Origin: Phytopythium helicoides
Lineage: Eukaryota; Oomycota; Peronosporomycetes; Pythiales; Pythiaceae
Assembly (NCBI GenBank): GCA_024867545.1
Contig: JANFNE010000032.1
Coordinates: 62,001-126,000, forward strand
Direction of reading: 5' to 3'
Length of the DNA: 64,000 nt
Part shown: piece after piece, positions 1-64,000 of the stretch
How positions within the stretch are numbered: position 1 is the stretch's first letter
Layout: each line of letters starts with the position of its first letter
Notes under the pieces: generated by a model
Told to the model about the DNA's origin: nothing
Seen by the model: the letters and a program-made list of their open reading frames with translations, nothing else
The model's database searches: none
Made by a program: the position numbers and the translations under genes

Positions 1-1203
1 GTTGAAGTTGTTTTGCTGTTGTTGGTGAGACTGCTGCTGCTGCTGCTGTGGATGGCCGTAGTCATCCGAGTCAGGACCGACCTCGTCGTCGTCGGTGCGC
101 CACTGCGACGTGTAGTGGTTCGAGTAGGACGTTGACGGCAGCAGGGTGGACCGGGACGCGTACGAGGACGACGAGGAGCTGTCAGTGAGCGCGAACGAGT
201 CGTAGCCCAGCGAGGAGGAGGACGACGGCGTCCGCGACTGGTAGGACGAGGACGGGAAGGCTGCGGACGGCGGCTTGGGCCTGCGCGAAGCAGCCAGCCC
301 CATGTCGTAGGCGCCCCCACTGGAGCCCGACAGCTCGACGTCGAGCGGCTTTTTGTCCGTTTTGAGCACGGGCAAGCTTGCGAGCCCGCCGATGTCGCTG
401 GGGAAGTAGCTGCCCATGATTTTGCGTGGCTGCTTGGGCTTCTCCGGTGCCGCGTAGCTGCCACCGCCGTAGAGGAAGCTGCTGGCGGGGTTGTAGGACT
501 GCGGCTGCAGCACGTTCTGCTGGTGGTCGTAGTCCATGCGTCCGCCGCTGGACGTGGTCGTGTCGGCCACTGGGAAGTAGTCATTGTCCTTGGCGGACGC
601 GGGATTGGCACCAGCAGCTGCAGCCGCCGCCTCCGCCCTACGCGTGGCGTTCTCAAGCTGCGCGCCGACGATGACGTTGTGGTTGAGCTTCTGGTGCTGC
701 GCGAACTCCTTGTAGTTGTCGCAGCTCCAGTTGCAGTTGCCACCGACGCAGCGGAAGAGGTTCTGGCCCTCGGGAAAGTGGATGCGCATGTGGCGCTTCA
801 GCTTGGTGCTCGTGTTGAAGCGCTTGCCGCACGTGGCGAAGATGCATGGGTACGGCCGCTCGCCCGAGTGGATGCGCTTGTGCCGGCTCAAGTTCCCCGA
901 CGTGTTGAAACGCTGCGTGCAGCCCTCAAAGTCGCACGCGTACGGCTTGTTGCCCGTGTGGATCCGCAAATGCCTCCGCAGCGCGAACGACCGCGGGAAC
1001 GTCTTGCCGCAGTGCAGCTCAGTGCACACGAACACGCTCGTCTTGCTCGGCGCCTTCTTCTTCTTGGGCTGCGGCGTCTGCACGGGCAGCACGACGGCCG
1101 AGCTGGAGGCCTCGTCGTCCGCCCAGACCACATCCTGAGGGTACTGGAAGCTCGCTGGCCGGGCCGAGAGACCCGCCAGCAGCTCAGGCTCGCGCTTCAT
1201 CAT
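1..1203 (-). CDS. C2H2 zinc-finger protein, C-terminal end outside the window
   Basis: Probable nuclear DNA-binding protein. The minus-strand frame opens with two successive ATG codons (1203 and 1200) and stays open for 401 codons to the window edge, so it is partial. A Lys-rich stretch (KKKK, about residue 47) is followed by three regular C2H2 fingers at about residues 58-82, 88-112 and 118-142, each with Cys-X4-Cys-X12-His-X3-His spacing and linkers close to the classical TGEKP type (TGNKP, SGERP). A fourth divergent finger (about 150-177) ends His-X4-His. The rest is low-complexity Ser/Pro/Ala-rich sequence, running into a polyglutamine tract coded by CTG/CAG repeats near position 31-48. 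No intron is needed. The family points to sequence-specific transcription regulation; the target cannot be named. Confidence 0.85.
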   Translation of the reverse strand, partial: MMKREPELLAGLSARPASFQYPQDVVWADDEASSSAVVLPVQTPQPKKKKAPSKTSVFVCTELHCGKTFPRSFALRRHLRIHTGNKPYACDFEGCTQRFNTSGNLSRHKRIHSGERPYPCIFATCGKRFNTSTKLKRHMRIHFPEGQNLFRCVGGNCNWSCDNYKEFAQHQKLNHNVIVGAQLENATRRAEAAAAAAGANPASAKDNDYFPVADTTTSSGGRMDYDHQQNVLQPQSYNPASSFLYGGGSYAAPEKPKQPRKIMGSYFPSDIGGLASLPVLKTDKKPLDVELSGSSGGAYDMGLAASRRPKPPSAAFPSSSYQSRTPSSSSSLGYDSFALTDSSSSSSYASRSTLLPSTSYSNHYTSQWRTDDDEVGPDSDDYGHPQQQQQQSHQQQQNNFN

Positions 1204-1956
1204 GGCGAGGGGCGGCGAGAGTGAGGCGACGAGATGCAAAGTGAGGAGGAGAGTCTCAGCATGAAGGCCCCTCCTCCCTCTCCCCCCCCTTGGAGGCGAC
1301 CAGCTACGTACTTTGATGTGAGTCTGACTATGATGGACAACTCGTTGATTCGCCTCCGCACACAGTTGGACGGTCTCGCCTTGTATATGTACAGAAAGAA
1401 CCGTCCGAGACGAATCAAACCACTTCGAAGGCCACGCCGTGCCCGACCCATCTCGGCCGCCTGTGGGTCCCGTTTCGAACCAAGCAAACTGGAGAAATAC
1501 ACCGGCCACGTCATGCACTGCTGGCTCCACCTCCAGCTCAACTAGAAGCAACGAAAGCCTCGACGGCACCAGAGCTTCACGAAAGGCGCCTAGCTCTCCA
1601 CTGGGAGGTGTTGTCTCCACACTCGCCTGACAGCGGAATTCCGGCCGACTAGAGTGTCCTCCCACTGTCGAGGCGAAAAGCAGCTGCGGCTCGCAAAAAC
1701 CAGGCGCCAGTCACGGGGGATGCGCACCGACTCATCATGGCCCGAGTGTACACCCGAGATGGCTACACTTGTGCGACCGCAGCGGTTGAAGCTGTGCGAT
1801 CTGCGCTCGATGCGAGTGAATGGTGCAGCCTCTTGCGTCGACACGTGACGAGATGGTGTGGAGAGCACCACATCTTCGACCAGCAGCTCTCTCTCTGTCT
1901 TTGATCACTCCTGGACGTCGCCTATTTTCGCGAGTTTAGAGAGCAGCAGCTGACAT
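1204..1956. other. Intergenic region between divergent genes
   Basis: Separates the divergent zinc-finger and EF-hand genes. It includes a pyrimidine-rich stretch (about 1269-1290) next to the zinc-finger start. No coding potential of note and no recognisable RNA; it presumably holds both promoters. Confidence 0.5.
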
Positions 1957-2223
1957 TTGACAGCAGTTCCGTCGTCACCGAAAGACAGGCCGAAGCTCAG
2001 CTCGATGTCAGGTCGAAGGCTCTGTGGATTCTTCCGACCCGTGCAGCTTTCACCCATGTCGTGTCATGATGGTTGTCGACTACCGAAGGTCCCACCACGT
2101 GCCGGCTCATCTCATCCCGTGCGACAAGCGCAGGAGGGGCAAGCAGCACCGCCGATCCAAAGATGGCCTCGCCCGTTGGCAACAGTCGTGCGCGAGGACC
2201 AAATCGTTCGCTTTCAGACAGCC

Positions 2224-3504
2224 ATGAACATCGTGCAAGCTTCCTTCCAGGCTTCGTTCGACGCGCGTGTCCAGCACCTTGGCGAATCGCAGCTCACCGA
2301 CCTACGCACGGTGCGCACTCGCGTGTGGTGCTTTAAATACTCGTCTCTAACTCGTTGATACGCGCGCAGCTCTTTCGGTACTTCGACACGGATGGCGATG
2401 GCGCGGTCGCTGCTGGTCAGGCGTGCCGCATGTTTTCGCTGGTGCGCTCGTTGCATTTTCCAGCCTTCCTCCCGACGATGACTGATAACTCATTGGCCCT
2501 TCTGCGTTGCAGCTCGGGCTGGACGTGAACCGGGCACAAGTTGAAGAGCTCGGGGAGGTCTACCTCGCCGGTGAGTGGTAGACGTTGACCCAAGATTATC
2601 GTTGTCTGAATCCTTCAACTCACTCGTTGATCACAGAGTTCATCAAGATCGTCGACAGCCACACCACTCCACCACCTCAGCATATACCTCAGCCGATGTC
2701 TCAGCAGAGCGATATGCCCTTCGTGGAGGCGAGCGAGAGCAAACCATTCGACAACTCCACGACATCAAACGCTAACGAGACACAAGGCAGCAAAGTGGTC
2801 CAAGCTGAAGGCGATGCTGATGACAAGCCTACCGTGGAGATGAGTCCCGAGGCTGTATTGGAGCGCAGCAAGCATGCATGGGAGTTAGAGTGGAAGTTGA
2901 TCGACACTTACGGACGCGGTCACGTTTCGCCTGAGGACATTCGATTGTTTATCGCTAGCTGTGGAGCCGCGCTTCGACCAAATGATCTCCAGCGATTCTT
3001 GGAGTGTTTTGGAGAGCCCGCGTGAGTCATCCTGTCCATGTCAAGTTTCTTTGCGCTTGCAGTAACGCGCTCACGTCGAATTTCCTGCCATACAGCTCTC
3101 CCGACATGGACGATGACGTACTAGTGCTCTCGAAGGCAGGCTTTCTCAAGTTTCGATATGACTACACGGCCAAAGATCTCTTCCAGCCGGATGAGGATGA
3201 ATCCGACCCATCCGATAGCGATCACGAGCGGGAGGAGGTCGAGTTTCTTATCGAAAATCCGGAAGAACAGCCAAGTGAGACCGATCCGGATGCTGACGTT
3301 GGCCCGAAAATCCATTCTCGTCCAGCAAGTGCCAGAGCGAGTACCAGGGGACGCGAAGACGTGCACGAGCATCAACTCGCGGTGGACCCGAGCATGTTCC
3401 ATGAGAGTGAGTACGAAAGTGACAATGACGATGCTGTCGATCAGGATAATCCGGGGGCTGCGGGTTCTGTCATGGGTCTTGACCCGCTAATGCTAGACGA
3501 TTGA
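2224..3504 (+). CDS. EF-hand calcium-binding protein (5 exons)
   Basis: Calmodulin/centrin-like protein of about 336 residues. Exons by splice sites and reading phase: 2224-2310, 2370-2441, 2513-2570, 2637-3021, 3096-3504. Exon 2 carries an EF-hand loop, DTDGDGAVAAGQ, with good Asp/Gly ligands at positions 1, 3 and 5 but Gln instead of Glu at position 12, so calcium affinity may be low. Exon 4 holds a second, weaker EF-like segment (DTYGRGHVSPED). The C-terminal third is very acidic (Asp/Glu/Ser-rich) and ends LMLDD. The start is uncertain: the frame is open upstream with ATGs at 2056 and 2005, and a diverged copy of this exon near 63.2 kb shares sequence upstream of 2224 in the same frame but lacks the 2224 ATG. 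The true N-terminus may therefore be longer. Confidence 0.75.
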
Positions 3505-6248
3505 GCCGATATACAACGCAATCAAACAGCTCGAGCTCGTGCTGCTGCAATGTCTGGCTTGTATGGGTACTTATTCCTCCTCATATATAACCAACCAGCG
3601 CAATAGTCGCTCTTCGAATTCAGAGAGCTTTTCACATGTGGATTTTGTTTATGATAGGTGTAACGAATGAAACCGAACTATACACATATTGGAAATTTTG
3701 CAGTAAAGCGAATACGTTTCAATTGCGCCATGATAAAGTGTTGAACAGTTTGCGGAGGATCGCTTACAGCAAAATGAGGCTAGTACGTTGATTAACTGAG
3801 TGCTAAATCTTGACAACCAAGTCATGGGTGCGCCATACGGCGTTCGGAGATGCCACTTCTGTTGATCCTATGGATGCGAGATGAACGATAATGCTGCAGC
3901 TGGATGGGAAGTTTGCTACGGCGCGCTATGAAAGTAGTAATAGAGGTGATTGTATCAAGCAAAGAAACTCTTGCATTCACTACTGGGAATTGACGGTAAA
4001 GAAGACAGTGAGAGCTTTACGAAATCGAGTCCTACCATGGTTTGATCGCATCATCTGGTATCCTTGGTCCGTTACGTTCGACTGTCCCAACACTGCTTGT
4101 ACTTTTTTCGGCTAAACCAGAAGAAATACCAATCAGTGATTTTATTTAATCGTTCCGGAAGCATTTAGAGGATGTGGCGAGGCGAATTCGTGCGGTAGTG
4201 TCGATCCCTGTTTCGTATTTGCAGCGCTCTCCGAAAAGCGTCTGTAGAAAGAACATTGCCGAACAGCGCGAATAACTCGAATAATCTAGATGAGAACTCT
4301 TTGAGTCGCTTAATCGGTCTTTTCACAGCTTTGGGTGGGATGCATGCAGAGGGAAACGACATTGATGAGTCGCTCAATCGATATCGATTGCAGTTGTATT
4401 GACGCTTTGGTAGCATGCATTATTGAACGGTGATACAGTAGTTTAACTTAGCCACTGTAATGCTCGAATGACTTGAAACTCTGAATCGTTTGCACTGTGC
4501 GGTGGCATTCCGCCGTCTGTGCTGCCACGTTTATAGTTTACAATGTCGGAAGCAGATATAAAGGTAATCTAGTAGGAGCGTTATTAATATTGCTGGTAGC
4601 GATGATAACCACAAAGATTTCGTGGATTGTGGCGGATTTGACAGAGGAATGGTTTGATTTGACTTGTCTATCGTATCGATATCTTCATGTGCTCAAAGTA
4701 CTTCTCATTGAAACTCACCGGTGCGATTACTTTCATATCCGGTTGCATTATCTTGACCGCTTCGCTGAGACGATCTAACACTACAAGGAACACAGCACCG
4801 GCAACTTAGGGTGCAGATACAGAATCTTTCTAGAACCGCAATTCCGGTTCCTAGCTGTCATGCGGTCGGCCCCGCAATTCTTGGTGTGTACTGTACTACT
4901 GCACTCATACAATAAAGCTCAAATGCCCCTCGACTAGTAAGAGAAATCGTGGTGGGAATTATCAATGTCGGATGAGCAGGCCATTGAGCACTTTGTGTAC
5001 TTTGCTGGAGGAGCTTGAACCGCATGCATACAACAACCTGGTATCATGTTAGCATTCTTGCTTAGGAGTGACAATAGATAGGAGACAGAACCATGACATC
5101 ACACTCTTCTAAAACATCACAACCACTGCTCTGGTCGAACACTATTGAAGCAGGAACTGTGAGTTGGATACAGTACGACTTGTCCTAGCGATGGAACAAA
5201 CTTCTCCGGGCTTTTACTGATAATGGCATGGTTTGGTAACAGTAGACGAACGATTCTCCAAGATTTCCGGCACTGGATGCTCCACTCGGGAAACTTCACT
5301 GCGCACGGCATCGCCTCCAGCGGTTCTCACGGCAAGACGTCATTGCACTTTACCATACATGCACGATTTTTGTATAGGTACTGCTGTTGATGAGTGGCAA
5401 TCGGTAAGTTTTATGAAAGGACACGTGTCAGGTGGGACCAATGCCCGAGTGAGATCGAGTACTGTACACAGTAAACGAGGGTCGAGTGAGTACACAATGA
5501 ACTGTTCATAAAACGCATGCGTCGACTGGATTATAGCTAAACTTGGTTCTAGTATCGTCAGAAAAAATATTTGAAAGTAACATTTGTTGATTCTTCCTGC
5601 TCTCTTAGTGATAGGGCCAATGCACATGAGTTAGTAGACACAGCATGTCTACACCGAACTGTGTCGACCAACGCAAGTCTTTAAAAGTGCTCAGCAGTGT
5701 AGAAGACTTGAGATTTCATCCAGGAAGAGGATTTGATGGCTTGGTTGTCGACATGCCTTGTAGTTCTAGTTGTTGCTCAGTACCAACATTTGACATGTAC
5801 TGGTATGTTCGAGTGGCTGATTAGCAGCTGCTTGTCAGTTGCAGGGTACAGCACTGCACTGTCAGCCATGCTTGAGACCAGCACCTCCAAGAAGAGAGAT
5901 GACTATGGACAATTGCAGACGCAATGTGCGTGCTAGATAGTTCGTCTGTCCTCCACAGACCAGGTTTCTCTTAAGCTCGCCAATCTGAACTCGATTGGGG
6001 CGGAGCCGATCAATGCTCACAAACCTGAAGGAAACGGGAAACTGTCCAGAGATGATCATGTAGCCGGTACACTCTCATCCTATCCTCCCTCCACCACAAT
6101 GACATTTTAGGTTAAGTCGAGACAGCTGGGCAGACATACGTGGGCGTCAGGAGCATTGGATTGTACTGATTCAACACAGCTCATCAGATGATGTGCGCTC
6201 TCGCATGTCCAGCCGCCACATTAGAAACTGCGTCGGCAGCCGCACGCA
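3505..6248. other. 2.7 kb without recognisable genes
   Basis: More AT-rich than its surroundings, with only short frames whose translations look random. I see no transposase, reverse transcriptase, terminal repeats or RNA gene. The last 130 bp (about 6120-6248) are conserved upstream of the second bZIP-like copy (31.85-31.97 kb) and so probably contain that gene's promoter. Confidence 0.5.
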
Positions 6249-7558
6249 ATGGAGATCAATGACCTCGAGCCTTTGGACGAGACCTTCACCGACACCGCCG
6301 AGCTTCTCGATCTAGTGGGATCTCTGGTGAACGGGGACCCCGAGTTGACTTTCAAGCAAGAAGGAGGATCCCTCAACTTCCCCCTACCCGACGAGAATGA
6401 TGTATCACCACACCCTATTCTCCTAACAAGCGAAGCGAAGCGCGAGCAGACTCGTGAGAGAACTCGAGAGAGGGAGCGACGCAAGTACTACCGCAGAAAG
6501 GTGCTGTCCTATTATTTTGTGAGTGACGCGGGGGGAGTGTATTCACAGACTATTGGTGGGTGCGCGGCTTGCGTTGCGCACAGGAAAAGCAAGGTGAGCT
6601 GCAGCGCCAAGCGGCAGAACTCGAGCGGCAATTCGAACAGCTATCTTCGCGTCACGCTATCGTTCACCAGAGTGCACCATCGACTCCCGATCGAAAGCAC
6701 GACCTGAAGTCGCAACTTCTCGAGCTGAAGCGAACCAAGGCGCAACTGCTGGCTGAGAACACGATGTTGAGGCAGCAATTTCGAAAAGCCTCACAGCGAA
6801 GTACACTGATTTCTGACATGCTCAAGGCCGAGCAAAAGCTCTACCACATTCATGAATCGCACTTTCGGCTCCTCAAGCCGCTGTCGCATCAAGAACACCA
6901 GGTGATGCACCTCAACGCGATTCGTCGTATGAGTGAGTTCGAGGAAGTTATGTCGAAAGCTCGCAATGTGGGAACTGTGGTTGGATGGCGCGGAAGCCGC
7001 TTTGTCGATAGGGGATTGTTCAAGTTCTCTCTTGAGAAAAAGACTGCAGCTCTGAATGCGAAAGTTGTGTGGACTCGCTTGTGGGAGCTCATGACTGACC
7101 CAGTGCGATTCCGGCGCACACACCCCGTCGATATGGAAATGCAAAGTCGGCTGGTGCAAAAGGTTGACGATGACAACTATATCTTCTTGCAAGAGACGCG
7201 GTCCATGGACCCTGCTGACAACGGCGCACTAGTCAAATCTGCAGTGCTCATGTCACGAGTTTGCCTCGGATCGATATACCGTGTCTACCTCCATAATCTC
7301 GATCGTCACCAAATTGAGATGACAGACAAGGTGACAGGCGATCGCGTTGAGCTGACTCGCGAGATGTGGATGACAAGTGACCAGCTGGTGTGGATCGAGT
7401 ACGAGGACATCGGCAACAGCGCACACCGAGGCAAATTCTGCGGCATCATTCCGACGATCGGCTCCCACGTGTACTTTTGGATGGCCGAGATCGTGAAGCT
7501 TACGCTCCGAGCGCAGATAGAAATATTCGGCCCTCGCTTCTCGCTGCCATCAGAATAA
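6249..7558 (+). CDS. bZIP/M96-like coiled-coil protein, copy 1
   Basis: Two exons, 6249-6518 and 6584-7558, with a 65-nt GTGAGT...CACAG intron; 414 residues. The N-terminus is acidic (LEPLDETFTD). A strongly basic block at about residues 68-83 (Arg/Glu repeats, then RRKYYRRK) runs into a Leu/Gln/Glu-rich coiled coil (about 91-160, including QLLAENTMLRQQF). The rest (about 190-410) is a globular domain with aromatic-rich motifs (TSDQLVWIEYEDI, GIIPTIGSHVYFWM). This basic region plus coiled coil plus START-like C-terminus resembles the bZIP/M96 mating-specific families I associate with oomycetes; that assignment is from memory of the family style. The stop codon lies inside an AATAAA signal (7554-7559). 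A paralog lies inverted at 30.5-31.9 kb. Confidence 0.75.
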
Positions 7559-7894
7559 AAATCTGCGTCATGCTCTTACCGATGTGCTCTGATCCACGAG
7601 TCCCTACCCCAGCAATTAAGCTTTGCAAAGAGAGTTCACATTCCGTCTCGACTGACTCGTTACGCAGTTGAATAACCGCTACGAGTATGACGCTACGAAC
7701 ACAGCATCGCCTTACTAAGCAGCATCGATTTACGGTTGCGCTGAGTCAGGCAACAGCTATTGACCGTAAGATGTATGAATGAGACAAATAATGCAGCAAG
7801 CTGCAACTGAGTAGAGGAGCCAATTCGCTATTCATCAAAGCAGAAGCCACGCAGTCGCAATACGCCAAATTCAAACCCATCATGCATCAAGCCC
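7559..7894. other. Intergenic region between convergent genes
   Basis: About 330 bp separating the 3' ends of the bZIP-like gene and the GH31 gene. No feature beyond the AATAAA at 7554-7559 was seen. Confidence 0.4.
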
Positions 7895-10800
7895 CTACGA
7901 AATAGGGTTGTACGGTCGGCGACGCGCGTAAAAGAAAGCGCTTACGGCAGCCAGAACAGCAGCGGCGACGGCAACAGCGATCAGTGTGATCGTGCTCTTG
8001 CTAATCGGCTTGCTCTCACTCTTCTCCTTTTCTGGCTGGTGCTTGCCGCCGTGACCGCCCTTCTCGATCTCTCCGTCTTCTTCATCGTGCTTTTCTTTTT
8101 TGCCATCGTTTTGATCCTCATTCTTGCTGCCAGCTCCACTTTCCCGTTCATGACGACTGCCGTGACTCTTTTCAGTCGGAGCTTCATTGTCTGCTTGAAT
8201 ATGGACGCTGAACTCATCACCAATGGGAACGCGAAATCGATTCAGCACCAACGTCGAAGACTGGGCAAAATAGTCAACCCTCAATGTTCGAGAAAACGAG
8301 CCGCTGGTCATCAACAGATTGGCTGAGATTGAGGAGTTTGCGTAGAAGTCGCCTCGCACTCCGTAAATTTTGACTGCTGCAAGCTCTGCACGCATCTCAG
8401 GGCCATCATATCCGCGGAAGGAAAGCTTGCTTGTGAAAACCAGCGAGTTGCTTGCATTCTGCACCAGCGAGAAGCGAATGAGCGAGTAACGCTCATTCTC
8501 CACCGGATCCAATGTGACACCATCATCAATGTACACCTCACCAACCGCCCCTGCCTCCTTGTTGTCAATCCGCACACCAAATCCAGGGCTCTCCAGTGCA
8601 GCAACCAAGACGTAGTCTTCGTGTCGAGCCATCGTAGTTGTTGTTTGCGGCTGCTGCGTAGGAACAATAAAGCCCCCGCGGATGTGCAACTGAAGTTTCG
8701 CGAGTGGTGTGAACAGTTGGGCACAGCGCACATGGTCCATCGTCGGGTCAAAGAGGAGGCGTCCATCCTCAGCGTCAAACCACGTAGCGTTTGGGTAATA
8801 CACAGATGCTGAAATTGCCTTCTCTTCTACCACCGGTGTCACCATCAGCGAGCGTCCTAGCAAGTACTGAAACTCTGCGCGACGAGCAAACACATCAGAC
8901 GGAAACTCGAAGCCAACTGGTTGGACAACGGGATAGCCTTTCACGTTTGCCTGGTAAAAGAGCGTGTACATATGGGGCAGGTACTTGTATCGCTGCAAGA
9001 GTGTTGCGCGAACAATGTTGATAGTTGATTCGTCAAAATCGACCGGAGTCGTGAATGACGCAGCCTCATTTGTGTGGTAGCGCAGTAGCGGAAAGAATGA
9101 AGCAGCCTGGAGCCAACGAAGATACAGTTCCGGAGTCATACTGCCTTGGAGCCCGCCAACATTCGGTCCCACGAATGGAATTCCGAACAAATTCATTCGC
9201 AGCGTGTTCGCAATCGATAATCGAAGATGTTCCCATGTCGCGTCCAAGGTTTCAAGAGAGTGGCCAGCAAACGCTCCACTACCAGGAAACGTCGAGCGGC
9301 TCACAAGCAGCGATCGCTGTCCGATCACTTTGTCAAGCGCTTTTCGGGTTGTCCGGGCTTGGGCGAGACCGTAAATCGAGTGCACATTGTAGTGCATAGA
9401 GTTGTAGTGACTGACAGATGACGGAAGTGTCCGAGCGTTCAGATTGCCGTCCAGCATGCCGCCATCGCTAGTGGTTTGGCCGGGCACGAACGGCTGGCGG
9501 AAAGGATCAAAAGGGTAGCTAACGTCAGGTGAACGAATAAAGCCTGGCGCTGGTTGTACTGGTGATGGAGTCACAAGCACACTTGGCTCGATCTCGTCGT
9601 CGAGGCGCCAGCCTTCATAACCAGATTCTGTAGGAGTACACAAATCGTCCTCCCCTGCCAGAACGCGATCACACGAACTACTGGGCTCGTTGCGTTCCAG
9701 CCAAACACCGTCAAACTGGATGAGATTGGCGTGGAACGATTCGAGCTGATTGCGCCAAAACACCGACGCGTTCGGGTGGAAAAAATCTACGAACACCGAC
9801 CAGTGTCCACCCACCCACTTTTCAGCATACTTCTCACCGTACATGCCTTTGATGAAGACTTCAAGAGAGTCCCCTTCATCGAACGCTTTGAGAGATCGTT
9901 CGTCCTCTTGGCTCGCAGCGTGTTGTCGATTGACCACGGTTGGGGTTTGAAGCGCGACAAGATATTGCCCATTGAAGTGCATATCATCCACCAATGCTTT
10001 GAGATTTCGTACAGGGAACCGTTCTTCGTCCAGAGTCAGAGGCAAACTATTGTTCATGTACTCGGCGCCGAGCCAGTAGGCGTCCATAGGCACTCCCGCA
10101 TGCCGCATCCGCTCCACAGTTGCCGCAGAATCAGCGACAGTCCGGTCACGAGTTGAGCCGACATGAAACCCAAGGGCCCAGTACGGCGGAATCGCTGGAC
10201 GTCCAACAACTCGCGAATACTCGCCAATGAAGTCATCTGGCGTCGGCCCCGCAAAGACGACGAAATCCACAATACCACCAGTCAGCCGGAACGTGACGGC
10301 GTCGCGACGGACAAGTGCCTCCATTGCATTCGATGACCGCACGAGCAGACCGTAAGCTCGCCCGGACTCTGCGATCTGGAGGTACGTGGGATGCACACTT
10401 GCGCTTGTCAGCGTGCTCGTGGTGTTACTGGTTTTGGAAAACAGCGGAAACGTAGCCGCGGAGTCGTTGTCTATACGAAGCTGCAATGGCCCCAGTCCTT
10501 CACCAAGACCGTAGAGTACCGGTCCACCGTCATCTCCGCTTGAGGAAGCGAGCTGGGTCGAAAACTCGATGAACTGGTTCTCAAACACGAGTCCGTTGAA
10601 CGCTTGGCCGCTCTCGACCGGCGGAGTCGAGTTGAACAGCACTTCACCCGAATCCCGACTGGCGACAGCGATCCCGAATGGACTGTGCGTGAAGAAAACG
10701 TCGTACTGGTGCTTACTACGTTCGACTCGCTCGTCTTCGGCAGTCTTGACCAAGTCTGGAACTTCGTACCGCTGGAACGCAGGGTCCGAGATGCGGACAC

Positions 10801-11329
10801 GCACGCGCGTGGGCGACTCGCGCACCACATACAGCAGCAGGGCGGCCAGGTCATTGGCGAATGGCCCTCGCTCGAATCTTCGCAGTACAAGCGTGCCCCT
10901 CCATCCATCTTCCGTCTCGTCGAGCGTCACGAGCTCATAGCCCTCGAAGAACGGCTGGAAGCAGCTCTTGGTGTCTTCGTCAAAGCAGCAGCCGGCCGAG
11001 TGACAGGCATCCGCGTCCTCCAGTAGCTCCACAGCCGCAAACTGCGGGTTTCGGCAGGCCACGCGCGCAGCCGGCGGTACCAGCGTGCAACTGTACGAGC
11101 TCGGCGCTCGCGCCTCGTCAAAGGCACAGGGCACGCCGCCGTTGTCCAGCGGCTTCCAGCAGCAGCCTTGGGCTGCACAAAGCTCCTCCGAGGCATTGGG
11201 GAAGTGTGCGACCGACGGATAGCAGTTCACGCGTCTCTGTGGCTCGCTCGAGCAGCGTGGAGCCGGCGACTGCAGCGCGTTGGCGGTACCAGACGCGAGC
11301 AAAAGCAGCGCGAGCAGCGGCAACTTCAT
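7895..11329 (-). CDS. Trefoil-GH31 membrane protein, predicted catalytically dead
   Basis: Intronless, 1144 residues. A signal peptide (about 1-19) is followed by two P-type trefoil domains: Cys 26, 36, 51, 56, 57, 68 and Cys 81, 92, 109, 114, 115, 123. A GH31 beta-barrel covers about 240-900, and a Lys/Glu/Gly-rich linker leads to a C-terminal membrane helix (about 1111-1133) and a short basic tail (YARRRPYNPIS). The layout matches lysosomal alpha-glucosidase or sucrase-isomaltase, but the active-site signatures are altered. The nucleophile motif WxDMNE reads WLERNE (Glu at 545, Arg at 546), the acid/base motif HWxGDN reads HSLETL (about 690-695), and the substrate-binding DIDYM reads LGAEYM (about 420-425). 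The fold is clear; alpha-glucosidase activity is doubtful. A role as a binding or surface protein is inference. The gene is full length without frameshifts, so it looks maintained. Confidence 0.9.
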   Translation of the reverse strand: MKLPLLALLLLASGTANALQSPAPRCSSEPQRRVNCYPSVAHFPNASEELCAAQGCCWKPLDNGGVPCAFDEARAPSSYSCTLVPPAARVACRNPQFAAVELLEDADACHSAGCCFDEDTKSCFQPFFEGYELVTLDETEDGWRGTLVLRRFERGPFANDLAALLLYVVRESPTRVRVRISDPAFQRYEVPDLVKTAEDERVERSKHQYDVFFTHSPFGIAVASRDSGEVLFNSTPPVESGQAFNGLVFENQFIEFSTQLASSSGDDGGPVLYGLGEGLGPLQLRIDNDSAATFPLFSKTSNTTSTLTSASVHPTYLQIAESGRAYGLLVRSSNAMEALVRRDAVTFRLTGGIVDFVVFAGPTPDDFIGEYSRVVGRPAIPPYWALGFHVGSTRDRTVADSAATVERMRHAGVPMDAYWLGAEYMNNSLPLTLDEERFPVRNLKALVDDMHFNGQYLVALQTPTVVNRQHAASQEDERSLKAFDEGDSLEVFIKGMYGEKYAEKWVGGHWSVFVDFFHPNASVFWRNQLESFHANLIQFDGVWLERNEPSSSCDRVLAGEDDLCTPTESGYEGWRLDDEIEPSVLVTPSPVQPAPGFIRSPDVSYPFDPFRQPFVPGQTTSDGGMLDGNLNARTLPSSVSHYNSMHYNVHSIYGLAQARTTRKALDKVIGQRSLLVSRSTFPGSGAFAGHSLETLDATWEHLRLSIANTLRMNLFGIPFVGPNVGGLQGSMTPELYLRWLQAASFFPLLRYHTNEAASFTTPVDFDESTINIVRATLLQRYKYLPHMYTLFYQANVKGYPVVQPVGFEFPSDVFARRAEFQYLLGRSLMVTPVVEEKAISASVYYPNATWFDAEDGRLLFDPTMDHVRCAQLFTPLAKLQLHIRGGFIVPTQQPQTTTTMARHEDYVLVAALESPGFGVRIDNKEAGAVGEVYIDDGVTLDPVENERYSLIRFSLVQNASNSLVFTSKLSFRGYDGPEMRAELAAVKIYGVRGDFYANSSISANLLMTSGSFSRTLRVDYFAQSSTLVLNRFRVPIGDEFSVHIQADNEAPTEKSHGSRHERESGAGSKNEDQNDGKKEKHDEEDGEIEKGGHGGKHQPEKEKSESKPISKSTITLIAVAVAAAVLAAVSAFFYARRRPYNPIS

Positions 11330-11691
11330 CGGCCTCTTCCGCGGACTACAGGCGTGCTCCGGAGCTCGAACCAGCGCGAGGCGCAGGGCAAATCGAGAAA
11401 TGAGCTGCTAATGCATGCGAAAGCACGGAAGAGAGGCTCTCGCCGCCTCGCGCGCCGCCTGCGCCACGCACGCCCGGTCGCGCATGTTGCTGCCAACTGC
11501 CGCATCTTCGCTATGGGGAATTGCTATATGCGGAGTGTGAGTATAATGCTCATTTCTTATAGTCATGTTTTGACTATAGAGAAGGGCTCATGTTGGGCTC
11601 AATGCACTGAAGTTCGGACACCTTGGCCGTGTGTGGGGCTAGATTGGCGATCGGGAGAGTATTCGTGGTTTCGGAGCTAGCGACGAGTGCT
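11330..11691. other. Intergenic region upstream of the GH31 gene
   Basis: Contains the presumed promoter of the minus-strand GH31 gene and, near its centre, a plus-strand initiator-like site (11548-11556). No gene seen. Confidence 0.4.
11548..11556 (+). promoter_or_regulatory. Oomycete initiator-like element
   Basis: GCTCATTTC, preceded by a TATAAT-like string, fits the oomycete initiator core (GCTCATTYY). It lies about 145 bp upstream of the decayed plus-strand gene starting near 11.7 kb and would fit as that gene's former start site. A match this short can occur by chance. Confidence 0.35.
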
Positions 11692-12504
11692 GTAGCGACA
11701 GCATGAGCGAGTTGGAGGTTTTGGGAGACGCTGGGAGACCTATGAGCCGTTTTGCTGCTGCCAGTACAGCAAGTACAAGAAAGTCGACACGGGCTCGCCT
11801 GGCAGCCATGAGTGGTTTCTCGTCAAGGGTTTCGAGTATAGGAGGCGCGTGCGTCGAGCTAGAGTGGCGAATATGCTCGACGAATTACCGGCCACCGCCG
11901 AGCTGCAAGCGGTGCTACAACACCGCCTCTGAGAAGAGCAACGAGCTGCAGCAATCTCGGTGAGCACCAGCAGAGTTCAGCCCGCAACTACTAATAGCAG
12001 AGTTGCAGCCCTCGCTTCCACTACTTGCTCGTGATATAAGCATTGCAGTCGTCAGAGAAGGCACTTTGAGTGGTTGTGGCCTCACTACTGGCAAACAGAA
12101 AAGTGAGACTCCGAGCGCCGACACAATCTTCGACACGCGCGAAGCGCGCTCAGAGGCTCAAATTCCACGATACAAAGCTCCGGCAAGAGTGCGAGCTCCT
12201 CGAGCCCAAGCTTCGACTAGACCGCGAAGTCCACGCAGCCGAACTTCGACTTTAGCGGGGGCTCCACGAGGCCCAGCTCAGCATTCTCGAGCGAGCACTC
12301 GCCACCTTGCCCTCCTCGCACGTGAGCAAGGAGATCATTCGTCATGAGCAGGATTCCATTCTTCTTCTAACAGCTTTGCGAGAACGGAGCGCCAGAAGCG
12401 GGAATCAGTCATCTTCTTCCACTCGAGTGAAGAAGCTCGAGAGATGTGTACCCGGACACCGAAGCGTCCATCGACCGCTGAGAGCTTTTAGCAGCATAAA
12501 CTGA
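11692..12504 (+). pseudogene. Decayed gene of unknown family
   Basis: Protein-like sequence broken by stops and a frame change. From about 11692 one frame reads well (FCCCQYSKYKKVDTG, EWFLVKGFEYRRRVRRARV, ELQAVLQHRL) and then meets an in-frame TGA at about 11931-11933, exactly where an Arg codon would give RLREEQRAA. From about 12070 another frame carries a charged coiled-coil-like stretch (KLRQECELLEPKLRLDREV), an in-frame TAG at 12253-12255, and then continues coherently (HEAQLSILERALATL, SKEIIRHEQDSILLL) to 12504. The frame change between the two parts could be an intron, but the stops argue for decay. I do not recognise the family. Confidence 0.45.
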
Positions 12505-12861
12505 GTGGCAGCTCGACGCTTTTGATATCTCGGAGGGAAATCACCAGGCTTCCGAGTGATGAAAGCCACCTGCGCGATTGGTCGTTTCGCTCTGCGCCAC
12601 CATCGTAAGCGTTCGCTTTGACTCCGCAACCATGAACCCCATGAAGCCACCACACCATGAGCCCGCAAATTGCAACGAGAGCTCCACCTCCATCGTCTGG
12701 ACACTTTCTCGCTCCAAGCAGCCCCATGCAGCCCTGTTAAGTATCCAACACTGAACCACCCTCGACATGTCAACTTCCCATCTCGTCCCCACTATCCGCA
12801 TACTCAGCGCAAGTCTCCTCTAGTCACCTCACCTCACACTTCCAGCGACGAGCAGGCGAGC
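12505..12861. other. Region upstream of the WDR91-like gene
   Basis: Open frames continue here, but the translation does not look like protein and ends in a Ser/His/Pro-rich stretch just before the conserved start at 12862. Probably promoter and 5' UTR. Confidence 0.4.
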
Positions 12862-15409
12862 ATGGCGGACGCGAGCCCGCGCGGGCTGCTGGCGCACGTG
12901 GACGAGCTCGTGATGGAGTACCTGCTCTTCCGCGGCTTCTCCAAGAGCTTCCAGGCCTTCCAGGCCGAGCGCAGGCGCGACCGCGCGCGCGGATTCGACG
13001 TCGACCAGATCCTGCAGCAGCTGCTGCTGGCCGTGCAGAGCTACCGCGTCGAGGCCGTGCTCGAGACCTGGAAGTTCCTCAGCGCGCGCTTCTTCCACTC
13101 ACTCGACGCCTCCTACTCGGCGGTGCGTGGCTCGTGCTTGACGTCGGTCGACTCGTTGGTTTTTGACGCTCTTGACGCGCTTCCAGACCCTGCAGAAGCT
13201 CGAGACGTCGCTGCTTCGGCTGTACGTCGTCAACGCCGTCAAGACGGGCCACAGAGAGAAGGCGGCCGAGTTCTTCAAGCGCTTCGCCAACCGCCTGCAC
13301 GAGTCCGTGCCCCAGCGCGGCGCCGACGTCGGCGACTCGTGGGCGCGATGGTTCATCCTGCCGTACATCGAGCACCCCGAGACGGACCCGTACTTCCAGG
13401 TCTTCTTCAGCAAGGAGTGGCTCGAGGCCTTCGTCGCCTCCTTCCGCAACTTCCTCGGGCTCGTCTTCCGCAACCTCCCACTGCCCACGCTACTCGCCTT
13501 CCAGCTCACGCGCCTGCAAGACCCCACGCTCAAGATGCGCCTCAAGGTCAGCCAGGCAGAGTGCAGCCGACTCAGGTACGGCTCCGTGCAGTTTTGGGGA
13601 TTATAGCAGAGCATTGACAACGGTGTTTCGAAGACTGCTAAACCTGGAAGCAGCCTCCAAGGTCAAGAAGCTGGAGGAAGCGGGGCGACAGCTGCACTCC
13701 GTCCTGCGCATGATGGTGCAGCACAGCTACTTGGAGCACTTTACAGACTCATCAGTTGATGTGGCAGCAGAAGATTCCCCAAATGGACTGGGTTCGAACA
13801 GAGGAGCCCCGAGGAGCAGGATCCAGAGCCAAGACAGCCGAGTTGGACTGACTCGGGAACAAATGCGGGAGCTTGGCGAGCTATTTGGCATCACCAGCAG
13901 AGAGCACGAGACTCCTGCAGCCTTGTTTTCGCCCGAGAACGACCATTACAGGTCTGACCAGTTCATGTCCGAGGAGGAGCGTCCTAGCGACGATGCCTTC
14001 GCAGTAGACTCAGAGTCTGGAGGTCCCATGTCGCCTCCATTCTCGCCTCTACCGGGTATCAGCAACCTCGCAGTGCTGGAGCCGCATGCTGAGCTGTCTG
14101 ACGATGGGTCAGACAATTCCCATACAGACTCTCCAAGTCGGACATGGCCCCGCAAAAGCATCCGGAGCCCTCAACGCGGGCTAAAGGTGTCGTTGATACG
14201 AGAGGTGAACCTATTGAACGACTGGGAGACGAATGTATCGACAATGGTGATGCGAAGTCGTTTCTCGCAAGATGGAACTTACCTAGCGATCTCCCAGCTG
14301 GGCAACTCTCACGTGGACATTTGGCGCACCGAAGGTGCCGAGCTCTCGCCCGTCTCAACACTGTCACTTGATCACGCGATGAAGCACTTGGCATGGATCA
14401 CCACCAGCGACGATGAACAGGTGCGTCGTATACTTTTCTGGTGTTATGGTAGTGCGTGGGTGCAGGCTTTCTCATACTACTTTGCGATGATCTCCAGGCT
14501 ATGTTGTGTGTTCTAGCTGACCACTCCATAAGTGCATGGAGAATCGGAAGTGGGGAATTACTGTCAACACTACCACCTCCAACAGGAGCGAGAATCGGAG
14601 ATCTTTCCTACTCTACAAACGGTTCTTCAGGTCTGTCGCTGTATGAGTATGATGCGGATGGCGCTTCTTCCGACCGTCGGCAAGAAGTGCACGTAATCCA
14701 TAATCACCTCGAAGAATTGGAATGCCAGTCATCAGTGTTTCAAGGAAGTGGAGAGCTGTCGTGTTTGTCAATCAGTGACAGTGGACGTGTTGCAGCTGTT
14801 GGCACTGTCACTGGTGTTGTGCATTTTTTCGAGACTGCGATCCCCAATCACGTCGAAACTTGGACTCCGGGTGGTGACTATCATGACGACCGAGCGCTGG
14901 CGGCAATCTGTTTTTCTCCTGATGAGACGTCATTATTCAGCATCGCTGATGGTGGGGACGAGGTGCTTGAGCGCACGATCGCCGAGTTCATGTCAGAAAA
15001 GTTTCCGAGTGAATCCAACCCCGCAGCTCGTGGGAGCCAGCTCGCTAATTCAGTCGCAGTTTGTCGATACGACATTGGCAGTCGTGCCTCTGATGCTCAG
15101 GACGACTTGACTGGTGTATCGATCCGCTTTCTCGGTGGCGGAGACTTTTTCGTGGTTTCAGTTTCGCATCGATTGCATCTTTTCAAGGTTGGTATTGCTC
15201 TATGACGTGACGTGATTTCCGAATTATGGCACAGTCTAACATTGGTTTGGTTTATGCAGCGTGGGCAATCTCATGCTGTGAGCGTTGAAATGCTGAACGA
15301 AAGTACACTAGCTGATATCGATTGGCACCCAAGGCTTCCTGTTTGCAGCAGCGCAAACCAGGACGGCACAGTCGCGTTATGGAACATAGAAGAGTTCTCA
15401 GCCGTGTAA
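12862..15409 (+). CDS. WDR91: WDR91-like LisH/WD40 endosomal protein (5 exons)
   Basis: Exons 12862-13122, 13187-13575, 13634-14420, 14498-15187 and 15260-15409 give 758 residues with consistent phases. The N-terminal LisH-type segment (about 8-40, including VMEYLLFRGFSKSFQAF) and the following helical block (FVDQI-like repeats, RWFILPYIEHPETDPYF, FFSKEWLEAF) match WDR91. In animals WDR91 binds Rab7 and the Beclin-PI3K complex and lowers PI3P during early-to-late endosome conversion. The middle is Ser/Pro-rich and disordered. The C-terminus is a WD40 propeller (e.g. SRFSQDGTYLAISQLGNSHV, ending NQDGTVALWNIEEF). Start chosen at the ATG that begins the conserved segment (MADASPRG). Its end is 69 bp from the convergent CTL gene. 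Confidence 0.85.
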
Positions 15410-15478
15410 ATCGAAAGTGAAAGCGGTGGCAAGTGCCGCATGAAAGCAATAGATATATTGTCATGAATACTCTACTAT

Positions 15479-17662
15479 CTATTCTCTGTGCACCGGGACG
15501 CTGTCGACGAACTTGTGCAGCGTGTCACTCATGAAGTACTGGCCAGACTCCTTGTTGATCTCCTTGTCTTCGCAAAAGCACAGCAAGATTGTGTCGATGG
15601 CCATTTCATACACCCCCAAAAAAGTCGATGCAACAAACCAGGCAAGCACCAGGGAGAGCAGGATAGGTGCCATCGGAGATGAAATCTCGTGGGATCCGCC
15701 GACCCCAAACTCGTCCGAGTTAGCTTCAATGTACGCGAACATGATAACTGCCGAAGACATGGCGATGGCGATCTTTCCGGCACCTAGGAGCAGGAACGAG
15801 ACCATGGATACGGCAGCGACCTGACCGACGTTGGTGATAAGTACTTTGATAGCGTCTTTGGCAGATGAGCAGAAGCTTTTGCCTTTCATGGCGATCATAA
15901 TGTAGGCATTCTTGGAAAGGAAGCGAAGGCACTTTTCAAGAAACCAGAGGCAGCACTGCACTACCTTCATGATCACCTTGACAACCAGGTTGGATTTTTG
16001 CACGCCTTGCGTCTGATGATCGATGTAGAGCAGCACCGCGCGGATGAATTGCACAACAGCGATGATGAAGGAGCCGAATGCAAGCGACCCAAAGTGGTAT
16101 CGGAAGCAGTTTTTGAACGAGTAGAGAATGGGGAAGCGTCCCATCTCGATGCGATTCTTCTCTTTGCTCCAGTAGTAGCGACTCACGGCACCCGCAATGG
16201 TGCACATGCTGATGGCGTTGATCAGTTGGTTGGTCCACAAAAATCCGAAAAAGTGGTAGGCGAACATGATTCGCATGGCGTCATTGGCGTTCACCTTGCT
16301 AAGGACTGTGGTGGCTGCTGAAGACGCGGTTGTGCTTCCCAACTTATCCAAACTGATCTCGGCCGAGCTATAGATGAAGGCAGCGATAATCGCTGAATAG
16401 ATGAAAAGCACAAGCATCATGATGAATGGCCAGATGGGAAAGAACACTAGAAGAGGCATCCGCCTCACAACTCGAGACGCCTCCTTGATGATGCCAACTG
16501 TAATGCGAATTTTCTTTTGAAAGAAGCACACCAGTAGGAAAGCCACTCCAGCGAGGGCGTAGAAGATGTAAGCAGCAGCAGCATAAACCTGTTTCTTATT
16601 GTTGGCTGCTCGAAAAGTCTCTGGGAGATCAAGGGAGCCATCGCTAATAGCTGATGAAGCTCCAATGGCAGTGGCAGCAGTAGACAAGCTAGATGTCAAT
16701 GCTGAAATCTCGGAGCTGCCAATGATACCTGCCTTGGTACTGAGCATGAGCGCGAACAGCAACAGAAGCAGCACAAATCCCCAGAGCATGAGCCACACAA
16801 TGCATCCAGCGCAGTACTGCATAAGAATCAGGAACACGAAGCCGAGAGCAAACGCGACTGCGCCGCCAAACGCAAGGATCATGGGCCACGTGTTGCGAAT
16901 ATCTCCAATGCAACGACCCACCACAGCACCAACGGTCTGAAGCGTGTCATACATCGGGTTGGACTGAGCTGGGCCTGTAGCATCCGAAATCGTTCGCGTC
17001 TTTTTGATCTGGCACTTGGCGTTCGGCGTGCGCACACCATCCACAACATCGTAATACTCGTCTGAGTCGGCTGGGTAGACGCAAGTCTCAATTTCGGTTG
17101 AATTGGATTCTGCGTATTCAATGCAGCGGTAAAAGACAACCTCGCTGGGGAGTGCCACCAGCCAGCACTCTTGGTCGTCTGAAAGGATATTGAGAAGTGC
17201 TCGTTGCTCCCTTTCTTGTTCTCTCTCAGCATCTGAAGCTAGTGAATCGTCAGCTTGAATTTCAGCCTCCACTTCGTAGTTGCAGATGTACGAGCCAGCG
17301 GATGGACAACTCGAGACGCAGACTCCATAAAATGAGTAATCAGTGGGCGAGAGCGTTGGGTCCGCAGCCTGCTCTAGCAAATCCTGAGTCATGCGTGGGT
17401 AGAATGTGAGAGTTTTGTCTTCCATGGTACCAGTTCCGCACGTTGTGCCGTTATAGTCGGTGCCGTACAGCAATCTTGCTGGTTGACCATTTAGCAATCC
17501 AATCACAGCGACAACAACCATGCCGACCCAGAAAACAAGAAACAAAAGGCAGCAAAAGCAGTCGCGGCACTTGCGAGACGCTGCTGGGGCGACGGCACGC
17601 GCTTTCGACGCGTCATAATTTTCCCCAGCGATCTCCACTGCTTTTTTCGAGCAGCAGCCCAT
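15479..17662 (-). CDS. Choline transporter-like protein (CTL/SLC44 family)
   Basis: Intronless membrane protein of 727 residues from the MGCCSKKA start. An upstream in-frame ATG at 17755 would add 31 unconserved residues. The MGCC N-terminus could be lipidated. After a short cytosolic part with a Cys cluster (CRDCFCC) and a first membrane helix come the CTL signature DYNGTTCG and a large extracellular loop with many Cys, then about ten hydrophobic helices. The conserved CTL region YWSKEKNRIEMGRFPILYSF and FRYHFGSLAFGS is present, and the tail (FVDSVPVHRE) is typical. CTL proteins move choline or ethanolamine across plasma or organelle membranes; the substrate here is inferred from the family. 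Divergent from the ankyrin-like gene 232 bp away. Confidence 0.9.
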   Translation of the reverse strand: MGCCSKKAVEIAGENYDASKARAVAPAASRKCRDCFCCLLFLVFWVGMVVVAVIGLLNGQPARLLYGTDYNGTTCGTGTMEDKTLTFYPRMTQDLLEQAADPTLSPTDYSFYGVCVSSCPSAGSYICNYEVEAEIQADDSLASDAEREQEREQRALLNILSDDQECWLVALPSEVVFYRCIEYAESNSTEIETCVYPADSDEYYDVVDGVRTPNAKCQIKKTRTISDATGPAQSNPMYDTLQTVGAVVGRCIGDIRNTWPMILAFGGAVAFALGFVFLILMQYCAGCIVWLMLWGFVLLLLLFALMLSTKAGIIGSSEISALTSSLSTAATAIGASSAISDGSLDLPETFRAANNKKQVYAAAAYIFYALAGVAFLLVCFFQKKIRITVGIIKEASRVVRRMPLLVFFPIWPFIMMLVLFIYSAIIAAFIYSSAEISLDKLGSTTASSAATTVLSKVNANDAMRIMFAYHFFGFLWTNQLINAISMCTIAGAVSRYYWSKEKNRIEMGRFPILYSFKNCFRYHFGSLAFGSFIIAVVQFIRAVLLYIDHQTQGVQKSNLVVKVIMKVVQCCLWFLEKCLRFLSKNAYIMIAMKGKSFCSSAKDAIKVLITNVGQVAAVSMVSFLLLGAGKIAIAMSSAVIMFAYIEANSDEFGVGGSHEISSPMAPILLSLVLAWFVASTFLGVYEMAIDTILLCFCEDKEINKESGQYFMSDTLHKFVDSVPVHRE

Positions 17663-17843
17663 GAGCTTGGGGTGCCCTGAAGGATTGGTGAGATGCGGGG
17701 ACGGACGCTCTTCAGACAATGAGTGTGGACGCAGGCATTTGAAGAAAATCAACACCGCACCAATCCTACATTATGCAATGCTGTTTATAGAGGAGCTATC
17801 TTCAGCCGATCAAGATCGATTTTGAATTCGTGTTGTCACACCA

Positions 17844-17870
17844 TATATATAAATACGAGCGCGAGTTCAT
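17844..17870 (+). promoter_or_regulatory. TATA-like box and initiator-like site
   Basis: TATATATAAATA (17844-17855) is followed by TTCATCTTCACC (from 17866), just 40-50 bp upstream of the ATG at 17895. The second string resembles the oomycete initiator plus flanking region. Function is inferred from position. Confidence 0.4.
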
Positions 17871-17894
17871 CTTCACCTTTTGGAAGCTGCAACC

Positions 17895-18647
17895 ATGAGT
17901 GGGTCAGAGGTGCGGCTGAACGCTTCGCGTTGGGATATGCATGCACTTCAAGCGCTGGGCACACGGGATCACATCACTTTGCGCCGTGTATTTGCTGAGC
18001 TTGGGCAGCAAATTCCTCTTGAGGCAGTGAACACACAAGTTGAGACTTTTGGTTTCGGCGCCCCCATGCAATTCGGCTCGTACGGTGCGTGAAAACCGCC
18101 ATCGCACTCGTAATATTTCCCTATATGATGATTCGACATACGTTGGTCAGGTTTCTTCGACAAAGCTGCTAGCGCGGTTGTGCCCGGGTCAAAAGCTCTA
18201 GTTGACCGATCTATACGAGGGGACACTCTACTTCATCTTGCGCTTCGACAAATCGATCCTCAGTCGGCGCTTGTACTTGTCCAGGCAAATGCATCACTGA
18301 GCATTGCCAACTCCGTTGGCGAAACGCCTCTTGTGATGGCATTTGATGCGTACGCGTTCTTCATGTTACGTGAGAAAGACAGTTCGCTACTCCCACTTGA
18401 TATGAATGCTGCAACTGCCAATCACCTCCAGAGTCAAAGCGAACAATACGCTGTTCTCTTCTCAGTCCTTGAAGAGCAGCTCTCAATGTACCATGCATCT
18501 GTGGTCTCGACTGCTCGAGACACATTAATGAAGATTTACAATGAGTACGCCCCAGAGCGCGTCCCAAAGATTGATAACCAGCTGCATGACTTTGAGTTTC
18601 GTGAGAAAAAACTGCTGGATAGTGTTCGAGCGAAATACTTGTCTTAA
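17895..18647 (+). CDS. Small ankyrin-like protein (2 exons)
   Basis: Exons 17895-18084 and 18151-18647 with a 66-nt GTGCGT...GTCAG intron; 228 residues. Exon 2 contains an ankyrin-like segment: RGDTLLHLALRQ, then ALVLVQANASLSIANSVGETPLVMAF, i.e. the end of one repeat and the start of another. The C-terminus is helical and charged (ARDTLMKIYNEYAPERVPK). Kozak-like context AACCATGAG supports the start; a TATA-like box lies close upstream. The 3' end is about 40 bp from the convergent neighbour. Probably a protein-interaction protein; the partner is unknown. Confidence 0.7.
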
Positions 18648-18687
18648 GACCAGATTCATGTGATTTCAATCAAGGCTCATCTACCGC

Positions 18688-20683
18688 TTAGAGGTTGTCA
18701 AAACCCAAACCCGCGAGAAGATTTACCAATACAATTTGCAGATCAATGCCATTGCTTAGGTCTTGAGCGATGACCGCAGCTTGATCGAGGCTTAGGGATA
18801 ATGATGCTCTTCGAAATCGAGATGTCCCAACAACGAGCTCTTCGATATCTAGTGTTATCGTTTCATGTTCAAAGTGGGAGGTCAACAAAACAAACTGGTC
18901 GTTTACTCGCATGCCCATTCTTCGCTTCGATATACCTCTGCGCCCATTTACTGCGGTTTGAATTGCTTCAATGGCAGCAGCATAGTCACATCTGGACTTC
19001 AACTCGATACTCTGTGCGGAGCTGCAACCACGATCATCTGGAAGAAAGGTCTCATTAGGAAAAGTTGACGGGCATGTGCGGGGTCGAGAGGGTTGCGTGC
19101 AAGCTATGGGCTCACTCTCAGATCGAGGTCGAGATGATCTTGGCGAAGTAGGTAGAGGAGACGTAGACGCTGCTATCCGGTACGAGATTCTCAGCTCCTT
19201 CGTATCAGTGAATAGTTGAAAACGAAGCCGATGCATGATCCCAATCAGTAATTGTTGCAGCTCTTCCTCCGTAAGCAATGAGGATAGCCTCGGAAAATTC
19301 CCAATGTCTGGTACATGTGTCACTGTCTCAAGCTTGATCCTGCGTTTAAGAGCAAGAGTAAGTTTCGCACTCCGCCATTCAGGAATTGACACGGATCCCG
19401 TGGCGTACATGGTTTCAAGATCATCGATCTCTTGAGCTACATATTCAAGGATGTTGTAGTCGACAAGGAATTGACCTTCAAAGGTACTGCATCCGTCGTT
19501 CCATGTCCCAAAGACCGCAAGCCCGCTAAGTCATGCCGAGCAATAAGTCAATAATCCTCGTGCAATCATCTACATGCAAGCGCAATTGTGCGTACCGATC
19601 GCCAATAGTCGCCTTAGACCCCTCCTTCAACCCGACAAGCTCAATTTGAAGCTCTCCAACAGAAATCTCGACCCCTTTCTTCGTTGTCGCCTCTAGCAAA
19701 GTGTAAGTTGGCAGTTCGACAAGCTGCATCTCTTCGTCTTCTTCAAAACTGTCACTCCGCTGTTTTCTATGTGGTCCTCTTCGACTCCTCTCGGATGAAT
19801 TTTTATCACTTCGTGGCGAGTTTCGTGGCGAGTGAATGCTTGGTAGCTGGTCGTTGCCTGCGCGCGAGTTCGGCCTTCGAATTGCCCTGCGTGATGGAGA
19901 CCTACTGTCTCCCGCCCGTGCTGTCTTCGGAGAAGGAAGCAAGTAGCCTACTGTGCCATCCTGACGCAAATGACTAAATCTTTTCGCATGCTCCTGCCAT
20001 TCGCCATCCCACTTCCGGGTGTTGTAATACGGCTTGAGTTGCGCTAGTCGCTGCTTCAATCGGCGGTTCTCCTCTTCGATCTTCTCTTGTTGTCGCCGCT
20101 GCACAGTCTTGTTAACAAGCGACTGCTTCTTGCATGCATTTCCGCGACCCATTGCGAATTCAGGCGACAAGTGGCAGTCAACGAGTGGGGTCTGATGGGC
20201 GTCGAGCCGTACACCGGGGATATGAACGTACGCAGGACTATGCAGCGGCGGCTTTCGAGGTGATCGAGTATGATTTAATCGAGGCGACGTCAGGGGAGGT
20301 GAGTCGTCTGCGGTGACAACAGCAGATTGTGCGTCCGACGTGGACTGCTTTGCTCGATGCGATGTCGGAGGAGGTGTAGGGACAAGTGTCGCTGAGGCCG
20401 CAAGTACAACGTTTTCCTGACGATGCAGGATATGCTCCATTCGATCCGCGAGTCGCTGGTTCTGCTGGTAGATGATCATCTGCCGCTCGCGCTCGAGCTG
20501 CAGGCGTTTGGCGTTGGTCGCCAAGTGTGGTTGCGCGACCGGCGTCGAGCTGTCAAGGTAGACTCGCGATGGCGAGTGTGACGTGGGCACAATAGTCGCA
20601 AGCTTCTGGTGGTGGATGGCATGCTGCCGAGCCACATCGCGCTCGTAACACAGGCGGTTGTCGAACGCCAGGCGCTTGTTCAT
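18688..20683 (-). CDS. CFAP97 (hemingway)-like flagellar protein (2 exons)
   Basis: Two open frames join into one gene: exon 1 20683-19596, intron 19595-19526 (GTACGC...CTTAG, 70 nt), exon 2 19525-18688; about 641 residues. The join restores phase and gives GDRGLAVFGTWNDG across the junction. The N-terminus (MNKRLAFDNRLCYERDVARQ) and a central helical segment at about 195-240 (EENRRLKQRLAQLKPYYN, then W-x-x-x-W-x-x-H) match the CFAP97/hemingway type found in ciliated eukaryotes. A disordered Arg/Ser/Pro-rich linker follows. After about 330, a beta-rich part (EISVGELQIELVGLKEGSK) may be a C2-like domain. The flagellar role is inferred from family and would fit zoospores. The predicted intron should be confirmed from transcripts. 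Confidence 0.65.
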
Positions 20684-21154
20684 TGTTGGTCGAGCAGTCG
20701 AGTGGCGCCTTCGACTGTCACGGACGCGAGTGGCCTGGTCCAAGTCGGTAGCTAAAGTTAGCCGAGGCCATCAGCAGATGGGAAAATAGCTGGCAGCGGA
20801 AAATAGCCTCTCCATGACCATGGCGGCGTCACAATTGACGGTTTCAGTTGAAGCGGTATCAGATGGTCGCTGATTGGATAGATTTATTCATCTAAACATT
20901 CTTCTATTGGTCAAAATAGAGTGAGTGGCAGTGACGCGTCACGCGCGACGCGAAGAGCTCATCACCGCGCAGTTTCAGCGCATCGACAGTCTCGTGGCCT
21001 CCGACTGCTCCATTACCGCTCTTCCGGCGCTCTCCAGAGCCTCGCGACGCTCTCGAGACCTTCGTCCACACCTTCAGCAGCTTCAGACGCGTCCATCGAG
21101 CCATCTGTGGCCTCCTGAAGCTTCCTGCAGCCCTCGAAACCTCTCTACGCGACC
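20684..21154. other. Divergent promoter region
   Basis: Lies between the CFAP97-like gene and ALG12. It holds ATTGG/GATTGG motifs (near 20872 and 20907; CCAAT boxes on the other strand) in an AT-rich patch at 20880-20920. No gene seen. Confidence 0.4.
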
Positions 21155-23211
21155 ATGCAGGTGCTGCTCAAGGGCGTGACGGCCGAGCTGCTGCTGGCCG
21201 CGATCGCCACTGCCCACGTCTACTACTGCCCGTACGCCAAGGTCGAGGAGAGCTTCAACCTGCAGGCGACGCACGATCTGCTGCTGCTGGGCCCGAGCCG
21301 GATCGACGCCTTCGACCACCTCGAATTCCCTGGCGTCGTGCCGCGCACGTTCCTCGGTTCGCTGGCGGTCGCAGCGCTCTCCAGCCCAATCGCGTGGGCG
21401 CTTCAGTTCTTTGGAGCTCCTAAGTTTGCGCTGCAACTCGCTGTGCGATGGGTGCTCGCCATGCTGACGGTCTCGGGGCTCGTCTTCTTCAGCCGCAGCG
21501 TCGCCTCGCGATTCGGCAAGGTGAGCATGCTCGTCCTGCATTGGCGCTTCGTTCACGCAGAGTGGAAAGCTCATACACGCTTTGCTGTAGGACGCCGGCA
21601 AGTTCTTTTTGCTGATCTGCGCCTGCCAGTTCCACCTCATGTTCTACGCGGGACGCACGCTGCCCAACACGTACGCGCTCGCCCTTGTGCTCTACGCGCT
21701 CGGCAACTGGTTACAGGCAAGTTATCTACTCTTTGCTTCCATTGGAATAAACAACTCACTTTTACATTTCTGACTGCAGGGAAGGTGGCACCGCACGGTT
21801 GCGCTGCTTTCCTTCACGACAATTGTCTTTCGTGGGGACACAGCTGTATTGTTCGCGCCGCTGCTTCTGTCCATGCTGCTTACCCGCCGCGTTTCCATCT
21901 TCAAGATCATCTGGTGGGGATTTAGCTCTTCCGTGGTCTCCCTAGCGCTCACAGTGCTCGTTGACTCCTACTTCTGGTACGTTTGTGTTACGCGATAGGT
22001 GCTTTGCCGGGCTTACCCTTAAATTGCGCTTATACGAATAGGCAACGCTGGTTGTGGCCCGAAGGTGAAGTGCTGTGGTTCAACACGGTTGAGAACAAGA
22101 GCAGTGAATGGGGTGTCAGCCCGCCCTTGTGGTACTTCTACTCGGCGCTCCCGCGCGCACTACTTGCCACGTTGGTTCTCATTCCGCTCGGGATTAGGTA
22201 CATATTCCCTTGCCGTGCTTTGTTCCTTGCTTCACACGCTCATCACGGCTTGTCGCCTTCGTCAGTACTCTGCTCCCCACAGTGCTCAAGAGCCGCTCGT
22301 TCAGGGAGCTTGTTTGGGCCTTTAAGGCTGCTCCACTGATTGACTGGAGTGTCATGTCGGTCGTGTGGCCGGTGATCGTCTACTTGGGGCTCTTTTCGAT
22401 ATTGCCGCACAAGGAGCTGCGCTTTATCTTCAACGCCATCCCGATTCTCAACATGGCGTCCGCAGTGGTGAGAACATTCCCTTGTAGTTTCGGAGACCAT
22501 AGCATTGGTTTCTAATACTTTGCTGTCTTTCGGTGCAGGGGGTAACAAAGCTCTACCGGAACCGCCACAAGGTAGGTCTTGATCACATTATCCTTAAAAG
22601 GCTGGAACATCTTTTCATTTTCTCAATTGCTCTTTGTGACAGGCTCGCTTCCCTCTCGTTGGAGCTGCCGGAGTCATAATCGTTACTCTTCTGGGTGCCA
22701 CTGTGTTGTTCATGGCGGCGCGTGTCAACTACCCTGGTTTGTCGCCTGCATTTGCGTTTCCACTTGCAACATTTCACTAACCATGCATATGGCAATACCA
22801 GGTGGCCATGCGTTTGCTCGCCTTCACCAAATCGGCGAGAGGGACCAGTTCTTACCGCGCACCGTGCACATCGACGTACCTGCAGCCATGACTGGCGTGT
22901 CCCGCTTTGGAGAGGAATATCCGGCGTGGACGTGAGTTCCCGTTGTGTATTGAGGCACACCAGATCAATGTTGACTCATAGATGAAATGACCATTGGCAG
23001 GTACTCGAAGGACGAGAATGTGACGACAATTGAGCAGCTGGAGCAGTTTGACTACTTGCTGACCCACGAGGACCCCGTGAATCTGGAACATCAATTCCAG
23101 TACGTGGGTGGCTTCGACGCCTTCCACCGCGTGGGAACTGTCAACGGACGCCTCGCTTTCGAGACCAAAAGCTACGTACACCTCATGCGCAACCGCCGCA
23201 TCGCTCCCTAG
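21155..23211 (+). CDS. ALG12: Dolichyl-P-Man:Man7GlcNAc2-PP-dolichol alpha-1,6-mannosyltransferase
   Basis: Nine exons: 21155-21520, 21591-21716, 21780-21976, 22042-22197, 22266-22467, 22539-22571, 22643-22736, 22802-22931, 23001-23211. All phases agree, giving 504 residues, the normal size for this family. ALG12 is an ER membrane GT22 enzyme that adds the eighth mannose to the N-glycan precursor from Man-P-dolichol. Family hallmarks are [20 protein letters not shown] near residue 20 (the luminal loop with the catalytic acidic residues) and [13 protein letters not shown]. The later part has repeated hydrophobic helices and the motif [17 protein letters not shown]. Intron 2 uses a GC donor (GCAAGT at 21717). 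Its 3' end is 88 bp from the convergent neighbour. Confidence 0.92.
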
Positions 23212-23299
23212 TAGATCACTCTTCAGCACCAACTTCACAGTGACAGCGGCAAAGCTAAAGGAGTTCATAAGTGTGTGCGAAGTTCCCCGCACTAATAAT

Positions 23300-25566
23300 C
23301 TATTGGCGCCGGTTGTACTCAAAGTTTAGCTGGAAAGAAGCCTGTGGCGGCATCGCTCCTCTGTCTTGTAACTCCAAGTAGCTACCTTGTGGGGGCTCGA
23401 TGGTTGTAGCAATAGCAATGGTCCGTGCCAGTCCACTTGAACTGTCTATATCTTCGGCCTGGAACTGCGCTGTCCACTGGAACTCAGCCTTGAGGTTGTT
23501 GCCAGTGCTCGGATCACTAAAAGACGTTGTGAACTCGATCCAGAAGTTCGTGGCGGACTCCACCTGGCCGCGATACTCCCCGTATCCTCGACACCCGAGT
23601 GAAATCATACTTGACAACCCGCTAGGAAAGTTTCGGAATAACCTCCGGCGGCCGTCAAGCGTCAAGACCATAGCATCGCTGGCGCTCTCTGCCAGCCCTG
23701 TCCGACTTGCCCATGTCGACATCATAGCAATCGACTGATCGCCGAGAACTTGAATTGACACTTGAGCCCACTCGCGTAGAAAGTGCATCGCACAGCAGAG
23801 TGAAAATCCGATAGCCGCAGAAGTTTTGATTGATGACCGTGCCCCGTCAAAATTCCACGTCCCCTCAAACGGAGACGCACACAGGCCGCCAAAGCCACGC
23901 TGGCCAAGTGAAGGCGGCGGCATCGTCCGTGCGACAAACATGGCCCGGACCTGCGCCACGAAAGACTGGAAGCCAAACATCGACTGCGCTACGAGCACGT
24001 CCATCACAACCGGTCGCAGAGCTGTGAAGGTCTCATCTTGGAATACAACTGTCACGATCGCCTCGGCAAGCTCAGCTAGTGATGTGTCACCTGACGAGGT
24101 CGGAGACATGGCACGTTCAACACTCTGGCGCGCAAACTCGACAGCCTGGATGTACCCTGCTCTCAGCGCGCGCTTGTCAAGCAGACCACCTGCAGTCCGG
24201 GCTAAAATATCATGGAGTCTCCTCGTCGTGGTACTGTCAAACATGAGCTGTCCCACTACCTTGGTGCATGTGCTCACAACGCGAGCGGTCGGGTCCTGCT
24301 TCAGATCTTCCGGTTCACTGGTCGGGGTCGGATGCAGGATGTACCAAATGCTGCTAGGCAAATATTTCTGTTGCAAGTGTTCGTCTTCGGCCGTTTCGAT
24401 GAGCAGCCCGCTCCATTGATAAAGACATGAGCGAAACTGGTTGGCATCGACATGTGCGATGAATTGGAACAGGACGGCCAGATGCTTGGATGTCAGCATC
24501 GTTGCTTCGTTGAGCGCTCCCCAGGCTTTTTGGTCGGCGTGGAAGTCTCCGTACGCGATTTCTTGCGCGTCAGATCCACTCGCGAGTCCGCTGAAGACAC
24601 GCTCACTGACACTGACAGGCTTGACACTATGGTACTGTTGGTCTGAGTGAACAGAGGAGCCCTGACGAACGTCGTTGACAGGAATTCCGCTCCACTCGAC
24701 GCCCTGCGGCGTGCCATCTCGGCGGTCTGATCTACCCTCAGTCGGTGCGCGGCGGTACGAAACAACTAGGAACTCGGGCGAAGTGGCGACCGCTACAACC
24801 CGCAGCGTCTGCCCGCCGACCCCCTGCAGGCGCTCAAAGACATAGACGCGCAGCACATGCTTTGTGAAGCGCTGGGCCTTGGTGGCCGCGCTCTCCCACT
24901 CATAGTACCAGCGTGCGCCGGGGTTGATCTGGTAGACGTGGGCGTTCTTTGACGGCGAGAATGAGGACACTAGCGTCAGCTCTGGTGGACGCTCTTTATG
25001 CCACGCTGCGTCCGCTCACCTGCTCGAGGTCCGAGTGCGCGAGCCCACCCTCGATCCACACGCCTTTGGGGGTCTGCTCGGTCTGGATGGCGCTTAGCAC
25101 AGCGTCGTAGGCCACCTCGCTGCCAACGCGCAGCTCGTTCGCCTGGGCCTCTTCAAAGTGCGCGAACACGAGCGCGTCGCTGTGGCTGCGCGTCCAGGAG
25201 CGTCCAAAGTCTCTGCCCGAGACGTGCACGGGGAAGCGGACCTGCACGTGCACGGGAGCCCCGCAGTAGCTGCGGTTGACGTGCTCGGGACAGCAGTGCG
25301 GGAAGCAGCGCAGGATCTGAGAGGCGTGTAGGCGTTAGTCTCATGGCGGCTTCGCCTCCATCTCTCCGAGTCGAATCGTCTCGAACCTTGGTGCGCTTTG
25401 TCCGGTTGGTGCTGTGGTGGTGGATGGAGACAGCATCGGTCATCACTTCGGCCGTCCAGACAGCCATGCGAGCACAGTCCACGCACCGCTTGTACTCTGA
25501 GACGAAGAGCTCGTCGTGGGCGCAGCTCGCGCGAAAAAAGTCGCACGAGACGGCGGCTCCGTCCAT
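23300..25566 (-). CDS. Conserved-looking protein of unknown function (3 exons)
   Basis: Exon 1 25566-25387, exon 2 25316-25020, exon 3 24946-23300; about 707 residues. Intron 2 is set at 25019-24947 (GTGAGC...AAAG, with a CTGAC branch-like site), which gives a 73-nt intron in phase. The N-terminus is Cys/His-rich (AVSCDFFRASCAHDELF, YKRCVDCARM, CFPHCCPEHVNRSYCG) and could bind metal. A beta-rich segment follows (VHVQVRFPVHVSG). Exon 3 is globular, and its last 200 residues look beta-rich (SPFEGTWNFDG). No signal peptide or membrane helix is clear. I do not recognise the family. The frame is intact across 2.2 kb, so the gene is very probably real. Confidence 0.6.
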
Positions 25567-26588
25567 ATTGACTCGGCTGCTTCCGTCGCGGCGACGAGAT
25601 TCCGATCTGCGGCTAGGAGATGCTCAGACCAACCGCCAGTCGAGGGGCCACGGGCGTTTCGGTCCTCGCCACGTTCGACAAGCGCATCCAGCGTCCGCCT
25701 CCTCGAAATGTCTCCCACCGAGCGGCAGCAGAGACGCTCCAGTCGCCCTCCGAATGGCTCTGACTCACAAGTGCCGAGCGGCTGCGTTACACCCTCTCAC
25801 TTCGAAGGTCGAGCCAAATGGTGAATTTCACGCGTCCCACTCGGCCGCTGACGCAGAGCAAGCAGGCGATTGTGAGCGCAAATCTTGCAGGAGAGGTTTG
25901 CTGAGACCAATCGGGAACGTCCATTTCACGTGCCGTGTGGTGACAACGGGCTGTCTTTCGGCATGCGCCTGCTCTGCGGCCTGGCCGGCTCAAGCCCGCC
26001 ACTGTATGAAGCCCCTTGCGAGGCCACCTGGTCTGCCGCATATGCCGTCGAGGGGTAAAAGTGAGGTGGGACCCGCACCGCGCCTGGCGAGCCACATGAC
26101 CTGACCACACCGGAGTGCGAGAAGGACCTTCTTGTGATCGGGTGCGATGGACCAACCTCCGGCTCGCCTCAATAGTTTGGCGGCCCAAGCTGGCAATCAT
26201 GGCCACCTTTTCGTCACTCTCGTGCGCTGCTCACCATTACTTACGACTTGGAGACACGCCACGACGCGTCCAATCCTCCATCTCACTCTCGCATGCCGAG
26301 CTATGCACGCCGCTCGCAGCTGGCGCCAACCGGATCTGCGGCCTTGGATCTGCTGTCATGACATTTCATGATTGGATGAGGTGCTGGCTCATCTAGCGGT
26401 TCGCCCGACGCTTGGCACCAGCAGGCAGATCCATCATCGATTGCTGTGTCTCGCGACTTGGGGCTCGTAACCGACTACTACAACATCAACCGCGACAGGG
26501 TATCGTCACGGGTGATTATGTTTACGCGGCAGGCCCGGAACAATCGTCCTCTTCACTCTCTACAGTACACATACACCTGCAATTCGTC
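25567..26588. other. About 1 kb without a recognisable gene
   Basis: Upstream of the unknown protein and downstream of the lipase, both on the minus strand. Open frames exist on both strands, but their translations are Arg/Ser/Pro-rich and without motifs. It likely holds the promoter of the gene starting at 25566 and the lipase 3' UTR. Confidence 0.4.
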
Positions 26589-28881
26589 TCACGCCAGCCG
26601 GAAGCACCGCTGTACCCGCGTGCAAGACTCGTCAATGGCCGTCTGCGCTTCCTGCACGAGATCCCCGTAGATGAGGAAGCCGTGCGACAGCCCCTGGTAG
26701 ATCTTGAGCGACGACTCCACTCCGAGGTGCGACAGCCGCGTATAGAAGTCTACGCTGTCGTCGAGCAGAGGGTCCAGATCGCCGACAACCAGTTCCGTCG
26801 GCGGGAACTGCCGTAGCAACGCATCCTCCGCCAAGCCGGGCGACACGCGCGGGTCGTGGATGTTGTGTTTGTACTGGTTCGAGTCCCCATGCGACGGGTA
26901 GTACGACGTCAGCGCAAGCTCCAGGATCCCGCGCGGTAGCACCGGGTCGTTTTGATGCAAGAACCGCGACGGAGACGGAGACAGGTGAAGGTTCAGCGCC
27001 GGGAACATGAGGACGTTTCCCACAGGCAGCGGGATGCTCTCTTGGATGCACTGCACGCACAACGCCGCCGCCAAGTTTCCGCCTGCGTATCACAAGATTG
27101 CGTGTCAGCTAGTGTACGATCCCAAATTTCACAAGCGCGCGAAACCTACCAGCGCTCTCGCCGAACAGGCTGATCTTCCCTGGGTTGAAGCCCAGGCCGC
27201 CATTGAGAATCCATTTGTAGACGGTCATACACTGCTCCAGCGACTTTGGATACTGCGTTTCAGGTGCAAGACCATAATCTGTCATCACAAGAAACGCACA
27301 CACAAGTCAGCGCACCACCATTGGCAGGACACAAGCTACTTCAGTCGTACCAACATAAACAATGACGACGCCCAACTCGCGAGCCCAGCAGCTCAAGTTG
27401 TAGAAATCCTTGGCGATGAACCGCCCGAAAAAACCACCTCCATGGATGTACAGAAGCACCGGTCGTGTAGACGGAAGACCGCAGGCTATCATCCCAGAGG
27501 TGAGCGGGACAGCTGCGCCTGTCCAGGTTCCAGCTTTAACAGACGTCATTGGTCGAGCACTGTAGAGGAACACGCCGATATCCGACTCATGCTGTCTCGA
27601 CTTTGTAGACTCGGATCCGTCGACCTTGACAAAGATCTCATCAAGAACAGGGATTTTCGGCGTCTGAAGCTTGGTCAAGAACCGCACCAGCCTCGACTCG
27701 CCAAACACTCGCCACCCCATGCGAATGACATCAACATCAGGCTGATCGATGAGGATCCGCGTGGTATAGCGCGCCGCTTTGACGTTGCGGATGGTGTAGT
27801 ACGGGATCGCAAACAGCAGCAGGACGGGCCCGAAGATCCGCAACAATCGCTTGTTCGTCCGGCCCAATACCAAATGCGCAAACGCGCTAGACGCGGTCAG
27901 CACGTTGGTGCCGATTTTGAAAGCTGTGAATCCGAACGGCTCCGTGGATCGGTCGTAGTACTCGGCCGGAAGCGGAACGCGCTCGACCAGCAGGGTCGTG
28001 GCGTTTTTGAGGTCGTCGTCAATGTCGGACTCCATGGGCGTGTCGATGAGCAGCCTGAGGTCCGAGCCGCTGCCGACGGGTCTCGCGCGCTGCAGCACGT
28101 GCTGGCAGAGCATGAACAGGCGCAGCGCCATGAGCACGCGCGCATGGTGGATCTTGACGCGGCGAAGGTTGGAGAAGCGGTACATGGACCGTTTCCAATA
28201 GTCGATGACGACGACCAGCGCTATGCCCCACTTGACGACATGTCTGGAGGGCACGACGTTTAGGAGGAAGTCACGCAGCGAGGATCGCCTGGAGAAGCGT
28301 CGGTAGAGGAAGAGCAGCACGGACAGCACGACGAGCGAGCTGATGGACCACCTCTTTTCTCGATTTGGGTCATACCCGGACTGCAGCTCGTCAAGCACCT
28401 GTCTTGTCTCCTGCAGCGACAGCGTGGCGTGGCGCAGCAGCGACGAGAGCCCTCCAGAGAGCACCGTGAACCGTTCGTCGGTGGGTATGAGCGGTATGAC
28501 GTCCTTGAGCGCCGTCTTGGCGCGAAAGTCGACGGGCGGGTCTCGCTGGCTGCGGCGCGAGGCGAGGATGATCTCCTCCTTGATGAAGGCGTAGAGCACG
28601 CGCTCGAAGCTGGCGACGGTCAGCGACAGGTGCTGCAGCTCGCGGCCCATGCGGCCGTACGCATACTCGCGGATGATGCGGCGCAGCACCTGCACGCACG
28701 ACAGCACGGCCGTGCTCGCGTCCAGCAGCGCGCGGTAGCCGTTCACGCGCAGCTCCTCGTCTGCCGCCGCCTCGCCCGCCGCCGCCTGCGCGCAGTTCTC
28801 GATGAAGCCCAGCAGCTGCACGGAGCTCTGCGACCGCCGCGGGTCCCTGGCGGCCGCCGCCGTCACCTCCACGAGCTCCAT
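26589..28881 (-). CDS. Hormone-sensitive-lipase type alpha/beta hydrolase (3 exons)
   Basis: Exons 28881-27351, 27278-27150 and 27082-26589; 717 residues. The catalytic half is typical of the HSL (GDXG) family: oxyanion motif HGGGF at 480-484, nucleophile Ser552 in GESAGGN, Asp657 in DPLLDD, and His687 in SHGF. Both introns interrupt this domain, and correct splicing is needed to complete GESAGGN. The first 450 residues are helical with hydrophobic stretches (e.g. SLVVLSVLLFLYRRF, about 185-200, and LLRIFGPVLLLFAIPYY), fitting the N-terminal regulatory domain of animal HSL. The enzyme should hydrolyse acylglycerols or other esters at a lipid surface. The frame is open 37 codons further upstream but without an ATG, so 28881 is the likely start. 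Confidence 0.85.
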
Positions 28882-29849
28882 GAGCGCCTGTCGCCTCGCC
28901 GTCACTTCCAAAAGTGCGCAGCGCCCGTCGGGAAAAAAGGCAAGATACTTTTTTTGTTTGTTTTTCCTTGGGTGCTCATTTATTTCATCCAATCAAAATA
29001 CTGGATTTAGAATTTATAGCCAATGAAACAGAGGGAAACGCGCTGACAGGTTGAAGGGAAACCTTGCCGAGAAAGGACATGGCTGGTTGCTCATTGCTCC
29101 CCCCACATGGGTGATGTCCTAGATCCGATGGATGATGTAGTATCACGTGTTGACTCTGCAAAGACCCGAGAGAGGTGTGAACACCCATCGAGCCATCCTA
29201 TCCGTTTGCCTGGTAGAGTCGTTCAGCCTAGAGCTCCGTCTTGCAGAGCGGCCAGTTGGTTCCGCGTTTCCCCCCAAGAAGTTGAGCAGACGACGTGGTT
29301 GGCGGACCCTAATTACTGCGTACACAAGATTCGAAAAGGCGAACCGCACTTTACACGATGTTGAGTGAATAGTTCGGAATCAAATTGCCTGATGAGTTGT
29401 GATGAGTGCAGAGGCTCGTAAGAGCGATTTTGCTTTAGGAATGAGTGCCAGCCCGGACGACAATCAAAGAGATATTACATTGCACGATACAATCTCGATT
29501 TGGTCTTGAAGCAAGGTGCCATAGTACGCACTTCTGCTGCTTACTGCTCTCCACTACCATTGTTGTCTCGCTTCATCGTCAAATCCAACCACTCCTCCAA
29601 CGAATCAGCCCCGCCACATTACGCAAAGTGTGCTTAGCTATCATTGCTTTCAGTCGGACGGATAATCGTGAACTTTTTCTTTTGGAGTGCTGATGCAGGG
29701 ACTTGCTCTGTTTTGGGAGGTCAGCGTTGGTGACGTACAACAGCCAAATGACCGAAAAGTTATCAGGCCGCAGAAAAGAGGGTCGGTAACGCTCCCAGGC
29801 TGAATTGAACCACTGCTGCGTGCTGAAAAGTGGAGGCAAGATGAATATC
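28882..29849. other. Intergenic region upstream of the lipase
   Basis: First 100 bp GC-rich and open in the lipase frame (probably 5' UTR), then an AT-rich patch with poly-T (28950-28967), then non-coding sequence. No gene or element recognised. Confidence 0.4.
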
Positions 29850-30270
29850 GTCGACACCGGTCGTCATTGTCGTCTGAATCCGGTGGCTTGGAGTAGTAGC
29901 GCGTCCCTGGTTTTAAACTGATCGAAAACTGGCAGACGCAAGGACACTGCGAAGCGAAGCCAAAGTCCTAACGTTGTTGCGGATTGCAGAGCGAGCTATA
30001 GCTCATCCAGCCAGTCATCCCTCTCGGAGTCTCGCATCTAATCTAACTTCTGACTGAGCGACGTCTCTGCAGACTCGGGAGTTTGCGTTGCTCCGCGTTG
30101 GAATCTAGCCAACCAGCTTGCTGCTTGCCACAGACGTAAGCTTGTAGCTTGGCGATTCTGCGGCAGCAATCGCTTGCCAATTCCTCTGACTGAACGAGAC
30201 ATTCGGGCAGGACGGATGAAGCAATATAGGCTCGGCAACAGGGGCCATTGCGGATGGTTGTAGTCAGCAC
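29850..30270 (-). pseudogene. Remnant of an unknown gene, copy 1
   Basis: Minus-strand frames contain helical, protein-like pieces: KLQAYVCGKQQAGWLDSN, then RERDDWLDEL followed by a TAG stop, and in another frame KPGTRYYSKPPDSDDNDD. The last two are clearly related, also at DNA level, to the remnant at 32.4-32.55 kb. Stops and frame changes make it non-functional. Family not recognised. Confidence 0.35.
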
Positions 30271-30530
30271 CGCGTCTAGACGGACAAATCAGTGGTAGAA
30301 ATTCAAACTTGTGCCAGAGAACTTGCTTACACATTGCGTACATGTAGTTTCCGACATCGCGGAATAAAGTTTATACCTCGTGCAATGAGCTCGCGAAACA
30401 TAAGCTGACCCGATCTCAAAGCACACAAAGGGTAACTAGCTGTGGGTTGTTGTAGCCTCTCCCTTCCTACTGTAGATAGGTCGTGAATGGAGTTGGAGAT
30501 TTTGGTTTGCTCGACAAAGTGTCATAAGTT

Positions 30531-31852
30531 TTATTCTGGTGGCAGAGAGAAGCGAGGGCCGAATATTTCCATCTCAGCCCGAAGCGCTGTCAGCACGACC
30601 TCGGTCATCCAAAAGTACACGTGGTAGCCGATCGTCGGAATGATGCCGCAGAATTTGTCTCGGTGAAGTTCACCATCAATATCCTCGTACTCGATCCACA
30701 CCAGCTGGTCACTTGTCATCCACATCTCGCGAGTCAGCTCAACGCGATCGCCTGTCACCTTGTCTGTCATTTCAATCTGGTGACGATCAAGATTATGGAG
30801 GTAGACACGGTATATCGATCCGAGGCAAACTCGTGACATGAGCATTGCAGACTTGACTAGCGCACCTTTGTCAGCAGGGTCCACGGACCGTGTTTCTAGC
30901 AAGAAGATGTAATTGTCGTCATCGACTTTTTGCACCAGCCGGCTCTGCATTTCCATATCAGCGGGGTGTGCGCGCTGGAATCGCACTGGGTCAATCATGA
31001 ACTCCCACAAGCGTGTCCACATTACTTTCGCATTCAGAGCTGCAGTCTTTTTCTCAAGAGAGAACTTGAACAATCCCCTATCGATAAAGCGACTTCCGCG
31101 CCATCCAACGACAGTTCCCACATTATGAGCTTTCGACATAATCTCCTCGGACGCGCTGATACGTCTGATCGCGTTCTGGTGAATCACCTGGTGTTCTTGA
31201 TGCGACAGCGGCTTGAGGAGCCGAAAGTGCGATTCATGAATGTGGTAGAGCTTTTGCTCGGCCTTCAGCATGTCGGAAATCAGTGTACTTCGCTGTGAGG
31301 CTTTTCGAAATTGCTGCCTCAACTGCGTGTTCTCAGCCAGCAGTTGCGCCTTGGTTCGCTTCAGCTCGAGAAGTTGCGACTTCAGGTCACCTTCTCTGCT
31401 GGGAGTCGATGGTTCACTCTGGTGAACGATAGCGTGACGCGAAGATAGCTGTTCGAATTGCCGCTCGAGTTCTGCCACTTGGCGCTGCAGCTCACCATGC
31501 TTTTCCTGTGCGCAACGCAAACTACACGTCAACCCATACTCTGTGAATACACTCCATCTCATCCCTCGCAAAAATAATAGGACAGCACCTTTCTGCGGTA
31601 GTACTTGCGTCGCTCCCTCTCTCGAGTTCTCTCACGAGTCCGTTCGCGCTTCTCTTCGCTTGTTAGGAGAAGAGGGTGTGGTAATACATCATTCTCATCG
31701 AATAGAGCGAAGTCGAGGGGTCCGTCGGCTGCCACTCCTTCTTGCGCGAAAGTCAACTCGGGGTCCCCGTTCACCAGCGATTCCGCTAGATCGAGGAGCT
31801 CGGCGGTGTCGGCGAAGGTCTCATCCAAAGGCACAAGGTCACTGATCTCCAT
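30531..31852 (-). pseudogene. bZIP/M96-like protein, copy 2, frameshifted
   Basis: Inverted paralog of the gene at 6.25 kb; the similarity starts about 120 bp upstream of the ATG and ends at the stop codon, which again lies inside AATAAA. Exon 1 (31852-31571) codes the acidic N-terminus and the basic block ending VLSYYF. Exon 2 (31505-30531) codes the coiled coil and the C-terminal domain, both intact. At the exon 1 donor, copy 1 has four T then GTGAGT; copy 2 has five T then GCGAGG. Splicing at the GC donor with the extra T creates an immediate TGA. Without the extra T a GC-AG intron would restore a full protein of about 419 residues. An ATG at 31562, inside the former intron, could start a form lacking the basic region. 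So it is either a recent pseudogene or a one-base homopolymer error. Confidence 0.7.
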
Positions 31853-32374
31853 TGCGTGCTGCTGCCGAGGCAGTTTCAAATGTGGCGGCTAGAGGGGCGA
31901 GCTGCGTTGAATCGGTACAATCCAATGCTCCTGACGCCCACGTATTTCTGCCCAGCTGACCTCAATTGTAATGGGAAGTAGATTGGAGTGAATGTTAACT
32001 CTTGTTTCACGGAGGTTCCTACCCTCTGCCCTCTCCACTACAGTTATACGGGACTCCCAGAATACTCTACACTGACTCCACAGCGTAGACTGGTTACCAC
32101 GTGTGGTGGTGTTCCCTCACCACCACGATATTGGAGTTGTTCTTGACGTCGATGAGTCCTGCGCAGCTAGCGCCGAGGCGAAACGCCTGTCGCCTGCTCG
32201 CAATGGCCTTCCTCCGTGGATCCGCGCTCCGGTGGGGGACCCTACTGAATCAACACGGCACTGTCGATGACTCGGGCGGTTGGCCTTGCTTCGACTGTGA
32301 TCTGCGACAGCGCAAGTCCTGCCGACACATCTGGCCGCGGAAAAGAGGATAAGGCGAGCTTCACAGGCTAGGTC
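31853..32374. other. Upstream region of bZIP-like copy 2
   Basis: The first 120 bp (to about 31,970) are conserved with the promoter region of copy 1, including a shared string ACGTGGGCGTCAGGAGCATT on the minus strand. The remainder has no recognised feature. Confidence 0.4.
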
Positions 32375-32560
32375 GTCGTCGTCGTCGTCGAAAAACTCCG
32401 GCTGCTTGGAGTAGCTGCGCGGCCCCGGGTCGTGAGCCGGGAAATGCGGCCGCTTGGACTCCATCTTGCAAATTCACGACTGAGAGAAGAAATGCTGCGC
32501 GTCGAGTGCTGCGGCTTGCTCAGCCAGCCAATCGTTCCTCCCCTAGGGAGCCCTCCATAA
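32375..32560 (-). pseudogene. Remnant of an unknown gene, copy 2
   Basis: The minus strand reads RNDWLAEQAAALDAQHFFSQ, then a TGA, then (from an ATG at 32464) HDPGPRSYSKQPEFFDDDDD. Order and wording match the 29.85-30.05 kb remnant (DDWLDEL, PGTRYYSKPPDSDD). The Asp run comes from a GTC/GAC repeat at 32,372-32,391. Function unknown. Confidence 0.35.
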
Positions 32561-33603
32561 CGGTCCCATCGAACCGCTAGGATCCGGTGGAGTGACTTTG
32601 TGGAAAGAATTGAGGACTGTGCGTTGGAATCCACGATGCTACCAATGAGCTCTCGGCAAGCCTTCTACACGACCAAGAAAATCCAGTCGAGTAGTGTAGT
32701 GTCCGTTGAGTCGCCTTGGCAGTCCTCATGACGCTCACGTCCTCGCTGGGTTCCAGGCACTCCATGCTAATGAGAAACAAGCGTGTCATGCAGATACTAT
32801 CGCTTGCAGTTCATGTGCTAATGTCGTAAAATACGACGTTGGGAACCAAGGTGTTAAAGTCTATCCGGCAGGCGTATACGTGTATATTCTCTGAATATTT
32901 ATATTCAGAGTTTACGTGGGGATCTGATTGGGTCCTATTACCTACTAAAACGTATACTAGCTTGGCAATGTCAATGCTGTAATTACTGAGATTGCTTTAC
33001 TGACTGGAGCTTGTATACCAATTAGACGAGATATCACATAGCCTCTGACAATGCATACTATTGGTGTGATGTTGCTCCAGGCGGTGAAGAACGACATTCG
33101 CGAAACCTTCGGATGACATTTCAGTGCGCTTCAACTGGGAAGGGGTATTGCTCTGAATTTGGCGTTCAGGTCAGGTCGCCCACGCCTGCTTCAGGCTGTA
33201 TGGTGAACGTATATGGGAGCTATCGCGGCCTGTCCGTAGAAATTTGACTTTCCTCGCGGCGCAAGCTCTGCATCTGTTGGCAACCGGGGGTCGACATCGG
33301 TGTCTCGTGGTGCTGGATTGATCGATCGACGGCGGCGTGAGTGGGTCAGGTGGCGCAGGCTGTTCAGCGCTCATCTCTTCGGTGTCTGTCGAGTGGCGCG
33401 ATCTCGACGACTAGTGGCAGTGTGTTCGTATCGTGCTCGATTGGCACGAGCTTAGACGCATTGTTGAGTGTGTCCGCGACCAGCAGCTTTACTAGCAGAA
33501 TTGGTGTCCAGCATTGAGTGTCTTTGGTCCTGCTGTAAATATTCAGAGCTTCCCCGCGCAACGCACGGCATTAGTAATTTGGTATAGTGAGTGTGTACTA
33601 TAC
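32561..33603. other. About 1 kb without recognisable genes
   Basis: Partly AT-rich (32.82-33.06 kb). Short frames only. No terminal repeats or retroelement domains could be identified. Confidence 0.4.
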
Positions 33604-33688
33604 TAGTGAGGTCCGTCCAATCGACAACCGTCCAGGTGGACGAGGTCAGCCATTCGCAAGGCGAGGATTCGAGTCCCGCCTCCGCTAA
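33604..33688 (+). other. tRNA-like 3' half (possible SINE or tRNA relic)
   Basis: GATTCGAGTCC (from 33666) resembles a pol III box B, and TCCGCTA at 33681-33687 can pair (with wobbles) with TAGTGAG at 33604-33610. There is no credible D arm or anticodon arm; instead the centre folds as GTCC-AGGT-GGAC. It is not a functional tRNA. It could be the head of a tRNA-derived SINE. Confidence 0.2.
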
Positions 33689-33848
33689 CTTTTTGGACGA
33701 GGGCGAGCGCGAGCGAGCGCGAGTCTCACTAAGAACATACACGGATACCAACGCCCGCAGATTAGGCAGGGTCGCAAACGGCGAGCGAGCGTAGCGAGCG
33801 CTGCAACGCGTTATTTTTTTTTTCCTAGACACCGTGCGGGCGGAGCGG

Positions 33849-33938
33849 AGGACTTGGAGGTCAAGGGTGGGGCAGGCCGCGCAGCGGTGCCCCCCGAGCG
33901 GAGCGAAGAGAGGGGTGGGCCCCTTGACCAAAAAGTCC
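33849..33938. repeat. Imperfect inverted repeat (foldback)
   Basis: GGACTTGGAGGTCAAGGG (33849-33866) faces CCCTTGACCAAAAAGTCC (33921-33938): 15 of 18 positions pair around a GC-rich loop. The neighbouring 33,690-33,810 is rich in GCGAGC palindromic strings. This may be part of a small non-autonomous element whose ends I cannot define. Confidence 0.4.
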
Positions 33939-34042
33939 GCACGCGACAGCCAACGCACGAGTGTCCGCCTAGTCTCGATTATCCGTCACGTATAATTTAG
34001 GGTATAGATTTGTATATATGATTTAGCAAATTATGGTACTCT

Positions 34043-34092
34043 AATCGGTCACAATCGGTCACAATCGGTCACAATCGGTCACAATCGGTCAC
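34043..34092 (+). repeat. Tandem repeat, 10 bp x 5
   Basis: Five exact copies of AATCGGTCAC, with a partial sixth (AATAACCG) after them. Confidence 0.95.
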
Positions 34093-34144
34093 AATAACCG
34101 TCGATAGCAAGTGCAGTTGATCTTGGAGGGGCTGACCTCGATAA

Positions 34145-34766
34145 TTGCTGACAGTGCAAGTGCTGTACCCTACTGCCAGACAGCCTTTGCTCGTAAATGA
34201 CGGTGTGCCTGAAGTATCTCTTGCGATCATGACGGACAGACACGGGCAGACTTTTGTGCGCGGGCTGATGACAGTCAAGGTAGAATCGGTTGGGCAAGTT
34301 CAAGAGCTTATCGATCGTACACGAACATGTCGGACGACAGCAGCAACCGCGATGAACCATGCATCATCAACATCTCACGCTCGGAAACAATCAGGCAGCT
34401 GGAGGGAGAGTTAATCTCCATCATCAAGAGCCTCAGTTGTCTCAAGCGCATGCTGTTGGTCATTCAAGCCGAGGCTGGTCACGTACGACACTAATCCAGT
34501 CGCTTTGTTGAGATCAGTGTACCTAGATCTAACCTGAATTGTCACTGTGTGCTCCAGATCCGTCCCGTGATTCCGTGCTGACATATCTGCTGCAGGGGTG
34601 TCTCTCCAGAGACGGCAAGACAATGATGCTTCTGCATGTGTCGCCGGCGCCGAAAAGTGCTATCCGGAGCATTTCCAGTCTGGAGTTTGCGGCAAAAGTG
34701 AAGACGATTGAGATGGGCAAGTCGCGCCGCCACTACAGTCGTCACAGGAGCACAGCGACGGCATGA
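34145..34766 (+). pseudogene. Kinesin motor-domain pseudogene, internally deleted
   Basis: Two recognisable blocks of a kinesin motor, in order, same strand. Block 1 (about 34145-34375) ends with GLMTVKVESVGQVQEL and TAATAMNHASSTSHA, the counterpart of the switch I region (usually MN-x-x-SSRSH). Block 2 (about 34550-34730) is the C-terminal end: DSVLTYLLQGCLSRDGKT, LLHVSPAPKSA and SLEFAAKVKTIEMGK. This wording is closest to C-terminal-motor (kinesin-14) types. The P-loop and the DLAGSE switch II segment between the blocks are missing, block 1 runs into a stop, and SRSH has become STSH. Non-functional. Confidence 0.7.
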
Positions 34767-35440
34767 TTCGATGCGCATTGGCAACGTTGAGCCTGTGGTT
34801 TCGATCATCGACGAAGCAGATTGCTCCCTTGTAGACTTTGTAGTTGAAGCGGAAAGCGTGTCACCATGCTTACGGTTGGGTGTGATGTATCAATGTGCAG
34901 CTGGCCGTGAAGGAGTGGGAGAAGGGTTCTAGTCGTGTTTGCCTAGTTGGTGCGTGCCGCTCTCGCCCGTCGTGAGAGGGTGTGTCCGTGTATGCTCGGA
35001 TGTTTGAGGGTTAGAAACTACAGCAGTCTAAGAAGAATGTGCGTGCTGCCGTAGCAGATACGTGTCTCCCTCCACAATTTGACGTATCGGGCTCCGAGCC
35101 AGCACCGTTGGTACCGGTCGTTCATCGTCATGCGTTGGGCATTGTTAGCGATACGCGTGTGAGTCAGCAGCGAGCAGACAGATAAACCGGCGCAGTGCAG
35201 CACAACGCAGCAGAAGTGAATGCTGCTGGCGTCCGTTTCGCCTGTTGAAAAGAATACTTGCGTTGACCACGTCTAAGTACCGGTATTCTACGCGGTACAA
35301 CACTATCTGTCATGCAATACTCGCTATTGGGACGTGGAAAGAAGCGGTCACGAGGATCGGCAACCTTCAACGAGAGCCGCGCGGGAGCTGCGAAGTTCAC
35401 GGGCTCTCGGCGTCCGACGCATCGACATATGCGAACTCAC
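34767..35440. other. Left flank of the satellite array
   Basis: No gene recognised. The last 60 bp before the first repeat unit are GC-rich but do not match the unit. Confidence 0.4.
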
Positions 35441-38243
35441 GACGGCCCACGCACGTGAGCGAGGTCCTTGGTGGCCGAGCTCTCGCGCGCGGGTCGACAG
35501 GACGGGACCTCGAGCGACGCCGAGGCAAGCCAAGTGCAGACGGCGACGGCCCACGCACGTGAGCGAGGTCCTTGGTGGCCGAGCTCTCGCGCGCGGGTCG
35601 ACAGGACGGGACCTCGAGCGACGCCAAGGCAAGCCAAGTGCAGATGGCGACGGCCCACGCACGTGAGCGAGGTCCTTGGTGGCCGAGCTCTCGCGCGCGG
35701 GTCGACAGGACGGGACCCCAAGCGACGCCGAGGCAAGCCAAGTGCAGATGGCGACGGCCCACGCACGTGAGCGAGGTCCTTGGTGGCCGAGCTCTCGCGC
35801 GCGGGTCGACAGGACGGGACCTCGAGCGACGCCGAGGCAAGCCAAGTGCAGATGGCGACGGCCCACGCACGTGAGCGAGGTCCTTGGTGGCCGAGCTCTC
35901 GCGCGCGGGTCGACAGGACGGGACCCCAAGCGACGCCGAGGCAAGCCAAGTGCAGATGGCGACGGCCCACGCACGTGAGCGAGGTCCTTGGTGGCCGAGC
36001 TCTCGCGCGCGGGTCGACAGGACGGGACCCCAAGCGACGCCGAGGCAAGCCAAGTGCAGATGGCGACGGCCCACGCACGTGAGCGAGGTCCTTGGTGGCC
36101 GAGCTCTCGCGCGCGGGTCGACAGGACGGGACCTCGAGCGACGCCGAGGCAAGCCAAGTGCAGACGGCGACGGCCCACGCACGTGAGCGAGGTCCTTGGT
36201 GGCCGAGCTCTCGCGCGCGGGTCGACAGGACGGGACCTCGAGCGACGCCAAGGCAAGCCAAGTGCAGATGGCGACGGCCCACGCACGTGAGCGAGGTCCT
36301 TGGTGGCCGAGCTCTCGCGCGCGGGTCGACAGGACGGGACCTCGAGCGACGCCGAGGCAAGCCAAGTGCAGATGGCGACGGCCCACGCACGTGAGCGAGG
36401 TCCTTGGTGGCCGAGCTCTCGCGCGCGGGTCGACAGGACGGGACCCCAAGCGACGCCGAGGCAAGCCAAGTGCAGATGGCGACGGCCCACGCACGTGAGC
36501 GAGGTCCTTGGTGGCCGAGCTCTCGCGCGCGGGTCGACAGGACGGGACCCCAAGCGACGCCGAGGCAAGCCAAGTGCAGATGGCGACGGCCCACGCACGT
36601 GAGCGAGGTCCTTGGTGGCCGAGCTCTCGCGCGCGGGTCGACAGGACGGGACCTCGAGCGACGCCGAGGCAAGCCAAGTGCAGATGGCGACGGCCCACGC
36701 ACGTGAGCGAGGTCCTTGGTGGCCGAGCTCTCGCGCGCGGGTCGACAGGACGGGACCCCAAGCGACGCCGAGGCAAGCCAAGTGCAGATGGCGACGGCCC
36801 ACGCACGTGAGCGAGGTCCTTGGTGGCCGAGCTCTCGCGCGCGGGTCGACAGGACGGGACCCCAAGCGACGCCGAGGCAAGCCAAGTGCAGATGGCGACG
36901 GCCCACGCACGTGAGCGAGGTCCTTGGTGGCCGAGCTCTCGCGCGCGGGTCGACAGGACGGGACCCCAAGCGACGCCGAGGCAAGCCAAGTGCAGATGGC
37001 GACGGCCCACGCACGTGAGCGAGGTCCTTGGTGGCCGAGCTCTCGCGCGCGGGTCGACAGGACGGGACCTCGAGCGACGCCGAGGCAAGCCAAGTGCAGA
37101 TGGCGACGGCCCACGCACGTGAGCGAGGTCCTTGGTGGCCGAGCTCTCGCGCGCGGGTCGACAGGACGGGACCTCGAGCGACGCCGAGGCAAGCCAAGTG
37201 CAGATGGCGACGGCCCACGCACGTGAGCGAGGTCCTTGGTGGCCGAGCTCTCGCGCGCGGGTCGACAGGACGGGACCCCAAGCGACGCCGAGGCAAGCCA
37301 AGTGCAGATGGCGACGGCCCACGCACGTGAGCGAGGTCCTTGGTGGCCGAGCTCTCGCGCGCGGGTCGACAGGACGGGACCTCGAGCGACGCCGAGGCAA
37401 GCCAAGTGCAGATGGCGACGGCCCACGCACGTGAGCGAGGTCCTTGGTGGCCGAGCTCTCGCGCGCGGGTCGACAGGACGGGACCTCGAGCGACGCCGAG
37501 GCAAGCCAAGTGCAGATGGCGACGGCCCACGCACGTGAGCGAGGTCCTTGGTGGCCGAGCTCTCGCGCGCGGGTCGACAGGACGGGACCCCAAGCGACGC
37601 CGAGGCAAGCCAAGTGCAGATGGCGACGGCCCACGCACGTGAGCGAGGTCCTTGGTGGCCGAGCTCTCGCGCGCGGGTCGACAGGACGGGACCCCAAGCG
37701 ACGCCGAGGCAAGCCAAGTGCAGATGGCGACGGCCCACGCACGTGAGCGAGGTCCTTGGTGGCCGAGCTCTCGCGCGCGGGTCGACAGGACGGGACCCCA
37801 AGCGACGCCGAGGCAAGCCAAGTGCAGATGGCGACGGCCCACGCACGTGAGCGAGGTCCTTGGTGGCCGAGCTCTCGCGCGCGGGTCGACAGTACGAGAC
37901 CTCCTCAAGCGACGCCAAGGCAAGCCAAGTGCAGATGGCGACGGCCCACGCACGTGAGCGAGGTCCTTGGTGGCCGAGCTCTCGCGCGCGGGTCGACAGG
38001 ACGGGACCTCGAGCGACGCCGAGGCAAGCCAAGTGCAGATGGCGACGGCCCACGCACGTGAGCGAGGTCCTTGGTGGCCGAGCTCTCGCGCGCGGGTCGA
38101 CAGGACGGGACCCCAAGCGACGCCGAGGCAAGCCAAGTGCAGATGGCGACGGCCCACGCACGTGAGCGAGGTCCTTGGTGGCCGAGCTCTCGCGCGCGGG
38201 TCGACAGTACGAGACCTCCTCAAGCGACGCGAAGCCAAAGCTG
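35441..38243. repeat. Satellite A array, left (104-bp unit x 27)
   Basis: Near-identical 104-bp units with a strict period, diagnosed by GAGGTCCTTGG and CAGGACGGGACC. Variable sites are few (CTCGAG or CCCAAG after GGGAC, CCGAGG or CCAAGG, GATGG or GACGG). Two units near the right end (37.86 and 38.18 kb) carry the B-type string AGTACGAGACCTCC, which makes the first of them 107 bp. Confidence 0.95.
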
Positions 38244-38422
38244 GAGCCGAGACGCAGCGCCCGCGCTTCCGCTGCTCGTCGCCTCTCCTGGCGGCACAGC
38301 GGTGGTCGCGCCGGGCCGCGCTGCGTTGTCGCTCTCGCTGTTGCTGTCGCTTGGTGTTGTTGTTGTTTCTGGTGATGGGATCCTTCGCGCGTTGAAGAGG
38401 AGGTTGGAGGTCGTGTCGGATC
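38244..38422. repeat. 3' fragment of spacer module C
   Basis: About 180 bp at the A-to-B boundary that match the last part of the C modules (from GAGCCGAGACGCAGCGCCC to GTCGTGTCGGATCTGGCG), with small differences such as GGGATCCTTCGCGCG. It shows that a C module end borders the B array here too. Confidence 0.85.
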
Positions 38423-40326
38423 TGGCGACGGCGACGGCGACGGCGATGGCCACGGCCCACGCACGTGAGCGAGGTCGTTGGTGGCCGAGCTCTCGCGCGC
38501 GGGTCGACAGTACGAGACCTCCTCAAGCGACGCGAAGCCAAGGCAAGGCGAATCCAGACGGCGACGGCGACGGCGATGGCCACGGCCCACGCACGTGAGC
38601 GAGGTCGTTGGTGGCCGAGCTCTCGCGCGCGGGTCGACAGTACGAGACCTCCTCGAGCGACGCGAAGCCAAGGCAAAGCGAATCCAGACGGCGATGGCGA
38701 ATCCAGACGGCGACGGCGATGGCGACGGCGACGGCGATGGCCACGGCCCACGCACGTGAGCGAGGTCGTTGGTGGCCGAGCTCTCGCGCGCGGGTCGACA
38801 GTACGAGACCTCCTCAAGCGACACGAAGCCAAGGCAAGGCGAATCCAGACGGCGACGGCGACGGCGACGGCGATGGCCACGGCCCACGCACGTGAGCGAG
38901 GTCGTTGGTGGCCGAGCTCTCGCGCGCGGGTCGACAGTACGAGACCTCCTCGAGCGACGCGAAGCCAAGGCAAAGCGAATCCAGACGGCGATGGCGAATC
39001 CAGACGGCGACGGCGATGGCGACGGCGACGGCGATGGCCACGGCCCACGCACGTGAGCGAGGTCGTTGGTGGCCGAGCTCTCGCGCGCGGGTCGACAGTA
39101 CGAGACCTCCTCAAGCGACACGAAGCCAAGGCAAGGCGAATCCAGACGGCGACGGCGACGGCGACGGCGATGGCCACGGCCCACGCACGTGAGCGAGGTC
39201 GTTGGTGGCCGAGCTCTCGCGCGCGGGTCGACAGTACGAGACCTCCTCGAGCGACGCGAAGCCAAGGCAAAGCGAATCCAGACGGCGATGGCGAATCCAG
39301 ACGGCGACGGCGATGGCGACGGCGACGGCGATGGCCACGGCCCACGCACGTGAGCGAGGTCGTTGGTGGCCGAGCTCTCGCGCGCGGGTCGACAGTACGA
39401 GACCTCCTCAAGCGACACGAAGCCAAGGCAAGGCGAATCCAGACGGCGACGGCGACGGCGACGGCGATGGCCACGGCCCACGCACGTGAGCGAGGTCGTT
39501 GGTGGCCGAGCTCTCGCGCGCGGGTCGACAGTACGAGACCTCCTCGAGCGACGCGAAGCCAAGGCAAAGCGAATCCAGACGGCGATGGCGAATCCAGACG
39601 GCGACGGCGATGGCGACGGCGACGGCGATGGCCACGGCCCACGCACGTGAGCGAGGTCGTTGGTGGCCGAGCTCTCGCGCGCGGGTCGACAGTACGAGAC
39701 CTCCTCGAGCGACGCGAAGCCAAGGCAAGGCGAATCCAGACGGTGACGGCGACGGCGAATCCAGACGGCGACGGCGATGGCGACGGCGATGGCCACGGCC
39801 CACGCACGTGAGCGAGGTCGTTGGTGGCCGAGCTCTCGCGCGCGGGTCGACAGTACGAGACCTCCTCGAGCGACGCGAAGCCAAGGCAAGGCGAATCCAG
39901 ACGGCGACGGCGACGGCGACGGCGATGGCCACGGCCCACGCACGTGAGCGAGGTCGTTGGTGGCCGAGCTCTCGCGCGCGGGTCGACAGTACGAGACCTC
40001 CTCGAGCGACGCGAAGCCAAGGCAAGGCGAATCCAGACGGCGACGGAGACGGCGATGGCCACGGCCCACGCACGTGAGCGAGGTCGTTGGTGGCCGAGCT
40101 CTCGCGCGCGGGTCGACAGTACGAGACCTCCTCGAGCGACGCGAAGCCAAGGCAAGGCGAATCCAGACGGCGATGGCGAATCCAGACGGCGACGGCGATG
40201 GCCACGGCGACGGCGATGGCCACGGCCCACGCACGTGAGCGAGGTCGTTGGTGGCCGAGCTCTCGCGCGCGGGTCGACAGTACGAGACCTCCTCGAGCGA
40301 CGCGAAGCCAAGGCAAAGCGAATCCA

Positions 40327-40358
<32 letters not shown>

Positions 40359-40651
40359 TGGCCACGGCCCACGCACGTGAGCGAGGTCGTTGGTGGCCGA
40401 GCTCTCGCGCGCGGGTCGACAGTACGAGACCTCCTCGAGCGACGCGAAGCCAAGGCAAGGCGAATCCAGACGGCGACGGCGACGGCGACGGCGATGGCCA
40501 CGGCCCACGCACGTGAGCGAGGTCGTTGGTGGCCGAGCTCTCGCGCGCGGGTCGACAGTACGAGACCTCCTCAAGCGACGCGAAGCCAAGGCAAGGCGAA
40601 TCCAGACGGCGACGGCGACGGCGATGGCCACGGCCCACGCACGTGAGCGAG
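38423..40651. repeat. Satellite B array 1, with a 297-bp higher-order repeat
   Basis: About 16 units, diagnosed by GAGGTCGTTGG, AGTACGAGACCTCCT and GCGAATCCAGACGGCGAC. Between about 38,608 and 39,500 a 161-bp and a 136-bp unit alternate three times, i.e. a 297-bp higher-order repeat. The 161-bp units contain a second GCGAATCCAGACGG segment. Confidence 0.93.
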
Positions 40652-42199
40652 GTGAAGTGGTAGCTGCTGATTGATCCTACCAGTCGATCCGACCAAGTCG
40701 AAGCTACCTCTCGTCCCGACCAAGTCGAAGCTGCCGACCGATCCAACCAAGTCGAAGCTGCTGGTCGTTCTGATCAAGCCCAAGCCGCCGATCAATCCAA
40801 CCATGTCGAAGCTGCCGGTCGATCGGATGAAGTCGAAGCGGCCAGACGAGCCCAAAGGACACCCCTCCAAGTCCAATCCTGCTGACAAACTCGCTCGTCA
40901 CCGCTCTTGGCAGAACAGCGACGGTCGCGCCAACTCAACACAGCAGTTTTCACGAGAGACGCACAAGTCACACATGCCACGCAATGCCAACGCCACGACG
41001 GAAGACGGAGAATGGAAGACTGAGGACGGAAATGGTGCTCCCGAGAACGCTGCATACCCGACGTGGTGTGGAGGAAACCGTAGACACCGTATGTTGCGAG
41101 TTGCGAGTTGCGAGCTCGGAGGCGTCAACTGCAGTGGAGCAGCTCACTACAGTAGAGGTGGAATTGTATTTTGGTGTGACTGGACTCGGTCAGTACACAC
41201 CCGCCTACAGCATGAAGTCGGCGTGGTGACGTGCGCCAAGCAGCCCCGAACGTGATGCTTTCACCAAACTACTGCATCCTGACACGCGAAGATGTCCATC
41301 GATTCGTGTAGTGGTCGTCCCTCTACCGCGATGGAGTACGCGACCTGGTGCACGAGACTGATCCAAGCAAGAACAGCTCCCCCTTTCACGGTCAACAAAC
41401 AGAGTGCCGAAGGAGAGCTCGGACGGAGTCGAGCTCGAGACCCACCCCACGCTTTACCCACCCACGTGGATGCAGTCCAGAGTGTGCAGGTGCGTGGCGT
41501 TGCGTTGCGGCGATGGATTGGCGGGTAGCTGGACTCCACATAACGGATTCGGATGGATTGGCGGATCGGTGGATCGGTGGATCGGTGGATCGCTGGATCG
41601 GTGGCTTGACCAAAATGCTTCAACTTGTCAACTTGGATGGACGTATAGTGTACGCCTCCGATGTCGTGGTGTTGGATACAGTATGGCGAAAAAGATACAA
41701 GGACACACAGCCGGATACCATCCGTATCCAACCGTGCACTATACACCTCCTTCTTCCCACTTTTCAAAAACGCCGGCCACGACGCAGGAGATAGTCGCCG
41801 ACCGTCAGCGACTCGAGGCGCGGGCATGGGCGTGATGGAGAGGCGCAGGGTGTAAAGCGAGAGTGTTGGCGGGTGAGGAAGTGTCGGCTGGCAGACCTCT
41901 GAGGCGCAGGAGCGGGCTGCGGAGCCCACACTCTGCGGTGGCCCACGCGGTGGCTCGACCTCGACCTCGACCTCGACCTCCAGCTCAAGCTCAAGCTCAA
42001 GCTACAAGCTCTAGCTCGAGCCGAGACGCAGCGCCCGCGCTTCCGCTGCTCGTCGCCTCTCTTGGCGGCACAGCGGTGGTCGCGCCGGGCCGCGCTGCGT
42101 TGTCGCTCTCACTGTTGCTGTCGCTTGGTGTTGTTGTTGTTTCTGGTGATGGGGTCCGTCGTGGCTTGAAGAGGAGGTTGGAGGTCGTGTCGGATCTGG
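40652..42199. repeat. Spacer module C1
   Basis: 1.55-kb segment starting GTGAAGTGGTAGCTGCTGATT. In order it holds a 27-bp tandem repeat (six diverged copies), a unique part, an 8-bp repeat GGATCGGT (five units near 41,562-41,603), CGACCT and AGCTCA hexamer runs (about 41,956-42,003), and the conserved 3' end. Open frames exist on both strands (194 codons plus, 222 codons minus), and they persist in the copies because the copies are nearly identical. No known domain. Confidence 0.9.
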
Positions 42200-42239
42200 C
42201 GACGGCGACGGCGACGGCGATGGCCACGGCCCACGCACG

Positions 42240-42874
42240 TGAGCGAGGTCGTTGGTGGCCGAGCTCTCGCGCGCGGGTCGACAGTACGAGACCTCCTCAA
42301 GCGACGCGAAGCCAAGGCAAGGCGAATCCAGACGGCGACGGCGACGGCGACGGCGATGGCCACGGCCCACGCACGTGAGCGAGGTCGTTGGTGGCCGAGC
42401 TCTCGCGCGCGGGTCGACAGTACGAGACCTCCTCGAGCGACGCGAAGCCAAGGCAAGGCGAATCCAGACGGCGACGGCGACGGCGACGGCGATGACCACG
42501 GCCCACGCACGTGAGCGAGGTCGTTGGTGGCCGAGCTCTCGCGCGCGGGTCGACAGTACGAGACCTCCTCGAGCGACGCGAAGCCAAGGCAAGGCGAATC
42601 CAGACGGCGACGGCGATGGCCACGGCGATGACCACGGCCCACGCACGTGAGCGAGGTCGTTGGTGGCCGAGCTCTCGCGCGCGGGTCGACAGTACGAGAC
42701 CTCCTCGAGCGACGCGAAGCCAAGGCAAGGCGAATCCAGACGGCGACGGCGATGGCCACGGCGATGACCACGGCCCACGCACGTGAGCGAGGTCGTTGGT
42801 GGCCGAGCTCTCGCGCGCGGGTCGACAGTACGAGACCTCCTCAAGCGACGCGAAGCCAAGGCAAGGCGAATCCA

Positions 42875-42906
<32 letters not shown>

Positions 42907-43016
42907 TGGCCACGGCCCACGCACGTGAGCGAGGTCGTTGGTGGCCGAGCTCTCGCGCGCGGGTCGACAGTACGAGACCTCCTCAAGCGACGCGAAGCCA
43001 AGGCAAGGCGAATCCA

Positions 43017-43054
<38 letters not shown>

Positions 43055-43164
43055 TGGCCACGGCCCACGCACGTGAGCGAGGTCGTTGGTGGCCGAGCTC
43101 TCGCGCGCGGGTCGACAGTACGAGACCTCCTCAAGCGACGCGAAGCCAAGGCAAGGCGAATCCA

Positions 43165-43202
<38 letters not shown>

Positions 43203-43999
43203 TGGCCACGGCCCACGCACGTGAGCGAGGTCGTTGGTGGCCGAGCTCTCGCGCGCGGGTCGACAGTACGAGACCTCCTCGAGCGACGCGAAGCCAAGGC
43301 AAGGCGAATCCAGACGGTGACGGCGACGGCGAATCCAGACGGCGACGGCGATGGCGACGGCGATGGCCACGGCCCACGCACGTGAGCGAGGTCGTTGGTG
43401 GCCGAGCTCTCGCGCGCGGGTCGACAGTACGAGACCTCCTCGAGCGACGCGAAGCCAAGGCAAGGCGAATCCAGACGGCGACGGCGACGGCGACGGCGAT
43501 GGCCACGGCCCACGCACGTGAGCGAGGTCGTTGGTGGCCGAGCTCTCGCGCGCGGGTCGACAGTACGAGACCTCCTCAAGCGACGCGAAGCCAAGGCAAG
43601 GCGAATCCAGACGGCGATGGCCACGGCCACGGCGATGGCCACGGCCCACGCACGTGAGCGAGGTCGTTGGTGGCCGAGCTCTCGCGCGCGGGTCGACAGT
43701 ACGAGACCTCCTCGAGCGACGCGAAGCCAAGGCAAGGCGAATCCAGACGGCGACGGCGATGGCCACGGCGATGACCACGGCCCACGCACGTGAGCGAGGT
43801 CGTTGGTGGCCGAGCTCTCGCGCAAGGGTCGACAGTACGAGACCTCCTCAAGCGACGCGAAGCCAAGGCAAGGCGAATCCAGACGGCGACGGCGATGGCC
43901 CACGCACGTGAGCGAGGTCGTTGGTGGCCGAGCTCTCGCGCGCGGGTCGACAGTACGAGACCTCCTCGAGCGACGCGAAGCCAAGGCAAGGCGAATCCA

Positions 44000-44031
<32 letters not shown>

Positions 44032-44957
44032 TGGCCACGGCCCACGCACGTGAGCGAGGTCGTTGGTGGCCGAGCTCTCGCGCGCGGGTCGACAGTACGA
44101 GACCTCCTCGAGCGACGCGAAGCCAAGGCAAGGCGAATCCAGACGGCGACGGCGACGGAGATGGCGATGGCCACGGCCCACGCACGTGAGCGAGGTCGTT
44201 GGTGGCCGAGCTCTCGCGCGCGGGTCGACAGTACGAGACCTCCTCAAGCGACGCGAAGCCAAGGCAAGGCGAATCCAGACGGCGACGGCGATGGCCACGG
44301 CGATGGCCACGGCCCACGCACGTGAGCGAGGTCGTTGGTGGCCGAGCTCTCGCGCGCGGGTCGACAGTACGAGACCTCCTCAAGCGACGCGAAGCCAAGG
44401 CAAGGCGAATCCAGACGGCGACGGCGACGGCGACGGCGATGGCCACGGCCCACGCACGTGAGCGAGGTCGTTGGTGGCCGAGCTCTCGCGCGCGGGTCGA
44501 CAGTACGAGACCTCCTCGAGCGACGCGAAGCCAAGGCAAGGCGAATCCAGACGGCGACGGCGACGGCGACGGCGATGACCACGGCCCACGCACGTGAGCG
44601 AGGTCGTTGGTGGCCGAGCTCTCGCGCGCGGGTCGACAGTACGAGACCTCCTCGAGCGACGCGAAGCCAAGGCAAGGCGAATCCAGACGGCGACGGCGAT
44701 GGCCACGGCGATGACCACGGCCCACGCACGTGAGCGAGGTCGTTGGTGGCCGAGCTCTCGCGCGCGGGTCGACAGTACGAGACCTCCTCGAGCGACGCGA
44801 AGCCAAGGCAAGGCGAATCCAGACGGCGACGGCGATGGCCACGGCGATGACCACGGCCCACGCACGTGAGCGAGGTCGTTGGTGGCCGAGCTCTCGCGCG
44901 CGGGTCGACAGTACGAGACCTCCTCAAGCGACGCGAAGCCAAGGCAAGGCGAATCCA

Positions 44958-44989
<32 letters not shown>

Positions 44990-45099
44990 TGGCCACGGCC
45001 CACGCACGTGAGCGAGGTCGTTGGTGGCCGAGCTCTCGCGCGCGGGTCGACAGTACGAGACCTCCTCAAGCGACGCGAAGCCAAGGCAAGGCGAATCCA

Positions 45100-45137
<38 letters not shown>

Positions 45138-45247
45138 TGGCCACGGCCCACGCACGTGAGCGAGGTCGTTGGTGGCCGAGCTCTCGCGCGCGGGTCGACA
45201 GTACGAGACCTCCTCAAGCGACGCGAAGCCAAGGCAAGGCGAATCCA

Positions 45248-45285
<38 letters not shown>

Positions 45286-45395
45286 TGGCCACGGCCCACG
45301 CACGTGAGCGAGGTCGTTGGTGGCCGAGCTCTCGCGCGCGGGTCGACAGTACGAGACCTCCTCAAGCGACGCGAAGCCAAGGCAAGGCGAATCCA

Positions 45396-45433
<38 letters not shown>

Positions 45434-45934
45434 TGGCCACGGCCCACGCACGTGAGCGAGGTCGTTGGTGGCCGAGCTCTCGCGCGCGGGTCGACAGTAC
45501 GAGACCTCCTCAAGCGACGCGAAGCCAAGGCAAGGCGAATCCAGACGGCGACGGCCACGGCCACGGCGATGGCCACGGCCCACGCACGTGAGCGAGGTCG
45601 TTGGTGGCCGAGCTCTCGCGCGCGGGTCGACAGTACGAGACCTCCTCGAGCGACGCGAAGCCAAGGCAAGGCGAATCCAGACGGCGACGGCGATGGCCAC
45701 GGCGATGACCACGGCCCACGCACGTGAGCGAGGTCGTTGGTGGCCGAGCTCTCGCGCAAGGGTCGACAGTACGAGACCTCCTCAAGCGACGCGAAGCCAA
45801 GGCAAGGCGAATCCAGACGGCGACGGCGATGGCCCACGCACGTGAGCGAGGTCGTTGGTGGCCGAGCTCTCGCGCGCGGGTCGACAGTACGAGACCTCCT
45901 CAAGCGACGCGAAGCCAAGGCAAGGCGAATCCAG

Positions 45935-45967
<33 letters not shown>

Positions 45968-46270
45968 GCGATGGCCACGGCCCACGCACGTGAGCGAGGT
46001 CGTTGGTGGCCGAGCTCTCGCGCGCGGGTCGACAGTACGAGACCTCCTCGAGCGACGCGAAGCCAAGGCAAGGCGAATCCAGACGGCGACGGCGACGGAG
46101 ATGGCGATGGCCACGGCCCACGCACGTGAGCGAGGTCGTTGGTGGCCGAGCTCTCGCGCGCGGGTCGACAGTACGAGACCTCCTCAAGCGACGCGAAGCC
46201 AAGGCAAGGCGAATCCAGACGGCGACGGCGATGGCCACGGCGATGGCCACGGCCCACGCACGTGAGCGAG
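42240..46270. repeat. About 2-kb higher-order repeat, two copies
   Basis: Unit order and private variants in 42,240-43,230 recur at +2083 bp, and those in 43,531-44,330 at +1934 to +1940 bp. A marker variant, CTCTCGCGCAAGGGTCGAC, occurs only at about 43,816 and 45,750. The two copies differ by one inserted or deleted stretch around 43.23-43.53 kb. Confidence 0.85.
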
Positions 46271-46507
46271 GTCGTTGGTGGCCGAGCTCTCGCGCGCGGG
46301 TCGACAGTACGAGACCTCCTCGAGCGACGCGAAGCCAAGGCAAGGCGAATCCAGTCGGCGACGGCGACGGCGACGGCGATGGCCACGGCGACGGTGATGG
46401 CCACGGCCCACGCACGTGAGCGAGGTCGTTGGTGGCCGAGCTCTCGCGCGCGGGTCGACAGTACGAGACCTCCTCGAGCGACGCGAAGCCAAGGCAAGGC
46501 GAATCCA

Positions 46508-46545
<38 letters not shown>

Positions 46546-46655
46546 TGGCCACGGCCCACGCACGTGAGCGAGGTCGTTGGTGGCCGAGCTCTCGCGCGCG
46601 GGTCGACAGTACGAGACCTCCTCAAGCGACACGAAGCCAAGGCAAGGCGAATCCA

Positions 46656-46687
<32 letters not shown>

Positions 46688-46797
46688 TGGCCACGGCCCA
46701 CGCACGTGAGCGAGGTCGTTGGTGGCCGAGCTCTCGCGCGCGGGTCGACAGTACGAGACCTCCTCAAGCGACGCGAAGCCAAGGCAAGGCGAATCCA

Positions 46798-46829
<32 letters not shown>

Positions 46830-47065
46830 TGGCCACGGCCCACGCACGTGAGCGAGGTCGTTGGTGGCCGAGCTCTCGCGCGCGGGTCGACAGTACGAGA
46901 CCTCCTCAAGCGACGCGAATCCAGTCGGCGACGGCGACGGCGACGGCGACGGCGATGGCCACGGCCCACGCACGTGAGCGAGGTCGTTGGTGGCCGAGCT
47001 CTCGCGCGCGGGTCGACAGTACGAGACCTCCTCAAGCGACGCGAAGCCAAGGCAAGGCGAATCCA

Positions 47066-47097
<32 letters not shown>

Positions 47098-47207
47098 TGG
47101 CCACGGCCCACGCACGTGAGCGAGGTCGTTGGTGGCCGAGCTCTCGCGCGCGGGTCGACAGTACGAGACCTCCTCAAGCGACGCGAAGCCAAGGCAAGGC
47201 GAATCCA

Positions 47208-47239
<32 letters not shown>

Positions 47240-47483
47240 TGGCCACGGCCCACGCACGTGAGCGAGGTCGTTGGTGGCCGAGCTCTCGCGCGCGGGTCGA
47301 CAGTACGAGACCTCCTCAAGCGTCGCGAAGCCAAGGCAAGGCGAATCCAGACGGCGACGGCGACGGCGACGGCGATGGCCACGGCGATGGCCACGGCCCA
47401 CGCACGTGAGCGAGGTCGTTGGTGGCCGAGCTCTCGCGCGCGGGTCGACAGTACGAGACCTCCTCAAGCGACGCGAATCCAGT

Positions 47484-47525
<42 letters not shown>

Positions 47526-47635
47526 TGGCAACGGCCCACGCACGTGAGCGAGGTCGTTGGTGGCCGAGCTCTCGCGCGCGGGTCGACAGTACGAGACCTC
47601 CTCAAGCGACGCGAAGCCAAGGCAAGGCGAATCCA

Positions 47636-47667
<32 letters not shown>

Positions 47668-47689
47668 TGGCCACGGCCCACGCACGTGA

Positions 47690-48037
47690 GCGAGGTCGTT
47701 GGTGGCCGAGCTCTCGCGCGCGGGTCGACAGTACGAGACCTCCTCAAGCGACGCGAAGCCAAGGCAAGGCGAATCCAGACGGCGACGGCGACGGCTATGG
47801 CGACGGCGATGGCCACGGCCCACGCACGTGAGCGAGGTCGTTGGTGGCCGAGCTCTCGCGCGCGGGTCGACAGTACGAGACCTCCTCAAGCGACGCGAAG
47901 CCAAGGCAAGGCGAATCCAGACGGCGATGGCCACGGCCCACGCACGTGAGCGAGGTCGTTGGTGGCCGAGCTCTCGCGCGCGGGTCGACAGTACGAGACC
48001 TCCTCAAGCGACGCGAAGCCAAGGCAAGGCGAATCCA

Positions 48038-48069
<32 letters not shown>

Positions 48070-48315
48070 TGGCCACGGCCCACGCACGTGAGCGAGGTCG
48101 TTGGTGGCCGAGCTTTCGCGCGCGGGTCGACAGTACGAGACCTCCTCGAGCGACGCGAAGCCAAGGCAAGGCGAATCCAGACGGCGACGGCGACGGAGAT
48201 GGCGATGACCACGGCCCACGCACGTGAGCGAGGTCGTTGGTGGCCGAGCTCTCGCGCGCGGGTCGACAGTACGAGACCTCCTCGAGCGACGCGAAGCCAA
48301 GGCAAGGCGAATCCA

Positions 48316-48347
<32 letters not shown>

Positions 48348-48847
48348 TGACCACGGCCCACGCACGTGAGCGAGGTCGTTGGTGGCCGAGCTCTCGCGCG
48401 CGGGTCGACAGTACGAGACCTCCTCGAGCGACGCGAAGCCAAGGCAAGGCGAATCCAGACGGCGACGGCGACGGCGACGGCGATGGCCACGGCCCACGCA
48501 CGTGAGCGAGGTCGTTGGTGGCCGAGCTCTCGCGCGCGGGTCGACAGTACGAGACCTCCTCAAGCGACGCGAAGCCAAGGCAAGGCGAATCCAGACGGCG
48601 ACGGCGATGGCCACGGCGATGGCCACGGCCCACGCACGTGAGCGAGGTCGTTGGTGGCCGAGCTCTCGCGCGCGGGTCGACAGTACGAGACCTCCTCAAG
48701 CGACGCGAAGCCAAGGCAAGGCGAATCCAGACGGCGATGGCCACGGCCCACGCACGTGAGCGAGGTCGTTGGTGGCCGAGCTCTCGCGCGCGGGTCGACA
48801 GTACGAGACCTCCTCAAGCGACACGAAGCCAAGGCAAGGCGAATCCA

Positions 48848-48879
<32 letters not shown>

Positions 48880-48989
48880 TGGCCACGGCCCACGCACGTG
48901 AGCGAGGTCGTTGGTGGCCGAGCTCTCGCGCGCGGGTCGACAGTACGAGACCTCCTCGAGCGACGCGAAGCCAAGGCAAGGCGAATCCA

Positions 48990-49033
<44 letters not shown>

Positions 49034-49261
49034 TGGCCACGGCCCACGCACGTGAGCGAGGTCGTTGGTGGCCGAGCTCTCGCGCGCGGGTCGACAGTAC
49101 GAGACCTCCTCGAGCGACGCGAAGCCAAGGCAAGGCGAATCCAGACGGCGATGGCCACGGCCCACGCACGTGAGCGAGGTCGTTGGTGGCCGAGCTCTCG
49201 CGCGCGGGTCGACAGTACGAGACCTCCTCAAGCGACACGAAGCCAAGGCAAGGCGAATCCA

Positions 49262-49293
<32 letters not shown>

Positions 49294-49403
49294 TGGCCAC
49301 GGCCCACGCACGTGAGCGAGGTCGTTGGTGGCCGAGCTCTCGCGCGCGGGTCGACAGTACGAGACCTCCTCGAGCGACGCGAAGCCAAGGCAAGGCGAAT
49401 CCA

Positions 49404-49447
<44 letters not shown>

Positions 49448-49675
49448 TGGCCACGGCCCACGCACGTGAGCGAGGTCGTTGGTGGCCGAGCTCTCGCGCG
49501 CGGGTCGACAGTACGAGACCTCCTCGAGCGACGCGAAGCCAAGGCAAGGCGAATCCAGACGGCGATGGCCACGGCCCACGCACGTGAGCGAGGTCGTTGG
49601 TGGCCGAGCTCTCGCGCGCGGGTCGACAGTACGAGACCTCCTCGAGCGACGCGAAGCCAAGGCAAGGCGAATCCA

Positions 49676-49707
<32 letters not shown>

Positions 49708-49935
49708 TGGCCACGGCCCACGCACGTGAGCGAGGTCGTTGGTGGCCGAGCTCTCGCGCGCGGGTCGACAGTACGAGACCTCCTCGAGCGACGCGAAGCC
49801 AAGGCAAGGCGAATCCAGACGGCGATGGCCACGGCCCACGCACGTGAGCGAGGTCGTTGGTGGCCGAGCTCTCGCGCGCGGGTCGACAGTACGAGACCTC
49901 CTCGAGCGACGCGAAGCCAAGGCAAGGCGAATCCA

Positions 49936-49967
<32 letters not shown>

Positions 49968-50467
49968 TGGCCACGGCCCACGCACGTGAGCGAGGTCGTT
50001 GGTGGCCGAGCTCTCGCGCGCGGGTCGACAGTACGAGACCTCCTCGAGCGACGCGAAGCCAAGGCAAGGCGAATCCAGACGGCGACGGCGACGGAGATGG
50101 CGATGGCCACGGCCCACGCACGTGAGCGAGGTCGTTGGTGGCCGAGCTCTCGCGCGCGGGTCGACAGTACGAGACCTCCTCGAGCGACGCGAAGCCAAGG
50201 CAAGGCGAATCCAGACGGCGACGGCGACGGCGACGGCGATGGCCACGGCCCACGCACGTGAGCGAGGTCGTTGGTGGCCGAGCTCTCGCGCGCGGGTCGA
50301 CAGTACGAGACCTCCTCGAGCGACGCGAAGCCAAGGCAAGGCGAATCCAGACGGCGATGGCCACGGCCCACGCACGTGAGCGAGGTCGTTGGTGGCCGAG
50401 CTCTCGCGCGCGGGTCGACAGTACGAGACCTCCTCGAGCGACGCGAAGCCAAGGCAAGGCGAATCCA

Positions 50468-50499
<32 letters not shown>

Positions 50500-51395
50500 T
50501 GGCCACGGCCCACGCACGTGAGCGAGGTCGTTGGTGGCCGAGCTCTCGCGCGCGGGTCGACAGTACGAGACCTCCTCGAGCGACGCGAAGCCAAGGCAAG
50601 GCGAATCCAGACGGCGACGGCGACGGCGACGGCGATGGCCACGGCCCACGCACGTGAGCGAGGTCGTTGGTGGCCGAGCTCTCGCGCGCGGGTCGACAGT
50701 ACGAGACCTCCTCGAGCGACGCGAAGCCAAGGCAAGGCGAATCCAGACGGCGATGGCCACGGCCCACGCACGTGAGCGAGGTCGTTGGTGGCCGAGCTCT
50801 CGCGCGCGGGTCGACAGTACGAGACCTCCTCGAGCGACGCGAAGCCAAGGCAAGGCGAATCCAGACGGCGACGGCGACGGCTATGGCGACGGCGATGGCC
50901 ACGGCCCACGCACGTGAGCGAGGTCGTTGGTGGCCGAGCTCTCGCGCGCGGGTCGACAGTACGAGACCTCCTCAAGCGACGCGAAGCCAAGGCAAGGCGA
51001 ATCCAGACGGCGATGGCCACGGCCCACGCACGTGAGCGAGGTCGTTGGTGGCCGAGCTCTCGCGCGCGGGTCGACAGTACGAGACCTCCTCAAGCGACGC
51101 GAAGCCAAGGCAAGGCGAATCCAGACGGCGACGGCGATGGCCACAGCGATGGCCACGGCCCACGCACGTGAGCGAGGTCGTTGGTGGCCGAGCTTTCGCG
51201 CGCGGGTCGACAGTACGAGACCTCCTCGAGCGACGCGAAGCCAAGGCAAGGCGAATCCAGACGGCGACGGCGATGGCCACGGCGATGACCACGGCCCACG
51301 CACGTGAGCGAGGTCGTTGGTGGCCGAGCTCTCGCGCGCGGGTCGACAGTACGAGACCTCCTCGAGCGACGCGAAGCCAAGGCAAGGCGAATCCA

Positions 51396-51427
<32 letters not shown>

Positions 51428-51840
51428 TGACCACGGCCCACGCACGTGAGCGAGGTCGTTGGTGGCCGAGCTCTCGCGCGCGGGTCGACAGTACGAGACC
51501 TCCTCGAGCGACGCGAAGCCAAGGCAAGGCGAATCCAGACGGCGACGGCGACGGCGACGGCGATGGCCACGGCCCACGCACGTGAGCGAGGTCGTTGGTG
51601 GCCGAGCTCTCGCGCGCGGGTCGACAGTACGAGACCTCCTCAAGCGACGCGAAGCCAAGGCAAGGCGAATCCAGACGGCGACGGCGATGGCCACGGCGAT
51701 GGCCACGGCCCACGCACGTGAGCGAGGTCGTTGGTGGCCGAGCTCTCGCGCGCGGGTCGACAGTACGAGACCTCCTCAAGCGACGCGAAGCCAAGGCAAG
51801 GCGAATCCAGACGGCGATGGCCACGGCCCACGCACGTGAG
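47690..51840. repeat. Duplicated block about 3.1 kb apart
   Basis: The stretch 47.69-48.76 kb recurs at 50.78-51.84 kb with an offset of 3080-3086 bp. Shared private markers are GGCTATGGCG (47,793 and 50,879) and AGCTTTCGCGCG (near 48,111 and 51,191). Confidence 0.85.
48651..49478. repeat. 414-bp higher-order repeat x 2
   Basis: Unit lengths follow 118-142-154 bp twice; to the right a 118-142 pattern continues (260 bp, from 49,479). Confidence 0.85.
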
Positions 51841-51927
51841 CGAGGTCGTTGGTGGCCGAGCTCTCGCGCGCGGGTCGACAGTACGAGACCTCCTCGAGCG
51901 ACGCGAAGCCAAGGCAAGGCGAATCCA

Positions 51928-51959
<32 letters not shown>

Positions 51960-52069
51960 TGGCCACGGCCCACGCACGTGAGCGAGGTCGTTGGTGGCCG
52001 AGCTCTCGCGCGCGGGTCGACAGTACGAGACCTCCTCGAGCGACGCGAAGCCAAGGCAAGGCGAATCCA

Positions 52070-52101
<32 letters not shown>

Positions 52102-52483
52102 TGGCCACGGCCCACGCACGTGAGCGAGGTCGTTGGTGGCCGAGCTCTCGCGCGCGGGTCGACAGTACGAGACCTCCTCGAGCGACGCGAAGCCAAGGCA
52201 AGGCGAATCCAGACGGCGACGGCGACGGCGACGGCGATGGCCACGGCCCACGCACGTGAGCGAGGTCGTTGGTGGCCGAGCTCTCGCGCGCGGGTCGACA
52301 GTACGAGACCTCCTCGAGCGACGCGAAGCCAAGGCAAGGCGAATCCAGACGGCGACGGCGACGGCGACGGCGATGGCCACGGCCCACGCACGTGAGCGAG
52401 GTCGTTGGTGGCCGAGCTCTCGCGCGCGGGTCGACAGTACGAGACCTCCTCAAGCGACACGAAGCCAAGGCAAGGCGAATCCA

Positions 52484-52515
<32 letters not shown>

Positions 52516-52743
52516 TGGCCACGGCCCACGCACGTGAGCGAGGTCGTTGGTGGCCGAGCTCTCGCGCGCGGGTCGACAGTACGAGACCTCCTCGAGCGAC
52601 GCGAAGCCAAGGCAAGGCGAATCCAGACGGCGATGGCCACGGCCCACGCACGTGAGCGAGGTCGTTGGTGGCCGAGCTCTCGCGCGCGGGTCGACAGTAC
52701 GAGACCTCCTCGAGCGACGCGAAGCCAAGGCAAGGCGAATCCA

Positions 52744-52775
<32 letters not shown>

Positions 52776-53068
52776 TGACCACGGCCCACGCACGTGAGCG
52801 AGGTCGTTGGTGGCCGAGCTCTCGCGCGCGGGTCGACAGTACGAGACCTCCTCGAGCGACGCGAAGCCAAGGCAAGGCGAATCCAGACGGCGACGGCGAC
52901 GGCCACAGCGATGGCCACGGCCCACGCACGTGAGCGAGGTCGTTGGTGGCCGAGCTCTCGCGCGCGGGTCGACAGTACGAGACCTCCTCAAGCGACGCGA
53001 AGCCAAGGCAAGGCGAATCCAGACGGCGACGGCGACGGCGATGGCCACGGCCCACGCACGTGAGCGAG

Positions 53069-54606
53069 GTGAAGTGGTAGCTGCTGATTGATCCTACCAG
53101 TCGATCCGACCAAGTCGAAGCTACCTCTTGTCCCGACCAAGTCCAAGCTGCCGACCGATCCAACCAAGTCGAAGCTGCTGGTCGTTCTGATCAAGCCCAA
53201 GCCGCCGATCAATCCAACCATGTCGAAGCTGCCGGTCGATCGGATGAAGTCGAAGCGGCCAGACGAGCCCAAAGGACACCCCTCCAAGTCCAATCCTGCT
53301 GACAAACTCGCTCGTCACCGCTCTTGGCAGAACAGCGACGGTCGCGCCAACTCAACACAGCAGTTTTTACGAGAGACGCACAAGTCACACATGCCACGCT
53401 ATGCCAACGCCACGACGGAAGACGGAGAATGGAAGACTGAGGACGGAAATGGTGCTCCCGAGAACGCTGCATACCCGACGTGGTGTGGAGGAAACCGTAG
53501 ACACCGTATGTTGCGAGTTGCGAGTTGCGAGCTCGGAGGCGTCAACTGCAGTGGAGCAGCTCACTACAGTAGAGGTGGAATTGTATTTTGGTGTGACTGG
53601 ACTCGGTCAGTACACACCCGCCTACAGCATGAAGTCGGCGTGGTGACGTGCGCCAAGCAGCCCCGAACGTGATGCTTTCACCAAACTACTGCATCCTGAC
53701 ACGCGAAGATGTCCATCGATTCGTGTAGTGGTCGTCCCTCTACCGCGATGGAGTACGCGACCTGGTGCACGAGACTGATCCAAGCAAGAACAGCTCCCCC
53801 TTTCACGGTCAACAAACAGAGTGCCGAAGGAGAGCTCGGACGGAGTCGAGCTCGAGACCCACCCCACGCTTTACCCACCCACGTGGATGCAGTCCAGAGT
53901 GTGCAGGTGCGTGGCGTTGCGTTGCGGCGATGGATTGGCGGGTAGCTGGACTCCACATAACGGATTCGGATGGATTGGCGGATCGGTGGATCGGTGGATC
54001 GGTGGATCGCTGGATCGGTGGCTTGACCAAAATGCTTCAACTTGTCAACTTGGATGGACGTATAGTGTACGCCTCCGATGTCGTGGTGTTGGATACAGTA
54101 TGGCGAAAAAGATACAAGGACACACAGCCGGATACCATCCGTATCCAACCGTGCACTATACACCTCCTTCTTCCCACTTTTCAAAAACGCCGGCCACGAC
54201 GTAGGAGATGGTCGCCGACCGTCAGCGACTCGAGGCGCGGGCATGGGCGTGATGGAGAGGCGCAGGGTGTAAAGCGAGAGTGTTGGCGGGTGAGGAAGTG
54301 TCGGCTGGCAGACCTCTGAGGCGCAGGAGCGGGCTGCGGAGCCCACACTCTGCGGTGGCCCACGCGGTGGCTCGACCTCGACCTCGACCTCGACCTCCAG
54401 CTCAAGCTCAAGCTCAAGCTACAAGCTCTAGCTCGAGCCGAGACGCAGCGCCCGCGCTTCCGCTGCTCGTCGCCTCTCTTGGCGGCACAGCGGTGGTCGC
54501 GCCGGGCCGCGTTGCGTTGTCGCTCTCGCTGTTGCTGTCGCTTGGTGTTGTTGTTGTTTCTGGTGATGGGGTCCGTCGTGGCTTGAAGAGGAGGTTGGCG
54601 GTCGTG
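53069..54606. repeat. Spacer module C2
   Basis: Nearly identical to C1 (offset 12,417 bp) but joined at its 3' end directly to C3, without a B array between. The junction reads GGTCGTGTAGAAGCTG instead of GGTCGTGTCGGATC. Confidence 0.9.
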
Positions 54607-56083
54607 TAGAAGCTGCTGGTTGAATCTGTGACGTCTAAGCTGGCGATCGGTGCTACCAAGTCGAAGCTACCTCTCGTCCCGACCAAGTCGAAGCTGCCGA
54701 CCGATCCAACCAAGTCCAAGGTGCCAGACGAGCCCAAAGGACACCCCTCCAAGTCCAATCCTGCTGACAAACGCAAGCTCGTCACCGCTATTGGCAGAAC
54801 AGCGGCCGTCGCGCCAACTCAACACAGCAGTTTCCACGAGAGACGCACAAGTCACACATGCCACGCTATGCCAACGCCACGACGGAAGACGGAGAATGGA
54901 AGACTGAGGACGGAAATGGTGCTCCCGAGAACGCTGCATACCCGACGTGGTGTGGAGGACACCGTAGACACCGTATGTTGCGAGTTGCGAGTTGCGAGCT
55001 CGGAGGCGTCAACTGCAGTGGAGCAGCTCACTACAGTAGAGGTGGAATTGTGTTTTGGTGTGACTGGACTCGGTCAGTACACACCCGCCCACAGCATGGA
55101 GTCGGCGTGGTGACGTGCGCCAAGCAGCCCCGAACGTGATGCTTTCATCAAACTACTGCATCCTGACACGCGAAGATGTCCATCGATTCGTGTAGTGGTC
55201 GTCCCTCTACCGCGATGGAGTACGCGACCTGGTGCACGAGACTGATCCAAGCAAGAACAGCTCCCCCTTTCACGGTCAACAAACAGAGTGCCGAAGGAGA
55301 GCTCGGACGGAGTCGAGCTCGAGACCCACCCCACGCTTTACCCACCCACGTGGATGCAGTCCAGAGTGTGCAGGTGCGTGGCGTTGCGTTGCGGCGATGG
55401 ATTGGCGGGTAGCTGGACTCCACATAACGGATTCGGATGGATTGGCGGATCGGTGGATCGGTGGATCGGTGGATCGCTGGATCGGTGGCTTGACCAAAAT
55501 GCTTCAACTTGTCAACTTGGATGGACGTATAGTGTACGCCTCCGATGTCGTGGTGTTGGATACAGTATGGCGAAAAAGATACAAGGACACACAGCCGGAT
55601 ACCATCCGTATCCAACCGTGCACTATACACCTCCTTCTTCCCACTTTTCAAAAACGCCGGCCACGACGTAGGAGATGGTCGCCGACCGTCAGCGACTCGA
55701 GGCGCGGGCATGGGCGTGATGGAGAGGCGCAGGGTGTAAAGCGAGAGTGTTGGCGGGTGAGGAAGTGTCGGCTGGCAGACCTCTGAGGCGCAGGAGCGGG
55801 CTGCGGAGCCCACACTCTGCGGTGGCCCACGCGGTGGCTCGACCTCGACCTCGACCTCGACCTCCAGCTCAAGCTCAAGCTCAAGCTACAAGCTCTAGCT
55901 CGAGCCGAGACGCAGCGCCCGCGCTTCCGCTGCTCGTCGCCTCTCCTGGCGGCACAGCGGTGGTCGCGCCGGGCCGCGCTGCGTTGTCGCTCTCGCTGTT
56001 GCTGTCGCCTGGTGTTGTTGTTGTTTCTGGTGATGGGGTCCGTCGTGGCTTGAAGAGGAGGTTGGAGGTCGTGTCGGATCTGG
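54607..56083. repeat. Spacer module C3 (5' part rearranged)
   Basis: Same module, but the first 50 bp differ and the 27-bp tandem region has about three copies instead of six. The open frame is kept because the lost piece is a multiple of 27 bp. The unique part and the 3' end are intact. Confidence 0.9.
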
Positions 56084-56597
56084 CGACGGCGACGGCAACG
56101 GCGATAGCCACGGCCCATGCACGTGAGCGAGGTCGTTGGTGGCCGAGCTCTCGCGCGCGGGTCGACAGTACGAGACCTCCTCGAGCGACACGAAGCCAAG
56201 GCAAGGCGAATCCAGACGGCGACGGCGATGGCCACGGCCCACGCACGTGAGCGAGGTCGTTGGTGGCCGAGCTCTCGCGCGCGGGTCGACAGTACGAGAC
56301 CTCCTCAAGCGACGCGAAGCCAAGGCAAGGGGAATCCAGACGGCGACGGCGAGTCCAGACGGCGACGGCGACGGCGACGGCGATGGCCACGGCCCACGCA
56401 CGTGAGCGAGGTCGTTGTTGGCCGAGCTCTCGCGCGCGGGTCGACAGGACGGGACCCCGAGCGACGCCGAGGCAAGCCAAGTGCAGATGGCGACGGCCCA
56501 CGCACGTGAGCGAGGTCCTTGGTGGCCGAGCTCTCGCGCGCGGGTCGACAGTAGGAGACCTCCTCGAGCGACGCGAAGCCAAGGCAAGGCGAATCCA

Positions 56598-56629
<32 letters not shown>

Positions 56630-57010
56630 TGGCCACGGCGATGGCCACGGCCCACGCACGTGAGCGAGGTCGTTGGTGGCCGAGCTCTCGCGCGCGGGTC
56701 GACAGTACGAGACCTCCTCAAGCGACGCGAAGCCAAGGCAAGGGGAATCCAGACGGCGACGGCGAGTCCAGACGGCGACGGCGACGGCGATGGCGATGGC
56801 CACGGCCCACGCACGTGAGCGAGGTCGTTGGTGGCCGAGCTCTCGCGCGCGGGTCGACAGGACGGGACCCCGAGCGACGCCGAGGCAAGCCAAGTGCAGA
56901 TGGCGACGGCCCACGCACGTGAGCGAGGTCCTTGGTGGCCGAGCTCTCGCGCGCGGGTCGACAGTAGGAGACCTTCTCGAGCGACGCGAAGCCAAGGCAA
57001 GGCGAATCCA

Positions 57011-57042
<32 letters not shown>

Positions 57043-57760
57043 TGGCCACGGCGATGGCCACGGCCCACGCACGTGAGCGAGGTCGTTGGTGGCCGAGCTC
57101 TCGCGCGCGGGTCGACAGTACGAGACCTCCTCAAGCGACGCGAAGCCAAGGCAAGGCGAATCCAGACGGCGACGGCGAGTCCAGACGGCGACGGCGACGG
57201 CGACGGCGATGGCCACGGCCCACGCACGTGAGCGAGGTCGTTGGTGGCCGAGCTCTCGCGCGCGGGTCGACAGTACGAGACCTCCTCGAGCGACGCGAAG
57301 CCAAGGCAAGGCGAATCCAGACGGTGACGGCGACGGAGACGGCGATGGCCACGGCCCACGCACGTGAGCGAGGTCGTTGGTGGCCGAGCTCTCGCGCGCG
57401 GGTCGACAGTACGAGACCTCCTCGAGCGACGCGAAGCCAAGGCAAGGCGAATCCAGACGGCGACGGCGACGGCGACGGCGATGGCCACGGCCACGGCCCA
57501 CGCACGTGAGCGAGGTCGTTGGTGGCCGAGCTCTCGCGCGCGGGTCGACAGTACGAGACCTCCTCGAGCGACACGAAGCCAAGGCAAGGCGAATCCAGAC
57601 GGCGACGGCGACGGCCACGGCGATGGCCACGGCCACGGCCCACGCACGTGAGCGAGGTCGTTGGTGGCCGAGCTCTCGCGCGCGGGTCGACAGGACGGGA
57701 CCTCGAGCGACGCCGAGGCAAGCCAAGTGCAGATGGCGACGGCCCACGCACGTGAGCGAG
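56084..57760. repeat. Mixed A/B array with a 413-bp higher-order repeat
   Basis: About 12 units in which A and B types alternate. A composite of B, A and B-like units repeats at 413 bp (about 56,247 and 56,660). The A units here often begin with the B-type GAGGTCGTTG, i.e. they are hybrids. Confidence 0.88.
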
Positions 57761-59322
57761 GTGAAGTGGTAGCTGCTGATTGATCCTACCAGTCGATCCG
57801 ACCAAGTCGAAGCTACCTCTCGTCCCGACCAAGTCCAAGCTGCCGACCGATCCAACCAAGTCGAAGCTGCTGGTCGTTCTGATCAAGCGCAAGCCGCCGA
57901 TCAATCCAACCATGTCGAAGCTGCCGGTCGATCGGATGAAGTCGAAGCGGCCAGACGAGCCCAAAGGACACCCCTCCAAGTCCAATCCTGCTGACAAACT
58001 CGCTCGTCACCGCTCTTGGCAGAACAGCGACGGTCGCGCCAACTCAACACAGCAGTTTTCACGAGAGACGCACAAGTCACACATGCCACGCTATGCCAAC
58101 GCCACGACGGAAGACGGAGAATGGAAGAGAGAGGACGGAAATTGTGCTCCCGAGAACGCTGCATACCCGACGTGGTGTGGAGGAAACCGTAGACACCGTA
58201 TGTTGCGAGTTGCGAGTTGCGAGCTCGGAGGCGTCAACTGCAGTGGAGCAGCTCACTACAGTAGAGGTGGAATTGTGTTTTGGTGTGACTGGACTCGGTC
58301 AGTACACGGCCGCCCACAGCATGGAGTCGGCGTGGTGACGTGCGCCAAGTAGCCCCGAACGTGATGCTTTCATCAAACTACTGCATCCTGACACGCGAAG
58401 ATGTCCATCGATTCGTGTAGTGGTCGTCCCTCTACCGCGATGGAGTACGCGACCTGGTGCACGAGACTGATCCAAGCAAGAACAGCTCCCCCTTTCACGG
58501 TCAACAAACAGAGTGCCGAAGGAGAGCTCGGACGGAGTCGAGCTCGAGACCCACCCCACGCTTTACCCACCCACGTGGATGCAGTCCAGAGTGTGCAGGT
58601 GCGTGGCGTTGCGTTGCGGCGATGGATTGGCGGGTAGCTGGACTCCACATAACGGATTCGGATGGATTGGCGGATCGGTGGATCGGTGGATCGGTGGATC
58701 GCTGGATCGGTGGCTTGACCAAAATGCTTCAACTTGTCAACTTGGATGGACGTATAGTGTACGCCTCCGATGTCGAGGTGTTGGATACAGTATGGCGAAA
58801 AAGATACAAGGACACACAGCCGGATACCATCCGTATCCAACCGTGCACTATACACCTCCTTCTTCCCACTTTTCAAAAACGCCGGCCACGACGCAGGAGA
58901 TGGTCGCCGACCGTCAGCGACTCGAGGCGCGGGCATGGGCGTGATGGAGAGGCGCAGGGTGTAAAGCGAGAGTGTTGGCGGGTGAGGAAGTGTCGGCTGG
59001 CAGACCTCTGAGGCGCAGGAGCGGGCTGCGGAGCCCACACTCTGCGGTGGCCCACGCGCTGGCTCGACCTCGACCTCGACCTCGACCTCCAGCTCAAGCT
59101 CAAGCTCAAGCTCAAGCTCAAGCTCAAGCTACAAGCTCTAGCTCGAGCCGAGACGCAGCGCCCGCGCTTCCGCTGCTCGTCGCCTCTCCTGGCGGCACAG
59201 CGGTGGTCGCGCCGGGCCGCGCTGCGATGTCGCTCTCGCTGTTGCTGTCGCCTGGTGTTGTTGTTGTTTCTGGTGATGGGGTCCGTCGTGGCTTGAAGAG
59301 GAGGTTGGAGGTCGTGTCGGAT
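57761..59322. repeat. Spacer module C4
   Basis: As C1, with a longer AGCTCA run (about six against three copies near 59,090-59,130) and single-base differences. Ends GTCGTGTCGGATATGGCGAC. Confidence 0.9.
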
Positions 59323-59457
59323 ATGGCGACGGCGACGGCAACGGCGATGACCACGGCCCACGCACGTGAGCGAGGTCGTTGGTGGCCGAGCTCTCGCGCG
59401 CGGGTCGACAGTACGAGACCTCCTCAAGCGACGCGAAGCCAAGGCAAGGCGAATCCA

Positions 59458-59495
<38 letters not shown>

Positions 59496-59605
59496 TGGCC
59501 ACGGCCCACGCACGTGAGCGAGGTCGTTGGTGGCCGAGCTCTCGCGCGCGGGTCGACAGTACGAGACCTCCTCAAGCGACGCGAAGCCAAGGCAAGGCGA
59601 ATCCA

Positions 59606-59637
<32 letters not shown>

Positions 59638-59747
59638 TGGCCACGGCCCACGCACGTGAGCGAGGTCGTTGGTGGCCGAGCTCTCGCGCGCGGGTCGACA
59701 GTACGAGACCTCCTCAAGCGACGCGAAGCCAAGGCAAGGCGAATCCA

Positions 59748-59803
<56 letters not shown>

Positions 59804-60347
59804 TGGCCACGGCCCACGCACGTGAGCGAGGTCGTTGGTGGCCGAGCTCTCGCGCGCGGGTCGACAGTACGAGACCTCCTCAAGCGACGCGAAGCCAAGG
59901 CAAGGCGAATCCAGACGGCGACGGCGACGGCGACGGCGACAGCGATGGCCACGGCCCACGCACGTGAGCGAGGTCGTTGGTGGCCGAGCTCTCGCGCGCG
60001 GGTCGACAGTACGAGACCTCCTCAAGCGTCGCGAAGCCAAGGCAAGGCGAATCCAGACGGCGACGGCGACGGCGACGGCGATGGCCACGGCGATGGCCAC
60101 GGCCCACGCACGTGAGCGAGGTCGTTGGTGGCCGAGCTCTCGCGCGCGGGTCGACAGTACGAGACCTCCTCAAGCGTCGCGAAGCCAAGGCAAGGCGAAT
60201 CCAGACGGCGACACGGCGACGGCGACGGCGATGGCGATGGCAACGGCCCACGCACGTGAGCGAGGTCGTTGGTGGCCGAGCTCTCGCGCGCGGGTCGACA
60301 GTACGAGACCTCCTCAAGCGACGCGAAGCCAAGGCAAGGCGAATCCA

Positions 60348-60385
<38 letters not shown>

Positions 60386-60538
60386 TGGCCACGGCCCACG
60401 CACGTGAGCGAGGTCGTTGGTGGCCGAGCTCTCGCGCGCGGGTCGACAGTACGAGACCTCCTCAAGCGACGCGAAGCCAAGGCAAGGCGAATCCAGACGG
60501 CGACGGCGATGGCCACGGCCCACGCACGTGAGCGAGGT
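59323..60538. repeat. Satellite B array 3
   Basis: About eight B units with up to eight GGCGAC hexamers (59,750-59,802). One unit near 60,210 has a 2-bp slip (GCGACACGGCGAC), breaking the hexamer rule. Confidence 0.92.
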
Positions 60539-61512
60539 CCTTGGTGGCCGAGCTCTCGCGCGCGGGTCGACAGGACGGGACCTCGAGCGACGCCAAGGCA
60601 AGCCAAGTGCAGATGGCGACGGCCCACGCACGTGAGCGAGGTCCTTGGTGGCCGAGCTCTCGCGCGCGGGTCGACAGGACGGGACCTCGAGCGATGCCGA
60701 GGCAAGCCAAGTGCAGACGGCGACGGCCCACGCACGTGAGCGAGGTCGTTGGTGGCCGAGCTCTCGCGCGCGGGTCGACAGGACGGGACCTCGAGCGACG
60801 CCGAGGCAAGCCAAGTGCAGATGGCGACGGCCCACGCACGTGAGCGAGGTCCTTGGTGGCCGAGCTCTCGCGCGCGGGTCGACAGGACGGGACCTCGAGC
60901 GACGCCAAGGCAAGCCAAGTGCAGATGGCGACGGCCCACGCACGTGAGCGAGGTCCTTGGTGGCCGAGCTCTCGCGCGCGGGTCGACAGGACGGGACCCC
61001 GAGCGACGCCAAGGCAAGCCAAGTGCAGATGGCGACGGCCCACGCACGTGGGCGAGGTCCTTGGTGGCCGAGCTCTCGCGCGCGGGTCGACAGGACGGGA
61101 CCTCGAGCGACGCCGAGGCAAGCCAAGTGCAGATGGCGACGGCCCACGCACGTGAGCGAGGTCCTTGGTGGCCGAGCTCTCGCGCGCGGGTCGACAGGAC
61201 GGGACCTCGAGCGACGCCGAGGCAAGCCAAGTGCAGATGGCGACGGCCCACGCACGTGAGCGAGGTCCTTGGTGGCCGAGCTCTCGCGCGCGGGTCGACA
61301 GGACGGGACCTCGAGCGACGCCAAGGCAAGCCAAGTGCAGATGGCGACGGCCCACGCACGTGAGCGAGGTCCTTGGTGGCCGAGCTCTCGCGCGCGGGTC
61401 GACAGGACGGGACCTCGAGCGATGCCGAGGCAAGCCAAGTGCAGACGGCGACGGCCCACGCACGTGAGCGAGGTCGTTGGTGGCCGAGCTCTCGCGCGCG
61501 GGTCGACAGGAC
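60539..61512. repeat. Satellite A array, right (about 9 units)
   Basis: 104-bp units that end in the middle of a unit at GTCGACAGGAC (61,502-61,512). Two units (about 60,740 and 61,465) carry the B-type GAGGTCGTTGG head. Confidence 0.93.
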
Positions 61513-62291
61513 TTCTGCCTAACGTCTGTCGTTGATACTGCAAGAGCGTGATGGTGAGAAGTATCGAGAAGGAGTGCGACCTGAGGCGGTCACTCGTCTG
61601 AGCAAAGGTGGATGGGGCTGAACTCTTGTGTTTGATTCGACGAATCTATATGCAGGGCTACTTGTTCGAGTGAACTAAGTGTGGCGTAGCTGAACTGTTC
61701 ATGAGGTAGAAGTGTCCGCATTCCTGGCGGTCTGGGAGGCGAGTTGGCAATGTTCCGTGGTGAGTGCCGCTTGGACTGCGCGGTATCCACCAGGCATGCT
61801 GAGGCCGAGCTGGTCCGAGTCGGCGTCGGACTCGTTCATTCGCTGCCAAGCTATGGAGTCAGTCTGTTGAAGTACCTTCGGGTTTGATTTGGTAGCGGCA
61901 TGTCCAGTGTCTTGGAGGCCCTGGCGGTGGCGCTACGGGATTAATTGGAACCGCCCAGGATGATCCACGGTATGCATGCGCAGACATCAGTGTCCACACT
62001 GCGCCCTTGAAGCTACTTGAAGCGCACCGTCCCCAGACCGTCCCCAGACCGTCCATGAAACAGTACTACTCCAGCTGTCGATCGGCTACGATCGGCTTGA
62101 AGGCACCCCAGCCCAGCCCAATGCCCCAATCCAACGCCTCGCTGCGCGCATAGTCAGTTCCGACTGGAGCTCTCGATTCATTCAGCCGTCGTCGCTTCTC
62201 CCCAGTCAGATCGATGGTGAGCTCGGTGTGGCTGGCTGGTAGTCGCTCGCAGAGCTGACGCCTCTAACTCGAATCGTTTGCGGTTGTTGCT
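61513..62291. other. Right flank of the satellite array
   Basis: About 780 bp, no gene recognised. A short direct repeat (CCGTCCCCAGACCGTCC) lies at 62,029-62,053. Confidence 0.4.
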
Positions 62292-62825
62292 GATGCCGAT
62301 GGATGAAACAGAACCGAGAGAGGCGCCAGGCGGACACCCCCGTGAGACGGGTGCGGTCACGCGAAGAGGAAGCCGAGACAATGCACGAGAAGGTGAGACG
62401 GCAGCCGCGACAGCAGCAGCGGGAGCGGCGCAATCGTCATCGTTATCATCATCACCGCCACCAACAGCAGCAAGATCAAGAGCGGGGGCAAACGCAGGAG
62501 CGGGAATGCGAGCGACCGTAGAAGAAACCCCGCCACAAGCTGTACTCGAATGAGACCATATTCCTCACGAGGGCCGTGGTCGGTCGCCGCGTCTCGATAT
62601 TCGTCGTGCAGACCACGCGGAGAGACACCATCCGCGAGCTGAAGGAGAAGATTCGCGTCGTGATGCCGGTTGATGGCATCGACTTTACGATGCAGATCAG
62701 CTGATACCCGAGCAATAAGTGGATCGACTGTACGGACCAGGCGGTGCTCGAGTACTTGCGCGGCCACGCCCCCGGTATTCTCGGGCGTCTCGTGGCGCGA
62801 GCATGGTGCGACTCGGAGCATCAGG
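62292..62825 (+). pseudogene. Ubiquitin-like domain pseudogene
   Basis: One plus-strand frame carries a Gln/Arg/His-rich lead (62303-62518), a TAG (62519-62521), then a ubiquitin-like fold (AVVGRRVSIFVVQTTRRDTI, RELKEKIRVVMPVDGIDFTM), a TGA (62702-62704), and then SNKWIDCTDQAVLEYLRGHA in the same frame. Two in-frame stops in otherwise coherent protein make it a pseudogene. The ubiquitin-like call rests on the TIRELKEKI wording and the strand order. Confidence 0.5.
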
Positions 62826-63165
62826 TTGGTTTCGTGTTGGGAGGTGCACCGACTGTAGGTAAGCTACATCTTCTTGTCAGCATACTACCGGGCATTAGGA
62901 GCGACACCAGCCAAGTTTCCATCACCAGGGAATCAGTTCAAGTTGGACTCCAACCAAGTTGCCGGTCATCGTCGCAGCGGTACGCAGCACACCACCACGC
63001 TGATGTTGAAGGTGGCGATGACGACGAAGAGGAGAAGATGAAGCTCTCCCAGCTGGGTGTGGAACAGCGAACCGTTGGATCCTCTATCGCTGCTGCAAAT
63101 GATGGTGAGATCGCATATCTTCGAGCGGCGCTGACGAACAAGGAAGAGATGGCCGCAGAACTTCG

Positions 63166-63317
63166 AGCCCACCTGTGCGCACCATGCGGAGGTCGGCGAG
63201 CTGCGATTCACCAAGATGGTGGACACGCGCCTTGAACGATGCCTGGAAGGGGGCTAGCACGGTACTCGTGGCTGTCTGATAGCGAACGAGTTGCTCCACG
63301 ACTATTGCCAACAGGCG
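63166..63317 (-). pseudogene. Stray copy of the EF-hand gene's first exon
   Basis: The minus-strand translation QLVRYQTATSTV and APFQASFKARVHHLGESQLA matches exon 1 of the gene at 2.2 kb (FQASFDARVQHLGESQLTDL), at DNA level too. The match includes about 45 bp upstream of the 2224 ATG and the first bases of the following intron (GTGCGCAC). The rest of the gene is absent. Confidence 0.7.
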
Positions 63318-63646
63318 AAGTCATCTTTGGACTGGAGTGAATGCGAACGAATAAAGGGTGTTTCGGTGGCGACAGTCGTGACAGTATCTGCAGTACATGA
63401 AAATGCTCTACCGAATCTCGTCGTCAGTTTCACGAGTTTCTCCTTGTCATCAAATGTTCACCTTTACCAGCTCGAACATCACGCCTAACTGCTTCGCTCA
63501 CAACAAGGTCGAAACGCGAGGGCCAAAAATCCATCTACAACGCCAAAAAGAAGGCATAATTGATGAGATGAGTACCAACATCTGGAATCACGGTCATAGC
63601 CATGTTGAAGTGAGACTAGTGGTCATTACGAAACCACCACCGGCTC
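63318..63646. other. Region upstream of the right-edge gene
   Basis: No recognised feature; an in-frame stop is expected upstream of the ATG at 63647. A short frame (63397-63666) on the plus strand is not convincing. Confidence 0.35.
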
Positions 63647-64000
63647 ATGCGACCTGGGTCTGCTAGCGTCACGGGCCCGGCGGCAGTGCAGGGCAGGCTG
63701 CGCCCTCAGTCCGCTGCTCTTCTGCAGCTGCAGAGTCAAAATCGAGGAACTCCGGCGTCGAGTGATGAGTTGATCCGCGACCTGGAAGCAAAAGTGCGGC
63801 GCGTGGTGGAGCTCAAGCGTACCGAGAGCGATCGGCTGCGTTTCGCGGTGGCTAAGAAGCGCGAGGATGTAGAGCGTGCTCGGCTTGCGCTTGGTGACCT
63901 ATTGAAGGATTGTGCGGCGCTAGGACTTGCGGATGAGCAGCTAGACGAGCGTGAACGCTTGCAGCCCGTGGCTTCCGTCTCGCGCCGGCCAGTGTACGCG
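63647..64000 (+). CDS. Coiled-coil protein, N-terminus only
   Basis: The frame opens at ATG 63647 and is open for 118 codons to the window edge. After a Gln/Ala/Pro-rich lead comes a charged coiled coil at about residues 42-100 (LIRDLEAKVRRVVELKRTE, FAVAKKREDVERARLALGDL). The style would suit the neck or stalk preceding a motor in a C-terminal kinesin, but no motor sequence is in view. The start context and any upstream exon cannot be checked. Confidence 0.55.
   Translation, partial: MRPGSASVTGPAAVQGRLRPQSAALLQLQSQNRGTPASSDELIRDLEAKVRRVVELKRTESDRLRFAVAKKREDVERARLALGDLLKDCAALGLADEQLDERERLQPVASVSRRPVYA

Follow-up and report, generated by a model that had tools for sequence, protein, structure and literature searches.

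Among described oomycete satellites, two from Phytophthora parasitica come closest to the locus analysed here. PpSat2 is built of head-to-tail units of about 143 bp with 58.8% GC near gene-rich regions, and four of its arrays are described as broken by intervening sequences of 2.7-3.0 kb (PMC7290008). PpSat1 has an AT-rich unit of 337 bp, and its arrays are preceded on the 5′ side by a block of about 1,080 bp; of five solo repeats that have the block, four adjoin a telomere, and one block carries a copia insertion (PMC7290008). In Aphanomyces euteiches, 41 AeSat families with units of 100-500 bp were recovered from long reads, and homologs of PpSat1 and PpSat2 were reported (PMC8780586). Repeated elements specific to chromosome ends are represented by the X and Y′ elements of yeast (PMC11042809).

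Results and Discussion

The window, i.e. the whole stretch of 64,000 nucleotides of Phytopythium helicoides DNA that was analysed, contains a satellite array of about 26 kb (35440-61512), a single head-to-tail run of units A and B. Here, modules C1 to C4 denote parts of the window array, and contig C2, contig C27 and so on denote genome contigs; contig C27 is the contig of the window array. The parts of the locus are:

34585..35414, plus strand: left flank, common to the array locus of contig C30 (75% identity)
35440..38218, plus strand: array A1, 104-bp units, about 27 copies
38219..38424, plus strand: module C remnant, the last 200 bp or so (3′ end), lacking element P
38425..40653, plus strand: array B1, 130-161-bp units
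40654..42197, plus strand: module C1, full length
42198..53070, plus strand: array B2, 118-161-bp units, 10.9 kb
53071..54615, plus strand: module C2, full length
54633..56080, plus strand: module C3, 5′-truncated, adjoining module C2 with no array between
56081..57762, plus strand: array B3, 104-bp units mixed with 124-155-bp units, 413-bp higher-order period
57763..59324, plus strand: module C4, full length
59325..60507, plus strand: array B4, 124-166-bp units
60508..61512, plus strand: array A2, 104-bp units
61580..62819, plus strand: right flank, common only to the array locus of contig C30 (83% identity)

A 19-bp core word occurs 154 times in the array at up to three mismatches and not once on the opposite strand, and TRF scores of the array reach thousands. 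The 149 exact copies of the word define 143 intervals below 200 bp: 34 measure exactly 104 bp (unit A), 108 measure 118-166 bp (unit B) and one measures 107 bp. Most B intervals (94/108) fall into the series 118, 124 ... 154, in which successive lengths differ by one 6-bp hexamer. Unit A can be aligned to unit B along the length of A, and B is longer by a tail and a run of GACGGC hexamers. The units are about 70% GC, the modules are 96.7-99.2% identical to each other and lie on the same strand, and array B2 shows higher-order repetition, a run of seven units recurring unchanged 15 units further on. Long runs of homogenised, non-coding head-to-tail units of roughly 100-500 bp characterise satellite DNA, and the array is of this kind. 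Core-word intervals and module comparison show that the A-B-C layout given in a preliminary description, and its elaborateness, are real. The unit lengths given there (A 104 bp, B 118-161 bp) hold for A and for most of B, which extends to 166 bp. A and B are indeed related, but over the length of A instead of a common core of about 57 bp. Likewise, module C does recur four times in one orientation, but one of the four is 5′-truncated and a fifth remnant is present. Contig C30 has another array composed in the same way and bordered by homologous flanks, which would speak against a misassembly; a Ty1/copia-type element lies inside that array.

The minus strand of the arrays displays long open frames. 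A coding satellite was nevertheless rejected: five of six sampled units are stop-free on that strand, which is within the range of dinucleotide shuffles (0.07-0.34 each), and the lengths of the sampled units are not divisible by three. In protein searches, one module ORF had no match at E up to 10, and one array ORF had none at E 0.001 among the 7,994 scored candidates, those with the most words in common; three module ORFs had no match in Pfam.

What the preliminary description missed is a conserved element, P, within module C. P (about 150-177 bp) is the only part of the module found in other array families (BLAST, E 1e-5). Its copies in the window, and the motifs discussed below, are:

41639..41815, plus strand: element P of module C1, core GCGAAAWNNMTWCAAGGMCAC at 41686-41706
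41757..41763, plus strand: INR match CCACTTT (YCAYTYY) in P of module C1, predicted start A at 41759
from 41778, plus strand: DPEP-like 7-mer with one mismatch in P of module C1
54056..54232, plus strand: element P of module C2
55523..55699, plus strand: element P of module C3
58748..58924, plus strand: element P of module C4

Genome-wide (49 Mb), the P core has 21 exact matches on seven contigs (seven on C2, five on C30, four on C27, two on C67 and one each on C8, C10 and C49), none with one mismatch and nine with two. Flank and sequence identify one of the nine as a real, diverged P on contig C84, the eighth locus; the other eight, each checked, do not extend past short words. On its contigs P mostly lies ahead of repeat arrays. 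Three satellites unrelated in sequence, with units of 104-161, about 115-151 and 135 bp, lie downstream of it on the same strand; no cross-family match was found among sampled units (BLAST, E 1e-3). Blocks A1 and B1 of the window have no P upstream, the P copies of contig C67 are not accompanied by A/B arrays, and that of contig C8 is not accompanied by any array.

Unrelated tandem arrays 3′ of P in three sequence contexts, alike in unit length (104-161 bp), could also arise if replication started at P, or forks stalled there, and local re-replication or slippage just downstream produced the arrays. In support of this, the young 135-bp array of contig C84 (3.7 copies, 100% identical) starts about 14 bp past the P homology detected by BLAST, with CGTCAGC as in the last bases of P. 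The P of contig C8, which has no array, speaks against such a role, and the motif pair described below fits a promoter better; we regard this explanation as unlikely. Still less can be said for a non-autonomous mobile element. In Helentron-like elements, variable tandem repeats come after a conserved head, which is the appearance of a head-plus-array block, and short matches (45-59 bp, 75-80%) occur at least about 1 kb beyond the arrays of contigs C27/C30 and C49. However, copies of Helentron-like elements share a conserved 3′ terminus, and no common end was found directly past the arrays across families; repeats of the whole block are confined within single loci, and there are just eight loci, all on telomere-bearing contigs. 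We therefore consider a mobile origin highly improbable.

P is more conserved than its module on average. Between contigs C27 and C67, 143/151 aligned sites are identical in P versus 664/756 in the rest of the module (p 0.015), and between the module of contig C2 and its diverged copy the figures are 122/142 versus 429/597 (p 0.0004). P is not the sole conserved stretch of its module: in a 50-bp profile of C27 versus C67, the values at 41121 (0.94), 41321 (0.92) and 42021 (1.00) are on a par with parts of P (0.90-0.98). Such stretches speak for neutral subtelomeric exchange, with P an old segment copied among chromosome ends and homogenised by gene conversion, and the arrays ordinary products of slippage. 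So do shared flanks: the sequences on either side of the array are common to contigs C27 and C30, the flanks of contigs C10 and C49 are about 93% identical, and a 159-bp downstream piece is common to C30 and C84 (77%). Neutral exchange accounts less well for the conservation of P above the module average, for the unrelated array families 3′ of P, and for the fact that, when the C27/C30/C67 type is compared with the C2/C10/C49 type, only P can be aligned. In our view it is unlikely.

All eight P-bearing contigs (C2, C8, C10, C27, C30, C49, C67 and C84) have telomere repeats at one end, at distances of 20-133 kb from P; for the window array, the distance to a (TTTAGGG)n telomere is 97-123 kb. 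The telomere-bearing end is the one nearer to P in seven of the eight. In contig C84 (72 kb) it is the farther end, and the last 200 bases of the nearer end, 25.6 kb away, contain no telomere repeats. P points away from the telomere in four loci and toward it in four. The P loci are thus close to telomeres and spread over several chromosome ends, as subtelomeric repeats are. Among the 32 telomere-repeat contigs, the 24 others have no P core, which, like the position of all eight loci near telomere-bearing ends, argues against the array being part of a centromere, a likeness raised in the preliminary description. Oomycete centromeres are gene-poor, and Pfam-supported genes are present within 1-35 kb of the window; ordinary genes, e.g. 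GH31 and a choline transporter, are situated 18-28 kb from the array. The centromere reading draws on the higher-order repeats of the satellite and on the Ty1/copia-type element of contig C30, which might be CoLT-like; CoLT copia elements mark the centromeres of Phytophthora sojae, and the surroundings of oomycete centromeres are described as transposon-rich (PMC7082073). Taken together, a centromere is most unlikely.

The likeness to an intergenic spacer of rDNA has fared no better. A spacer promoter followed by short GC-rich repeats in one direction is a layout of rDNA intergenic spacers, and a promoter-like element ahead of GC-rich repeats of about 100 bp recalls those of animals; P would then be a Pol I spacer promoter and the array a spacer or its relic. 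Rfam gave no match in the window, nor in any of 16 out of 20 further stretches, the other four being the contig C30 array. This bears out the earlier statement that no rRNA gene is attached. Since nothing was found in favour of a spacer, and the P core occurs nowhere else in the genome, this weakened explanation is very unlikely. P itself had no Rfam match in the scanned stretches, and a structured RNA in P was rejected: the consensus fold is weak, with 21 pairs, two of them showing two-sided change, each in one row.

In oomycetes, the core-promoter motifs INR (YCAYTYY) and, downstream of it, DPEP (SAASMMS) have been defined (PMC3599244). All eight scored P sequences contain an INR/DPEP-like pair at oomycete core-promoter spacing in shared columns, each with a single mismatch. 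The C27/C67 type alone matches INR exactly and the C2/C10/C49 type alone matches DPEP exactly; each type has one mismatch in the other motif. In P of modules C2, C3 and C4 of the window, the predicted starts corresponding to 41759 are at or near 54176, 55643 and 58868. None of 300 column shuffles equalled this pair and 5/300 had any such pair, in a test made without the row of contig C8 (one of nine) and without contig C84, which was found afterwards. The P of contig C8 does not have the shared pair; that of contig C84 has a gap at the aligned INR position and only a pair with one mismatch in each motif. TATA-like letters are not expected in P because TATA boxes were not detected in Phytophthora (PMC3599244). 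The first three start codons past each predicted start open frames of 6-14 amino acids.

These features lead us to propose a subtelomeric satellite headed by a conserved, putative non-coding promoter, a reading whose chances we judge to be about even. From the sequence we infer promoter activity, polymerase, non-coding output, chromatin role and mode of growth as follows. The array would be organised as repeated head-plus-array blocks, the head being module C with P. P would be a promoter, most likely of RNA polymerase II given the oomycete-type INR and DPEP, and would drive non-coding transcription over the downstream array. The transcripts would probably enter small-RNA or heterochromatin pathways, a fate already suggested for satellites of Phytophthora. 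Unequal exchange may let arrays and entire blocks expand and shrink, and loci may travel between chromosome ends through subtelomeric duplication. In favour of a promoter we also counted that PpSat satellites are described as giving rise to small RNAs (PMC7290008). Counted against it were the absence of P from A1 and B1, modules C2 and C3 abutting without an array, the exceptions on contigs C67 and C8, and the mixed orientation of P, as well as the motif mismatches, the lack of the shared pair in C8, the weaker pair of C84, the other conserved module stretches and the farther telomere of C84.

Given its position, P may help to activate or seed the arrays. More tentatively, and with much less probability than the promoter reading, P could be a satellite-seeding element. 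As a conserved subtelomeric site where transcription or replication is initiated, it would time and again cause the DNA adjoining it downstream to be amplified in tandem. If so, different chromosome ends would come to have unrelated satellites of similar unit length behind one and the same element, and the young array just past P on contig C84 would be an example. The origin of satellite arrays is a long-standing question, for which P before three unrelated arrays offers a concrete candidate cause. As a promoter, P would provide a handle on satellite small RNAs like those of Phytophthora. Oomycete chromosome ends seem little described in the literature, and our literature search found no case of a single conserved element ahead of several unrelated satellites.

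Comparison with known systems

Compared by description (PMC7290008), PpSat2 and the window array share GC-rich head-to-tail units, interruption on the kb scale and nearby genes; they differ in that the window units are 104-161 bp long with about 70% GC and the head measures 1.5 kb. The available description of PpSat2 includes neither a conserved promoter-like element nor telomere linkage (PMC7290008). PpSat1 resembles our locus in its conserved block directly 5′ of the arrays, in the telomere next to most of the solo repeats with their block, and in the copia insertion of one block (PMC7290008). That block is described as having homology with the satellite it accompanies and belongs to one family (PMC7290008). 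P, by contrast, lies before three families without sequence relationship, and the 337-bp, AT-rich unit of PpSat1 contrasts with the 104-161 bp and about 70% GC of the window units. The AeSat families are likewise oomycete satellites of similar unit size, in a description that gives no head element or chromosomal position (PMC8780586). The X and Y′ elements of yeast (PMC11042809) differ from P, which lies 20-133 kb inside the chromosome end, occurs on 8/32 telomere-repeat contigs and mostly heads satellites.

An rDNA spacer is alike in layout, the difference being that no rRNA gene was found at the window array. The earlier statement that no oomycete satellite of such layout had been described was too strong, with PpSat2 and PpSat1 as precedents (PMC7290008). 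The layout itself has thus been seen before; what had no parallel in the literature searched is element P ahead of several unrelated satellites.

Organization of the satellite array

The satellite at 35440-61512 is a single array with all units on one strand, located on contig C27 (651,474 bases), of which the window covers positions 62001-126000, in a genome comprising 49.06 Mb in 100 contigs. From left to right, its blocks are A1, a remnant of module C, B1, C1, B2, C2, C3, B3, C4, B4 and A2, the A and B blocks being built from the two related units and C1 to C4 being copies of the 1.5-kb module C. Module C thus recurs four times in the same orientation, as preliminarily described, with pairwise identities of 96.7-99.2%, and copy C2 directly adjoins C3 with no array between them. 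The relatedness of units A and B was likewise borne out, but it is not limited to a common core of about 57 bp: the 104-bp unit A can be aligned to B over its whole length, and B carries an extra tail and a run of GACGGC hexamers. The B intervals mostly (94/108) fall into a length series with 6-bp steps.

Left of the array, a choline-transporter-like protein is encoded at 15479-17755 (71% identity to a Pythium brassicae (nom. inval.) protein and 93% to one other sequence), which marks the source as a Pythium-like oomycete. Two inverted, facing copies of one gene of about 1.45 kb (6123-7560 and 30529-31958) are 88% identical and lie 23 kb apart; the second has no Pfam match. A perfect decamer repeat, AATCGGTCAC, occupies 34043-34095 with 5.3 copies.

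Contig C30 harbors module C (98% identity) with A/B-like arrays of mostly 124-bp units at 71.3-107.7 kb. As the C27 and C30 loci have common flanks on both sides, about 0.9 kb left and 1.2 kb right, they are duplicated loci. Contig C67 contains module C at about 80% identity without A/B arrays. Inside one C30 module resides a retrotransposon (C30:93979-98505, stretch L028), assigned to the Ty1/copia type from its reading frame, whose identical 377-bp long terminal repeats indicate a recent invasion of the array. Deleted module C copies that have lost element P, described below, form their own 470-bp tandem repeats in stretches L028-L029 (C30:98506-99674 and 104033-105255), indicating that the head of an array can itself become a satellite.

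A conserved element precedes unrelated satellites

A 145-bp piece of module C has 71-77% matches on contigs C2 (7 copies), C49 and C10. There, it precedes a different satellite, whose units mostly measure 115-151 bp and contain GAGCAC-type stretches, and the surrounding modules have no further match to module C at E 1e-5. We call this element P.

41639-41815, + strand: P in module copy C1, delimited by the match between module types

The P core GCGAAAWNNMTWCAAGGMCAC has 21 exact matches in the genome, none with one mismatch and nine with two.

Exact P cores per contig
C2: 7
C8: 1
C10: 1
C27: 4
C30: 5
C49: 1
C67: 2

One two-mismatch core, C84:46461, belongs to a genuine P, since P sequence is present and the upstream flank is 75% identical to the C2 contig module. 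It is followed by 3.7 copies, 100% identical, of a third, unrelated 135-bp unit that begins about 14 bp beyond the end of BLAST-detected P homology. The other eight, taken with about 100-200 bp per side, resembled P in nothing longer than short words. Their best E value was 0.003, compared with 1e-14 for C84 and 1e-11 for C8, which served as positive controls. Searching the genome with P of C84 plus its 5′ flanking sequence revealed no additional contig.

An array lies downstream of P in three of four copies on C27 (the fourth meets another module C), 7/7 on contig C2, and in the single copies on C49, C10 and C84. Behind the five C30 copies come units, arrays, or incomplete C modules that lead into arrays, one being interrupted by the retrotransposon; between the two C copies of C67 lie 27/54-bp repeats belonging to C. 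Blocks A1 and B1 of the window have no P upstream. The single P-like copy on C8 (L044:4699-4848, C8:189.7 kb) lacks an array; a glutamate-dehydrogenase-like gene follows it, and a telomere is 130 kb away. This copy may be a relic or an ancestral P. BLAST gave no match between families when units sampled from the three satellites were compared. P stands upstream of satellites that are unrelated in sequence. It may be origin-like or satellite-seeding, or it may reflect neutral subtelomeric exchange.

P, whose boundaries were set by the match between two module types before conservation was tested, is conserved above the module average. Between C27 and C67, 143/151 aligned sites agree in P (41665-41815) versus 664/756 in the remainder of the alignment (p 0.015), although single 50-bp windows outside P at 41121, 41321 and 42021 also reach 0.92-1.00. 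Between a main copy and the diverged first copy on contig C2, the values are 122/142 and 429/597 (p 0.0004).

Linkage to telomeres

All eight P-bearing contigs carry (TTTAGGG)n at one end, on the right in C2, C8, C10 and C49 and on the left in C27, C30, C67 and C84. P is 20-133 kb from the telomeric end, which is the nearer contig end in 7/8; on C84 (72 kb), the telomere is at the left, 46 kb from P, and the right end, at a distance of 25.6 kb, has no telomere repeat in its last 200 bases. P is directed toward the telomere in C2, C8, C10 and C49, and in the opposite direction in the other four. Telomere repeats occur on at least 32 contigs, 28 found by pattern search, for most of which a position at the very end is unconfirmed, plus C3, C10, C27 and C49; as the search missed these four, there are probably more. 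Six contigs (C11, C23, C36, C45, C83 and C88) have more than one telomere-repeat block, a few kb apart, suggesting interstitial repeats near chromosome ends.

Roughly estimated, 133 kb at 32-40 ends amounts to 9-11% of the genome. By our estimate, the chance of finding 8/8 P loci near telomeres is negligible, and about 0.001 for three independent families. The flanks of C10 and C49 are about 93% identical. If these contigs represent alleles or a duplicated chromosome end, as is possible, the number of independent P loci would be seven. The window array is a subtelomeric satellite. Its position and surroundings make the suggested centromeric nature unlikely; centromeres of Phytophthora sojae are transposon-rich (PMC7082073). 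An rDNA spacer is unlikely, because neither the window, in agreement with the noted lack of an attached rRNA gene, nor 16/20 further genome stretches, those outside the C30 array (L026-L029), gave an Rfam match.

Promoter-like features of P

According to a promoter study (PMC3599244), core promoters of oomycetes use three motifs: INR (YCAYTYY), which marks the start, FPR (MWTTTNC), and DPEP (SAASMMS), located 26 nt downstream on average. That study found no TATA boxes and reported INR and DPEP from Pythium ultimum too. In an alignment of eight P sequences, which excluded C8 and any column with more than two gaps, INR-like and DPEP-like words fall in shared columns, with one mismatch in total per sequence and the DPEP-like word 18-19 nt past the A of INR. 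Of 300 column shuffles, none did as well, and 5 contained any pair of this kind. In the C84 P, which was not among these eight, the alignment is gapped at the INR position, and the sole pair, spaced 19 nt, has one mismatch in each word. A pyrimidine-rich stretch lies 5′ of INR, and the predicted RNA fold of P is weak. Downstream of each of the window's four predicted starts, the three nearest start codons open frames of only 6-14 aa, whereas start codons farther on, up to 1.5 kb away, open frames of up to 239 aa inside the arrays. From these sequence features we infer that P would be a promoter of non-coding satellite RNA. Indirectly, this reading is backed by the small RNAs reported from PpSat1, its 5′ block and PpSat2 (PMC7290008).

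Comparison with known oomycete satellites

PpSat1 and PpSat2, which have a 5′ block or intervening sequence, are of the same kind as the window array, so the layout is not without precedent in oomycetes. In the literature searched, which covered few subscription papers, we found no counterpart to P as a single conserved element that precedes three satellites of unrelated sequence and occurs at about eight chromosome ends.
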